Both the position numbers and the translations under genes were made by a program. 43,389 nucleotides of DNA from Hyphomicrobiales bacterium (GTDB lineage: Bacteria > Pseudomonadota > Alphaproteobacteria > Rhizobiales > Beijerinckiaceae). The DNA is taken from NCBI GenBank assembly GCA_027484605.1, contig JAIXSR010000110.1, positions 1-43,389 of the forward strand, given 5' to 3'. Below the pieces are notes generated by a model. The model did no database searches and was not told the origin of the DNA. It was given only the letters and a program-made list of their open reading frames with translations. Shown piece by piece: positions 1 through 43,389 of the stretch (positions are counted from its first letter, which is position 1; each line of letters begins with the position of its first letter).

Positions 1-957
1 CTGATGGGCCTGCTCGCCTTCCCGGCCATGCTGCGCGCCGGCTATGACGTCAAACTGTCGGCCGGTGTCGTCTGCGCCGGCGGGTGCCTCGGCATTCTCA
101 TCCCGCCATCGGTCATGCTGATCCTTTACGGGGCAACAGCCGGCGTCTCGGTGCCGAAGCTATATGCAGCAGCTCTCTTCCCTGGGCTGATGCTGGCGGC
201 CTTGTACATGCTCTATGTGCTGGTCCGATGCATGCTCAACCCGTCGCTGGCGCCCAAGCTCCCGCCGGAGGAGCGCAATGTGCCGGTGCCCATCATCATC
301 AAGGAACTGGCGCTCAGCTTCTTCCCGCTGACGCTGCTGATCCTCTCGGTGCTCGGGGCGATCTTCTTCGGCCTCGCGACGCCGACGGAAGCTGCCGGCA
401 TCGGCTCGATCGGCGCGCTGGTCCTCGCGGCGCTCTACCGCTCGCTCAGCTATGTCAAGGTCCGGGACTCGGTATATCTCACCGCGCGGACCTCGGCCAT
501 GGTCTGCTGGCTCTTCGTCGGATCCTTCATCTTCTCGTCGATTTTCGGTTATCTCGGTGGGCACGAGCCGATCAAGACCTTCATGACCTGGCTCAACCCC
601 AGCCCGATCATGTTCCTGATCATCACCCAGCTGATCATCTTCGTGCTGGGCTGGCCGCTGGAATGGACGGAGATCATCGTCATCTTCGTGCCCATCTTCC
701 TGCCGTTGCTGCAGCAATTCGGGATCGATCCGGTGTTCTTCGGCATTCTCATCGCCCTGAACATCCAGACATCGTTCCTCTCGCCACCCGTGGCCATGGC
801 GCCCTTCTACCTCAAGGGCGTGGCACCCAAGCATGTGACGATCAACCAGATCTTCTCGGGCGTGATGCCCTTCCTCTGGATCGTGCTGGTCGCGATGGTT
901 CTGGTCTATATCTTCCCGGGGATCGCGCTCTGGCTGCCCGGTAAGCTCTATGGCTGA
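1..957 (+). CDS. TRAP transporter large permease (DctM family), 5' truncated by window
   Basis: The reading frame is open from the first base, so the true start lies outside the window. About 318 C-terminal residues are visible; whole proteins of this family have about 430. It is a polytopic inner-membrane protein with at least seven hydrophobic segments. It carries typical DctM sequence such as GILIPPSVMLILYGATAG near residue 32, a central PTEAAGIGS loop, and a late SFLSPPVAMAPFYLKG segment. The large subunit forms the ion-coupled elevator of TRAP uptake systems, which import carboxylates and related organic anions with a periplasmic binding protein. The small permease and binding protein should lie upstream of the window. 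The substrate cannot be read from this subunit. A long hairpin follows the stop at 968-1014. Confidence 0.93.
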   Translation: MMGLLAFPAMLRAGYDVKLSAGVVCAGGCLGILIPPSVMLILYGATAGVSVPKLYAAALFPGLMLAALYMLYVLVRCMLNPSLAPKLPPEERNVPVPIIIKELALSFFPLTLLILSVLGAIFFGLATPTEAAGIGSIGALVLAALYRSLSYVKVRDSVYLTARTSAMVCWLFVGSFIFSSIFGYLGGHEPIKTFMTWLNPSPIMFLIITQLIIFVLGWPLEWTEIIVIFVPIFLPLLQQFGIDPVFFGILIALNIQTSFLSPPVAMAPFYLKGVAPKHVTINQIFSGVMPFLWIVLVAMVLVYIFPGIALWLPGKLYG

Positions 958-967
958 TCGACGGATG

Positions 968-1014
968 CTGGCCCGTGGCCGATGATGCGGGAAGCCGCAT
1001 CATTCGCGGGCCAG
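968..1014 (+). terminator. two-tier GC-rich hairpin between convergent genes
   Basis: An outer 8-bp stem (CTGGCCCG 968-975 with CGGGCCAG 1007-1014) encloses an inner perfect 9-bp stem (ATGATGCGG 982-990 with CCGCATCAT 995-1003) with a GAAG tetraloop. There is no U-tract. It follows the TRAP permease stop by 10 bases, and its right arm contains the stop codon of the convergent hydrolase gene. It probably ends or protects the TRAP transcript. Confidence 0.6.
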
Positions 1015-1935
1015 AAACTCGACGACAGGTGCGAGGCTCCGTTCCGGGGCTTCCTCATGCGGGACATGGCCAAGATCCGGGAAGGTCACAAGCGTGGATC
1101 GCGGCAGGGCCGCGCCATAATCCCGGGCATTGGCAACGGGGATCATTGCATCCTTCTCGCCCCAGAGCAGGAGAACCGGTGCCCTGATCGTCCGGAGGGA
1201 CGTGACCGGATCCTGCAGGATCGTCTGGCGCATGCGGTCGATCATGGCCTGCCGCCCGCCGGGCGCAAGCATGAGGGCGTGGTAGCGCTCCATGGTATCC
1301 TCATCAAGCCGGGCCGGATCGCCATAGGCCAAGGAAAGACTACTGCGCAGCATCGATTTCGGCAGGGCATAGCGCATCAGATCCAGCAGCACCGGCACAT
1401 CCGGCGCCTTGCCATAGGCGAAGCCGGGGCTGGCATAGCCGTCCGGGGCGATCAGAACGAGATGGCTGACGCGCTCCGGGTGGGCGGCGGCGAATGTCCA
1501 GGCCAGCCGGCCGCCGATCGAGTTTCCGGCCATTGCGGCCCGCCCAATGCCGAGGCGATCCATCAGGGCGAGCATCAGCTCGATCGAACGGGTGTCGGTG
1601 TAGCGGCCGGTCGGGTCCGGATCGGACAGGCCGGAACCTGGCAGGTCGAACCGGATCACACGGTGGGTTCGTTCCAGCTCCCGCGCCCAGGGCTCGAAGG
1701 TATGGAGGCTCGATCCGAACCCGTGCAGCAGGATGATCGCCGGAGCACCGGCGGGCCCGCTATCGCGGACATGGATGCGCATCCCGAGCACGGACACGAG
1801 GTCCTCCGGCCGCTGGAGATAGGCCTTTTCGAGGACGGCACGCGGCCGGTCCGGCGTCCAGAGCCATGCGATCCCGCCGGCCAGCAGGACAGCCAGCACA
1901 AGACCGGACCGCAGGAACAGGGACTTCAACCTCAC
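1000..1935 (-). CDS. membrane-anchored alpha/beta-fold hydrolase
   Basis: A 311-residue alpha/beta hydrolase with an N-terminal hydrophobic anchor (about residues 8-26). The oxyanion region is HGFGSS near 71-76. The nucleophile Ser139 sits in GNSIGG, the acid is probably Asp262 in GEKDAMIP, and the base is His290 in GHVPHEE, so the triad is complete. I chose the GTG at 1935 because GGAGGA lies 6 bases upstream. An ATG at 1962 in the same frame would add nine residues but lacks a good ribosome binding site. The gene converges on the TRAP gene and diverges from bciA. The substrate is not predictable. Proximity to bciA recalls BchO, a hydrolase linked to magnesium chelatase, but I see no specific support for that. 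Confidence 0.87.
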   Translation of the reverse strand: MRLKSLFLRSGLVLAVLLAGGIAWLWTPDRPRAVLEKAYLQRPEDLVSVLGMRIHVRDSGPAGAPAIILLHGFGSSLHTFEPWARELERTHRVIRFDLPGSGLSDPDPTGRYTDTRSIELMLALMDRLGIGRAAMAGNSIGGRLAWTFAAAHPERVSHLVLIAPDGYASPGFAYGKAPDVPVLLDLMRYALPKSMLRSSLSLAYGDPARLDEDTMERYHALMLAPGGRQAMIDRMRQTILQDPVTSLRTIRAPVLLLWGEKDAMIPVANARDYGAALPRSTLVTFPDLGHVPHEEAPERSLAPVVEFLARE

Positions 1936-2102
1936 AGGCTTTCCTCCGGGTTTCGGGGCCATCGCTGCCAAGGGCCGGCTGGATCGTAGACGCCCGGGCT
2001 ATTCCACACCAGCGGACCCTCCCGGCATTGACCCGGCTGGACCACCGGGGCAGGCTCGCCCGGCACGGCATTGCCTGCCCTGCCGGGTCATCGGAACACC
2101 AC

Positions 2103-3116
2103 ATGGACGACAATTCCCCGCCCCAGCGCGTCGAGCCGGCACGCTCCCCGGTGCCGCGGCGCATCCTGATGCTGGGCGCCACGGGAACGATCGGACGCGC
2201 CACCGTGAAGGCGCTGCTCGCCCGGGGGCATGCCGTGATCTGCCCGGTCCGCAACCCCGGCCTTGCCAGCGCATTCCTTCCCGCAGGTGCAGAACTTCGT
2301 CCATGCGATGTCACGGACGCGCAATCCTTGCGCAAGGAAGGGCTCCGGAGCGAAAAGTTTGACGCGCTGGTCTCCTGCCTCGCCTCCCGCAGCGGCGCAC
2401 CGGCCGATGCCTGGGCCATCGACCATGGCGCCCATCTCGTGGCGCTTGCCGCAGGGCGGGACGCCGGGGTCCGCCAGGTCGTGCTGCTTTCGGCGATCTG
2501 CGTGCAGAAGCCGCTTCTGGCTTTCCAGCATGCCAAGCTGGCCTTCGAAACCGCGCTGGAGCAATCCGGCCTGACCTATTCGATCGTGCGGCCGACGGCC
2601 TATTTCAAATCCCTTTCCGGCCAGCTTGGCCGGCTCCGGGCCGGCAAGCCATTCCTGATCTTCGGGAATGGCGAACTCACGGCCTGCAAGCCGATCAGCG
2701 ATGCCGATCTCGCTGCCTATCTCGCCGGCTGCCTCGACGAGGAGGCCCGCTGGAACCGCATCCTGCCGGTTGGCGGGCCGGGCCCTGCCCTGACACCGAG
2801 GGAGCAGGGCGAATTGCTGTTCGCAGCCCTCGGGCAGGCGCCGCGCTTCCGGTCCGTACCTGTGGGGCTGCTGGACGGAATCATCGCCCTGCTCTCGCTT
2901 GCCGGGCGGTTCAGCGCGCGCCTCGCGGACAAGGCGGAACTGGCGCGGATCGGGCGCTACTATGCCACCGAATCCATGCTCGTTCTCGATCCCGCCAGCG
3001 GCCGGTACGATGCCGGAGCCACGCCGGAAACCGGCACGGATACGCTGGCGGCGTTCTATGGCAGGCTGGTGCGGGGCGAGGAGGCGATCGACCGCGGCGA
3101 ACACGCGGTGTTCTGA
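2103..3116 (+). CDS. bciA: divinyl (proto)chlorophyllide 8-vinyl reductase, BciA type
   Basis: A 337-residue atypical short-chain dehydrogenase/NmrA-like protein. The NADPH-binding motif GATGTIG is near residues 25-31. The central block (KPLLAFQHAKLAFETAL, then TYSIVRPTAYFKSLSGQ) and the LTACKPISDADLAAYLAGC and RIGRYYATESMLVLDP blocks are, from memory, the hallmark of BciA/plant DVR proteins. Those enzymes reduce the 8-vinyl group of divinyl (proto)chlorophyllide in (bacterio)chlorophyll synthesis. The start is the ATG at 2103; the frame is open further upstream, but that extension looks non-coding and overlaps the promoter region of the divergent hydrolase. No other bch, puf or crt gene is in the window. 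The assignment is by family resemblance; a related non-photosynthetic NmrA-like reductase is the main alternative. Confidence 0.85.
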   Translation: MDDNSPPQRVEPARSPVPRRILMLGATGTIGRATVKALLARGHAVICPVRNPGLASAFLPAGAELRPCDVTDAQSLRKEGLRSEKFDALVSCLASRSGAPADAWAIDHGAHLVALAAGRDAGVRQVVLLSAICVQKPLLAFQHAKLAFETALEQSGLTYSIVRPTAYFKSLSGQLGRLRAGKPFLIFGNGELTACKPISDADLAAYLAGCLDEEARWNRILPVGGPGPALTPREQGELLFAALGQAPRFRSVPVGLLDGIIALLSLAGRFSARLADKAELARIGRYYATESMLVLDPASGRYDAGATPETGTDTLAAFYGRLVRGEEAIDRGEHAVF

Positions 3117-3126
3117 CGAGGAGGGT

Positions 3127-3546
3127 TCATAGATATCGCCACCACCGTGGGCGGGGCTTTGTTGGATCTCTCGATGCGCGTACCCAGAATAAACTCAACA
3201 CGATCGGGAATAGCAAGCCCAACCAAAGGAGTGCGACCCAGCCTCGAGCATGAAATGCGCGGTCCAAACGAGACGTTCCAGGCGGGCCGTACATGCCAGT
3301 CAAGTCATCGATCATCCACCAGACCACCAGGAGTGAAAGGCTCATCCTGATCAGGATCGACAACCAAGCATAGCCAAGCCGGACGGCAACTACAGCAGAA
3401 ACGAGAATGCCGAACGTATAGATGTATGGCGAAGCGGCATAGCTAAATGACATGCCCGCAAGCGCAGAAAGCGTGATCAGGGCGCCGATACCGAGCCAAA
3501 GCTCGGCAAAGGCTATTTCCCGCCTCTCCAGTTCCTCTCTATCCAT
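3127..3546 (-). CDS. small multi-pass membrane protein, unknown function
   Basis: A 139-residue hypothetical protein. It has a short charged N-terminus (MDREELERREIAF), three to four hydrophobic segments (about residues 17-37, 40-58, 62-80 and 103-122), and a basic, proline-rich tail ending in KPRPRWWRYL. I recognise no family. Two 60-base lines inside it that I counted (3181-3240 and 3361-3420) have 50-52% GC, against 72% in a line of bciA (2761-2820), so it may be recently acquired. It converges on bciA with a 10-base gap and sits about 80 bases from tRNA-Gln. Being open over 420 bases with membrane-protein hydrophobicity supports a real gene, but its expression is not proven. Confidence 0.6.
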   Translation of the reverse strand: MDREELERREIAFAELWLGIGALITLSALAGMSFSYAASPYIYTFGILVSAVVAVRLGYAWLSILIRMSLSLLVVWWMIDDLTGMYGPPGTSRLDRAFHARGWVALLWLGLLFPIVLSLFWVRASRDPTKPRPRWWRYL

Positions 3547-3626
3547 CTGAACCTGCCGCGGTTCGACGACGGCTTCCGGAAGTGAAACGGTACGTCAGGC
3601 TGACTGGCTTCATTGATGGGAAAGGT

Positions 3627-3700
3627 TGGCTGGGGGACCTGGATTCGAACCAAGACTAACGGAGTCAGAGTCCGCTGTTCTACCGTTAAACTATCCCCCA
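3627..3700 (-). tRNA. trnQ: tRNA-Gln (anticodon CUG)
   Basis: The complementary strand folds into a full cloverleaf. The acceptor stem starts UGGGGGA and pairs with UCCCCCA, followed by discriminator G and an encoded CCA. The anticodon loop CUCUGAG gives anticodon CUG, which reads CAG glutamine codons. The T-loop GUUCGAAUC is canonical. The U1-A72 end pair is typical of tRNA-Gln. Confidence 0.96.
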
Positions 3701-3941
3701 CCGCCACGGCGCTCTGACGCAAAGCCATGGAAGGGCGGGCAAAGCCGCCCGCGAGAGAGCGCCTTCTACTCTCGAAGCCGCCCCTTTGGCAAGGGGTTTG
3801 CGCAGCACCCAGCAAACTATCACCGGTTGGCCGGAAGACGGGAAAACTGTTTCAAATCGAGACAGATTTTTCTTGAAATTCGGGACGATGCCGGGCTTGG
3901 ATACCAATTGTTAGCCAAGTCGGGACGGCCGGTGCGTATCC

Positions 3942-5120
3942 ATGGAGTTGCGTTGCGTCATGAATCTGTTTCCCGAGTCCGGCCCGAATCATCATCTGCT
4001 GACGGCGCGCAAGGCCTGCGTCTTTGTTTCCGGCCTGGTGGTTGCGGTGGGCACGGGCACGCTGCTGGTGAATGCTGCGGACAATCCCCGGATCCAGCGC
4101 GCCGTCACTGAAATCAACCGGCCGATCCGCGCGGCGGTGGAACCGCTGCTGGTGCGGCCCGAGCGCTCGCTCGTCGAGGTCTCCCGCGCGAAGGAGATGC
4201 AGAAGCTCGAAGTGATGCAGGTCGCGGCGCGTGCGCCGGTGGCCGCGCCTGCGGAATCGCGGCCTGCGGCACCGCAACTGGCGGCCCGGCCGACCGTTGC
4301 GCTTCCGGCACCCGCCTTGCCCCGGAGCTCCGCCGTTTCCGAACCGGTTCCCGCGGTCAATCCGCTCTGGCCGCCCAAGGCGACCGAGACTCCCGCCTTC
4401 ACGCCGCGTCCCCGGACCAAGCTCCAGTCCCGCGGTCTGGGTGAAGGCATGCCCGTTCCCACCAATTACTGCGTGCGCCTCTGCGACGGATTCGCTTTCC
4501 CGATCGGCCAGACCGGCGTCGGCCAGCAGGTGCAGGAAGTGGCCTGCCGCTCGGCCTGCCCGGGTGCCGAGACCGCCCTCTTCACGCTGCCCGCCGGCGC
4601 CCGCGATCTCTCGGCGCTTTCGCGCGGCGGTGCCCCCTATACAGGCCTGCCGACAGCCTTCCGCTACCAGAAGCAGGTGAACCAGGCCTGTTCCTGCCGC
4701 CCGGCCGGGAGCACCCAATCGGCCAATGCCTTCTACCGGGACATCACGCTCAAGCCGGGCGACGTGATCATGACCGGTTCGGGTGCTCAGCATTTCGATG
4801 GCGCCAGCCGGTTTCCCTACCAGCCGCGCCATTTCGGCGAGGCCGTCAAGCGCCTGACATCGGCGCGGGAAGTCACGATCATCCGGGGCATGGAAATCGC
4901 ATCGGTGCGTGGTGCCCTTTCGCCGATGGCGCCGCCCTCTGTTCGTGCGCGCGTCATTGCCGATCTCCAGAAGGCCGACCGGATGGTCGATGGCCAGGTG
5001 CCGAACCCCTCGCCGGTCGGACACCCGAAGGGCTTCACAGAGCTTCAGGCCCGGGCCTCCGAGGGTACCACGGTGCTGCCGACGATCACCAAAGGCCCGA
5101 AACTGCTCGTGATGAACTGA
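3942..5120 (+). CDS. DUF2865 family exported/anchored protein
   Basis: 392 residues from the ATG at 3942; an ATG at 3960 would give 386. A hydrophobic stretch near residues 24-45 looks like a signal peptide or N-terminal anchor. A long Ala/Pro-rich low-complexity region follows (about 85-165). The C-terminal half carries the DUF2865 block beginning VPTNYCVRLCDGFAFP, with six cysteines (NYC, RLC, VAC, SAC, ACSC) that probably form disulfides in the periplasm. This family is found mainly in Hyphomicrobiales and its function is unknown. The gene stands alone, downstream of tRNA-Gln on the other strand and 217 bases before the iron transporter. No operon partner is visible. The family call is from memory of its Cys pattern. 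Confidence 0.83.
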   Translation: MELRCVMNLFPESGPNHHLLTARKACVFVSGLVVAVGTGTLLVNAADNPRIQRAVTEINRPIRAAVEPLLVRPERSLVEVSRAKEMQKLEVMQVAARAPVAAPAESRPAAPQLAARPTVALPAPALPRSSAVSEPVPAVNPLWPPKATETPAFTPRPRTKLQSRGLGEGMPVPTNYCVRLCDGFAFPIGQTGVGQQVQEVACRSACPGAETALFTLPAGARDLSALSRGGAPYTGLPTAFRYQKQVNQACSCRPAGSTQSANAFYRDITLKPGDVIMTGSGAQHFDGASRFPYQPRHFGEAVKRLTSAREVTIIRGMEIASVRGALSPMAPPSVRARVIADLQKADRMVDGQVPNPSPVGHPKGFTELQARASEGTTVLPTITKGPKLLVMN

Positions 5121-5205
5121 AACCGGCTCCGGATGGCTGGCGCCCCGCAGGGTCCCGAAAGGCCGGGTGTTTCAACGGGAAGGCAACCATCCTTGTAGTC
5201 CTTCC

Positions 5206-5226
5206 AGTTTAGACTTTTTCTAAACT
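5206..5226 (+). promoter_or_regulatory. Irr-type iron control element (ICE) palindrome
   Basis: A perfect inverted repeat: AGTTTAGA (5206-5213), CTTTT (5214-5218), TCTAAACT (5219-5226). Its core TTTAGA-N5-TCTAAA has the length and halves of the alphaproteobacterial ICE motif (TTTAGAA-N3-TTCTAAA) bound by Irr. It lies in an AT-rich patch 22 bases upstream of a good -35 box for fbpA. A site upstream of -35 fits activation better than simple repression, but this is inference. Confidence 0.7.
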
Positions 5227-5248
5227 TCTGTTTTTAAAAGGAATTTTG

Positions 5249-5277
5249 TTGACGGGCACTCGGAAGGCGCCCTAGAC
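5249..5277 (+). promoter_or_regulatory. putative sigma-70 promoter of fbpAB
   Basis: TTGACG (5249-5254), a 17-base spacer, then CTAGAC (5272-5277). It lies just downstream of the ICE palindrome and about 60 bases before the fbpA start, so the spacing is near ideal. The -10 match is moderate. Confidence 0.5.
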
Positions 5278-5299
5278 ACGCTCATCCTCTTGAACCCTT

Positions 5300-5320
5300 C
5301 GGCGGGCCTTGAACCCGCCG
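5300..5320 (+). other. 5' leader hairpin of fbpA
   Basis: CGGCGGG (5300-5306) pairs with CCCGCCG (5314-5320) around a 7-base loop. It ends 4 bases before the GGAGAG ribosome binding site (5325-5330), so it could affect translation initiation or mRNA stability. No known riboswitch class is recognised. Confidence 0.4.
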
Positions 5321-5337
5321 GCATGGAGAGAATGATG

Positions 5338-6360
5338 ATGTCATCCCTTCGCCTGGGCCTGCTGGCCGGCGCGGCCCTTCTGGCTTCCGGCCTTGCGGCG
5401 GCCGCACAGGAAGTGAACCTCTACACGCATCGCGAACCGGGGCTGATCAAGCCGATCCTCGACAAATTCACGTCCGAGACGGGCGTCAAGGTCAATCTCG
5501 TCTTCGCCGGTTCCGGCCTTGCCGAGCGCATCCAGTCCGAAGGCGAGCGCAGCCCCGCCGACCTGCTGCTCTCGGTCGATGTCTCGACCCTGACGCAGGC
5601 CGTTGCGCTGGGCATCACCCAGCCGATCGTGACGCCCGCGCTGGAAAAGGCCGTTCCGAAGACGCTCCGTGCGGCCGATGGCTCCTGGGTGGCGGTTTCG
5701 GCCCGCGCCCGCGTGATCTATGCCTCGAAGGACCGCGTCAAGGATGCTGCCCTCACCTATGAGGATCTCGCCAATCCGCGCTTCAGGGGCAAGGTCTGCA
5801 CCCGCGCCGGCACCCATGCCTACAATACCGGGATGATCGCCGCCGCGATTTCCCATATGGGGCCGGAAAAGGCCGAGGCCTGGCTGAAGGGCATCCGCGC
5901 CAACCTTGCCAAGAAACCGTCCGGCGGTGACCGCGACGTCGCCAAGGATATTGCGGCAGGGCTCTGCGATATCGGTGTCGGCAACATGTATTACGTCGGC
6001 CTGATGAGCAAGGATGCGAACCAGAAGGCCTGGGTCGATGCGATCCGTGTGATCATGCCGACCTTCCAGAATGGCGGCACGCATATGAACATGTCCGGGC
6101 TGGTCCTGACGCGGCATGCCAAGAACAGGGCCGAAGCAATCCGGCTGGCCGAGTGGCTCGTCAGCCCGGCAGCCCAGGAACTCTATGCGGCCAAAAATTT
6201 CGAATATCCCGTCGTCGAGGGCGTGGCGGTCGAGCCCTCCATTGCCGGCTTCGGCAAGCCGCGTGTTGACTCGGTCTCGCTTGACGATGTCGCCAGGAAC
6301 CGCAAGGCGGCATCCGAACTGGTGGAGAAGGTCGGCTATGATCTCGGCCCGCAAAGCTGA
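5338..6360 (+). CDS. fbpA: ferric iron ABC transporter, periplasmic binding protein
   Basis: A 340-residue extracellular binding protein of the FbpA/SfuA/FutA type. A clear signal peptide (SSLRLGLLAGAALLASGLAAAA) is followed by mature sequence starting QEVNLYTHREPGLIKPILDKF. The adjacent tyrosines Tyr218-Tyr219 in GNMYYVG match the Fe(III)-coordinating pair of this family. Four in-frame ATG codons lie close together (5323, 5332, 5335, 5338). I chose 5338 because GGAGAG lies 7 bases upstream; 5335 is almost as good. The upstream Irr box supports an iron role. The permease gene follows after 18 bases. Other FbpA-like proteins bind thiamine or phosphorylated sugars, but the dityrosine and the regulator site favour iron. 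Confidence 0.88.
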   Translation: MSSLRLGLLAGAALLASGLAAAAQEVNLYTHREPGLIKPILDKFTSETGVKVNLVFAGSGLAERIQSEGERSPADLLLSVDVSTLTQAVALGITQPIVTPALEKAVPKTLRAADGSWVAVSARARVIYASKDRVKDAALTYEDLANPRFRGKVCTRAGTHAYNTGMIAAAISHMGPEKAEAWLKGIRANLAKKPSGGDRDVAKDIAAGLCDIGVGNMYYVGLMSKDANQKAWVDAIRVIMPTFQNGGTHMNMSGLVLTRHAKNRAEAIRLAEWLVSPAAQELYAAKNFEYPVVEGVAVEPSIAGFGKPRVDSVSLDDVARNRKAASELVEKVGYDLGPQS

Positions 6361-6378
6361 AAGGCGCCGCCCGCGTCG

Positions 6379-8010
6379 ATGAGCATGGCTCCATCCCTTT
6401 CCCTCCGCGAGGCCGGCCCTGCCCGGCCTCGCCTTCATTGGCAGCCCATGGCCATGGTCATCGGGTTGCTCGTGGTTTTCGTCGGCCTGCCCGGCCTCGG
6501 CTTCTCGAGCCTGATGACCGGCGCCGCCCTACAGATGGCGGGGCTCTCGCCGACGCAATGGCATACCGTGAAGGAAATGACCTGGCTGCTGCTGGGTGTG
6601 GGGCTGGTGGCCGGTTCCATCGGACTGGTTTCGGCATGGCTTGTCTCGATCTACGAGTTTCCGTTGCGGCGCTGGCTGGAAATCGGGCTCGTGCTGCCCC
6701 TCGCCTTTCCGACCTATCTCGCTGCCTTTGTCGCGGTGGATCTCCTCGACTTCTTCGGCCCGGTCCAGAGCGCCTATCGTGCGCTGATTGGCGCGCGCAC
6801 GATGGCGGATTACCGCTTTCCGGATATCCGCACCCTCGGCGGAGCCATCTTCGTCCTCGGCCTGGTGCTGTCGCCCTATGTCTATCTCGGGTGTCGCATC
6901 GTCTTCTCGCGATCCGGCCGCAGCATCATCGATGCCGCCCGCCTGCTGGGGGCGCATGGCCCGCGGCTCTTCTTCCGGGTCGGGCTGCCGATTGCCGTGC
7001 CGGCCCTCGTGACCGGGCTGGTTCTGGTCAGCCTCGAGACGCTCAACGATATCGGCGCGACGGAATTCCTCGGTGTCTCGAGCTTCTCGGTCGCAATCCG
7101 CGATTACTGGCTCAACCGCAGCGATCTGCCGGGCGCCGTGCGGCTGGCCGCGCTGCTGCTTGTCATGGTCGGGTTCCTTCTGTTCCTGACGCGCAACCAG
7201 GATGGTCGGCGGCAACCCGCCGCGCCACGCGGGGCAGCCCGGCCCTCCCGGATCCCGCTGCGGAAGCATTCCGGGCTTCTCGCCAGCCTTGCCACAGGCC
7301 TGCCGGTGCTGCTGGGCTTCCTGCTGCCGACCGGGTTCCTGATCTGGCGGACGATCCAGTATGCGGCGCAGCAGCGCTTCGATGCCGGCTTGCTGCAGGC
7401 GGGGCTGTCCAGCCTGATCCTCGGCGTTGCCGTCGCCCTTGCCGTCGTGGTGGCCGGCGCGCTGGTCACGATCGGCATCCGGATCGTGCCGAAGCTGCGG
7501 AGCGCCGGGCGGCTGGCAACCCTGGGCTATGCCGTTCCCGGGACGGTGCTGGTTCTCTCCATCTTCCCGGTCATCCGCTGGGCCGATGATGTGGCCGGCG
7601 CTGCGGGCCTCTCGCTTGCCCTGTCCAGCACATTGGCCGGGATCGCCTTTGCCCTCGTGGTGCGGTTTCTCGGCATCGGCGTCACGCAATCCATGCTCGC
7701 CCTCGACCGCCTGCCCCGGTCCATCGACTGGGTCGCGCGGATCCACGGGATGAGCGATTTCCGGCTGGCCTGGCGCGTCCATGTGCCGGCCATGGCGCCG
7801 GGCCTGCTCATGGCGGCGATGCTCGTCTTCATCGATACGGTCAAGGAATTGCCGGCAACCCTGCTGATGCGACCGCTGAATTTCGAGACCCTGGCCACCC
7901 GGGCCTATGCCCAGGCCAGCGCCGGCGTGTTCGAGCATGCGGCGCTGGAATCGCTCGCAATCCTTGCGCTGAGCGGCTTCGCCGCGCTGGTCCTGATCCG
8001 GAAGAGCTGA
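6379..8010 (+). CDS. fbpB: ferric iron ABC transporter, fused two-domain permease
   Basis: A 543-residue inner-membrane protein with about 12 hydrophobic segments and two tandem binding-protein-dependent transport domains. Each domain has its EAA-type loop, around DAARLLGAHGPRLF in the first half and IDWVARIHGMSDFRLAWRV in the second. Such a double permease is usual for FbpB/SfuB iron systems. The second ATG at 6385 is an alternative start. It is co-transcribed with fbpA. The ATPase (fbpC) that normally follows is missing: the next gene, 137 bases on, is a CoA-transferase. The ATPase must be encoded elsewhere or shared with another system. Confidence 0.88.
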   Translation: MSMAPSLSLREAGPARPRLHWQPMAMVIGLLVVFVGLPGLGFSSLMTGAALQMAGLSPTQWHTVKEMTWLLLGVGLVAGSIGLVSAWLVSIYEFPLRRWLEIGLVLPLAFPTYLAAFVAVDLLDFFGPVQSAYRALIGARTMADYRFPDIRTLGGAIFVLGLVLSPYVYLGCRIVFSRSGRSIIDAARLLGAHGPRLFFRVGLPIAVPALVTGLVLVSLETLNDIGATEFLGVSSFSVAIRDYWLNRSDLPGAVRLAALLLVMVGFLLFLTRNQDGRRQPAAPRGAARPSRIPLRKHSGLLASLATGLPVLLGFLLPTGFLIWRTIQYAAQQRFDAGLLQAGLSSLILGVAVALAVVVAGALVTIGIRIVPKLRSAGRLATLGYAVPGTVLVLSIFPVIRWADDVAGAAGLSLALSSTLAGIAFALVVRFLGIGVTQSMLALDRLPRSIDWVARIHGMSDFRLAWRVHVPAMAPGLLMAAMLVFIDTVKELPATLLMRPLNFETLATRAYAQASAGVFEHAALESLAILALSGFAALVLIRKS

Positions 8011-8054
8011 ACGCTGCCGTCTCCGAACAAACATCGAAAGCATCAACACGTGCT

Positions 8055-8082
8055 TTGCAAGGCGGCGGCTCTTCTCTATGAC
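8055..8082 (+). promoter_or_regulatory. putative promoter of scoAB
   Basis: TTGCAA (8055-8060), a 16-base spacer, then TATGAC (8077-8082). It sits 65 bases upstream of the scoA start, in the gap after fbpB. Both hexamers match the sigma-70 consensus only partly. Confidence 0.4.
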
Positions 8083-8146
8083 TTCGCCGTCAACGGGTTT
8101 CGATGGCGGGGCAAAACCCTGCCCTCCATTCGGGAGGAATGACTGG

Positions 8147-8878
8147 ATGAGCAAGGTTTACACGGATGCCAAGGCCGCCCTGGCGGGCGTCCTGAAGGAT
8201 GGGATGACCATCATGGCAGGCGGGTTCGGCCTGTGCGGCGTGGCGGAAACGCTGGTCGAGGCGATCCGCGAGGCGGGGGTGAAGGATCTCACCGTGATCT
8301 CCAACAATGCCGGCGTGGACGGGATCCATCTCGGCAAGCTGCTGGAAACGCGGCAGATCAAGAAGATGATCAGCTCCTATGTCGGCGAGAACAAGCTGTT
8401 CGCGCAGCAATACCTGTCCGGCGAACTGGAGCTCGAGTTCAATCCGCAGGGCACGCTGGCCGAGCGCATCCGCGCTGGCGGCGCCGGCATTCCCGCCTTC
8501 TTCACGGCGACGGGAGTCGGCACGCTCGTTTCCGAAGGCAAGGAAATCCGCGAATTTCCGAATGACCCGCATTTCAAGGGTCGGAAATACGTGATGGAAA
8601 CCGGCCTCTGGGCCGATGTCGCGCTGGTCCATGCCTGGAAGGGCGATGCGGAAGGCAATCTGGTCTACCGGAAGACGGCGCGGAACTTCAATCCGATGAT
8701 GGCCACGGCCGCGACCGTGACGATCGCCGAGGTGGAGCATCTCTTCCCGGCCGGCGAGATCGATCCCGACCATATCCACACGCCGGGGATCTATGTGAAG
8801 CGGCTCGTCCATGTTCCGAACGCGGCGAAGCGGATCGAGAACCGGACCACCCGTCCGCACCCCGCCCCGCAGCATTGA
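8147..8878 (+). CDS. scoA: 3-oxoacid CoA-transferase subunit A
   Basis: 243 residues, normal for the alpha subunit of succinyl-CoA:3-ketoacid (acetoacetate) CoA-transferase. The family motif AGGFGLCG is near residues 23-30, with the NNAGVDG and SYVGENK segments after it. The start is the ATG at 8147 behind GGGAGGA; the frame is open further upstream. The enzyme moves CoA from succinyl-CoA to acetoacetate, allowing ketone bodies and leucine or fatty-acid breakdown products to enter the TCA cycle. The beta subunit gene follows 16 bases later. Alternative acceptors such as 3-oxoadipate (PcaI) are possible, but no aromatic-degradation genes are nearby. Confidence 0.9.
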
Positions 8879-8894
8879 GCCCCGGAGACAGATC

Positions 8895-9536
8895 ATGGCA
8901 TGGTCCCGTGAAGAAATGGCCGCCCGCGCCGCGAAGGAATTGCAGGACGGATTCTACGTCAATCTCGGCATCGGCATCCCGACGCTGGTCTCGAATTTCA
9001 TTCCCCACGGCATGAGCGTTCAGCTGCAGAGCGAGAACGGCATGATGGGCATGGGCCCCTTCCCCTATGAGGGCGAGGAAGACCCGGACCTGATCAATGC
9101 CGGCAAGCAGACCGTGACCGAACTCCCGACGACCAGCTATTTCTCGTCGGCAGACAGTTTCGCGATGATCCGCGGTGGGCATATCGACCTGTCGATCCTC
9201 GGCGCGATGCAAGTGGCACAGAACGGCGATCTCGCGAACTGGATGATCCCGGGCAAGATGGTCAAAGGCATGGGCGGCGCGATGGATCTCGTCGCCGGCG
9301 TCAAGAAGGTCGTCGTGGTCATGGAGCACGAGGCCAAGGGCGAATCGAAGCTGCTCAAGGCCTGCACCCTGCCGCTGACCGGTGCCGGCGTGGTCGACAT
9401 GGTGGTGACGGATCTCGGCGTTTTCTCGATCGACCGGAACGGCAAGGAGCCGATGCGCCTGCTGGAACTCGCACCGAGCGTCACGCTTGACGAGATCACG
9501 TCCAAGACCGAAGCGGATTTCGTCTCGGCCCTCTGA
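8895..9536 (+). CDS. scoB: 3-oxoacid CoA-transferase subunit B
   Basis: 213 residues, the usual beta-subunit size. The catalytic glutamate that forms the enzyme-CoA thioester is Glu47 in the strictly conserved SENGMMG motif. [13 protein letters not shown] near residues 23-35 is also typical. The start is the ATG at 8895, 16 bases after scoA, with GGAG upstream. It forms the active heteromer with ScoA. A strong intrinsic terminator 18 bases after the stop ends the transcript. Confidence 0.92.
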
Positions 9537-9553
9537 TCCATCGATGCCATTTG

Positions 9554-9589
9554 ACAGGCCGGGCGCTTGCAGCCCGGCCTGTTGCGTTT
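9554..9589 (+). terminator. intrinsic terminator after scoAB
   Basis: A perfect 11-bp stem, ACAGGCCGGGC (9554-9564) with GCCCGGCCTGT (9572-9582), and a 7-base loop. It is followed by the T-rich stretch TGCGTTTC. It lies directly after the scoB stop. Confidence 0.85.
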
Positions 9590-9705
9590 CTGCCTTTGAC
9601 CTGCCTCCTCCGGGTTTGCTAGAACAGGACAACGGGATTTCCCGTCCAGCCCTAGACGGGCCCTTTCGCGCGCTTTGCCGCGCTCGTCGCGGAGCAGAAC
9701 GCCGC

Positions 9706-11535
9706 ATGTTCGCGTTGCCGACCATCCTTCGCCGGTACAGGACCGTGCTGCGCCGGATTGCCCTCGGGCTCGGCGCGCTGGCTGTTGCGGCCATTGCCGG
9801 GCTGGTCGGGCTGATCCTCACGCGGGACTATGCGGCGATCGAGCAGGCCATCCTGACCCGTTACGAGCAGGATCTCGGCCTGACATTGCGGTTCGGCGAG
9901 CGCCGCCATGTGATGTGGCCGAAGCCGAAGATCGTCTATGACGAGGTTTCGGTGCGGCGGATCGCCGGCGATGGCGAGCTGCGCGCGCCGCAGGCGATCA
10001 TCCAGTTCGATCTCATCGACCTGATCGATGGCTCGATCGATGGCCCGGCACTCGGTCTGATCAGGCCCGATATCCGCGTCGATGTTGGCGCTCTGGATGC
10101 CCGGTTCCGCTCGCCTCGCAGCGTCACAGAATTGCTGGACCAGGCGATCGGGCTTTTCGGCCAGTCGACGCGGTTCAGCCGCTTCCGGATCTCGGTCGAC
10201 GAGGCGCGCCTGTCCCTCTCCCGCGCCGGCCCCAAGGGCGAGGATCTCGTCTTCGAATCCGTTCGGGGGCGGGTGCGCTTTCTTGCCGGGCGCGGCCGGC
10301 TCGATATCGATCTGAGCCAGACTGACACGGCGGATGGCTTCTCGGTCGCCGCCTCGCTGCCGACCCAGCGGGCGCTTGCTGAATCGAAGCAGGCGGCTGC
10401 CACGATCCAGATCGGCGCCTTCGGGTCCCGGCTGACCTTTGCCGGTTCCATGCGGCGTGACCCCGACCTTGCGTTGATCGGGCGGACGGAGGCCCAGATC
10501 GGCGAAAAGCTTGAAAGCCAGCTGGGCATGCGGGCCGGACGGGCGGGTGCCAACGAACAGCCGATGACGATCTCGTCGAACATGGCGCTGGATCCGCGCG
10601 GTGTCGCGCTCGAGGCCCTCCGTGTCATGCGCGGCGGGCGCCAGCTGAACGGCATTGCTGCCCTGCGCGAGAATGCGGGACGCTGGGGTCTTTCCGCCAC
10701 GCTGGCTGGCGATCTGGTCGATGGAACGGCCGCCCATGCGGCCTTCCAGCGGCTGCGGCAGCCGGACGGCACCTGGTCCCGGGAGGCGCTGTCGATCAAC
10801 CCCCTGCCGATCATCGACCTCGACATCCGGCTTTCCACCCGGGAGTTCAAGCTGGGCAATGTCCTGCTCTCGAATGTCGCCCTGTCGATCCTGACGCGCC
10901 AGGGCCGCACCGAACTCGCCATCGTCGACAGCCGCTTCGGCGAAGGAATGGTCAAGGCCCGGGTCTCGCTGATCGAAGGTCAGGACCGCCAGCAGGAATT
11001 GCGCTTCCAGGGCTCTGCGGAACGGATCGATTTCGGGCGTTTCATGGACCGTGCGTTCGGGTTCAACCGCCTGACGGGCGAAGGCACGCTGGTTGTCCAG
11101 GCCGAAGCAAAGGGTCCCTCGGTATCCGCCCTTGCGGGGGCGCTGAACGGAACGGCTGCGATCGACATCAAGAATGGCGATGTGACAGGGATTGACCTGG
11201 CGAGGCTGCTGACGCGGGCCAATGATGCGCGCCCGGATGCGGCCCTGCTCTTCGCGCTCGCCGGCAAGACGAGTTTCGAGATGCTCCGGGCCAACTTCGC
11301 CATTCGCGACGGCAAGGTCGAGCCTGTCGGCTCGAGCTTCCTTTCCCCCCGCGTCACTGCCATGCTCGAAGGCGTGATGGATCTTGCGGCCCAGCGCCAC
11401 CAGATGGTCATCGTCCTCAAGCGGCGGAATGACGAACCGCCGCTGCCCGGTGAATTCTATGCTTTCCGTCTCGAAGGTCCGCTTCTGGCGCCATCGGTGC
11501 GGCCGGACCTGCGGCTGCTGCAGAACCGTTCCTGA
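9706..11535 (+). CDS. AsmA family protein
   Basis: 609 residues with an N-terminal transmembrane anchor (about residues 16-38) after a basic stretch (RRYRTVLRR). A long, mostly beta-sheet periplasmic region follows. The C-terminal part contains the AsmA signature-like segment LTGEGTLVVQAEAKGPSVSALAGALNGTAAIDIKNGDV in outline (about residues 458-490), followed by GIDLARLL. AsmA-like proteins are bridge-like or outer-membrane-biogenesis proteins thought to help move phospholipids across the periplasm. The start is the ATG at 9706; the upstream open frame runs through the scoB terminator and is not coding. It converges on the Crp/Fnr gene with a 21-base gap. The exact role of this paralogue is unknown. 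Confidence 0.83.
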   Translation: MFALPTILRRYRTVLRRIALGLGALAVAAIAGLVGLILTRDYAAIEQAILTRYEQDLGLTLRFGERRHVMWPKPKIVYDEVSVRRIAGDGELRAPQAIIQFDLIDLIDGSIDGPALGLIRPDIRVDVGALDARFRSPRSVTELLDQAIGLFGQSTRFSRFRISVDEARLSLSRAGPKGEDLVFESVRGRVRFLAGRGRLDIDLSQTDTADGFSVAASLPTQRALAESKQAAATIQIGAFGSRLTFAGSMRRDPDLALIGRTEAQIGEKLESQLGMRAGRAGANEQPMTISSNMALDPRGVALEALRVMRGGRQLNGIAALRENAGRWGLSATLAGDLVDGTAAHAAFQRLRQPDGTWSREALSINPLPIIDLDIRLSTREFKLGNVLLSNVALSILTRQGRTELAIVDSRFGEGMVKARVSLIEGQDRQQELRFQGSAERIDFGRFMDRAFGFNRLTGEGTLVVQAEAKGPSVSALAGALNGTAAIDIKNGDVTGIDLARLLTRANDARPDAALLFALAGKTSFEMLRANFAIRDGKVEPVGSSFLSPRVTAMLEGVMDLAAQRHQMVIVLKRRNDEPPLPGEFYAFRLEGPLLAPSVRPDLRLLQNRS

Positions 11536-11556
11536 TTTCGCTGTGCCAGCAGGAGG

Positions 11557-12246
11557 CTAGCCGGCCTCGCGCATGGCCTGGGCGATCCGCTGGCGCAAGG
11601 TGTCCGGATCGAGCAGGACGAGCGCACCCCGGGTCCGCTCCATCAGGTTTTCCGCCTTCATGGCGCCGAGTTCGCGTGTGATCTGCTCCCGCCGGCAACC
11701 GACGCGTGCCGCAAGGACGTGATGGACCGGCGGCGGCGATATGATCCGGGCGGGTGCGGCGCTCGGACGGGGCGCGGACAGGCGCAGCAATTCCGCATAG
11801 AGGCGGTGGCGGATATCCAGCACCGTATGCTCGAGCAGGCGCGTGTTCAGATCCCGCACGCGGGCCGCCAGCAAGCGCAGCAACTTGTCGGAGAGGATCC
11901 GCGAGGCCGCCAGCATCTCGCGGAAAACGCCGGCGCTGACGATGCAGATCTCGGCGCGGGTAAGTGCCGACACATTGGCCGAGCGGGCAATGCCGTCGAT
12001 GGCCGCGAGTTCGCCGAAGTATTCGCCCGAACGCATATCGGCGAGAATCACTTCCTTGCCGCCAGCGGTCCGGATCTGGATGCGGACATCGCCTGCAGCC
12101 AGGAAATAGACATCGCTGGACTGATCCTCGAAATCGACGAGGATCTGCCCCTCCTCGACGCGCTTCCAGACGCAGCGACGTTCGAAGGTCTTCAGGTCGA
12201 GATCACTGGCATCCTTGAAGAACGGGATCGCGGCAAGCGACTGCAT
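11557..12246 (-). CDS. Crp/Fnr family transcriptional regulator
   Basis: 229 residues. The N-terminal cyclic-nucleotide-binding beta-roll spans about residues 8-120, with a phosphate-binding-cassette-like segment GEYFGELAAIDGIARSA (about 74-90) that includes Glu79, Arg88 and Ser89. A long dimerisation helix follows, then a winged helix-turn-helix around 175-205 (VLAARVGCRREQITRELGAMKAEN). No N-terminal Fe-S cysteines of the Fnr type are present. The retained Glu/Arg-Ser suggests binding of cAMP or cGMP. The start is the ATG at 12246, with AGGA about 9 bases upstream. No target operon is obvious, and the gene stands alone. Confidence 0.9.
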   Translation of the reverse strand: MQSLAAIPFFKDASDLDLKTFERRCVWKRVEEGQILVDFEDQSSDVYFLAAGDVRIQIRTAGGKEVILADMRSGEYFGELAAIDGIARSANVSALTRAEICIVSAGVFREMLAASRILSDKLLRLLAARVRDLNTRLLEHTVLDIRHRLYAELLRLSAPRPSAAPARIISPPPVHHVLAARVGCRREQITRELGAMKAENLMERTRGALVLLDPDTLRQRIAQAMREAG

Positions 12247-12490
12247 CGAGCCATTTCCTGACAGAGCAAGGGACAACGACCCCAAGCCTAGCGATGCGGG
12301 CCCGCTTGGCAAGCCGCCCCGTGCGGAGATGGCCCGGGAGCAGGCGGTTTTCCGCGGATTTTCAAGCGCTTTGGTCCGAACGGTGCGGCCTGGCAAAACA
12401 ATCGGACAAAATCGCCATGAAAGGGCTGGACAGGCTCCCCGCCATTTTCTAAAAGCACGGCTCTCGCGTCGGGCTCGGTCCGCTGCGCAG

Positions 12491-12566
12491 GCCCGGGTAG
12501 CTCAGTTGGTAGAGCATGCGACTGAAAATCGCAGTGTCGCTGGTTCGATTCCGGCCCCGGGCACCA
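12491..12566 (+). tRNA. trnF: tRNA-Phe (anticodon GAA)
   Basis: A full cloverleaf: acceptor GCCCGGG (12491-12497) pairs with CCCGGGC (12556-12562), followed by A73 and an encoded CCA. The D-arm is AGCUCAGUUGGUAGAGCA. The anticodon loop CUGAAAA gives anticodon GAA, which reads phenylalanine UUC/UUU. The T-loop GGUUCGAUUCC is canonical. Confidence 0.97.
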
Positions 12567-12695
12567 TTTTCCCCGCGCCTTTTCCGCTGCCCCCCAAAAA
12601 ACGTCGTCCGGTTATCCGTTTACGCTAGGCTTTAGGAAAGGCTTTGCATTCTTGCGTTAAGCCTGAGGCACAAGCCGCAATCGCGTGCCAAGGGG

Positions 12696-13700
12696 ATGAT
12701 GACGACCATGAAAGCCGAACCGGTAACCAAAGAGCAGCTTCGCAAGGATTGCCCGGCCGGCAAGTTCCGTCTTATCACGCGCAGCGACATGGACGGGCTG
12801 GTCTGCGGCACGCTGCTCAAGGAAATCGACCTCGTCGGCGAGATCGAGTTCGTGCATCCCAAGGACATGCAGGACGGGAAAATCGCCGTCAGCGCCTCGG
12901 ATATCTCCACCAACCTGCCCTATGTTCCCGGCATCCATGCCGCTTTCGACCACCACGCCAGCGAAGGCAAGCGCAATGCAGACAAGGCGCCGAACCACAT
13001 CATCGATGTGAATGCACCCTCGGCAGCCCGTGTCGTCTATGATTTCTTCGGCGGCCGCGACGCCTTCCCCCGCATCAACCCGGACATGATGCTGGCGGTG
13101 GACAAGGCGGATTCGGCCCGCTTCACGCGGGACGATGTCCTGGATGCCCGCGGCTGGGAGCTGCTCTCTTTCCTGATGGATGCCCGAACCGGCCTCGGCC
13201 GGTTCCGCGACTTCCGCATTTCGAACTACCAGTTGATGATGCTGCTGATCGATGCCTGCCGCAATCACAGCTCGATCGAGACGATCCTCGAGCTGCCGGA
13301 CATCAAGGAGCGCGTCGATCTGTACAAGATGCACCAGGCGCTCTCGCGCGAGCAGATCAAGCGCTGCACCCGGGTCGATGGCACGCTGGCCATTCTCGAT
13401 CTTCGCGGCGAGGAAACGATCTACGCCTCCAACCGGTTCATGGTCTATGCCCTGTTCCCGCAGGCCTCGATCTCGGTCCATGTCATGTGGGGCCGCGCCA
13501 AGCAGAACACGGTGCTGGCTTTCGGCAAGTCGATCTTCGACCGCTCGAACCCGACCAATATCGGTGAACTCATGCTCGAGCATGGCGGCGGTGGCCATCA
13601 TGCCGCCGGCACCTGCCAGGTCGACAATGCACGGGCAGACGGAATTCTGGCGTCCATCGCCGGGCGGATCAACCAGGAAGCCCGGCGCGCCGCCGCCTGA
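12696..13700 (+). CDS. DHH family phosphoesterase (exopolyphosphatase/oligonuclease-like)
   Basis: 334 residues. The DHH domain metal-binding motifs are visible: SDMDG near residues 30-34 and the namesake DHH at 85-87 (FDHHASE). The C-terminal DHHA1 domain ends with GGGGHHAAGT near 297-306. Such proteins hydrolyse short phosphodiester or phosphoanhydride substrates (nano-RNA, pAp, c-di-nucleotides or polyphosphate) using Mn2+. Database annotations often read exopolyphosphatase, but the substrate here is not known. Possible starts are the ATGs at 12696, 12699 and 12708; AAGGGG lies just before the first. The gene is preceded by tRNA-Phe and followed by a terminator hairpin. Confidence 0.85.
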   Translation: MMTTMKAEPVTKEQLRKDCPAGKFRLITRSDMDGLVCGTLLKEIDLVGEIEFVHPKDMQDGKIAVSASDISTNLPYVPGIHAAFDHHASEGKRNADKAPNHIIDVNAPSAARVVYDFFGGRDAFPRINPDMMLAVDKADSARFTRDDVLDARGWELLSFLMDARTGLGRFRDFRISNYQLMMLLIDACRNHSSIETILELPDIKERVDLYKMHQALSREQIKRCTRVDGTLAILDLRGEETIYASNRFMVYALFPQASISVHVMWGRAKQNTVLAFGKSIFDRSNPTNIGELMLEHGGGGHHAAGTCQVDNARADGILASIAGRINQEARRAAA

Positions 13701-13730
13701 GCTTTCCCACCCGGGCCGATCACACCATCA

Positions 13731-13763
13731 GGGCAGCGTTTCCGTTCGGGACGCTGCCCTTTT
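13731..13763 (+). terminator. intrinsic terminator after the DHH gene
   Basis: A stem GGGCAGCGT (13731-13739) with ACGCTGCCC (13751-13759), which can zip further inside, followed by TTTTC. It lies 30 bases after the DHH gene stop and 12 bases from the convergent SDR stop. It is a good terminator on the plus strand. It has no T-run for transcripts coming from the right. Confidence 0.8.
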
Positions 13764-13774
13764 CGTCTGGCCTG

Positions 13775-14530
13775 TCAGCTCCGGCCGCCATCGACAGAGA
13801 GGATCTGCCCGCTGATCCAGCCCGCCTGTTCCGAGGCCAGGAACAGCGTGGCATGGGCGATGTCCTCGGCTGTGCCGAGGCGGCGTGTATGGATGCCCTG
13901 CACCAGCCGCGCCTGCCCTTCCGGGCCGTAGCTCTCCCATTGCCGCTCCGTCGCAGGGTTCGATCGGACGAAGCCCGGCGCAACGGCGTTGGTGGTAATG
14001 CCCATCGGGCCGAGATCCTGGCTCAGTTGCTTCGTCAGGCCGACCAGCGCGTGCTTGGCTGCCGTATAGGCCTGGATCCCGGTGAGGCTCGGCCGCAAGC
14101 CCGCGCCGGAGGCAATGTTGATGATCCGGCCCCAACCGCGTCCGGCCATGGGGCCCGAGGCGGCCTGCGACAGCCAGAAGGCGCCATCCACGTTGGCCTC
14201 GAACAACAGGCGCCAGTTCTCCTCCGTGACGGCCTCGACGGCGCCACCCACCTGCCCGCGGACGCCGCCGGCGGCATTGACGAGAATGTCGATCCGCCCC
14301 TGATGGTCGACGATCGAATGGACAGCGTCATGCGCAGCTTCGCGCCGGCTGACATCCAGCACGATCGGCGCCATCCGTTCCGATGTGGCGAAAGCCGAGA
14401 GGCCCTCGCTGTCGCGATCGGCCACCACGACGAGGCAACCGGCATCCCGCAGGGCGCGGGCGATGGCCTGGCCAATCCCCTGGGCAGCGCCGGTGACCAG
14501 CGCCACGCGCCCGTCAAGGCGGATCTCCAT
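13775..14530 (-). CDS. short-chain dehydrogenase/reductase (SDR)
   Basis: 251 residues of the classical SDR type. The cofactor motif TGAAQGIG is at 13-20, followed by NAAGG near 85-89, where the usual NNAG is altered to NAAG. The catalytic residues are Ser141 in INIASGAG, Tyr155 and Lys159 in YTAAK. The C-terminus ends ILSVDGGRS, as in FabG-like enzymes. It is the last gene of the leftward arm. Its ATG shares one base with the stop of the ketopantoate-reductase-like gene (TGATG), so translation is probably coupled. It probably oxidises or reduces a hydroxy/keto intermediate of the compound handled by this cluster; the substrate is not known. Confidence 0.88.
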   Translation of the reverse strand: MEIRLDGRVALVTGAAQGIGQAIARALRDAGCLVVVADRDSEGLSAFATSERMAPIVLDVSRREAAHDAVHSIVDHQGRIDILVNAAGGVRGQVGGAVEAVTEENWRLLFEANVDGAFWLSQAASGPMAGRGWGRIINIASGAGLRPSLTGIQAYTAAKHALVGLTKQLSQDLGPMGITTNAVAPGFVRSNPATERQWESYGPEGQARLVQGIHTRRLGTAEDIAHATLFLASEQAGWISGQILSVDGGRS

Positions 14531-15576
14531 CAGGCCCCTCCTGCCAGCGGGATGAGTTCGGCGAAGGTCTCGAAGGCCATGGGTTTCCGCCCTTCCTCGA
14601 TATCGTGGATGAGGCTGACCAGCCGCGCGAGGACAGGCGTCGGGATGCCCGCCTCCCCGGCAAGGCTGGCGATGATGCCGATCTGCGGATCGACCTCGGT
14701 CTTGCGCTTGCGGATGGCAAGATCCCGGTAGATGCCGGAATGCGTCTTCGCGGTATGGCGGTTGAACTCGGCCAGGGCGGCAATCGAGGCCTCGGCCAAC
14801 GCTGCAGGGGCGCCGGGCGCGAAACATTCCGGATCGAACCCGTTGAACCCGACCGGCTTCACGCCGCGCGCCCGGGCCACTGCCATGACCTCGCGGCCGA
14901 GCGCCACGAAGACCGGCACACGGGCGGGATCCGCAAAATTCGCACTCATCGAATCCGGCGTGAGCGCAGTGGCGAAGAGCATGGCGCCATAGGCCAGCTT
15001 GCCCCAGAGATAGCCCCAGATATTGTCCGTCAGGACAGCGGCCGGCTCGAAGATGCGCAGCCATTCATGCATCTGACGGGTGCGGTCGCGGACGGAGCCG
15101 TCGATCTCGCCGACAACGACGGCCGCCCGGTTTCCGAACAGGATCTCGCCCGGGCCCAGCCAATCCGCGCCGAAATTGACGAAGCAGCCCATGGTCCGCT
15201 CCGCCCCGATGATCCGGCTGATGGTAATCTCGTTCAGCCCGTTCTGCGCCGAGAGCACATAGCCATCCGGCGCGAGATGCGGCGTCAGCATGGCGAGTGC
15301 GGCTTCTGTGGCATGCGCCTTCACCGCGAGGACGATGATCGGCCATGTCCCCTTGAGGGCATCCGGCGTCACCGTCGGCACAACCTGCCGGAATTGCTCG
15401 ACCGGCCCGGTGATGGCGAGCCCGTTTGTCGAACAGGCCGTCGCGTGTTCGGCCACGAGATCGACCATCGTGACCGGCAGCCCCGCCCGCGCCCAACAGG
15501 CGCCGAGCGTGCCACCGATGGCGCCAGCCCCCCAGATCAGGATCGGGGGCTGGCCGGCATTCGTATGGTCCGCCAC
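14530..15576 (-). CDS. ketopantoate reductase family protein (PanE-like)
   Basis: 348 residues. The Rossmann motif WGAGAIGG is near residues 15-22, the helix segment VLAVKAHATEAAL follows, then SAQNGLNE, and a catalytic-lysine region WGKLAYGAM. These match the 2-dehydropantoate 2-reductase (ApbA/PanE) superfamily, which reduces 2-keto acids with NADPH. It lies between a peptide-type binding protein gene and an SDR gene, so a role in a catabolic pathway is more likely than pantothenate synthesis. The start is a GTG, one base after the binding protein stop. The upstream ribosome binding site is weak, which suggests translational coupling. No better in-frame start exists. Confidence 0.85.
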   Translation of the reverse strand: MADHTNAGQPPILIWGAGAIGGTLGACWARAGLPVTMVDLVAEHATACSTNGLAITGPVEQFRQVVPTVTPDALKGTWPIIVLAVKAHATEAALAMLTPHLAPDGYVLSAQNGLNEITISRIIGAERTMGCFVNFGADWLGPGEILFGNRAAVVVGEIDGSVRDRTRQMHEWLRIFEPAAVLTDNIWGYLWGKLAYGAMLFATALTPDSMSANFADPARVPVFVALGREVMAVARARGVKPVGFNGFDPECFAPGAPAALAEASIAALAEFNRHTAKTHSGIYRDLAIRKRKTEVDPQIGIIASLAGEAGIPTPVLARLVSLIHDIEEGRKPMAFETFAELIPLAGGA

Positions 15577-15577
15577 G

Positions 15578-17155
15578 TTACTTCGCAGGCTTGATGTTCA
15601 TGGCGAGCGTATCCTCGTCGACGCGCGCCTTGATGGTGACCTTGCCCTTCTGCATCGCCCAGGCCGAGCCGACCGCCACGATCGGCAGGCGCTGGCGATC
15701 CTTCAGGACCAGGGCATTGGCGTCCTCGAGCGCCTTGCGCCGCTTGGCCTCGTCCATCTCGACGGCCGCGATCTGGAGGAGCTTGTCCATTTCCTCGTTC
15801 TTGTAGCCGAGAACGTTGAAGGCCCCCATCTTCTTGGCGGCATCATTTGAATGGGCCAGCGAGGAGAGTGTGTAATGCGCCTCGCCCGTCAGTGTGCCCC
15901 AGCCGGACATCGAGGCAGAGAATTCGCCGCGTGTCCGGGCCGGGAAGAAGACCGCCGCGGGCTGGGCATTCGGCGTGGCGTCGATCCCGATGGCCGCGAG
16001 CATCTGCGCCACCGAGGTACCGACCTGCGTGTCGCCCGGCAGGCGGTCCTTGGTGAAGGAGAACTGCATCTTGAAGCCGTTCGGATAGCCGGCAGCCGCC
16101 AGCAATTGCCTGGCCTTGGCAGGGCTGTATTCCCGCGCCGGCAGCGCCTTGTTGAAGCCGAAGATCGACGGCGTGACCATCTGGTTCACCGGCTTGCCGA
16201 GGCCTTCCATCGCCACATCCGCGAGGGCGTTGCGGTCAATGGCCATGTCAATGGCTTCCCGGACGCGGACATCGAGGAAGGGGTTGGCCGGCAGCGCCGA
16301 ACCATCCTTGGCCGTCACGTTCAGGGCCTTCTCGCGCATGTCCAGTTCGATATTGAAAACATACACGGTATCAATAACCTGGACATCGATCTTCGGGTCG
16401 CGCTTCAGCGCGGCGACATCGGTGGCCGGCACCCGGGTGATCAGATCGAGCTGGCCGGCCTTGAGCTGGGCGACACGGGCGGCGTCATTCGCGATCTCCT
16501 TGCGGACATGGCGGGCCCAGGGCTCCTTGGGACCCCAGAAACCGTCGAAACGGTCGAGCACGAGATCGCCCTTCGGTTCCCACGACACATATTTGTACGG
16601 GCCGGTGCCCATGGCGGCCTTGCCGGAATTGAAGGCCGCATTGGCGGATTCCTTGTTCAGGCCCGCTGCCGCCTTGTGAGAGACAATGAACAGGCGGATG
16701 AAATCGTTCGGTAGCGTCGGGGCAGCCCCATCGGTGATGACATGGACCGTCATCGGGTCGACGATTTTCGTTTCCTTGACCCGGCGGACATAGATCGTGG
16801 TCGGGTTCGGCCCCGAGACGACCGGAATGCGTTCGATCGAGAATTTGACATCCTCGGCCGTGAAATCGGAGCCGTCATGGAACTTCACGCCGGGACGCAG
16901 CTTGAATTCCCAGGTCGTGTCGTTGATCGGCTTCCAGCTGGTCGCGAGTCGCGGCTCCAGCTCGAGGCCATCACCCGACCAGACCAGCGTGTCGAAAACA
17001 TGCTTCAGCGCCTCGGCATGGGTGCCGGTGGCGGTGAAATGCGGGTCAATGGAATCCGGCCCGCCGCGCACGCCGATCGTCAGCGTCTGGGCCATGGCCG
17101 GCATGGCACTCGACAAGGCGGTGGCGCAGAAAAGGGCATAAACGAGCGGACGCAT
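15578..17155 (-). CDS. peptide/nickel-type ABC transporter substrate-binding protein (first set)
   Basis: 525 residues, SBP family 5 (DppA/OppA/NikA class). The signal peptide is LVYALFCATALSSAMPAMA. Mature sequence begins QTLTIGVRGGPDSIDPHF. Conserved blocks are LRPGVKFHDGSDFTAEDVKFSIER (in outline, about residues 86-109) and GTGPYKYVSWEPKGDLVLDRF (about 183-203). The start is the ATG at 17155 with GGGGAGA upstream. It heads the leftward arm, divergent from marR. The permease and ATPase genes that should partner it are on the rightward arm (18626-22438), an arrangement consistent with one divergent regulon. The ligand is unknown; this class takes di/oligopeptides, nickel complexes, glutathione or opines. 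Confidence 0.9.
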   Translation of the reverse strand: MRPLVYALFCATALSSAMPAMAQTLTIGVRGGPDSIDPHFTATGTHAEALKHVFDTLVWSGDGLELEPRLATSWKPINDTTWEFKLRPGVKFHDGSDFTAEDVKFSIERIPVVSGPNPTTIYVRRVKETKIVDPMTVHVITDGAAPTLPNDFIRLFIVSHKAAAGLNKESANAAFNSGKAAMGTGPYKYVSWEPKGDLVLDRFDGFWGPKEPWARHVRKEIANDAARVAQLKAGQLDLITRVPATDVAALKRDPKIDVQVIDTVYVFNIELDMREKALNVTAKDGSALPANPFLDVRVREAIDMAIDRNALADVAMEGLGKPVNQMVTPSIFGFNKALPAREYSPAKARQLLAAAGYPNGFKMQFSFTKDRLPGDTQVGTSVAQMLAAIGIDATPNAQPAAVFFPARTRGEFSASMSGWGTLTGEAHYTLSSLAHSNDAAKKMGAFNVLGYKNEEMDKLLQIAAVEMDEAKRRKALEDANALVLKDRQRLPIVAVGSAWAMQKGKVTIKARVDEDTLAMNIKPAK

Positions 17156-17231
17156 GGCGGTCTCCCCTGATGATGCGCCCTCGCCCCGGGCGGGACGCCT
17201 GTGCTTGCATTCAACGTGACGAAATCGCAGC

Positions 17232-17237
17232 CGTCAA
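17232..17237 (-). promoter_or_regulatory. putative -35 element of the leftward arm
   Basis: On the minus strand TTGACG (17237-17232) is followed after 17 bases by TTGAAT, a weak -10. It touches the first of the two 16-bp palindromes (17236-17251), so a bound repressor would cover it. Confidence 0.4.
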
Positions 17238-17251
17238 TTCCTTGTGGAACT
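17236..17251 (+). promoter_or_regulatory. operator-like palindrome, copy 1
   Basis: AATTCCTTGTGGAACT, with inner arms TTCC and GGAA. It shares 12 of 16 bases with the second copy at 17289-17304. It overlaps the -35 regions proposed for both arms. It is probably a binding site for the MarR protein encoded at 17310, by position and repetition. Confidence 0.6.
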
Positions 17252-17269
17252 GTTTTTTGCCCGTATAGT
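17242..17269 (+). promoter_or_regulatory. putative promoter of the rightward arm
   Basis: TTGTGG (17242-17247), a 16-base spacer, then TATAGT (17264-17269). It overlaps operator copy 1 and places the start of transcription upstream of operator copy 2. No strong alternative is visible in the 154-bp gap. Confidence 0.4.
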
Positions 17270-17288
17270 GGGAAAGGATGGCCTGTTC

Positions 17289-17304
17289 AGTTCTATATGG
17301 AACT
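17289..17304 (+). promoter_or_regulatory. operator-like palindrome, copy 2
   Basis: AGTTC (17289-17293), TATATG, GAACT (17300-17304): a perfect 5-bp inverted repeat. It starts 53 bases after copy 1, about five helical turns. It ends 5 bases before the marR ATG, so it also covers the marR ribosome binding region. The pattern fits autoregulation. Confidence 0.6.
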
Positions 17305-17309
17305 AATTT

Positions 17310-17921
17310 ATGCGCGACAAAACGGCACGTCGCCTCCTGGCGAAGCAGAATGATGAAATCGGCAACGTGGTTCCGTTCGGATCGCCGGAGGACGGGGCAG
17401 ACCTGCTCAACCGGCAGCGGCTCGATGCTTTCACCCATGCCCGGCTCTGGAAAAATCCGTGCGGTTTCGCCGCCCGCTTCAACTATCTGGCCTTGCGGTA
17501 CAATGTGCCGCTCTATGGCTGGGTGAAGGAGCGCTTCGATCTTTCCCGCGTGGAATTCGTGGTGATCTACAGCCTTGCGATCCAGGACGGCGTGACGGCG
17601 AGCGAGATCGCCTCCTCGACGGCCTTTCCGAAGAACACGCTCAGCCGCGCCGTCAACCGGTTGATCGGGCTCGGCCTCGTTGCCCGCCGGACGGATGGGG
17701 ATGATCGACGGTCACAGATCCTGACGCTGACCGATGCGGGCCGTGCCGTCTATGACGAGGCCCTGCCCCGCTTCGCCGGACTGGAACAGGAAATGCTTGC
17801 TCCGCTCAGTCTCGTCGAGCGCGAGATGTTGTCCATGCTGCTCGCGAAGGTCGTGCTGGCCATGTTCCATGGCGAGGCGCGGGCCGAGGCAGAGCCGCTG
17901 GCCGGCGCGGAAATGGAGTGA
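17310..17921 (+). CDS. MarR family transcriptional regulator
   Basis: 203 residues. A winged helix-turn-helix lies around residues 88-140: the segment VTASEIASSTAFPKNTLSRAVNRLI is the DNA-reading part, and RRTDGDDRRSQILTLTDAG is the classic MarR wing. The N-terminal 35 residues are longer than in most MarR proteins. It is the first gene of the rightward arm, 3 bases before the creatininase gene and divergent from the binding protein. It most likely represses both arms and is released by the imported compound or a breakdown product. The ribosome binding site is weak (GGA 8 bases upstream) and lies inside operator copy 2. Confidence 0.9.
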   Translation: MRDKTARRLLAKQNDEIGNVVPFGSPEDGADLLNRQRLDAFTHARLWKNPCGFAARFNYLALRYNVPLYGWVKERFDLSRVEFVVIYSLAIQDGVTASEIASSTAFPKNTLSRAVNRLIGLGLVARRTDGDDRRSQILTLTDAGRAVYDEALPRFAGLEQEMLAPLSLVEREMLSMLLAKVVLAMFHGEARAEAEPLAGAEME

Positions 17922-17924
17922 GCC

Positions 17925-18626
17925 ATGCGCATCGCCGAAATGAACTGGATGCAGGCAGAGGCGCGGGCCCGATCGGATGACCGGGCGGTTCTGCCGCTCG
18001 GCTCGACCGAACAGCATGCCTATCTCAGCCTTGCGGTCGATGCGATCCTCGCGGAACGGGTGGCGATCGAGGCGGTCGGCGACAGCGGCGTTCCGGTCTT
18101 TCCGGTCCAGCCTTATGGGTTCACGCCGAATTTCGTCGAATATCCCGGGTCTGTCACCCTGCGCCTCTCGACCTGGATCGCCGTGGTGACGGATATCCTG
18201 GACGGGCTGGTCCGCTCGGGCTTCCGGCGCATCGTGATCGTCAATGGCCATGGCGGCAACTCGCCGGCCCATGGCGCCGTACTGGAATGGCTAGACCGGA
18301 ACCGCGGCTGCCAGGTGAAATGGCACAATTGGTGGAACGCGCCGGAGACCTTTGCCAAGGTGAAGGCGATCGATCCCGTCGCCAGCCATGCCTCCTGGAT
18401 GGAGAACTTCCCCTGGACCCGCCTGTCCGGCGTGACGATGCCGGGCCACCAGAAGCCGATGATGGATATGGGCCGGTTCGCCGCGCTTGATCCCGGCGCC
18501 AAGAAGACCCTGCTGGGCGACGGCAATTACGGCGGCCTTTACCAGCGTTCCGATGCGGACATGCTGGCGATCTGGCAGGTGGCCATTGCCGAGACGCGCG
18601 CCCTGATCACCGAGGACTGGGCCTGA
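17925..18626 (+). CDS. creatininase family amidohydrolase
   Basis: 233 residues, metal-dependent creatininase (creatinine amidohydrolase) superfamily. Probable metal ligands are Glu29, His31 and Asp39 in GSTEQHAYLSLAVDA and His109 in VNGHGGN. A WHNWW segment at 133-137 resembles the substrate-side loop of creatininase. Members open cyclic amides such as creatinine or remove formyl/amide groups, as in riboflavin or coenzyme biosynthesis (MftE, ArfB). Here, between a regulator and a peptide-type transporter, a catabolic ring-opening or amide-cleaving role is likely. The stop overlaps the next ATG by one base (TGATG). The exact substrate is unknown. Confidence 0.88.
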   Translation: MRIAEMNWMQAEARARSDDRAVLPLGSTEQHAYLSLAVDAILAERVAIEAVGDSGVPVFPVQPYGFTPNFVEYPGSVTLRLSTWIAVVTDILDGLVRSGFRRIVIVNGHGGNSPAHGAVLEWLDRNRGCQVKWHNWWNAPETFAKVKAIDPVASHASWMENFPWTRLSGVTMPGHQKPMMDMGRFAALDPGAKKTLLGDGNYGGLYQRSDADMLAIWQVAIAETRALITEDWA

Positions 18627-19600
18627 TGCTCGGCTTCATGATCCAGCGCCTGCTGCAGGCCCTGGTGGTGATGCTGGTCATCTCCGCGCTGGTCTTTATC
18701 GGCGTCTATGCGGTCGGCAACCCGATCGATGTGCTCATCTCGCCGGATGCGACGCAGGCGATCCGCGAGGCGGCGATCAAGGCCTACGGGCTCGACCAGC
18801 CGCTCTGGAAGCAATATCTCGATTTCCTGGCCCGGCTGGTCCGGGGGGATTTTGGCCGGTCCTTCATCTACAACATGCCGGTGCTCGACCTGATCGCCTC
18901 GCGCATCCCCGCGACGCTGGAGCTGACGCTGGTGGCCGTGCTCGGCGCGACCTTTCTCGGCGTGCCGCTCGGCATGTATGCGGGCTACCGCCCAGACAGC
19001 GTGCTGGCGAAGATCATCATGACCGTGTCGATCTTCGGCTTCTCGGTGCCGACCTTCTGGATCGGCCTCGTACTCATCTTCACCTTCGCGGTCCAGCTCG
19101 GCTGGCTGCCTGCCGGCAACCGGGGCGACACGGCCACGCTTTTCGGGGTGGAATGGAGCCTGCTGACCGCCAATGGCTGGAAGCACCTGCTGCTCCCGGC
19201 GCTCAACCTCTCGCTCTTCAAGTTCGCGATGATGGTCCGGCTGGCACGGGCCGGCACGCGCGAGACCATGCTGACCGACACGGTGCGGTTTGCCCGGGCC
19301 GCCGGCGAAAGCGAGTTCACGATCCTGCGCCGGCATGTGCTGCGGCTGATCGCGATCCCGATCGTCACGGTGTTCGGGCTGGAATTCGGTTCGACCATGG
19401 CCTTCGCGGTGGTGACCGAGACGATCTTCTCCTGGCCCGGCGTCGGGAAGCTCATCATCGATTCCATCTCCTCGCTCGACCGGCCGGTCATGGTGGCCTA
19501 CCTGATGCTGGTTGCCTTCTTCTTCATCATCATCAACCTGCTGGTCGATCTCTCCTATGCGGCTCTGGATCCGCGCCTGCGGACACGGAGGGCAACATGA
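18626..19600 (+). CDS. peptide-type ABC transporter permease, DppB-like (first set)
   Basis: 324 residues with six predicted membrane segments. It shows the N-terminal MLGFMIQRLLQALVVMLV start typical of DppB/OppB and the long periplasmic loop after helix 1. The transport-domain EAA-like loop is around FARAAGESEFTILRRHVLR (about residues 221-239). It pairs with the permease encoded next, with a 4-base ATGA overlap. It forms the membrane channel for the binding protein encoded at 15578-17155. Confidence 0.92.
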   Translation: MLGFMIQRLLQALVVMLVISALVFIGVYAVGNPIDVLISPDATQAIREAAIKAYGLDQPLWKQYLDFLARLVRGDFGRSFIYNMPVLDLIASRIPATLELTLVAVLGATFLGVPLGMYAGYRPDSVLAKIIMTVSIFGFSVPTFWIGLVLIFTFAVQLGWLPAGNRGDTATLFGVEWSLLTANGWKHLLLPALNLSLFKFAMMVRLARAGTRETMLTDTVRFARAAGESEFTILRRHVLRLIAIPIVTVFGLEFGSTMAFAVVTETIFSWPGVGKLIIDSISSLDRPVMVAYLMLVAFFFIIINLLVDLSYAALDPRLRTRRAT

Positions 19601-20475
19601 GCGCCACCACGCCGCTTGCCCGCTTCTGGGATGATTTCCGCGCCAATACCCTTGCCGTCATCGCGCTCGGCGTGGTCATCGCCATTGTCCTGATCGCCTT
19701 GGCCGCGCCACTGATCGCGCCGCAGAACCCCTATGATCTGGCAACGCTGGTGCTGACCGATGCACGCCGCCCGCCGGGCTTCGTCGGCTCGAAGGGCTTC
19801 ACGCATTGGCTCGGCACCGATGCGCAGGGCCGCGACCTGCTCTCGGCCATTCTCTACGGGCTCCGCATCTCGATCCAGATCGGGATTCTCGCCGGCGTCA
19901 TCGCCTTCGGCATCGGCGCCACGCTCGGCACCTTCGCCGCCTATTTCGGCGGTCGGATCGAGGCGTTGATCATGCGGATCATCGACCTGCAGCTTTCCTT
20001 CCCCGCCATCCTGCTGGCGCTGGTGCTGGCGGCCCTGCTCGGCCAGGGCAAGGGCCCGCTGATCGCCGCTCTCGTCACGGCGCAATATGCCTATTTCGCC
20101 CGGACGGCGCATGGCGCAGCCTCGGCGGAACGCTCGAAGGACTATGTCGAGGCCGCGCTCTCGACGCCGCTCTCACCGCGCCGGGTCGTGTTCCGCCACA
20201 TCCTGCCGAATTGCATGCCGCCGCTGATCGTCGTGGCGACAGTCCAGATCGCCAATTCGATCGCGCTCGAGGCGACGCTTTCGTTCCTCGGGCTCGGCCT
20301 GCCGGTCAGCGAGCCCTCGCTTGGCATGCTCATCGCCAACGGGTTCCAGTACATGCTCTCAGGGCGCTACTGGATTTCCATCTATCCCGGCGTGGCACTG
20401 ATCATCCTGATCGTGGCCATCAACCTCGTCGGCGACCAGATCCGCGACCAGCTCAATCCGAGGCTGCGCCGATGA
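19597..20475 (+). CDS. peptide-type ABC transporter permease, DppC-like (first set)
   Basis: 292 residues with six membrane segments. The N-terminal OppC-type region is followed by FTHWLGTDAQGRDLLSAILYG, the conserved DppC/OppC block, near residues 67-87. The EAA loop is around SAERSKDYVEAALSTPLSPRR. The ATG at 19597 overlaps the stop of the previous gene (ATGA), and its own stop overlaps the next start in the same way, which points to tight translational coupling. Confidence 0.93.
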   Translation: MSATTPLARFWDDFRANTLAVIALGVVIAIVLIALAAPLIAPQNPYDLATLVLTDARRPPGFVGSKGFTHWLGTDAQGRDLLSAILYGLRISIQIGILAGVIAFGIGATLGTFAAYFGGRIEALIMRIIDLQLSFPAILLALVLAALLGQGKGPLIAALVTAQYAYFARTAHGAASAERSKDYVEAALSTPLSPRRVVFRHILPNCMPPLIVVATVQIANSIALEATLSFLGLGLPVSEPSLGMLIANGFQYMLSGRYWISIYPGVALIILIVAINLVGDQIRDQLNPRLRR

Positions 20476-21446
20476 GCCCGCTTCTCGAGGTCCGTGATCT
20501 CTCGACCCAGTTCGCCACCCGCAACGGGCCGCTCAAGGCAGTGGACGGGGTGAGCTTCACGCTGGCCGAAGGCGAGATCATCGGACTGGTCGGGGAATCC
20601 GGTTCCGGCAAGAGCGTGACCGGCTTCTCCATTCTCGGGCTGGTTGACCCGCCCGGGCGGATCACCGGCGGCTCGGTGAAGCTGGCGGGACGGGAACTGG
20701 TGGGCCTGCCTGCCTCGGAACTGCGCCGGATCCGCGGCCGCGAGATCGCGATGGTCTTCCAGGATCCTTCGGCCACGCTGAACCCGGTGCTCACCATCGG
20801 CACGCAGATGCAGCTGGCGCTGGAGGCCCATGAGCGGATCGGTGCGGCGGCGATGCAGGATCGCTGCGTCGCCGTCCTGACCCGTGTGGGCATTCCCGAT
20901 GCCGCAAGGCGGCTCGATGCGCATCCGCACCAGTTCTCCGGTGGCATGCGCCAGCGTGTCGCGATTGCCATCGCGCTGCTGAACCGGCCCCGGCTCATCA
21001 TCTGCGACGAGCCGACAACGGCACTCGATGTCTCGATCCAGGCGCAGATCCTCACGGAAATGCGCAGCCTTGCCGAGGAATCGCGCACGGCGGTGATCTG
21101 GATCAGCCATGACCTGGCGACCGTGTCGTCGATCGCGAGCCGGCTGCTGGTCATGTATGCGGGCCGGATCATCGAGGAAGGGCCGATCGCGGCCGTGCTT
21201 CGCCAGCCGCATCACCCCTACACGGCCGGGCTGCTGGCTTCGCTGCCGGCCCGCGCCGAGCCGGGAACGGATCTCGTCCAGATCCCTGGATCGACGCCAT
21301 CCCTTTTCGACCTGCCGCCGGGTTGCGCCTTCCAGCCGCGCTGCGGTTTCCGGACGGCCGCCTGCACCATAATGCCGGATCTCGTGCCGACCGGCATGGG
21401 CCGCAGCCATCGGTGCCACCATCCCCTCGGGGAGATCCCGGCATGA
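20472..21446 (+). CDS. peptide-type ABC transporter ATPase, DppD-like (first set)
   Basis: 324 residues. Walker A is [10 protein letters not shown] (41-50), the Q-loop is MVFQDP, the signature is FSGGMRQRV, Walker B is [12 protein letters not shown] and the switch is WISHD. The C-terminal oligopeptide/dipeptide extension carries the cysteine pattern PGCAFQPRC plus two further cysteines, which binds an Fe-S cluster in DppD homologues. All catalytic parts are intact. It pairs with the DppF-like ATPase encoded next; the two overlap by 4 bases. Confidence 0.94.
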   Translation: MSPLLEVRDLSTQFATRNGPLKAVDGVSFTLAEGEIIGLVGESGSGKSVTGFSILGLVDPPGRITGGSVKLAGRELVGLPASELRRIRGREIAMVFQDPSATLNPVLTIGTQMQLALEAHERIGAAAMQDRCVAVLTRVGIPDAARRLDAHPHQFSGGMRQRVAIAIALLNRPRLIICDEPTTALDVSIQAQILTEMRSLAEESRTAVIWISHDLATVSSIASRLLVMYAGRIIEEGPIAAVLRQPHHPYTAGLLASLPARAEPGTDLVQIPGSTPSLFDLPPGCAFQPRCGFRTAACTIMPDLVPTGMGRSHRCHHPLGEIPA

Positions 21447-22438
21447 GCACGCTGATCGATGTCCGTACGGTTTCCAAGCGCTTCGCGCCCCGGCTCTCGC
21501 TGGGCGAACGAATCGCCGTCCGGCTCGGCCAGCCCATCGAAACCCGGACCGTCCATGCGGTTGACGGGGTCTCACTCGAGATCCGGAAGGGCGAGGTCCT
21601 CGGCCTTGTCGGGGAATCCGGCTGCGGGAAATCCACGCTCGGGCGGATGATCGCAGGGATCCATGCGCCGAATGATGGCACCGTGACGCTGGACGGCACG
21701 CCGATCCTCGGCGCGGATGGCCGCAAGCGCACGACCCGCATCCAGATGATCTTCCAGGACCCTTTCGCCTCGCTCGATCCCCGTATCCGGATCGGCGAGA
21801 CGATCAGCGAAGGGCCGATCGCGCATGGCCTCGTGCCGCGCGCCGGCGCGCGGGCCTATGTCGAGACCTGGCTCACCGCTGTCGGCCTCCCCCGGGATGC
21901 GGCGGACAGGTTCCCGCATCAGTTTTCCGGCGGCCAACGCCAGCGCATCGCGATTGCCCGCGCGCTGGCCATGCAGCCGGACATGCTGGTCTGCGACGAG
22001 CCCGTCGCGTCGCTCGACGTGTCGATCCAGGCCCAGATCGTCAATCTTTTCCTGAAGCTGCGCCGCGAGCTTGGCCTGACCATGCTCTTCATCAGCCACG
22101 ATCTCGGCATCGTGCGGCATATCTCGGACCGGATCGCCATCATGTATCTCGGCCGGATCGTCGAGCAGGGGCCGACCGAGGCGATCTATCGCGCGCCGGC
22201 CCATCCCTATACGCGCGCGCTGCTCGACAGCATTCCCAAGCTGGTGACGGAATCCGACGCGCTGGTCACGTTCCGGCCGATTTCCGGCGAATTGCCCTCG
22301 CCGCTGGCTCCGCCGCCGGGCTGCCATTTCCACCTGCGCTGCCCCAAGGCGCAGGAACGCTGCCGCGACACCATTCCCGCCCGCCATGCCCTGGAAGGGC
22401 AGCGCGACGTGGCCTGTCACTATCCGCTGGAGGCTTGA
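21443..22438 (+). CDS. peptide-type ABC transporter ATPase, DppF-like (first set)
   Basis: 331 residues. Walker A is GESGCGKSTL, the Q-loop is MIFQDPFASLDPR, the signature is FSGGQRQRI, Walker B is MLVCDEPVASLD and the switch is FISHD. The C-terminal extension has PGCHFHLRC and two later cysteines. An insertion before the second strand (RLSLGERIAVRLGQPIETRT) is common in DppF-type subunits. The next gene, a polysaccharide-deacetylase-family hydrolase, starts 3 bases after the stop with GGAGG upstream, so it belongs to the same transcript. Confidence 0.94.
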   Translation: MSTLIDVRTVSKRFAPRLSLGERIAVRLGQPIETRTVHAVDGVSLEIRKGEVLGLVGESGCGKSTLGRMIAGIHAPNDGTVTLDGTPILGADGRKRTTRIQMIFQDPFASLDPRIRIGETISEGPIAHGLVPRAGARAYVETWLTAVGLPRDAADRFPHQFSGGQRQRIAIARALAMQPDMLVCDEPVASLDVSIQAQIVNLFLKLRRELGLTMLFISHDLGIVRHISDRIAIMYLGRIVEQGPTEAIYRAPAHPYTRALLDSIPKLVTESDALVTFRPISGELPSPLAPPPGCHFHLRCPKAQERCRDTIPARHALEGQRDVACHYPLEA

Positions 22439-22441
22439 CGC

Positions 22442-23332
22442 ATGGAACCCTGGGAATGGAGCGAGGCGGAATGGCGCCGGCGGGTCAATCAGGTCCGGGC
22501 CGGGCGTTCGCTGAAACCGGCGCGATGGCCGGGCGGCAAGCGCTGCGCGGTGGCTTTGTCTTTCGACAGCGACCACGAGACCAACGAGTTGCGCGATGGC
22601 GGCATTTCCCTGGGCCGCATGTCCTGGGGGCAATATGGCAACCGGGTGGGCGTGCCGAAGATCCTCGAGGTTTTGCGCCGCGAAAACGTCCCGGCCACGT
22701 TCTTCGTGCCGGCCGTGGCCGCCCTGCTCTATCCGGACGAGCAGCGCCGCGTGGTGGCCGAAGGGCACGAGATCGGCCTGCATGGCTGGATCCATGAGCT
22801 GAATTCGGTCCTGCCGGAGCCGGTCGAACGGGACCTGCATCTCCGGGCTGCCGACACCCTGACCACGATCACGGGCATGCGCCCGGAGGGAATGCGGACG
22901 CCATCCTGGGACTTTTCCCCTGCGACGCTGAAGATCCAGCGCGAAATGGGCCTCCTGTACGATTCCTCGCTGATGGCCGACAACGATCCCTACGAGCTTC
23001 TGGAAGACGGCAAGCCGACAGGCATTGTCGAGTTGCCGGTCGAATGGATCCGCGACGACGCGCCCTATTTCAACATGAATCGGTTCCAGGCGCTTCGACC
23101 CTATACGCCGCCGACCGCCGTTCTGGATATCTTCCTGCGTGAATTCGAGGGCGCCCATGCCGAGGGTGGCCTGTTCCTGCTGACCATGCACCCGCATGTC
23201 ACCGGCTATCGTTCGCGCCTTTTCATCCTCGAGGAACTGATCCGCGCTGCAAAAGCCAAGGGCGATTGCTGGTTTGCCACCCATGCCGAGATTGCACGGC
23301 ATTGCGCCGACCAGGGCGGGATCAAAAGATAA
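22442..23332 (+). CDS. polysaccharide deacetylase (NodB/CE4) family hydrolase
   Basis: 296 residues without a signal peptide, so probably cytoplasmic. The NodB-domain motifs are complete: SFDSDHE (Asp42 catalytic base, Asp44 metal ligand), HGWIH (His114 and His118 metal ligands), RTPSWDFS (Arg152) and the final MHPHV histidine. It resembles the PuuE/cyclic-amide-type deacetylase group more than cell-wall deacetylases, because it has no secretion signal and sits among transport and amidase genes. It may hydrolyse an N-acyl or cyclic amide group of the imported compound. It follows the DppF-like gene by 3 bases; a 121-base gap separates it from the next gene. Confidence 0.87.
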   Translation: MEPWEWSEAEWRRRVNQVRAGRSLKPARWPGGKRCAVALSFDSDHETNELRDGGISLGRMSWGQYGNRVGVPKILEVLRRENVPATFFVPAVAALLYPDEQRRVVAEGHEIGLHGWIHELNSVLPEPVERDLHLRAADTLTTITGMRPEGMRTPSWDFSPATLKIQREMGLLYDSSLMADNDPYELLEDGKPTGIVELPVEWIRDDAPYFNMNRFQALRPYTPPTAVLDIFLREFEGAHAEGGLFLLTMHPHVTGYRSRLFILEELIRAAKAKGDCWFATHAEIARHCADQGGIKR

Positions 23333-23334
23333 TA

Positions 23335-23457
23335 ATGAATTACGAATCTTGCCCGATGCCGTGGAGGCTTTATCTTCCTCAGGAAGCGCTCTTCAGGAGC
23401 TGCCTCCTGCTCCCGGCTCTATCCGCCTTGCCGATCATGAAGGACCCCGCGCCATGA
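23335..23457 (+). CDS. possible 40-residue leader ORF coupled to the GGT-like gene
   Basis: An ATG 2 bases after the deacetylase stop opens a 40-codon frame. It ends with TGA overlapping the ATG of the gamma-glutamyltransferase homologue in an ATGA junction. The product (MNYESCPMPWRLYLPQEALF, then a hydrophobic stretch and MKDPAP) matches no family I know. There is no good ribosome binding site. It could be a coupling leader or chance; the ATGA junction is the only positive sign. Confidence 0.25.
   Translation: MNYESCPMPWRLYLPQEALFRSCLLLPALSALPIMKDPAP
23374..23409 (+). other. two small hairpins in the intra-operon gap
   Basis: CTTCC/GGAAG (23374-23378 with 23382-23386) and CAGGAG/CTCCTG (23394-23399 with 23404-23409, loop CTGC). 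There is no U-tract. They lie in the only sizeable gap of the rightward arm, between the deacetylase and GGT-like genes, and could be an mRNA processing or stability point. Confidence 0.35.
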
Positions 23458-25295
23458 GCTTCGTCAACCCTGCCCGTTTCACCACGCGGCCGGAAATCAC
23501 CGGGACTTTCGGCGTCGTCGCCTCGACGCACTGGATCGCGACGGCGGTCGGGATGGGCATCCTCGAACGCGATGGCAATGCGTTCGATGCCGGCGTGGCC
23601 ACAGCCTTCACGCTGCAGATCGTCGAGCCGCACCTCAATGGCCCCGGGGGCGATGTTCCGATCATGGTGCATGCTGCCGGCAAGGGACAGACGGAGGTGA
23701 TCTGCGGCCAGGGCGTAGCGCCGGCCGGGCTGACCATCGCGCATTGCCGGGCGCTCGGGCTCGACCTTGTGCCGGGCACGGGCCTGCTCGCGCCCTGCGT
23801 TCCGGGCACCTTCGATTCCTACATGCTCCTGCTGCGCGATTACGGGACGATGCCGCTGAGGGCAGTCCTCGAGCCGGCGATTTCCTATGCGCGCCATGGC
23901 TATCCGCTGGTCGAGCGGGTCGCGGCGACGATCCGGACAGTGGAGACGCTTTTCCGCGAGTACTGGACGACATCCGCCGATCTCTACCTGCCGGGTGGCA
24001 AGGTTCCGGTTCCGGGCAGCCGGTTCCGCAACCCTGCCCTCGCCGATACCTATGATCGCCTGCTTCACGAAGCCGAAGCCGGCGGCGGCAGCCGCGAGGC
24101 GGTGATCGAGCGTGCGCGGAAGGTGTGGTCGCAGGGCTTCATCGCCGAGACGATCGACCGTTTCTGCCGGACCCAGGATGTCATGGATGTTTCCGGCCGC
24201 GCCCATCGCGGGGTTCTCAACGGCGATGACATGGCGCGCTGGCAGGCCAGTGTCGAGCGGCCGGCCGAATACCAGTACGGGCGCTACACGGTCCAGAAGC
24301 CGGGCGCCTGGTGCCAGGGCATCGCCACGCTGCAACAACTGGCTCTCCTCAAGGGCTTCGATCTCGACGGGCTTGATCCGGCCGGGCCGGATTTCATCCA
24401 TCTCCAGGTCGAGGCTGCCAAGCTTGCCTTTGCGGACCGGGACACGTTCCTCGGCGATCCCGACCATGTCACGGTGCCGCTCGGGACCCTCCTGTCGGAT
24501 GCCTACAATGTCCAGCGCCGGGCGCTGATCACCGACCGGGCCTCGCATGAGCAGCGGCCGGGCGTCATTCCCGGTTTCGGCGGCGCGATGGCCGTGAAGG
24601 CGGTCACCGGGCCACGTCAGGCCGTGAGTGCCGGCGGCGCCGGCGAGCCGACGGTCGGCGACATCCATACCGGCCATGGCGCCGGCGAGGTGGTCGAGCC
24701 GAATGGCATCACGCGCGGCGATACGGTGCATTTCGACATTATCGACCGACACGGCAACATGATTGCGGCGACGCCTTCCGGCGGCTGGCTGCAATCCTCG
24801 CCGGTCATTCCGGAACTCGGCTTCTGCCTCGGCTCGCGGGCGCAGATGTTCATGCTGGACGAGAACCACCCGGCAGCACTCGCCCCGGGGCGGCGGCCGC
24901 GCACAACGCTCTCGCCGACCATGGCCCTGCGCGACGGCAAGCCCTATCTCGCCTGGGGTTCGCCCGGCGGGGACCAGCAGGACCAGTGGATCCCGCAGAT
25001 GTTCCTGCGACATGTCCATGCCGGCATGAACCTGCAGGAAGCGATCGACGCGCCGGCCTGGCATACGGAGCATTTCCCGACCTCGTTCTGGCCGCGCACG
25101 GCCCGGCCGGGGGTGATTGTCGTGGAATCCCGCGTGTCGAAGGCGACCGTCGCCGAGTTGGAGCGGCGCGGCCATATCGTCGAGGTCGGGCCGGAATGGT
25201 CCGAGGGGCGGCTGGTTGCAGCGTCGCAGGACGGCGAATTCCTGCGTGCTGCCGCCAATCCGCGTGGCATGCAGGGCTATGCGGCAGGCCGATAG
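23454..25295 (+). CDS. gamma-glutamyltransferase family Ntn-hydrolase, no signal peptide
   Basis: 613 residues spanning the full gamma-glutamyltranspeptidase fold. The self-processing nucleophile is probably Thr424 in RGDTVHFDIID, where the usual TTH is TVH. A GGWLQSS segment follows, and the late ALRDGKPYLAWGSPGGDQQ block matches the family's conserved GSPGG region. A precursor is expected to cleave itself before Thr424 into a large subunit of about 423 residues and a small one of about 190. Unlike classical GGT it has no signal peptide, so it should act in the cytoplasm on imported material. The start is the ATG at 23454 (AGGA upstream). Such homologues are often glutathione, gamma-glutamyl or acyl-amide hydrolases. 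The substrate is unknown. Confidence 0.88.
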   Translation: MSFVNPARFTTRPEITGTFGVVASTHWIATAVGMGILERDGNAFDAGVATAFTLQIVEPHLNGPGGDVPIMVHAAGKGQTEVICGQGVAPAGLTIAHCRALGLDLVPGTGLLAPCVPGTFDSYMLLLRDYGTMPLRAVLEPAISYARHGYPLVERVAATIRTVETLFREYWTTSADLYLPGGKVPVPGSRFRNPALADTYDRLLHEAEAGGGSREAVIERARKVWSQGFIAETIDRFCRTQDVMDVSGRAHRGVLNGDDMARWQASVERPAEYQYGRYTVQKPGAWCQGIATLQQLALLKGFDLDGLDPAGPDFIHLQVEAAKLAFADRDTFLGDPDHVTVPLGTLLSDAYNVQRRALITDRASHEQRPGVIPGFGGAMAVKAVTGPRQAVSAGGAGEPTVGDIHTGHGAGEVVEPNGITRGDTVHFDIIDRHGNMIAATPSGGWLQSSPVIPELGFCLGSRAQMFMLDENHPAALAPGRRPRTTLSPTMALRDGKPYLAWGSPGGDQQDQWIPQMFLRHVHAGMNLQEAIDAPAWHTEHFPTSFWPRTARPGVIVVESRVSKATVAELERRGHIVEVGPEWSEGRLVAASQDGEFLRAAANPRGMQGYAAGR

Positions 25296-25304
25296 GAGGC
25301 ACGG

Positions 25305-26030
25305 ATGACCTGGTCGATCATCGCCAAGGATCCTGCGACCGGGCAGCTCGGCATCGCGGTGGCGACCTGCGCTTTCGCGGTCGGGGCCCGCGTGCCCTTC
25401 ATCGAGACGGGGACCGGGGCCATTGCCAGCCAGGCCTTCGTCAACCCGTTCTACGGCCTCAGGGGCATGGCCCTGCTCCGGGCCGGCGCTACGGCCCAAC
25501 AGGCGCTCGACATCCTGACCGCACAGGATGAAGGCCGCGGCCAGCGCCAGGTCCATATCCGGGATCGCGCCGGGCGGATCGCGGCGTATACGGGCGCGGA
25601 TTGCGTGCCCTGGTGCGGGCATCTCGTCCGCGACGGCTTTTCCGTGGCCGGCAACATGCTGGCCGGGCCGGAAGTGATCGCGGAGACGGCGCGGATCCTC
25701 GAGGCCCGCGCGGACCTGCCTTTCGCGAAAAGGCTGATCGCCGCGCTTCAGGCCGGCGAGGCGGCCGGCGGCGACAAGCGCGGGAAGCAATCGGCGGCCC
25801 TCCTCATCCATGATGACGAGGATTATGCGCTTTTCGACCTGAGGGTGGACGACCATGCCGATCCGCTCGCCGAGCTGGAACGGCTCGAACGCGTGGCCCA
25901 CGAACGCTACCTGCATTACCGCAAGGTCATGCCCCGGCGGGATGACCCGTCCGGCGTGACCGATCGCGCCGAGATCGAACGCCGGATCACCGAGTCAATC
26001 GCGGCGGAAGCCTCGGAGGGCCGGGGATGA
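25305..26030 (+). CDS. DUF1028 family protein (Ntn-hydrolase-like)
   Basis: 241 residues. The N-terminus MTWSIIAKDPATGQLGIAVAT, continuing CAFAVGARVP, is diagnostic of DUF1028. GRIAAYTGADC near residue 91 and FSVAGNMLAG near 113 are also conserved there. The family has a predicted Ntn-hydrolase-like fold and is often found beside peptide transporters and gamma-glutamyltransferases, but no enzyme activity is established that I know of. It starts 9 bases after the GGT-like gene behind AGGAGG, and its stop overlaps the next ATPase gene (ATGA). An accessory hydrolase acting on the same imported compound is the simplest reading. Confidence 0.88.
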   Translation: MTWSIIAKDPATGQLGIAVATCAFAVGARVPFIETGTGAIASQAFVNPFYGLRGMALLRAGATAQQALDILTAQDEGRGQRQVHIRDRAGRIAAYTGADCVPWCGHLVRDGFSVAGNMLAGPEVIAETARILEARADLPFAKRLIAALQAGEAAGGDKRGKQSAALLIHDDEDYALFDLRVDDHADPLAELERLERVAHERYLHYRKVMPRRDDPSGVTDRAEIERRITESIAAEASEGRG

Positions 26031-27010
26031 GCGCCCTGCTGCGGGTCGAGAACCTGACCGTCAGCTTCGGCACCCCGAGGGGTGGCCGGATCCTCGCGGT
26101 GGACGGCCTCAGCTTCGAGCTGCAGCCCGGGCGGACGCTCGGCATTGTCGGGGAATCCGGCTCCGGGAAAAGCGTCACTTCGCTCGCGGTGATGGGGCTT
26201 CTGGCCAAGGGGGCGGCCCGGGTTGACGGGCAGATACGGTTCCGCGGCGACAGCCTGATCGACGCGCCGGCGGAAACCCTGCGCAACCTGCGCGGCAACC
26301 GGATGGCGATGATCTTCCAGGAGCCGATGACCTCGCTCAATCCGTCGCACCGGATCGGTGACCAGATCGCCGAGGCGGTGATCCGCCATCGCGGCTGGAG
26401 CCACGACAAGGCGTGGAGCCATGCCGTGGAGATGCTGCGCAAGGTGCGCATTCCCGAGCCCGAGGCGCGGGCCGCCGATTATCCCCACAAGCTCTCCGGC
26501 GGCATGCGCCAGCGCGCGATGATCGCGATGGCGCTGGCCTGCGACCCCGAATTGCTGATCGCCGACGAGCCGACCACCGCGCTCGACGTGACGATCCAGG
26601 CGCAAATCCTCGAATTGCTGCAGGATCTTCGACGGGAAACCGGCGCGGCGGTGATCCTGATCACCCATGATCTCGGCGTGGTGGCCGAGGTGGTGGACGA
26701 GGTTCTCGTCATGTATGCCGGGCAGGTTGTCGAGCGGGCCAGCGTCGAGGCGCTGTTCACCCTGCCGCAGCATCCCTACACGCTCGGCCTGCTGGGCTCG
26801 ATTCCCCGGCTCGATATCCGCAAGGAACGGCTGGCGGCGATTTCCGGTGCCGTGCCGGACATGAGCAACCCGCCACCGGGCTGCCGGTTTGCGGCGCGCT
26901 GCCCCTTCGCCGATGCGCGCTGCCGGGCCGAGGCCCCGCCCCTCGCCGCCCTTGGCGAAAACCGCTTCTCCCGATGCTGGAAGGCGCCGCTGGAGGGGCT
27001 CGCCGCATGA
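26027..27010 (+). CDS. peptide-type ABC transporter ATPase, DppD-like (second set)
   Basis: 327 residues. Walker A is [10 protein letters not shown], the Q-loop is [13 protein letters not shown], the signature is LSGGMRQRA, Walker B is [12 protein letters not shown] and the switch is LITHD. The C-terminal [16 protein letters not shown] cysteine cluster is intact. The sequence differs clearly from the first-set DppD-like ATPase, so this is a separate transporter and not a recent duplicate. It overlaps the DUF1028 gene upstream and the DppF-like gene downstream by 4 bases each. In this set the ATPases come before the binding protein and permeases, the reverse of the first set. Confidence 0.93.
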
Positions 27011-28095
27011 ATGCCCTGCTCGATGCCCGCGGTCTTTCCAAGCGCTTCGTGGCCCGGACCAACGTCTTCGGCAAGCCTGTGGCGCATGTCCAGGCCGTCG
27101 ACGGCGTCGACCTGACGCTGGAACCGGGGGAAACGCTGGCCCTGGTCGGGGAATCCGGCTGCGGCAAGTCCACACTCGGGCGGATGCTGATGCGGCTGAT
27201 CGAGCCCAGCGGCGGCGCGCTGCATTTCAACGGCCGCGACCTCCTGGCGCTGGACGATGATGCGATGCGCCATCTCCGCCGCGAGATCCAGATCATCTTC
27301 CAGGATCCTTTCGCCTCGCTCAATCCGCGCATGTCCGTCGGCGAGGCGATTGCCGAGCCCCTGCTGCTCCATGGCATCGTTCCGCCGGCGGAGCGCGCGG
27401 CCCGGGTGGCGAGCCTTCTGGAAACGGTGGGGCTGCGGGCTGAACATGCGGGGCGCTATCCGCATGAATTCTCCGGCGGGCAGCGACAGCGCATCGTGAT
27501 TGCCCGGGCGCTCGCCAGCGAACCGCGGCTGATCATCTGCGACGAACCTGTCTCGGCGCTCGATGTCTCGATCCGGGCGCAGATCCTCAATCTCCTGCGT
27601 GACCTGCAGCGGCGGCTCGGCCTGGCCATGATCTTCATCAGCCACGACCTCGGGGTGGTGAAGCACATCGCGGACCGCGTGGCGGTGATGTATCTCGGCC
27701 GGATCGTCGAGATCGGGCCGGCGGATGCCGTTTTCGCCCAGCCCCGCCACCCCTACACCCATGCCCTGCTCTCGGCGATCCCGATGGCGAGCGCGGTCCG
27801 CCGCAGCCGCCGCGTCGTGCTGGAGGGCGATGTTCCGAGCCCGCTCAACCCGCCGCCGGGATGCCATCTCCATCGCCGCTGCCCCCATGCCCAGCCGCGC
27901 TGCCGCGATGCCGTGCCCTTGCTCGCGGGCGAGGCCGGGCATCGGGTGGCCTGCCATGTCTCGGCCGATATCCGGTTCGACGAGGCCATGCTGCCGCGCG
28001 AGACCCAGCCGGATCCCCGCCTTTCCCGCCTGCTCTCGGCCTTCGAGGCCGGGACGCCGTCTGCCCTCCCCGACCCATCCCCTCCGGAGACATGA
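27007..28095 (+). CDS. peptide-type ABC transporter ATPase, DppF-like (second set)
   Basis: 362 residues. Walker A is GESGCGKSTL, the Q-loop is IIFQDPFASLNPR, the signature is FSGGQRQRI, Walker B is LIICDEPVSALD and the switch is FISHD. The C-terminal extension has PGCHLHRRCPHAQPRC and a longer tail than usual, rich in Ser and Pro (about the last 40 residues). The start is the ATG at 27007 in an ATGA overlap. One base separates its stop from the ATG of the binding protein gene, so expression is tightly linked. Confidence 0.93.
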   Translation: MNALLDARGLSKRFVARTNVFGKPVAHVQAVDGVDLTLEPGETLALVGESGCGKSTLGRMLMRLIEPSGGALHFNGRDLLALDDDAMRHLRREIQIIFQDPFASLNPRMSVGEAIAEPLLLHGIVPPAERAARVASLLETVGLRAEHAGRYPHEFSGGQRQRIVIARALASEPRLIICDEPVSALDVSIRAQILNLLRDLQRRLGLAMIFISHDLGVVKHIADRVAVMYLGRIVEIGPADAVFAQPRHPYTHALLSAIPMASAVRRSRRVVLEGDVPSPLNPPPGCHLHRRCPHAQPRCRDAVPLLAGEAGHRVACHVSADIRFDEAMLPRETQPDPRLSRLLSAFEAGTPSALPDPSPPET

Positions 28096-28096
28096 C

Positions 28097-29617
28097 ATGA
28101 AGACAAGCCTGCGCCTCGGGCTCATCGCCCTGCTTTCCGCCCCGATCCTCGCCGGCACCGCGCTGGCGCAATCGGCGATCCGCATCGGTCTTGCCGAGGA
28201 TCCCGATGTGCTCGATCCGACCCTCGCCCGCACCTATGTCGGGCGTATCGTCTTCTCCTCGATCTGCGACAAGCTGTTCGATATCGACGAGAAACTGGCC
28301 GTCGTGCCACAACTGGCGCTCGGCCATGAAACCTCCGCCGATGGCAAGACGGTGACGATCAAGCTGCGGCCGGGCGTGAAGTTCCATGACGGCGAGGCGC
28401 TGGATGCCGAGGCGGCGAAATACTCGCTCGACAGGCACCGGACCATGCAGGGCTCCTTCCGCCGCGGCGAACTGAGCCAGGTCGATGCGGTCGAGGTGGT
28501 CGACCCGCTGACGATCCGCATCGTCCTCAAGACGCCGTTCTCGCCGCTGATCGCCCAGCTGACCGACCGCGCCGGCATGATGGTCTCGCCCAAGGCAGCG
28601 AAGGAGGCCGGCGACAGGTTCGGCCAGAAGCCGGTCTGCGCCGGACCCTACAAGTTCGTCGAGCGCGTCCAGCAGGACAGGATCGTGGTCGAGCGCTTCG
28701 CGGATTACTGGGACAAGGCGAATGTCTCGATCGACAAGATCACCTATGTGCCGATCGCGGATTCCACCGTGCGGCTGGCCAATCTCAAGTCGGGCCAGCT
28801 TGACCTGATCGAGCGCGCCCTGGCGACCGATCTGAAGGATATCCGGGCGAGCCGGGGCCTCAAGGTGGCAACCGCCTACGAGCTGGGCTATCAGGGCCTG
28901 ACGATCAATGTCGGCAAGGGCGAGGCGGCCAAGGGCCCGCTCGGTTCGGATGCCCGCGTGCGGCAGGCGCTCGAGGCGGCGATCGACCGCGAGGCGCTGG
29001 TCCAGGTGGTGTTCAATGGCGAGTTCAAGCCGGGCAACCAATGGGTCAATCCCGACAATGCCTTCTACCAGAAGAGCATTCCCGTCACGAAACGCGATAT
29101 CGCCAAGGCGAAGAAGCTGCTCGCCGATGCCGGCGTCAAGCTGCCGGTTCCCGTCGATCTGATGGTGCCGAACAATCCCGAGACCCGCCAGTTGGCGGAG
29201 GTCATGCAGGCCATGGCGGCAGAAGCCGGCTTCGACATCAAGATCCGCGTCACGGAATTCGCGACCTCGCTGAAGGAGGCCGAAGCCGGCAATTACCAGG
29301 CCTACATTCTCGCCTGGTCGGGCCGGACGGACCCGGATGGCAATATCCATTCCTTCGCCAGCACCGGCGCGCCGAACAATTACTCGGCCTATTCCAGTGC
29401 CGAGGTCGATGCCGCGCTCAACGACGCCCGGACGAAGAACGCCATGGCCGATCGGATGGCCGCCTACCAGAAGGCCGCGAGCCAGCTCGCGAAGGACCTG
29501 CCGATCGTCTATCTCTATCATCGGCTGGTGATCATCGCCCATCGGGACCGGCTTGAAGGCTATCGCCAGATGCCGGATGGCCTTGTCCGCGTGGTCGGCC
29601 TGAAGGTGAAGGGCTGA
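28097..29617 (+). CDS. peptide/nickel-type ABC transporter substrate-binding protein (second set)
   Basis: 506 residues, SBP family 5. The signal peptide is LRLGLIALLSAPILAGTALA. The mature protein starts QSAIRIGLAEDPDVLDPTLA. The blocks LRPGVKFHDGEALDAEAAKYSLDR (in outline, about residues 91-114) and CAGPYKFVERVQQDRIVVERF (about 181-201) are typical of the family. It is only distantly similar to the binding protein at 15578-17155, so the two systems probably prefer different ligands. It lies between the ATPase and permease genes of its own set. The ligand is unknown. Confidence 0.92.
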   Translation: MKTSLRLGLIALLSAPILAGTALAQSAIRIGLAEDPDVLDPTLARTYVGRIVFSSICDKLFDIDEKLAVVPQLALGHETSADGKTVTIKLRPGVKFHDGEALDAEAAKYSLDRHRTMQGSFRRGELSQVDAVEVVDPLTIRIVLKTPFSPLIAQLTDRAGMMVSPKAAKEAGDRFGQKPVCAGPYKFVERVQQDRIVVERFADYWDKANVSIDKITYVPIADSTVRLANLKSGQLDLIERALATDLKDIRASRGLKVATAYELGYQGLTINVGKGEAAKGPLGSDARVRQALEAAIDREALVQVVFNGEFKPGNQWVNPDNAFYQKSIPVTKRDIAKAKKLLADAGVKLPVPVDLMVPNNPETRQLAEVMQAMAAEAGFDIKIRVTEFATSLKEAEAGNYQAYILAWSGRTDPDGNIHSFASTGAPNNYSAYSSAEVDAALNDARTKNAMADRMAAYQKAASQLAKDLPIVYLYHRLVIIAHRDRLEGYRQMPDGLVRVVGLKVKG

Positions 29618-29621
29618 GCCG

Positions 29622-30563
29622 ATGTTCGCGCTGATCGCCCGGCGGCTGCTGCAACTGGTTCCGACGGTCATCATCGTCTCGATGATGATCTTTGGCCTGC
29701 AGCAATTGCTGCCGGGCGATCCGGCCACGATCATGGCCGGCGAGGAGCGCGATCCGGAGGTGATCGAGGAGATCCGGAAACAGTACCGGCTCGATCAGCC
29801 CATCCCGCTGCAATACATCTACTGGATCAAGGGCGTGATGAGCGGCGATCTCGGCGAATCCATGCGCCTGAAGGAGCCAGTTTCCCGCCTCGTGGCGCAG
29901 AAGCTGCCGGTGACGCTGCAGCTCGCCACCATGGCCATGCTGATCGCGATCCTGATCGGCGTACCGGCTGGGATCATCTCGGCCGTCAAGAAAGGCACGT
30001 TCTGGGACTATCTGGTCAACATCATCTCGCTATGGGGCATCTCGACACCGAATTTCTGGCTCGGGATCCTGATGATCTTCCTGTTCTCGGTCCATCTCGG
30101 ATGGTTGCCGGCCTCGGGCTACGTCAGCCCGTTCGAGGATCCCTGGCAATCGCTCAAGACCACGATCATGCCCGCTTTCGTGCTGGGCAACTCGATTGCC
30201 GGCGTGCTGATGCGCCATACCCGTGCCGCGATGCTGCAGGCGCTGTCCTCGGATTACGTGCGCACCGCGCGTGCCAAGGGCCTCGGTGAGAAGCGCGTCA
30301 TCCTCGCCCATGCGATGCGCAATGCGCTCACACCGGTGATCACGCTCGGCGCGCTGGAATTCGGGACGCTGCTGTCCGGGGCCGTGCTGACGGAGCAGAT
30401 CTTCACCATTCCCGGTTTCGGCAAGCTGATCGTCGACGCGGTGTTCAACCGTGACTATGCGGTGGTGCAGGGCGTCGTGCTGGTCACCTCTGCCACCTAT
30501 ATCGTCCTGAACCTGCTTGCGGATATCGGCTATATCCTCGTCAATCCGAGGCTCCGGGCATGA
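29622..30563 (+). CDS. peptide-type ABC transporter permease, DppB-like (second set)
   Basis: 313 residues with six membrane segments, beginning MFALIARRLLQLVPTVII as in DppB/OppB. The loop QQLLPGDPATIMAGEE near residues 27-42 and the EAA-type loop around VRTARAKGLGEKRVILAHA (about 211-229) are family-typical. It starts 4 bases after the binding protein gene and its stop overlaps the next permease start (ATGA). Confidence 0.93.
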   Translation: MFALIARRLLQLVPTVIIVSMMIFGLQQLLPGDPATIMAGEERDPEVIEEIRKQYRLDQPIPLQYIYWIKGVMSGDLGESMRLKEPVSRLVAQKLPVTLQLATMAMLIAILIGVPAGIISAVKKGTFWDYLVNIISLWGISTPNFWLGILMIFLFSVHLGWLPASGYVSPFEDPWQSLKTTIMPAFVLGNSIAGVLMRHTRAAMLQALSSDYVRTARAKGLGEKRVILAHAMRNALTPVITLGALEFGTLLSGAVLTEQIFTIPGFGKLIVDAVFNRDYAVVQGVVLVTSATYIVLNLLADIGYILVNPRLRA

Positions 30564-31441
30564 CAGCCGCCACCCCGGCCCTTGCCGGATCGCTCCGCCC
30601 CGAAACGCCGATGCAGCGCGCCTGGCGGCGCCTGCGGGCGCGGAAGGCCGCGATGTTCGGGCTTTTCGTCATCGTGGCTCTGGTGATCATCGCGATCTTC
30701 GCGCCGCTGATCGCGCCGTTCGATCCGACCCGCCAAAGCTGGGCCGCCGTGCGCAAGGCGCCCTCCGCTCTGCATTGGTTCGGGACGGACGAAGTCGGCC
30801 GCGACCTGCTTTCGCGCATCATCTACGGCACACGGGCCTCGCTCGCCGCAGGCGTGATCTCGGTCGGGATCGCCGTCGCGCTCGGCGTGCCGCTCGGCCT
30901 GCTGGCGGGCTACGGGCCGCGCTGGATCGACACGATCCTCTCGCGCATCACCGATGCGATGCTGGCGAGCCCTTTCCTGATCCTCGCCATCGCGCTGGCC
31001 GCATTTCTCGGGCCGAGCCTGACCAATGCGATGATCGCCATCGGGATCACGGCGACGCCGATCTTCATCCGGCTGACGCGCGGGCAGGTTCTCGCCGTGA
31101 AGGTGGAGGATTATGTCGAGAGCGCCCGGGCCGTCGGCAATCCGCGCTGGCGGATCGCGGTGAAGCACATCCTGCCGAATGTCATGCCGCAACTGCTCGT
31201 CCAGATCACGCTGACCATCGCCATGGCGGTGATTGCCGAGGCCAGCCTTTCCTTCCTCGGGCTTGGCCAGCAGCCGCCCGCCCCCTCCTGGGGCTCGATG
31301 CTGAATTCCGCGCAGCGCTTCCTGACCAATGCGCCGTGGATGGCGATCTGGCCCGGCCTTGCGATCTTCGTCACCGTCCTGTCCTTCAACCTGCTCGGCG
31401 ACGGGCTGCGCGACGCGTTCGATCCGCGCGAGCGGGGATAG
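30560..31441 (+). CDS. peptide-type ABC transporter permease, DppC-like (second set)
   Basis: 293 residues with six membrane segments. The conserved block LHWFGTDEVGRDLLSRIIYG is near residues 69-88, and the EAA-type loop is around VESARAVGNPRWRIAVKHI (about 187-205). It is the last gene of the 14-gene rightward arm that starts with marR. No clear terminator follows. The 182-base gap to the next gene has a possible stem GCCGGA/TCCGGC and a TAATTA stretch at 31528-31533, but nothing I can assign. Confidence 0.92.
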   Translation: MTAATPALAGSLRPETPMQRAWRRLRARKAAMFGLFVIVALVIIAIFAPLIAPFDPTRQSWAAVRKAPSALHWFGTDEVGRDLLSRIIYGTRASLAAGVISVGIAVALGVPLGLLAGYGPRWIDTILSRITDAMLASPFLILAIALAAFLGPSLTNAMIAIGITATPIFIRLTRGQVLAVKVEDYVESARAVGNPRWRIAVKHILPNVMPQLLVQITLTIAMAVIAEASLSFLGLGQQPPAPSWGSMLNSAQRFLTNAPWMAIWPGLAIFVTVLSFNLLGDGLRDAFDPRERG

Positions 31442-31623
31442 CGCCGAGGCCGACTGCCTGTTTTCCCGCCTGCCGGAAGCCGCTCTGGCGCGAAATCCGG
31501 CAACTCGCCTTTTCTTTGGGCGCGACCTAATTAAGCTGTCGAACAAGCAGGGCTCTGCAGACGGCATGACCGTTGCTTCGTCCTCTGCCGGTCGCCCACG
31601 CAACCACCATCATGGAGCCCAAT

Positions 31624-32667
31624 GTGACTCTTCTTTCCCGTTTCGTTTCCCGCCGTTTCGTGACCGGCAGCCTCGCCGCCCTTGCGCTTGCCGGAGGCGG
31701 CATGGCCGCCGCGCAGGCCCAGACCAAGATCCGCTTCACGCTGGACTGGCGTTTCGAGGGGCCGGCTGCCGCATTCCTGCTGGCGCTCGACAAGGGCTAT
31801 TACGCCGCCGAGGGCCTGGATGTGACCATCGATACCGGCAATGGCTCGCGCGAGGCCATTCCGCGTGTCGCCTCCGGGACCTATGATCTCGGCTTCGGCG
31901 ACGTCAATTCGCTGATCCGCTTCCGCGACGAAAACCCGAGTGTCAATGTCAAGGGCGTGATGATGGTCTATGACCGTCCGCCCTTCGCCATTATCGGGCG
32001 CAAGTCCAAGGGCATCACGGCCGATATCAAGAGCCTGGAGGGCAAGAAGTTCGGCGCGCCGGCGGCGGATGCGGCCTATGCGCAATGGCCGATCTTCAAG
32101 GCGGTCAACAAGATCGACGATTCCAAGATGAAGTTCGAGAATGTCGGCTTCCCGGTCCGCGAGCCGATGCTCGCCACCGGTGAGGTCGATGCCGTTTTCG
32201 GCTTCTCGATCTCGTCGGTCATCAACCTGAAGTCGCGCGGCGTGCCGGAGAGCGACATCGTCAACATGCTGATGAGCGATCACGGCGTCGAACTCTATGG
32301 CAACGTCGTCATGGCCTCGCCGAAGATCCAGCAGGAGAATCCGGAAGCGATCCGCAAGTTCCTCCGCGCCTTCATCAAGGGCTGGCGCGACGTGGTGAAG
32401 GACCCGGCGGCGGGCGTTGACAGCGTGCTCAAGCGCAACGATGTGGCAAAGAAGGATGTCGAACTCGACCGCCTCAACATGCTGCTCGCGCAGAATGTCC
32501 TGACACCTTACGTCCTGGCCAACGGGATCGGCGCTGTGGATACCGGCCGCTTCGAGCGGGCCATGGCGCAGATCGCGCTGGTCGCCCCGTTCAAGAGCCA
32601 GCCCAAGATGGCGGATCTCTTCACCGAGGAATACCTGCCGGCCAAGGCTGACCGGGCGATCAAGTAA
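31624..32667 (+). CDS. NitT/TauT-type ABC transporter substrate-binding protein
   Basis: 347 residues, NMT1/THI5-like periplasmic binding protein (SsuA/ThiY superfamily). The export signal contains a twin-arginine-like SRRFVTGS motif before the hydrophobic stretch LAALALAGGGMAAAQA. The mature protein begins QTKIRFTLDWRFEGPAAAFLLAL. GYYAAEGLDVTIDTGNGS and GTYDLGFGDVNSLIRF are conserved blocks. I chose the GTG at 31624, which has GGAG 6 bases upstream; an ATG at 31612 lacks a ribosome binding site. It heads a binding protein-ATPase-permease operon. Ligands of this class include sulfonates, taurine, pyrimidine precursors and aromatic acids; the one here is unknown. Confidence 0.88.
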   Translation: MTLLSRFVSRRFVTGSLAALALAGGGMAAAQAQTKIRFTLDWRFEGPAAAFLLALDKGYYAAEGLDVTIDTGNGSREAIPRVASGTYDLGFGDVNSLIRFRDENPSVNVKGVMMVYDRPPFAIIGRKSKGITADIKSLEGKKFGAPAADAAYAQWPIFKAVNKIDDSKMKFENVGFPVREPMLATGEVDAVFGFSISSVINLKSRGVPESDIVNMLMSDHGVELYGNVVMASPKIQQENPEAIRKFLRAFIKGWRDVVKDPAAGVDSVLKRNDVAKKDVELDRLNMLLAQNVLTPYVLANGIGAVDTGRFERAMAQIALVAPFKSQPKMADLFTEEYLPAKADRAIK

Positions 32668-32709
32668 GCCTGGTCGGGCCAGACAATCGCGAAGCCGGGG
32701 GGATCACGC

Positions 32710-33504
32710 GTGAGCGAAGCATTCATCGCGCTGGACAAGGTCCAGCATGTCTATGGTGGTGAAGGCGGCGTTCTCGCCGTGGAGGACCTCACCCTCTCGG
32801 TTCGCGAAGGCGAATTCGTGGCAGTGGTTGGCCCCTCCGGCTGCGGAAAGTCGACGCTGATGAAGCTGGCCACGGGGTTGCAATTCCCCCGGGCTGGCAC
32901 CGTCCGGGTGGATGGGCAGGCCGTCAGCAAGCCGGTCAAGATCGCCGGCATGGCGTTCCAGAACCCGACCCTCCTGCCCTGGCGGACAACGCTCGACAAC
33001 ATTCTGCTGCCGCTGGAAATCGTCGAGCCGCATCGCTCCCGCCTCAGGCGCGAGAAGGCGGCCTATACGGAAAAGGCGGAGGCGCTGCTGGCCTCCGTCG
33101 GTCTTGCCGGTTTCGGCCCGAAATTCCCCTGGCAGCTTTCGGGAGGCATGCAGCAGGGCGCCTCGCGCTGTAGGGCGCTGATCCACGAGCCGCGCCTGCT
33201 GATGCTGGACGAGCCCTTCGGCGCGCTCGATGCCTTCACGCGGGAAGAATTGTGGTGCGTGATCCGCGACCTCCAGGCGGCGCGGAAATTCACTGTCATC
33301 CTGGTGACGCATGACCTGCGCGAGGCGGTCTTCCTGGCCGACAAGGTGTTCTGCATGAGCGCCCGTCCGGGACGGATCATCGCGGAGCGCGAGATCACAC
33401 TGCCCCGCCCGCGCGATCTCGAGGTGACCTATTCGCCCGAATTCGCCGATATCGTCCATGAGCTGCGCAGCCATATCAAGGATGCGCGCTCGGGTGTGCA
33501 TTGA
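32710..33504 (+). CDS. NitT/TauT-type ABC transporter ATPase with unusual signature region
   Basis: 264 residues, SsuB/TauB class. Walker A GPSGCGKST (41-49), Q-loop FQNPTLLPWRT, Walker B LLMLDEPFGALDAFTREEL and switch VTHD are intact. After the signature LSGGM (143-147) the sequence reads QQGASRCRAL, where relatives normally have QQRAS-L/I-CRAL. So Gly150 replaces a highly conserved Arg, and Arg153 replaces a hydrophobic residue. Each change needs one or two base substitutions. The rest looks functional, so activity may be reduced, not lost. The start is a GTG behind GGGGGGA. It follows the binding protein gene by 42 bases. Confidence 0.9.
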   Translation: MSEAFIALDKVQHVYGGEGGVLAVEDLTLSVREGEFVAVVGPSGCGKSTLMKLATGLQFPRAGTVRVDGQAVSKPVKIAGMAFQNPTLLPWRTTLDNILLPLEIVEPHRSRLRREKAAYTEKAEALLASVGLAGFGPKFPWQLSGGMQQGASRCRALIHEPRLLMLDEPFGALDAFTREELWCVIRDLQAARKFTVILVTHDLREAVFLADKVFCMSARPGRIIAEREITLPRPRDLEVTYSPEFADIVHELRSHIKDARSGVH

Positions 33505-33516
33505 CCGGAGGCCGGG

Positions 33517-34287
33517 ATGACCAACAAGCAGAAAATCGCACTCGCCCCCTGGGTCTTCACGGTCGGCTTCTTCCTGCTCTGGGAGGCGGCTTGCCGGGCT
33601 TTCGCCATTTCCAGTTTCGTGCTGCCCTCGCCGATGCAGATCGGCGGCGCGATGTGGGAATACCGCACGCAGCTGACTTTCCATTCCTTCCATACGCTCT
33701 GGATGACCTTCGCCGGTTTCGTCCTGGCCGTGATCTTCGGGCTGGCCATGGGGCTGGCGCTCGGCTCGTCGAAAATCGTCCATGCCGGCACCTACCCGCT
33801 ACTGGTCGGGTTCAATGCCATTCCGAAAGTGGCGGTCGTTCCGATCCTGGTGATCTGGTTCGGCGTCGGATGGCTGCCGGCCGTGCTGACGGCCTTCCTG
33901 ATCTCGTTCTTCCCGATCGTGGTGAATGTCGCCACCGGCCTCGCCACGATCGAGCCCGAAGTGGAAGATGTGCTCAAGGCCCTCGGGGCTTCCAAGCTCG
34001 ACATCATGACCAAGGTCGGCCTGCCCCGCTCGATGCCTTATTTCTTCGGTTCGCTGAAAGTGGCGATCACGCTGGCCTATGTCGGCTCGGTCATCGCCGA
34101 ATACAACGCCTCGAAATTCGGCATCGGCAACCTGATGGCCCGGGCCTCGGCGGATTTCAATGTGCCGTTGCTGTTCGCCTCGCTGATCGCGCTCGCCGTG
34201 CTCGGCGTGGCGATGTATGCAATCACGGCCTGGGTCGAGAAGCGCATGACGGGCTGGGCCCAGCGTTCGGGCTTCGCTGCCGGCTGA
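33517..34287 (+). CDS. NitT/TauT-type ABC transporter permease
   Basis: 256 residues with six membrane segments (SsuC/TauC class). The SFVLPSPMQIGGAMWEY segment near residues 33-49 is typical of the family. The EAA loop is around EDVLKALGASKLDIMTKVGLP (about 151-171). The start is the ATG at 33517 with GGAG 6 bases upstream, 12 bases after the ATPase gene. It completes a three-gene transporter. The next gene, an SDR, starts 83 bases on and may be read through. Confidence 0.92.
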   Translation: MTNKQKIALAPWVFTVGFFLLWEAACRAFAISSFVLPSPMQIGGAMWEYRTQLTFHSFHTLWMTFAGFVLAVIFGLAMGLALGSSKIVHAGTYPLLVGFNAIPKVAVVPILVIWFGVGWLPAVLTAFLISFFPIVVNVATGLATIEPEVEDVLKALGASKLDIMTKVGLPRSMPYFFGSLKVAITLAYVGSVIAEYNASKFGIGNLMARASADFNVPLLFASLIALAVLGVAMYAITAWVEKRMTGWAQRSGFAAG

Positions 34288-34293
34288 GCCCTG

Positions 34294-34307
34294 CGACGCC
34301 GGCGTCG
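34294..34307 (+). promoter_or_regulatory. 14-bp perfect palindrome upstream of the SDR-ACAD-kinase genes
   Basis: CGACGCC (34294-34300) and GGCGTCG (34301-34307) form an uninterrupted perfect palindrome in the 83-base gap before the SDR gene. Without a loop it is more like a protein-binding site than a hairpin. No regulator gene is adjacent, and GC-rich chance palindromes of this size do occur. Confidence 0.3.
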
Positions 34308-34370
34308 ATCGAGGGGCTGGCCAGACGCCTGCGACTTGCCTAACCTTCCGCCAAAACGGGTGGAAACGAC

Positions 34371-35129
34371 ATGGCATTGCTAGCGGGCCGGAAGGCCCTC
34401 GTCACCGGCGCCTCCGGTGGACTGGGCGCGCATTTCGCGCGGGTTCTGGCCGCACAGGGCGCGGCGGTCGCCGTGGCCGCGCGGCGACTCGAGGATTGCG
34501 CCCGGGTCGTTGCCGAGATCACCGATCAGGGCGGCAGGGGCTTCGCCGTTGCGCTTGATGTGCGCTCCTCCCGGTCGGTCGAACAGGCGCTCGGCGAGGC
34601 CGAGGCGGCGATCGGCCCGCTCGACATCCTCGTCAACAATGCCGGCATTGCCGAGACATCGCCCTGGCTGGCGGTTTCGGAGGATGCGTTCGAACGCATC
34701 CTCGATACGAATCTCAAGGGCGCCTATCGCGTCGCGACCGGCTTTGCGCGGCTGGCGAAAACTCGCCCCGCACCCGCGAGTATCGTCAACATCGCGTCGA
34801 TCCTCGGGCTGGCTGTCACCGGGCAGGTGGGCCCCTATGCCGTCTCGAAGGCCGGGCTCGTGCAGATGACGCGGTCCATGGCGCTCGAATGGGCACGGTT
34901 CGGCATCCGGGTGAATGCGCTCTGCCCCGGCTATGTCGAGACCGACATCAACCGCGATTTCTTCGCCACCGAGGCCGGGCAGGCGATCATCAAGCGCATC
35001 CCGCAACGCCGGCTCGGCCAGATGGCCGATCTCGATGGCGCGCTGCTGCTGCTCGCCGGCCCTGCCGGCGCTTATATCACCGGTACGACGCTGGCCGTCG
35101 ATGGTGGCCATCTGCTGGCCCCGCTCTGA
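34371..35129 (+). CDS. short-chain dehydrogenase/reductase (FabG-like; possible LvaD role)
   Basis: 252 residues. The cofactor motif TGASGGLG is at 12-19, NNAG at 89-92, and the catalytic residues are Ser143 in NIAS, Tyr156 and Lys160 in YAVSK. The C-terminus has TGTTLAVDGGHLL. It is the first gene of a compact three-gene unit with an acyl-CoA dehydrogenase and an APH-fold kinase. In the levulinate (lva) pathway of Pseudomonas an SDR (LvaD) interconverts the 4-oxo- and 4-hydroxyacyl-CoA, and the same triad of families follows. That role is inferred from the neighbourhood, not from the sequence itself. A plain 3-hydroxyacyl-CoA dehydrogenase is the alternative. Confidence 0.88.
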   Translation: MALLAGRKALVTGASGGLGAHFARVLAAQGAAVAVAARRLEDCARVVAEITDQGGRGFAVALDVRSSRSVEQALGEAEAAIGPLDILVNNAGIAETSPWLAVSEDAFERILDTNLKGAYRVATGFARLAKTRPAPASIVNIASILGLAVTGQVGPYAVSKAGLVQMTRSMALEWARFGIRVNALCPGYVETDINRDFFATEAGQAIIKRIPQRRLGQMADLDGALLLLAGPAGAYITGTTLAVDGGHLLAPL

Positions 35130-35138
35130 GGAATGACA

Positions 35139-36359
35139 ATGGATTTCACGATCAGCCCCGAACTTGACCGCCTGCGCCAGCGCATTGCCGGGTTTGTCGA
35201 GGACAACCTCCTGCCGCTGGAGGCCGATCCGGCGAGCTATGACGCGCATGAGAACATCGCCCTGCCGGTGCTGGAGACGATGCGCGCCAGGGCGCGTGCG
35301 GAAGGGCTCTGGTGCCTGCAGCTCAAGCCGGAGAATGGCGGGCTCGGGATCGGCCGCATGGGCATGGCCGTCTGTTACGAGGCGATGAACCGCTCGATCT
35401 TCGGGCCGGTCGTCTTCAATTCGGCCGCGCCGGATGACGGGAACATGATGGTGCTCGAGGCCATCGGCACCCCGGCCCAGAAGGCGTGCTGGCTGGCCCC
35501 GATCGCCTCGGGGGCCGTGCGTTCCGCCTTTGCCATGACAGAGCCCCATCCTGGCGGCGGTTCGGACCCGCAGATGATCACGACGCGGGCGGAGAAGCAG
35601 GCGGATGGCTCCTGGCGGATCGACGGGCGGAAATGGTTCATTACCGGCGCCGGCGAAGCGAGCCATTTCATCCTGATCGCCCGCAGTTCCGACGATCCGC
35701 GCCATGGGCTTACGGCCTTCCTGTTCCACAAGGACCAGCCGGGCTGGCAGATCGAGCGACGCATCCCGATCATGGGTCCGGAGGAGCATGGCGGCCATTG
35801 CGAACTCGTCTTTGACGGGCTCCATGTGCCGGCCGATGCGGTGCTGCTCGGCGAAGGCCAGGGCATGAAGGTGACGCAGATCCGCCTCGGCCCTGCCCGA
35901 CTGACGCATTGCATGCGCTGGCTGGGCCTTGCCAAGCGCTGTGTCGAGATCGCGTCGGCCTATGCGCAGGCGCGGACGGGGTTCGGCGTCCGGCTGGCCG
36001 ACCGCGAGAGCATCCAGCTGATGCTGGGTGGCCTTGCCATGCAGATCGAGATCGGCCGGCTGCTGGTGATGAAAGCCGCCTTCGCGCTCGATCATGGCTC
36101 CTTCGCCCGCAAGGAGGTGTCGATGGCGAAGATCCAGGCGGCGAACACCCTCCATCAGGCCGCGGATATCGCCATCCAGATCAACGGGGCCCGGGGCTAT
36201 TCGAAAGATACGGTTCTCGAATGGATCTACCGCTATGCCCGGCAGGCGCGCCTCGTTGACGGAGCGGACGAGGTGCACCGGATGGTCCTGAACCGCTTCC
36301 TTGCCGAGGAGGGTGCCGATTTCTGGCAATGGCCGGTCGCGGAAGGCAAGGTCCGATGA
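35139..36359 (+). CDS. acyl-CoA dehydrogenase, ACAD10/11-like subgroup
   Basis: 406 residues with the three-part acyl-CoA dehydrogenase fold. The FAD-binding AFAMTEPHPGGGSDPQMI block is near residues 132-149, followed by KWFITGAGEASHFILIARS. GARGYSKDTVLEWIYRYARQ lies near the C-terminus. Where ordinary enzymes have the catalytic Glu of YEGT, this one has Asp374 in LVDGADEVHR. The DG-x-DEVH form marks the ACAD10/11-like subgroup, which includes enzymes that act on 4-phosphorylated acyl-CoAs. I chose the ATG at 35139, 6 bases after GAGGA; the ATG at 35133 would add two residues. Its stop overlaps the kinase gene start (ATGA). Confidence 0.9.
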   Translation: MDFTISPELDRLRQRIAGFVEDNLLPLEADPASYDAHENIALPVLETMRARARAEGLWCLQLKPENGGLGIGRMGMAVCYEAMNRSIFGPVVFNSAAPDDGNMMVLEAIGTPAQKACWLAPIASGAVRSAFAMTEPHPGGGSDPQMITTRAEKQADGSWRIDGRKWFITGAGEASHFILIARSSDDPRHGLTAFLFHKDQPGWQIERRIPIMGPEEHGGHCELVFDGLHVPADAVLLGEGQGMKVTQIRLGPARLTHCMRWLGLAKRCVEIASAYAQARTGFGVRLADRESIQLMLGGLAMQIEIGRLLVMKAAFALDHGSFARKEVSMAKIQAANTLHQAADIAIQINGARGYSKDTVLEWIYRYARQARLVDGADEVHRMVLNRFLAEEGADFWQWPVAEGKVR

Positions 36360-37360
36360 GCGTGGGCAACTGGGCTGTCGAGCCGCTGGCCGCCTATCTC
36401 CGGCAGGCCCTGCCCGGCTGTTCCGGCCTGCCCCAGGTCGAGCGGATCTCCGGCGGACAGTCGAACCCGACCTATTTCGTGACATTCCCCGAACGCCGGC
36501 TGGTCCTGCGCAAGCAGCCGCCGGGAATCCTGCTGCCCTCCGCCCATGCCATCGACCGCGAATTCCGCGTTCTTCGGGCCCTGGACAGCACTGCCGTGCC
36601 GGTTCCAGAGGTGCTGCTCTATTGCGAGGACCGGGCCATCATCGGCACGCCCTTCTACCTGATGGAAAGGCTGGAGGGGCGCGTTTTCCATGATTGCACC
36701 CTGCCCGGGGTGATGCCGGCGGAACGGCGCGCGATGGTTCTCTCCGTGGCCGAAGCGATGGCCGCCCTGCATGCTGTCGAGCCGGCAACGGTCGGACTCG
36801 CGGATTTCGGGCGGCCAGGTGACTATTTCGCCCGGCAGGTCAGCCGCTGGTCCCGCCAATGGCTGGAAAACCGCACGCGCGAGGATCCGGCCATGGACCG
36901 GCTGATCGAATGGCTGCCGCGCCATATTCCCGCCGGCGAGGAACAATCGATTGTCCATGGTGATTTCCGTATCGGAAACATGATGTTCCACCCGAGCGAG
37001 CCGCGGGTTGTCGCCATTCTCGACTGGGAACTGGCGACGCTCGGCCACCCGCTGGCCGATCTTGCGCATTTCTCCATGGCCTATGTCACCGCGCCGGACG
37101 AATATGGCGGGCTCCTGGGGCTTGATCTCGAGCGTCTCGGCTTGCCGGACCTGCGGCAATTCGAACAGGCCTACCGACAGGCGAGCCGGCATGGCCTCGG
37201 CCTCCTGCCCTTCCACATGGCCTTTGCCCTGTTCCGATGGGCGGCGATCTTCGAAGGCATTGCCTACCGGGCGCAAAGCGGCACCGCCAATGCCGAGAAT
37301 GCGGCCGAGATCGGTCGCCTCTCGGCTGTCTTCGCGCAGCGGGCTGTGGATTACCTGTGA
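36356..37360 (+). CDS. APH-fold phosphotransferase (LvaA / ACAD10-11 kinase-domain-like)
   Basis: 334 residues, aminoglycoside-phosphotransferase-fold small-molecule kinase. An N-terminal GGQSNPTYFV loop is followed by the ATP lysine in LVLRKQPPG (Lys53). The catalytic HGDFRIGN loop holds His201, Asp203 and Asn208, and the metal site Asp223 is in ILDWELATLG. In human ACAD10/11 this domain is fused to the dehydrogenase; here the two are adjacent genes with a 4-base overlap. In that system and in bacterial LvaA the kinase phosphorylates the 4-hydroxyl of an acyl-CoA. No small LvaB-like partner is seen. Antibiotic resistance is unlikely in this context. Confidence 0.9.
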   Translation: MSVGNWAVEPLAAYLRQALPGCSGLPQVERISGGQSNPTYFVTFPERRLVLRKQPPGILLPSAHAIDREFRVLRALDSTAVPVPEVLLYCEDRAIIGTPFYLMERLEGRVFHDCTLPGVMPAERRAMVLSVAEAMAALHAVEPATVGLADFGRPGDYFARQVSRWSRQWLENRTREDPAMDRLIEWLPRHIPAGEEQSIVHGDFRIGNMMFHPSEPRVVAILDWELATLGHPLADLAHFSMAYVTAPDEYGGLLGLDLERLGLPDLRQFEQAYRQASRHGLGLLPFHMAFALFRWAAIFEGIAYRAQSGTANAENAAEIGRLSAVFAQRAVDYL

Positions 37361-37450
37361 CACAGCCTGCTCCGGCTATATGACAAGTCGGCTTTTCATC
37401 TCCCTGTTGCATCCCCCCGCTAGCGCTTCTTCAACAAGAGGGATGCGTCC

Positions 37451-38257
37451 ATGCTCGAACTGCAATCGGTGACCCGACGTTTCGGCGCCAACCGCGCTGT
37501 CGACGACGTCTCGCTCGCCATCGAACCCGGCAGCTTTGTCGGTGTGATCGGCCGGTCCGGCGCCGGGAAGTCTACCCTGCTGCGGATGATCAATCGCCTG
37601 CTCGACCCTTCCGAAGGGACGATCCGCTGGAACGGCAAGGATGTCACCCAGCTCAAGGGTGCCGAACTGCGCGCCTGGCGCATGCGCTGCGCGATGGTGT
37701 TCCAGCAGTTCAACATTGTCGGCCGCCTCGACGTGCTGACCAACGTCCTGATGGGCCGGCTCAACCACATGTCGGAGGCGCGCTCGCTGCTCAAGCTCTG
37801 GCGCGCCGAGGACAAGGCGATCGCGATTTCCGCTCTCGACCAGTTTGACATGATGGCCCTGGCCGGACAGCGCGCCGAGAGCCTCTCCGGCGGCCAGCAG
37901 CAGCGCGTGGCGATCTGCCGCGCGCTGGTTCAGGAGCCGGATATCATCCTCGCGGACGAACCGATCGCCTCGCTGGATCCGCGCAATACCCGCCTCGTGA
38001 TGGATGCCCTGCAGCGCCTCAACAAGGATTTTGGCATCACGATCGTCTGCAACCTGCACGATCTCGACATCGCGAAGGATTATTGCGGCCGCCTCGTCGG
38101 CATGGCGCAGGGCCGCGTGGTGTTCGATGGCGTGCCGGAAAGCCTGACCGAGGCTGCCGCGCGCGAACTCTACGGCCTGGAAGCGGACGAGGCCATGACC
38201 ATGATCCCCGCTTCCCAGCCGATTACCGGGCTGCAGCACGCTGCGGCCGCCGCCTGA
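37451..38257 (+). CDS. phnC: phosphonate ABC transporter ATPase
   Basis: 268 residues. Walker A is GRSGAGKST (34-42), the Q-loop is [21 protein letters not shown] (a PhnC-specific stretch), the signature is LSGGQQQRV, Walker B is [12 protein letters not shown] and the switch is NLHD. It energises phosphonate uptake together with PhnD and two PhnE permeases encoded next. The start is the ATG at 37451, 90 bases after the kinase gene stop. No phnF regulator or C-P lyase genes (phnGHIJKLM) lie in the window, so the use of the imported phosphonate or phosphite must be encoded elsewhere. Confidence 0.94.
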
Positions 38258-38291
38258 CCGACTGAACCACCCGATCCAACAGGAGAAAACC

Positions 38292-39203
38292 ATGACGTTT
38301 ACCCGTCGCCTTGCGCTTGCCCTCGTGGCCGGCACCGTGATGACGACCGGCGCTTTCGCGCAGGACTGGAAAGCCAAGTATCCGGAACTGGTCTACGCGA
38401 CTGTCCCGGCCGAGAATGCCTCGGGCGTGACCGAGCGCTTCGGCCCCTTCATGGAATATCTGTCCAAGGAACTCGGCGTTCCGGTGAAGCTGCGCATCGC
38501 GGCTGACTATGCGGCCGTGATCGAAGGCCAGCGTGGTGGCACGATCCATATCGGCGATTATGGCCCGTCTTCCTATGTCCGGGCCCATACCGTCTCGAAT
38601 GGCGGCGTCGAAGCCTTCGCGACCATGCGCGCCTTTGACGGCTCGACCGGCTATTATGCTGTTGCGTGGGCCAAGAGCTCGGCGGCGGGAACCAAGCTCG
38701 AAGATTTCAAGGGCAAGAATCTCTGCCTCGTCGACCCGAACTCGACCTCCGGCAACAACGTTCCGCTGTATTCGATGGCCAAGATGGGCATTGAACCGGC
38801 CAAGTTCTTCGCCAAGGTCACCAATGCCGGCAGCCACGAGAACGCCGTTCTCGCCGTCCAGCAGGGCACTTGCGACCTCGCCTTCAACTGGTGGAACTCC
38901 GACGAAGACTCCAACTTCTCGCGCATGGCCAACAAGGGCATGGTGAAGAAGGAAGATTTCAAGATGGTGTATCGCTCGGACAAGATCCCGGGCTCGCCCT
39001 ACGCCGTTCTTTCGTCGATGCCTGCCGACCTGAAGGCTGCGATTGCCAAGGCTTTCTTCGACGCCCCGACCAAGAACAAGGCCGCCTTCGACAAGCTGAC
39101 GGATGGCAAGTCGCCTGGCTTCGCACCTGCCAAGCACAACGACTATCAGGTCACGATCGAACTGCAGAAGTTCATCGACGATCTGCGCAAGAAGGGCTCG
39201 TAA
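38292..39203 (+). CDS. phnD: phosphonate ABC transporter substrate-binding protein
   Basis: 303 residues. The signal peptide is RRLALALVAGTVMTTGAFA; the mature protein starts QDWKAKYPELVYATVPAENASG. The ligand-site regions YAAVIEGQRGGTIHIGDYGPSSYV and CLVDPNSTSGNNVP match PhnD, where such Ser/Thr/Tyr residues hold the phosphonate group. The start is the ATG at 38292 behind AGGAG, 34 bases after phnC. Its codon use is even more strongly biased towards highly expressed codons, for example AAG for lysine throughout. A strong hairpin follows 22 bases after the stop and may raise its mRNA level over the permease genes. Confidence 0.93.
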   Translation: MTFTRRLALALVAGTVMTTGAFAQDWKAKYPELVYATVPAENASGVTERFGPFMEYLSKELGVPVKLRIAADYAAVIEGQRGGTIHIGDYGPSSYVRAHTVSNGGVEAFATMRAFDGSTGYYAVAWAKSSAAGTKLEDFKGKNLCLVDPNSTSGNNVPLYSMAKMGIEPAKFFAKVTNAGSHENAVLAVQQGTCDLAFNWWNSDEDSNFSRMANKGMVKKEDFKMVYRSDKIPGSPYAVLSSMPADLKAAIAKAFFDAPTKNKAAFDKLTDGKSPGFAPAKHNDYQVTIELQKFIDDLRKKGS

Positions 39204-39225
39204 GCCCTATCCGCCGACCGACCCG

Positions 39226-39258
39226 CTGCCACGCCCCTCCGGCGTGGCAGTTCCTTTG
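39226..39258 (+). terminator. hairpin between phnD and phnE1 (attenuator/partial terminator)
   Basis: A perfect 10-bp stem CTGCCACGCC (39226-39235) with GGCGTGGCAG (39241-39250), loop CCTCC, followed by the T-rich TTCCTTTG. It lies inside the operon in the 88-base gap after the binding protein gene. It is likely to end part of the transcripts and to shield the 3' end of the phnCD mRNA. Confidence 0.7.
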
Positions 39259-39291
39259 TCGGGCCCGCCTGCCCGAGCGAGACCCAGATCC

Positions 39292-40176
39292 ATGAGCCAC
39301 GCCACCATCCGCCTCCCGGACAACCAGATCGCGCTGCTCTCGGAGGGCTATCGCCAGGAAATGGCCCAGCGGCGCCGCACGACGCTGATCGGCATCGTCA
39401 TCCTGATGCTGGCCATCCTGCTCTCGGGCTTTGTCGCCGAGGTCCGGCCGGGCGTTCTGTTCGAGAATATCGGGAAATTCACCAGCTATTTCGGCCGGAT
39501 CTTCTATCTCGACAACGGCGCGCTGGTCTTCACCGATTTCGGGGAATGGTTCTGGGGCTTCTGGAAATGGGGCAAGCAGCTGATCGACACGCTGCTGATC
39601 GCCTATCTCGGGACCCTGTTCGGTGCGATCTTCGCTTTCCTGATCTGCTTTTCCGCTGCGGTGAACCTGACGCCCAAAGCCGGCATCCGCTTTGCCGCGC
39701 GGCGTTATCTTGAATTCTGCCGGACGGTTCCGGAAATCGTCTTCGCGCTGATCTTCGTCGTCGCCTTCGGGCTCGGCCCGGTTCCGGGCGTGCTCGCGAT
39801 CATGATCCACACGATCGGGGCGCTTGGAAAGCTCTTCTCCGAGGTTGTCGAGAATATCGACATGAAGCCCGTCGAGGGTATCGTCGCCAGCGGCGGCACG
39901 CGCTGGCAGTCGATCCGCTATGGCGTCCTGCCGCAGGTGCTGCCGAATTTCGCGAGCTACGCCCTGCTGCGCTTCGAGATCAATGTCCGAGGGGCCTCCG
40001 TCATGGGCTTTGTCGGCGCCGGCGGGATCGGGCAGGACCTGATCGAGGCAATCCGCAAATTCTACTATTCCGATGTCTCGGCCATCCTGCTGATGATCAT
40101 CGCCACCGTGATGATCATCGATATCGGCACAGAGCGTCTCCGCCACCGCCTCACCACCATGGAGCAGGGCCGATGA
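39292..40176 (+). CDS. phnE: phosphonate ABC transporter permease (first)
   Basis: 294 residues, PhnE family, with about five to six membrane segments after a cytoplasmic N-terminus (SHATIRLPDNQIALLSEGYRQEMAQRR). The EAA-type transport loop is around ENIDMKPVEGIVASGGTRWQSI. GASVMGFVGAGGIGQDL near residue 235 is characteristic. The start is the ATG at 39292; the open frame continues upstream through the hairpin, which argues against an earlier start. It overlaps the second phnE by 4 bases (ATGA). Confidence 0.92.
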   Translation: MSHATIRLPDNQIALLSEGYRQEMAQRRRTTLIGIVILMLAILLSGFVAEVRPGVLFENIGKFTSYFGRIFYLDNGALVFTDFGEWFWGFWKWGKQLIDTLLIAYLGTLFGAIFAFLICFSAAVNLTPKAGIRFAARRYLEFCRTVPEIVFALIFVVAFGLGPVPGVLAIMIHTIGALGKLFSEVVENIDMKPVEGIVASGGTRWQSIRYGVLPQVLPNFASYALLRFEINVRGASVMGFVGAGGIGQDLIEAIRKFYYSDVSAILLMIIATVMIIDIGTERLRHRLTTMEQGR

Positions 40177-41030
40177 CCCCCTCGCGCGATCTCTTCCCGG
40201 ACCGGACCGCCATCGCCGCCCGCCATCCCGCGATCATGGCGGGGTCCCGCCGGTCGCAGATGATCGGCTGGGCTCTCGTTGCAGCGCTCCTGGCGCTGAC
40301 CATCCTCGCCCTGTCGCGGCTGGAATTCTCCTTCGCAAGGCTCGGCAGCGGCCTCCTGCAGCTCGGCACCTTTCTCGGCCTGATGATCCCGCCCTCCCCC
40401 GGCACGCAGCTCGTGACCTTCAGCAAGGCGCTCGCCGAGACCGTGGCCATTGCCTTCCTCGGCACATTGCTGGCGGCGGTCATTTCCTTCCCGATCGGGT
40501 TCCTCGCGGCCCGGAACGTGATGACCAACCGGATCGTGCAGTTCATGACACGCCGCTTCTCGGATTCGATCCGCGGGGTCGACACGCTGATCTGGGCGCT
40601 GATCTGGATCAACGTGGTCGGACTTGGCCCCTTTGCCGGGGTGCTCGCCATCATGACCAGCGATATCGGCTCCTTCTCGAAGCTTTATTCGGAAGCCATC
40701 GAATCCGTTGACCGGAAGCCCTCCGAAGGCGTGATCTCGACCGGCGGGTCGGGCCTGCACGCGGTGCGCTTCGGCATCATCCCGGCCGTGCTGCCGGTGC
40801 TGATCAGCCAGACGCTTTATTACTTCGAGTCCAATACGCGCTCCGCCACGATCATCGGGATCGTCGGTGCCGGCGGCATCGGCCTGCATCTCGCCGAGAT
40901 GATCCGCACCTTCGAATGGGACCGGGTGGCCTTCATCATCCTGATGGTGCTGGCCACGGTGGCGCTGATCGACTTCGTCTCCTCGCGGCTGCGGCTGGCC
41001 CTGGTGGGCCAGCGCGTCACGTCGGTCTGA
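40173..41030 (+). CDS. phnE: phosphonate ABC transporter permease (second)
   Basis: 285 residues, second PhnE paralogue, with about six membrane segments. Family blocks include IGFLAARNVMTNRIVQF, the EAA-type loop ESVDRKPSEGVISTGGSGLHAV, and RSATIIGIVGAGGIGLHL. It forms a heterodimeric channel with the first PhnE, a common arrangement in alphaproteobacteria. It ends the phn operon, 2 bases from the convergent PLP-enzyme gene; no separate terminator is visible between them. Confidence 0.92.
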   Translation: MTPSRDLFPDRTAIAARHPAIMAGSRRSQMIGWALVAALLALTILALSRLEFSFARLGSGLLQLGTFLGLMIPPSPGTQLVTFSKALAETVAIAFLGTLLAAVISFPIGFLAARNVMTNRIVQFMTRRFSDSIRGVDTLIWALIWINVVGLGPFAGVLAIMTSDIGSFSKLYSEAIESVDRKPSEGVISTGGSGLHAVRFGIIPAVLPVLISQTLYYFESNTRSATIIGIVGAGGIGLHLAEMIRTFEWDRVAFIILMVLATVALIDFVSSRLRLALVGQRVTSV

Positions 41031-41032
41031 GA

Positions 41033-42190
41033 TCAGCTCCGCGCCGCCCGGATCGCGGCGTCGAGATCGGCGAAGAGATCCTCGACATCCTCGATCCCGG
41101 TCGAGAGGCGCAGCAGGTCGGGCGGGCATGGCGTGCCCTCGCCCTCGATAGAGGCGCGATGCTCGATCAGGCTTTCGACGCCGCCGAGCGAGGTTGCCCG
41201 CTTCCACAGGCGCACCTTGCCCGCGGCGCCGACGGCATGCCCCTCGCCGCCGCGCAGGCGGATGGACAGCATGCCGCCGAAGCCGCCGGTCATCTGCCGC
41301 GCCGCGAGGGCATGGCCTGGATGGCTCGGCAGGCCGGGATAGAGCACATCATGCACATCGGCATGGTTGGCAAAGCGCGTGGCGAGCGCCATCGCGTTCT
41401 CGCAGGCTGCCTTCACGCGGAGGCCGAGCGTCCGCATGCCGCGGATGAGCAGGAACGCCTCGAAGGGGCCGAGGATCAGGCCCTGGATCGCCCGGACGCG
41501 CCGGATGCGGGCCCAGAATTCATCCTCTGCCCGGGTGGCGAGTGCGCCGGCCAGCACATCGGAATGGCCGTTGAGGTATTTGGTGGCCGAATGCATCACG
41601 ATATCGGCGCCGAAATCGAGCGGCCGGGTCAGGATCGGTGTCGCGCCTGTCGAGTCCACGGCAACGCGCACGCCATGGCGACGGGCGACCTCGGCAATGC
41701 CGGCAATGTCAGTGATCGTCCAGAGCGGATTGGCGGGAGTTTCCAGCCAGATCATCCGCGTCTGCCCGGGCCGGATGGCGGCCTCGACGGCGGCGAGATC
41801 AGCGGTATCGACGAAATCGGTGACGAGGCCCCATTCGGCAGCATCCTTCATCAGCCAGTTCCGGAGGGCCCAATACATGACTTTCGGCGCGACGATATGG
41901 TCGCCCGGCTTCAGCGCAAGGAAGACCGCGACGGCGGCGGACATGCCGGAACCGAACACCATGGACGAGCGGGCATCCTCGAGCATGGCGATGACGGCCT
42001 CGGCCTCGCGGACCGTCTCGTTGTCCGGCCGGCCATAGATGTTGCCCGTGCGATAGAGGTTGTCGGGGTCGCGGATGAAGGTGGTGGTGACATGGATCGG
42101 CGGAACGACGCCGCGGGTCGGTTCGTCGATCTTGCCCATGGCCTGCACAGCGAGGCTGCGCGGGGTCCAGGAATCATCGTGGCTTGCCAA
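41033..42190 (-). CDS. PLP-dependent cystathionine gamma-synthase family enzyme
   Basis: 385 residues, Cys/Met metabolism PLP enzyme family (MetB/MetC/MetZ type). Tyr52 and Arg54 in YGRPDN bind the cofactor phosphate from the neighbouring subunit. Asp179 in VAVDST pairs with the pyridine nitrogen, and Lys204 in HSATKYLNGHSD forms the Schiff base. All catalytic parts are present. The exact reaction (gamma-synthase, beta- or gamma-lyase, sulfhydrylase) cannot be told apart from sequence alone. The start is a TTG at 42190 with AAGGA about 8 bases upstream. The next in-frame Met is residue 18, which would cut into conserved sequence. The gene stands alone, convergent with phnE and divergent from the M20 gene. 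Confidence 0.88.
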   Translation of the reverse strand: MASHDDSWTPRSLAVQAMGKIDEPTRGVVPPIHVTTTFIRDPDNLYRTGNIYGRPDNETVREAEAVIAMLEDARSSMVFGSGMSAAVAVFLALKPGDHIVAPKVMYWALRNWLMKDAAEWGLVTDFVDTADLAAVEAAIRPGQTRMIWLETPANPLWTITDIAGIAEVARRHGVRVAVDSTGATPILTRPLDFGADIVMHSATKYLNGHSDVLAGALATRAEDEFWARIRRVRAIQGLILGPFEAFLLIRGMRTLGLRVKAACENAMALATRFANHADVHDVLYPGLPSHPGHALAARQMTGGFGGMLSIRLRGGEGHAVGAAGKVRLWKRATSLGGVESLIEHRASIEGEGTPCPPDLLRLSTGIEDVEDLFADLDAAIRAARS

Positions 42191-42387
42191 GGGAATGTCC
42201 TTTGAACGAGGTGCGGCGGCTGCGATCCGGCCGCCCGGTTGCCCCTGTTTTCAACCAAGGCGCAAGGCGCCGCAATCGGGAAATGCAGCCCTGCGCCAAG
42301 AAAGCCGGGGCCCGGATGATTCAAGGCTTGGCGGATCGGCCCGGGGCGCTAAGGTGGTAGCAACATTGTCTTTCCGGGAATGATCCG

Positions 42388-43389
42388 ATGACCATCGATC
42401 CGCGCATCCTGGCGCTCAAGAGCGAGGTTTCCTCGTGGCGCCGCGACTTCCACGCCCATCCCGAGATCCTCTACGAGGTTCACCGCACCGCGAAGATCGT
42501 GGCCGACAAGCTGCGGGCCTTCGGCTGTGACGAGGTGGTCGAGGGAATCGGCCAGACCGGCGTTGTGGGCGTGATCCATGGCCGGAACGGCGCCGGCGGC
42601 CGCGTGGTCGGCCTCCGGGCCGATATGGATGCCCTGCCGATCGAGGAGGAGACCAACCTTCCCCATCGCTCGACCGTCTCGGGCAAGATGCATGCCTGCG
42701 GGCATGACGGCCACACCTCCATGCTGCTGGGCGCGGCCAAGCATCTGGCGACCACGCGGGAATTCGACGGCTCGGTCGTCGTCATCTTCCAGCCCGCCGA
42801 GGAAGGCGGGGCCGGCGGCAAGGCCATGGTCGAGGATGGCCTGATGACCCGCTGGAAGATCGAGGAAGTCTACGGCATGCACAACATGCCCGGGATGAAG
42901 CCGGGCCAGATCGCCCTGCGCCCCGGCCCGATCATGGCCGCGGCAGACCGTTTCATCATCGATATCGAGGGTCGCGGCGCCCATGCGGCCGCGCCGCATC
43001 TCGGGGTCGATCCGGTGCTGGTCGGCGCGCATATCGTCACCGCGCTGCAGAGCATCGCCTCGCGCAATGCCGATCCGCTTAAATCGGTCGTCGTCTCGGC
43101 CACGATGTTCCATGCCGGCAGCGCCTTCAACATCATCCCGCAACGCGCGCAGCTGACGGGAACCGTGCGGACGCTTGAACCGAGCGTGCGCGATCTCGCC
43201 GAGCATCGGTTGAAGGACATCGTGGCCGGCGTTTGCCGCACCTTCGGCGCTGAAGCCACAGTCGACTAGCAGCGCGGTTACCCGGCCACGATCAACCACC
43301 CGCAGGAAACGCAATACGCGGCGGATGTTGCCCGGAAGGCGCTTGGTGATGACCTCGTCAATGAGAATGTCGCGCCGATGATGGGCGGC
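42388..43389 (+). pseudogene. M20 amidohydrolase (hippurate hydrolase/AbgA-like) with in-frame TAG, 3' end outside window
   Basis: The first 293 codons encode a normal M20 peptidase/amidohydrolase. The N-terminal region has HAHPEILYEVHRTA, RADMDALPIEEET and the metal site MHACGHDGHT. The catalytic PAEEGG lies near residue 137, followed by the dimerisation domain GRGAHAAAPH. A TAG stops the frame at 43267-43269. The same frame then continues open to the window edge and encodes QRGYPATINHPQETQYAADV, which is typical of the family right after VDY. TAG therefore sits where a Tyr codon is expected. Family members are about 390 residues long, so some 100 would be lost, including the last metal-ligand region. 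It may be a recent nonsense mutation or a sequencing error. Confidence 0.8.

Follow-up and report, generated by a model that had tools for sequence, protein, structure and literature searches.

Loci that combine an importer with a hydrolase are already known from the Gsi/IaaA and Gis/Ggt systems, and the 17-gene block analyzed here is a variant of such loci. According to PMC10355420, the gsiABCD genes of E. coli adjoin iaaA, an ORF of unknown function there, and the Ggt protein of the S. aureus gisABCD-ggt locus has been shown to be cytosolic. Our block lies at positions 13775-31441 of a window of 43,389 nt, which is the whole stretch of DNA that was analyzed and represents one contig (JAIXSR010000110.1) of the draft genome of a Hyphomicrobiales bacterium (assembly GCA_027484605.1); all coordinates follow the window numbering (Table 1).

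As in the E. coli locus, genes for a family 5 solute-binding protein (SBP), peptide-type permeases, and ATPases stand beside a gene for a cytosolic Ntn amidohydrolase, SBP2 is closest to YliB/GsiB, and relatives of what we term module 1 carry a homologue of the isoaspartyl peptidase IaaA. Unlike the E. coli locus, the window adds creatininase-like, CE4, PanE-like, and SDR proteins, and IaaA is absent from it. The NCBIfam GsiB scores were 160.8 and 214.1, below the cut-off of 594. The block shares with gisABCD-ggt a peptide-type ABC importer and a GGT-family gene without a signal peptide, as judged by hydropathy, but differs in that the GGT-like protein is changed at four canonical pocket positions and that a DUF1028 gene stands beside it in a larger regulon. 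On balance, we favor the view that the block is a MarR-controlled catabolic regulon whose two modules act in a single pathway, with a small amide- or peptide-like compound as its substrate. The open-access literature searched held no description of such a two-module regulon.

Table 1. Genes and sites of the block in window coordinates.
Feature	Position	Strand	Basis or remark
SDR oxidoreductase, module 1	13775..14530	-	Pfam adh_short_C2 2.2e-53; syntenic in fused congeners
PanE/ApbA-like dehydrogenase, GTG start, module 1	14530..15576	-	Pfam ApbA 3.4e-24
SBP1, family 5 solute-binding protein, signal-peptide-like start	15578..17155	-	Pfam SBP_bac_5 9.9e-84; hydropathy
Divergent region with two operator-like palindromes	17156..17309		154 bp
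Palindrome 1, core TTCCTTGTGGAAC	17237..17251		locus comparison and window scan
Palindrome 2, AGTTCTATATGGAACT (GTTC-N6-GAAC)	17289..17304		locus comparison
MarR-family regulator	17310..17921	+	Pfam MarR_2 1.2e-12
Creatininase-family hydrolase, 233 aa	17925..18626	+	Pfam Creatininase 1.4e-38
Permease B1 (DppB/OppB type)	18626..19600	+	Pfam
Permease C1 (DppC/OppC type)	19597..20475	+	Pfam
ATPase D1 (oligo_HPY)	20472..21446	+	Pfam
ATPase F1 (oligo_HPY)	21443..22438	+	Pfam
CE4 (NodB-homology) hydrolase, 3rxz/HP0310/PuuE branch	22442..23332	+	D42, D44, H114, H118 kept
Gap at joint of the two modules	23333..23453	+	121 bp
GGT-like Ntn hydrolase, LmbA2991 type	23454..25295	+	predicted self-cleavage D423/T424
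DUF1028 protein, probable Ntn-hydrolase-like fold, invariant Thr2	25305..26030	+	Pfam, fold search
ATPase D2 (oligo_HPY)	26027..27010	+	Pfam
ATPase F2 (oligo_HPY)	27007..28095	+	Pfam
SBP2, family 5 solute-binding protein	28097..29617	+	best PDB match by sequence YliB (GsiB)
Permease B2 (DppB/OppB type)	29622..30563	+	Pfam
Permease C2 (DppC/OppC type)	30560..31441	+	Pfam

Gene layout, control region, and module 1 enzymes

The 17 genes and the divergent region claimed in a preliminary description were confirmed: the ORFs were found at the positions given in Table 1, all 17 proteins reached the Pfam gathering score of a family of the named kind, and the junctions were measured. Apart from the divergent region and the gap between the CE4 and GGT-like genes, the 16 junctions comprise 14 with spacings of -4 to +9 bp; among these, the genes overlap by 4 bp at six junctions and by 1 bp at two. 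The statement that ATGA overlaps bind most genes was thus slightly strong, since such overlaps exist at only 6/16 junctions. The identical order of all 17 genes was found in 7/17 congeneric genomes, the window included, and dN/dS values of 0.02-0.27 for each gene in the three pairs computed indicate purifying selection, from which we conclude that the block is more than a product of chance.

The described divergent arrangement with a MarR gene and two peptide-type importers is likewise supported. We compared the region in 17 distinct loci (18 rows, of which L040 and L166 are one genome). The exact core of palindrome 1 was present in 14 of the 17; within the window, it had two matches at ≤3 mismatches, one of them exact, with 0.33 expected. 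Palindrome 2 was found in 15/17 loci and was not above chance when the window was taken alone. The spacing between the palindromes was 51-52 bp in the 12 loci having both, and the MarR protein would bind these two sites and thereby control both arms.

Signal-peptide-like hydrophobic starts are present in both SBPs and were not seen in the creatininase-like, CE4, and GGT-like proteins, in agreement with the earlier statement that the hydrolases have no signal peptide, as judged by hydropathy alone and not by a signal-peptide predictor. In the DUF1028 protein, residues 15-26 are hydrophobic; the model places a strand here, followed by the beginning of a loop modeled with low confidence.

In the creatininase-like protein, E29, H31, D39, and H109 are invariant in 55 sequences. 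It belongs to the broad Pfam family, but its TIGR04448 score of 66.5 is below the cut-off of 235 for a true creatininase (creatinine amidohydrolase). The PanE-like protein likewise scored below the cut-off for ketopantoate reductase PanE (TIGR00745, 126.8 versus 141.35), and the CE4 protein far below that for PuuE allantoinase (NCBIfam PuuE, 70.3 versus 424.6). Both sequence and fold place the CE4 protein in one branch with 3rxz, HP0310, and PuuE; in the alignment, the HxxxH motif of PuuE is missing its second His, whereas the window protein (H114 and H118), 3rxz, and 3qbu keep it.

Two modules in relatives and their fusion

A generally conserved 17-gene set, as implied by the preliminary description, was not found: the search for co-occurrence in relatives recovered all 17 genes in the 7/17 congeners, and outside this fused clade there are two modules that break at the 23333-23453 gap, which the preliminary description had itself linked to a refutation of its reading. 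Module 1 consists of the SBP1-BCDF importer, the creatininase-like protein, and the CE4 protein, often with the PanE-like and SDR proteins; in its full form, its order is SDR, PanE-like, SBP1 | MarR, creatininase-like, BCDF, CE4. Among 80 CE4 loci, the creatininase-like protein, SBP1, B1, C1, and D1 occurred together in 54; the PanE-like protein occurred in 44, 40 of these among the 54 core loci. IaaA is usual in module 1 relatives (at least 44/54 core loci by ORF clustering, 48/50 module-1 genomes by whole-genome search), and M32 or S58 peptidases are found sometimes. The IaaA of most of these relatives had been overlooked in an earlier reading. No described substrate of module 1 was found in the open-access literature searched.

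Module 2 comprises the GGT-like protein, often the DUF1028 protein, and the SBP2-BCDF importer, and elsewhere it stands alone. The GGT and DUF1028 genes were adjacent in 12 of the 27 genomes of the order with a GGT at ≥53% identity, and homologues of SBP2, B2, and C2 adjoined GGT in 12/18 loci read. In module-1 genomes with a GGT outside Microvirga and the fused clade, the modules either sat on separate contigs or had more than 40 kb between them, with IaaA as the marker of module 1. The GGT-like protein was present in 39/50 module-1 genomes versus 30/149 genomes of the order at the same E-value cut-off, a comparison that, like the other co-occurrence figures given here, ignores kinship and in which the two genome sets differ in taxonomy. 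It is not required, because 11/50 module-1 genomes have none; 10 of these 11 have IaaA.

The seven fused congeners form one clade with a support of 1.0. Their joint gap measures 106-130 bp and is poorly conserved. No promoter evidence was found. All nine GGT genomes of the genus fall among its ten CE4 genomes; one congener, G206, has a GGT-like gene without DUF1028 and importer within the 19.5 kb read. In 6/7 Microvirga genomes searched, the modules lie side by side in another order. This proximity by itself could be chance: with about 15 assumed lineages and a 6-Mb genome, the probability that at least one lineage has the modules within 30 kb is 0.14. The single pathway of the preliminary description is probable in view of the collinear congeners, the GGT distribution, and the adjacency in another order in Microvirga, from which we conclude that the modules probably serve one pathway.

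The possibility that two unrelated nutrient-scavenging operons became neighbors by chance, with a separate promoter in the gap, deserves consideration but is on the unlikely side. Synteny stops after CE4 in 3/3 unfused congeners read, no LmbA-type GGT was found within 10 kb of CE4 in any of the 80 loci, 74 of which extend ≥2 kb beyond CE4, and an FCD/GntR-type regulator gene adjoins three plasmid copies of module 2, all as this explanation would have it. It is opposed by the collinearity of the seven congeners under purifying selection, by the gap, in which neither the window nor the fused congeners have a terminator-like site, by module 2 being without its own regulator gene in the window, and by the Microvirga neighborhood and the co-distribution within the genus.

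It is rather doubtful that, in a single fused pathway, the GGT-like enzyme took over the role of a lost isoaspartyl peptidase. IaaA was not found in 7/7 fused genomes and was found in 3/3 unfused module-1 congeners; the L033/L041 branch lost it separately, and both genomes carry GGT-DUF1028-SBP2-B2-C2 elsewhere; furthermore, a different GGT subfamily lies directly 3' of CE4 in 3/80 loci. Against such a replacement of one Ntn hydrolase by another, IaaA (48) and GGT (39) are not mutually exclusive over the 50 genomes and coexist in most of them, and the L100 genome has neither. As there are only two losses beside a GGT, the pattern has no statistical strength. Fusion and IaaA loss may be one event each, and the G202 genome is only 83% complete.

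The GGT-like and DUF1028 proteins

The GGT-like protein matches Pfam G_glu_transpept (5e-115), and its nucleophile T424 is present in 32/32 sequences. The residues R114, N411, Q430, and D433 of E. coli GGT, which we take to bind the gamma-glutamyl group, correspond to Q, G, R, and M in all 32 (2e0w alignment). The positions of E. coli S462/S463 carry Thr or Ser, and the glycines aligned with G483 and G484 are kept in 32/32. The TIGR00066 (GGT) score of 262.4 is below the cut-off of 357.85. Distant similarity was also found to the chains of 5hft (E 3.5e-19 and 3.2e-18), presumably HpxW, the oxamate amidohydrolase of Klebsiella; HpxW is a member of the GGT family without a gamma-glutamyl role.

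The best solved relative is 6j3a, with full-length similarity (E 3.4e-201), a common D/T cleavage motif, and identical residues wherever the pocket is changed (four positions). From its sequence, we infer that 6j3a is LmbA2991, which PMC5519988 describes with 420 + 197 aa, cleavage at D420/T421, and a small subunit starting with TCHLDVVDRW. PMC5519988 also states that LmbA2991 shares the cleavage of a C-C bond, which contradicts the earlier claim that all of the hydrolases have amide-cleaving relatives only. For an LmbA2991-type homologue, oxalic acid would be the co-product of this cleavage. LmbA2991, LmbA, and Ant6 are actinobacterial gamma-GT homologues that take part in making antibiotic precursors or are able to do so, whereas the window gene sits among importers and hydrolases.

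A true gamma-glutamyltranspeptidase was rejected on the basis of the pocket, the TIGR00066 score, and the LmbA2991-type relative; the GGT-like enzyme is probably not a gamma-glutamyl cutter, and the pocket positions argue against glutathione activity and growth on glutathione sulfur. The original proposal, in which all 17 genes serve a single pathway acting on gamma-glutamyl peptides or cyclic amides, is improbable, since its gamma-glutamyl substrates are contradicted by these positions and the 6j3a match, although the gene content, the absent signal-peptide-like starts, the SBP2 similarity to GsiB, the kept glycines, and the S. aureus GisABCD-Ggt precedent of an importer with a cytosolic GGT (PMC10355420) are in its favor. 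Chance assembly or an annotation artefact, for which nothing speaks beyond the window being one draft-genome contig, is negligible and already refuted because six other genomes share the gene order.

The DUF1028 protein has a Pfam score of 242 (gathering score 26.2) and Thr2, which would be the N-terminal nucleophile after removal of Met, in 10/10 sequences. After 2imh, Foldseek ranked chains of the proteasome and of HslV highest (E from 2.4e-5 to 1e-3, TM 0.35-0.62), and the modeled structure probably has an Ntn-hydrolase-like fold. The term DUF1028 was not found in the open-access literature searched.

A proposed pathway for amide- or peptide-like compounds

In the favored one-pathway regulon, SBP1 and SBP2 would import related compounds intact, and the creatininase-like and CE4 enzymes would act as hydrolases of ring or amide bonds. 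A further acyl bond would be cut by the LmbA-type Ntn hydrolase and by the DUF1028 protein with its probable Ntn-like fold; it may belong to an oxalyl or 2-oxoacyl group and not to a gamma-glutamyl group. The hydroxy or oxo acid released would be oxidized or reduced by the SDR and PanE-like enzymes. This explanation is supported by the module counts, the 7/17 fusion, Microvirga, the co-distribution of GGT and CE4 in the genus, the pocket changes, the LmbA2991 match, the Ntn-like fold, the palindromes, and purifying selection. Counting against it are the separation of the modules outside the fused clade, the module-1 genomes without a GGT, the coexistence of IaaA and GGT, and the G206 locus. 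More tentatively, we suggest as a possibility an undescribed pathway in which the two importers feed the creatininase-like, CE4, and LmbA-type Ntn hydrolases, with the GGT-like protein hydrolyzing 2-oxoacyl or oxalyl groups and DUF1028 as a working Ntn hydrolase. This pathway would be spread over the Alphaproteobacteria and, by two MAG contigs, the Betaproteobacteria.

Module 1, a set that recurs with a core of seven genes (54/80 loci), offers a defined test of creatininase-like, PuuE-branch CE4, PanE-like, and IaaA-like proteins acting together, and the 7-to-3 split within one genus provides natural pairs that differ in the presence of IaaA and of the fusion. Module 2 points to a role for DUF1028 and suggests that, next to peptide importers, the annotation 'gamma-glutamyltransferase' is in some cases wrong. 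If the proposed pathway is true, both orphan families, the GGT-like and the DUF1028 proteins, would gain a physiological role.

Gene layout and control region

All 17 genes lie where the preliminary description had placed them, and Pfam upheld the family kind of each one. The genes for the SDR, the PanE-like protein, and SBP1 run leftward from a 154-bp divergent region, and those for MarR, the creatininase-like protein, B1, C1, D1, F1, CE4, the GGT-like protein, DUF1028, D2, F2, SBP2, B2, and C2 run rightward. Everything up to and including CE4 is termed module 1 here, and the genes from the GGT-like protein onward are termed module 2. The spacing is between -4 and +9 bp at 14 of the 16 junctions, with the divergent region and the 121-bp gap between the CE4 and GGT-like genes as the exceptions. 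The scan of the window detected no terminator-like site within this gap (four such sites in the whole scan, 8.5 expected) and no promoter-like site anywhere in the window (1.8 expected). All 17 genes gave dN/dS values of 0.02-0.27 in three pairs, for which we used three of the six other genomes in which both modules are fused, i.e. collinear as in the window. Both the gene list and the single-regulon idea of the preliminary description stand. There was no PADLOC match that would indicate a defence function of the CE4, GGT-like, or DUF1028 proteins.

The divergent region contains two palindromes, TTCCTTGTGGAAC and GTTC-N6-GAAC. The first was present in 14 and the second in 15 of 17 distinct loci (L040 and L166 stem from the same genome, PAR1, and were counted once; the genomes G150 and G201 share coordinates), and both were present in 12 of the 17, spaced by 51-52 bp. 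GTTC-N6-GAAC by itself is not above chance within the window; what lends it weight is how well it is conserved and how regularly it is spaced across loci. MarR may bind to both palindromes. The flanks of the cluster are included in the table; the SDR/acyl-CoA dehydrogenase/APH-type kinase trio on the right is reminiscent of hydroxy-acid (levulinate-type) catabolism.

Positions of the cluster, its boundaries and flanks, and of side observations in related loci
Feature	Sequence	Positions	Remark
17-gene cluster	window	13775-31441	
Terminator-like hairpin	window	13730-13760	13 pairs; left cluster edge, just beyond SDR gene end
Divergent region	window	17156-17309	
CE4/GGT-like gap	window	23333-23453	
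NMT1-type ABC transporter	window	31573-34343	
SDR, acyl-CoA dehydrogenase, APH-type kinase genes	window	34371-37360	in a row, after the NMT1-type transporter
Phosphonate-type ABC transporter genes	window	37451-41030	ATPase, phosphonate-binding SBP, two permeases
Another complete dpp-type importer	L139	11165-16767	precedes module 2; SBP 33% to SBP1
Another complete dpp-type importer	L140	11263-16827	precedes module 2; SBP 33% to SBP1
Different GGT subfamily	L078	10948-12594	directly downstream of CE4
Different GGT subfamily	L105	3643-5280	directly downstream of CE4
Different GGT subfamily	L106	7582-9195	directly downstream of CE4
Apparent hydroxyacyl-CoA dehydrogenase and BKACE (DUF849-like) genes	L032 (congener G082)	8821-10700	CE4 gene faces them; judged by eye; resembles carnitine degradation layout

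Occurrence and joining of the two modules

A CE4 profile search in named genomes gave at least 573 confirmed candidates, the best 80 loci of which were kept. Homologues of the creatininase-like protein, SBP1, B1, C1, and D1 were found together in 54 of these 80 loci, PanE-like in 44 (40 of the 54 core loci), and MarR in 33, and neighbour-ORF clustering revealed that 21 loci also encode a GntR regulator and 16 an M32 carboxypeptidase. The order of module 1 varies, for example F-D-C-B-SBP1 / GntR-creatininase-PanE-SDR-CE4-IaaA, yet its genes co-occur, and the set therefore holds together through rearrangements. It is also found on two annotated plasmids, one of Agrobacterium without an annotated PanE gene and one of Alloyangia with PanE. 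In CE4 loci without module 1, CE4 is often paired with an SDR and other transporters. DUF1028 was near CE4 in none of the 80 loci, and a GGT-family match above threshold occurred in one (L101, with only 28% identity); at least 2 kb beyond CE4 were covered in 74 of them. Later inspection of individual loci brought up another GGT subfamily in three further loci (L078, L105, and L106).

The isoaspartyl-peptidase family (IaaA) was detected by clustering in at least 45 of the 80 CE4 loci (44 of the 54), which is a minimum because the clustering missed IaaA genes that the whole-genome search finds within the same loci. Pfam, NCBIfam, and PDB searches assign the module-1 homologue to Asparaginase_2, near E. 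coli IaaA; it retains the GTVG nucleophile motif, and its score of 293.3 is under the NCBIfam cut-off of 567. In the Microvirga loci L070, L072, L075, L080, L090, L097, and L114, an S58-family peptidase gene lies between CE4 and IaaA (Pfam on the L080 copy only).

With respect to module 2, 27 of the 149 order genomes, the window's own excluded, encode the GGT-like protein with at least 53% identity, and DUF1028 directly adjoins its gene in 12 of the 27. Homologues of SBP2, B2, and C2 are beside GGT in 12 of the 18 order loci fetched for reading (in one, SBP2 has only 24% identity); one locus is cut by a contig end and five are without these homologues. The window's exact order GGT-DUF1028-D2-F2-SBP2-B2-C2 occurs in two of the 18. 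On plasmids, GGT is accompanied by the importer in three of four loci and by a DUF1028 match in none of the four. Two importers around GGT-DUF1028 recur outside the window genus, at L139 and L140.

A general conservation of the whole 17-gene set was not borne out: all genes are collinear in only 7 of 17 congeneric genomes, window included, and the modules are otherwise apart or reordered. CE4 is present in 10 of these 17 genomes and GGT in 9, all of them among the 10 (Fisher p 0.0004, kinship ignored). The congeners G201 and G206 have both on different contigs, with the entire module 2 at the GGT-like gene of G201 and neither DUF1028 nor the importer in the stretch read of G206, and G082 has module 1 only. 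The seven fused genomes form a single clade with a support of 1.0 in a tree built from 20 loci and 7 proteins. As the GGT copies of G201 and G206 fall just outside this clade in the GGT tree, module 2 had probably been in these genomes already and changed its place. In the order sample, GGT was found in four of the eight other CE4 genomes (at least 54% identity) versus 1.4 expected (p 0.036, kinship ignored); this Fisher test used the 27 of 149 genomes, and 30 of 149 have GGT at the E-value of the 50-genome search.

Whole-genome searches for GGT and IaaA were carried out for 50 of the 54 module-1 loci (L103, L110, L112, and L114 left out). In six of the seven Microvirga genomes among the 50, GGT is near module 1 on the same contig, and in the seventh, a MAG, on another contig. 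In five of the six, module 2 lies ~3-5 kb from module 1, is convergent with it, and has its genes in a different order; the distance in G189 is ~14 kb. Module 2 is complete wherever the fetched stretch extends far enough. With ~15 assumed lineages, proximity within 30 kb would arise by chance in one or more of them with a probability of 0.14, and the Microvirga proximity alone is therefore not proof.

A rival explanation, kept as such only, is that the GGT-like enzyme replaced IaaA. The genus shows a sharp split, as the search detected IaaA in none of the seven fused genomes (one of them 83% complete; positive controls run) and the other three module-1 congeners, G201, G206, and G082, all possess it. 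However, this split breaks down among the 50 relatives, 39 of which have GGT and 48 IaaA; the two are therefore not mutually exclusive.

Enzyme families and possible chemistry

In 32 GGT-like sequences, including the window's own, the nucleophile T424 is kept throughout, but where E. coli has R114, N411, Q430, and D433, every sequence has Q, G, R, and M, respectively. In E. coli GGT, these four residues bind the gamma-glutamyl group. Thr or Ser occupies the S462/S463 positions, and G483/G484 are unchanged. With four pocket positions differing in every sequence, the gamma-glutamyl chemistry of the preliminary description is not upheld, and glutathione or gamma-glutamyl scavenging by module 2 was set aside because of the same changes. 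The different GGT subfamily of L078, L105, and L106 has Gly at the R114 position in the alignment and constitutes a separate CE4-GGT pairing.

Among GGT-family PDB entries, 5hft is HpxW. The nearest PDB relative of the GGT-like protein is 6j3a, which has the same letters at the four changed positions and fits LmbA2991; no open-access PMC literature on 6J3A was found. According to PMC5519988, LmbA2991 is cleaved at D420/T421 into 420 + 197 aa with a small subunit beginning with TCHLDVVDRW, and the C-C bond cleavage of Ant6, with oxalic acid as co-product, is common to LmbA2991. LmbA and Ant6 are without gamma-glutamyl activity according to the authors of PMC6085292.

The nearest relatives of CE4 are 3rxz (putative) and HP0310, followed by PuuE; CE4 retains the His pair, which PuuE does not. 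The DUF1028 model had a pLDDT of 82.7; after 2imh, its top structural matches were chains of the proteasome and HslV, at modest TM scores, and all 10 sequences compared have Thr2. The creatininase-like and PanE-like proteins, SBP1, and SBP2 all score under the specific NCBIfam cut-offs, and their substrates can therefore not be read from the names. HyuA/HyuB, M20, M81, and carbon-nitrogen hydrolases are CE4 neighbours in some loci, and a urate/allantoin cluster adjoins module 1 in Alloyangia; as each of these families was found in fewer than 5 of the 80 CE4 loci by clustering, a hydantoin or purine pathway is a lead only. Searches of the open-access PMC literature found no description of diketopiperazine hydrolysis or a creatininase-family catabolic cluster, nor of a set of creatininase, polysaccharide deacetylase, and isoaspartyl peptidase, for which less strict terms brought up only unrelated work.

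A signal-peptide-like start is absent from the creatininase-like, CE4, and GGT-like proteins by hydropathy. According to PMC10355420, gsiABCD is accompanied by iaaA in E. coli, and gisABCD in S. aureus by a ggt whose product is cytosolic. Module 1 as found in the relatives, and module 2, resemble elaborated versions of these two layouts and appear to work like such systems of an importer plus a cytosolic hydrolase. That the GGT-like enzyme belongs to the glutathione systems is not supported. The two-module catabolic regulon with its recurrent enzyme set, for which no description was found in the open-access PMC literature, is real, and its pathway may employ 2-oxoacyl or oxalyl chemistry.
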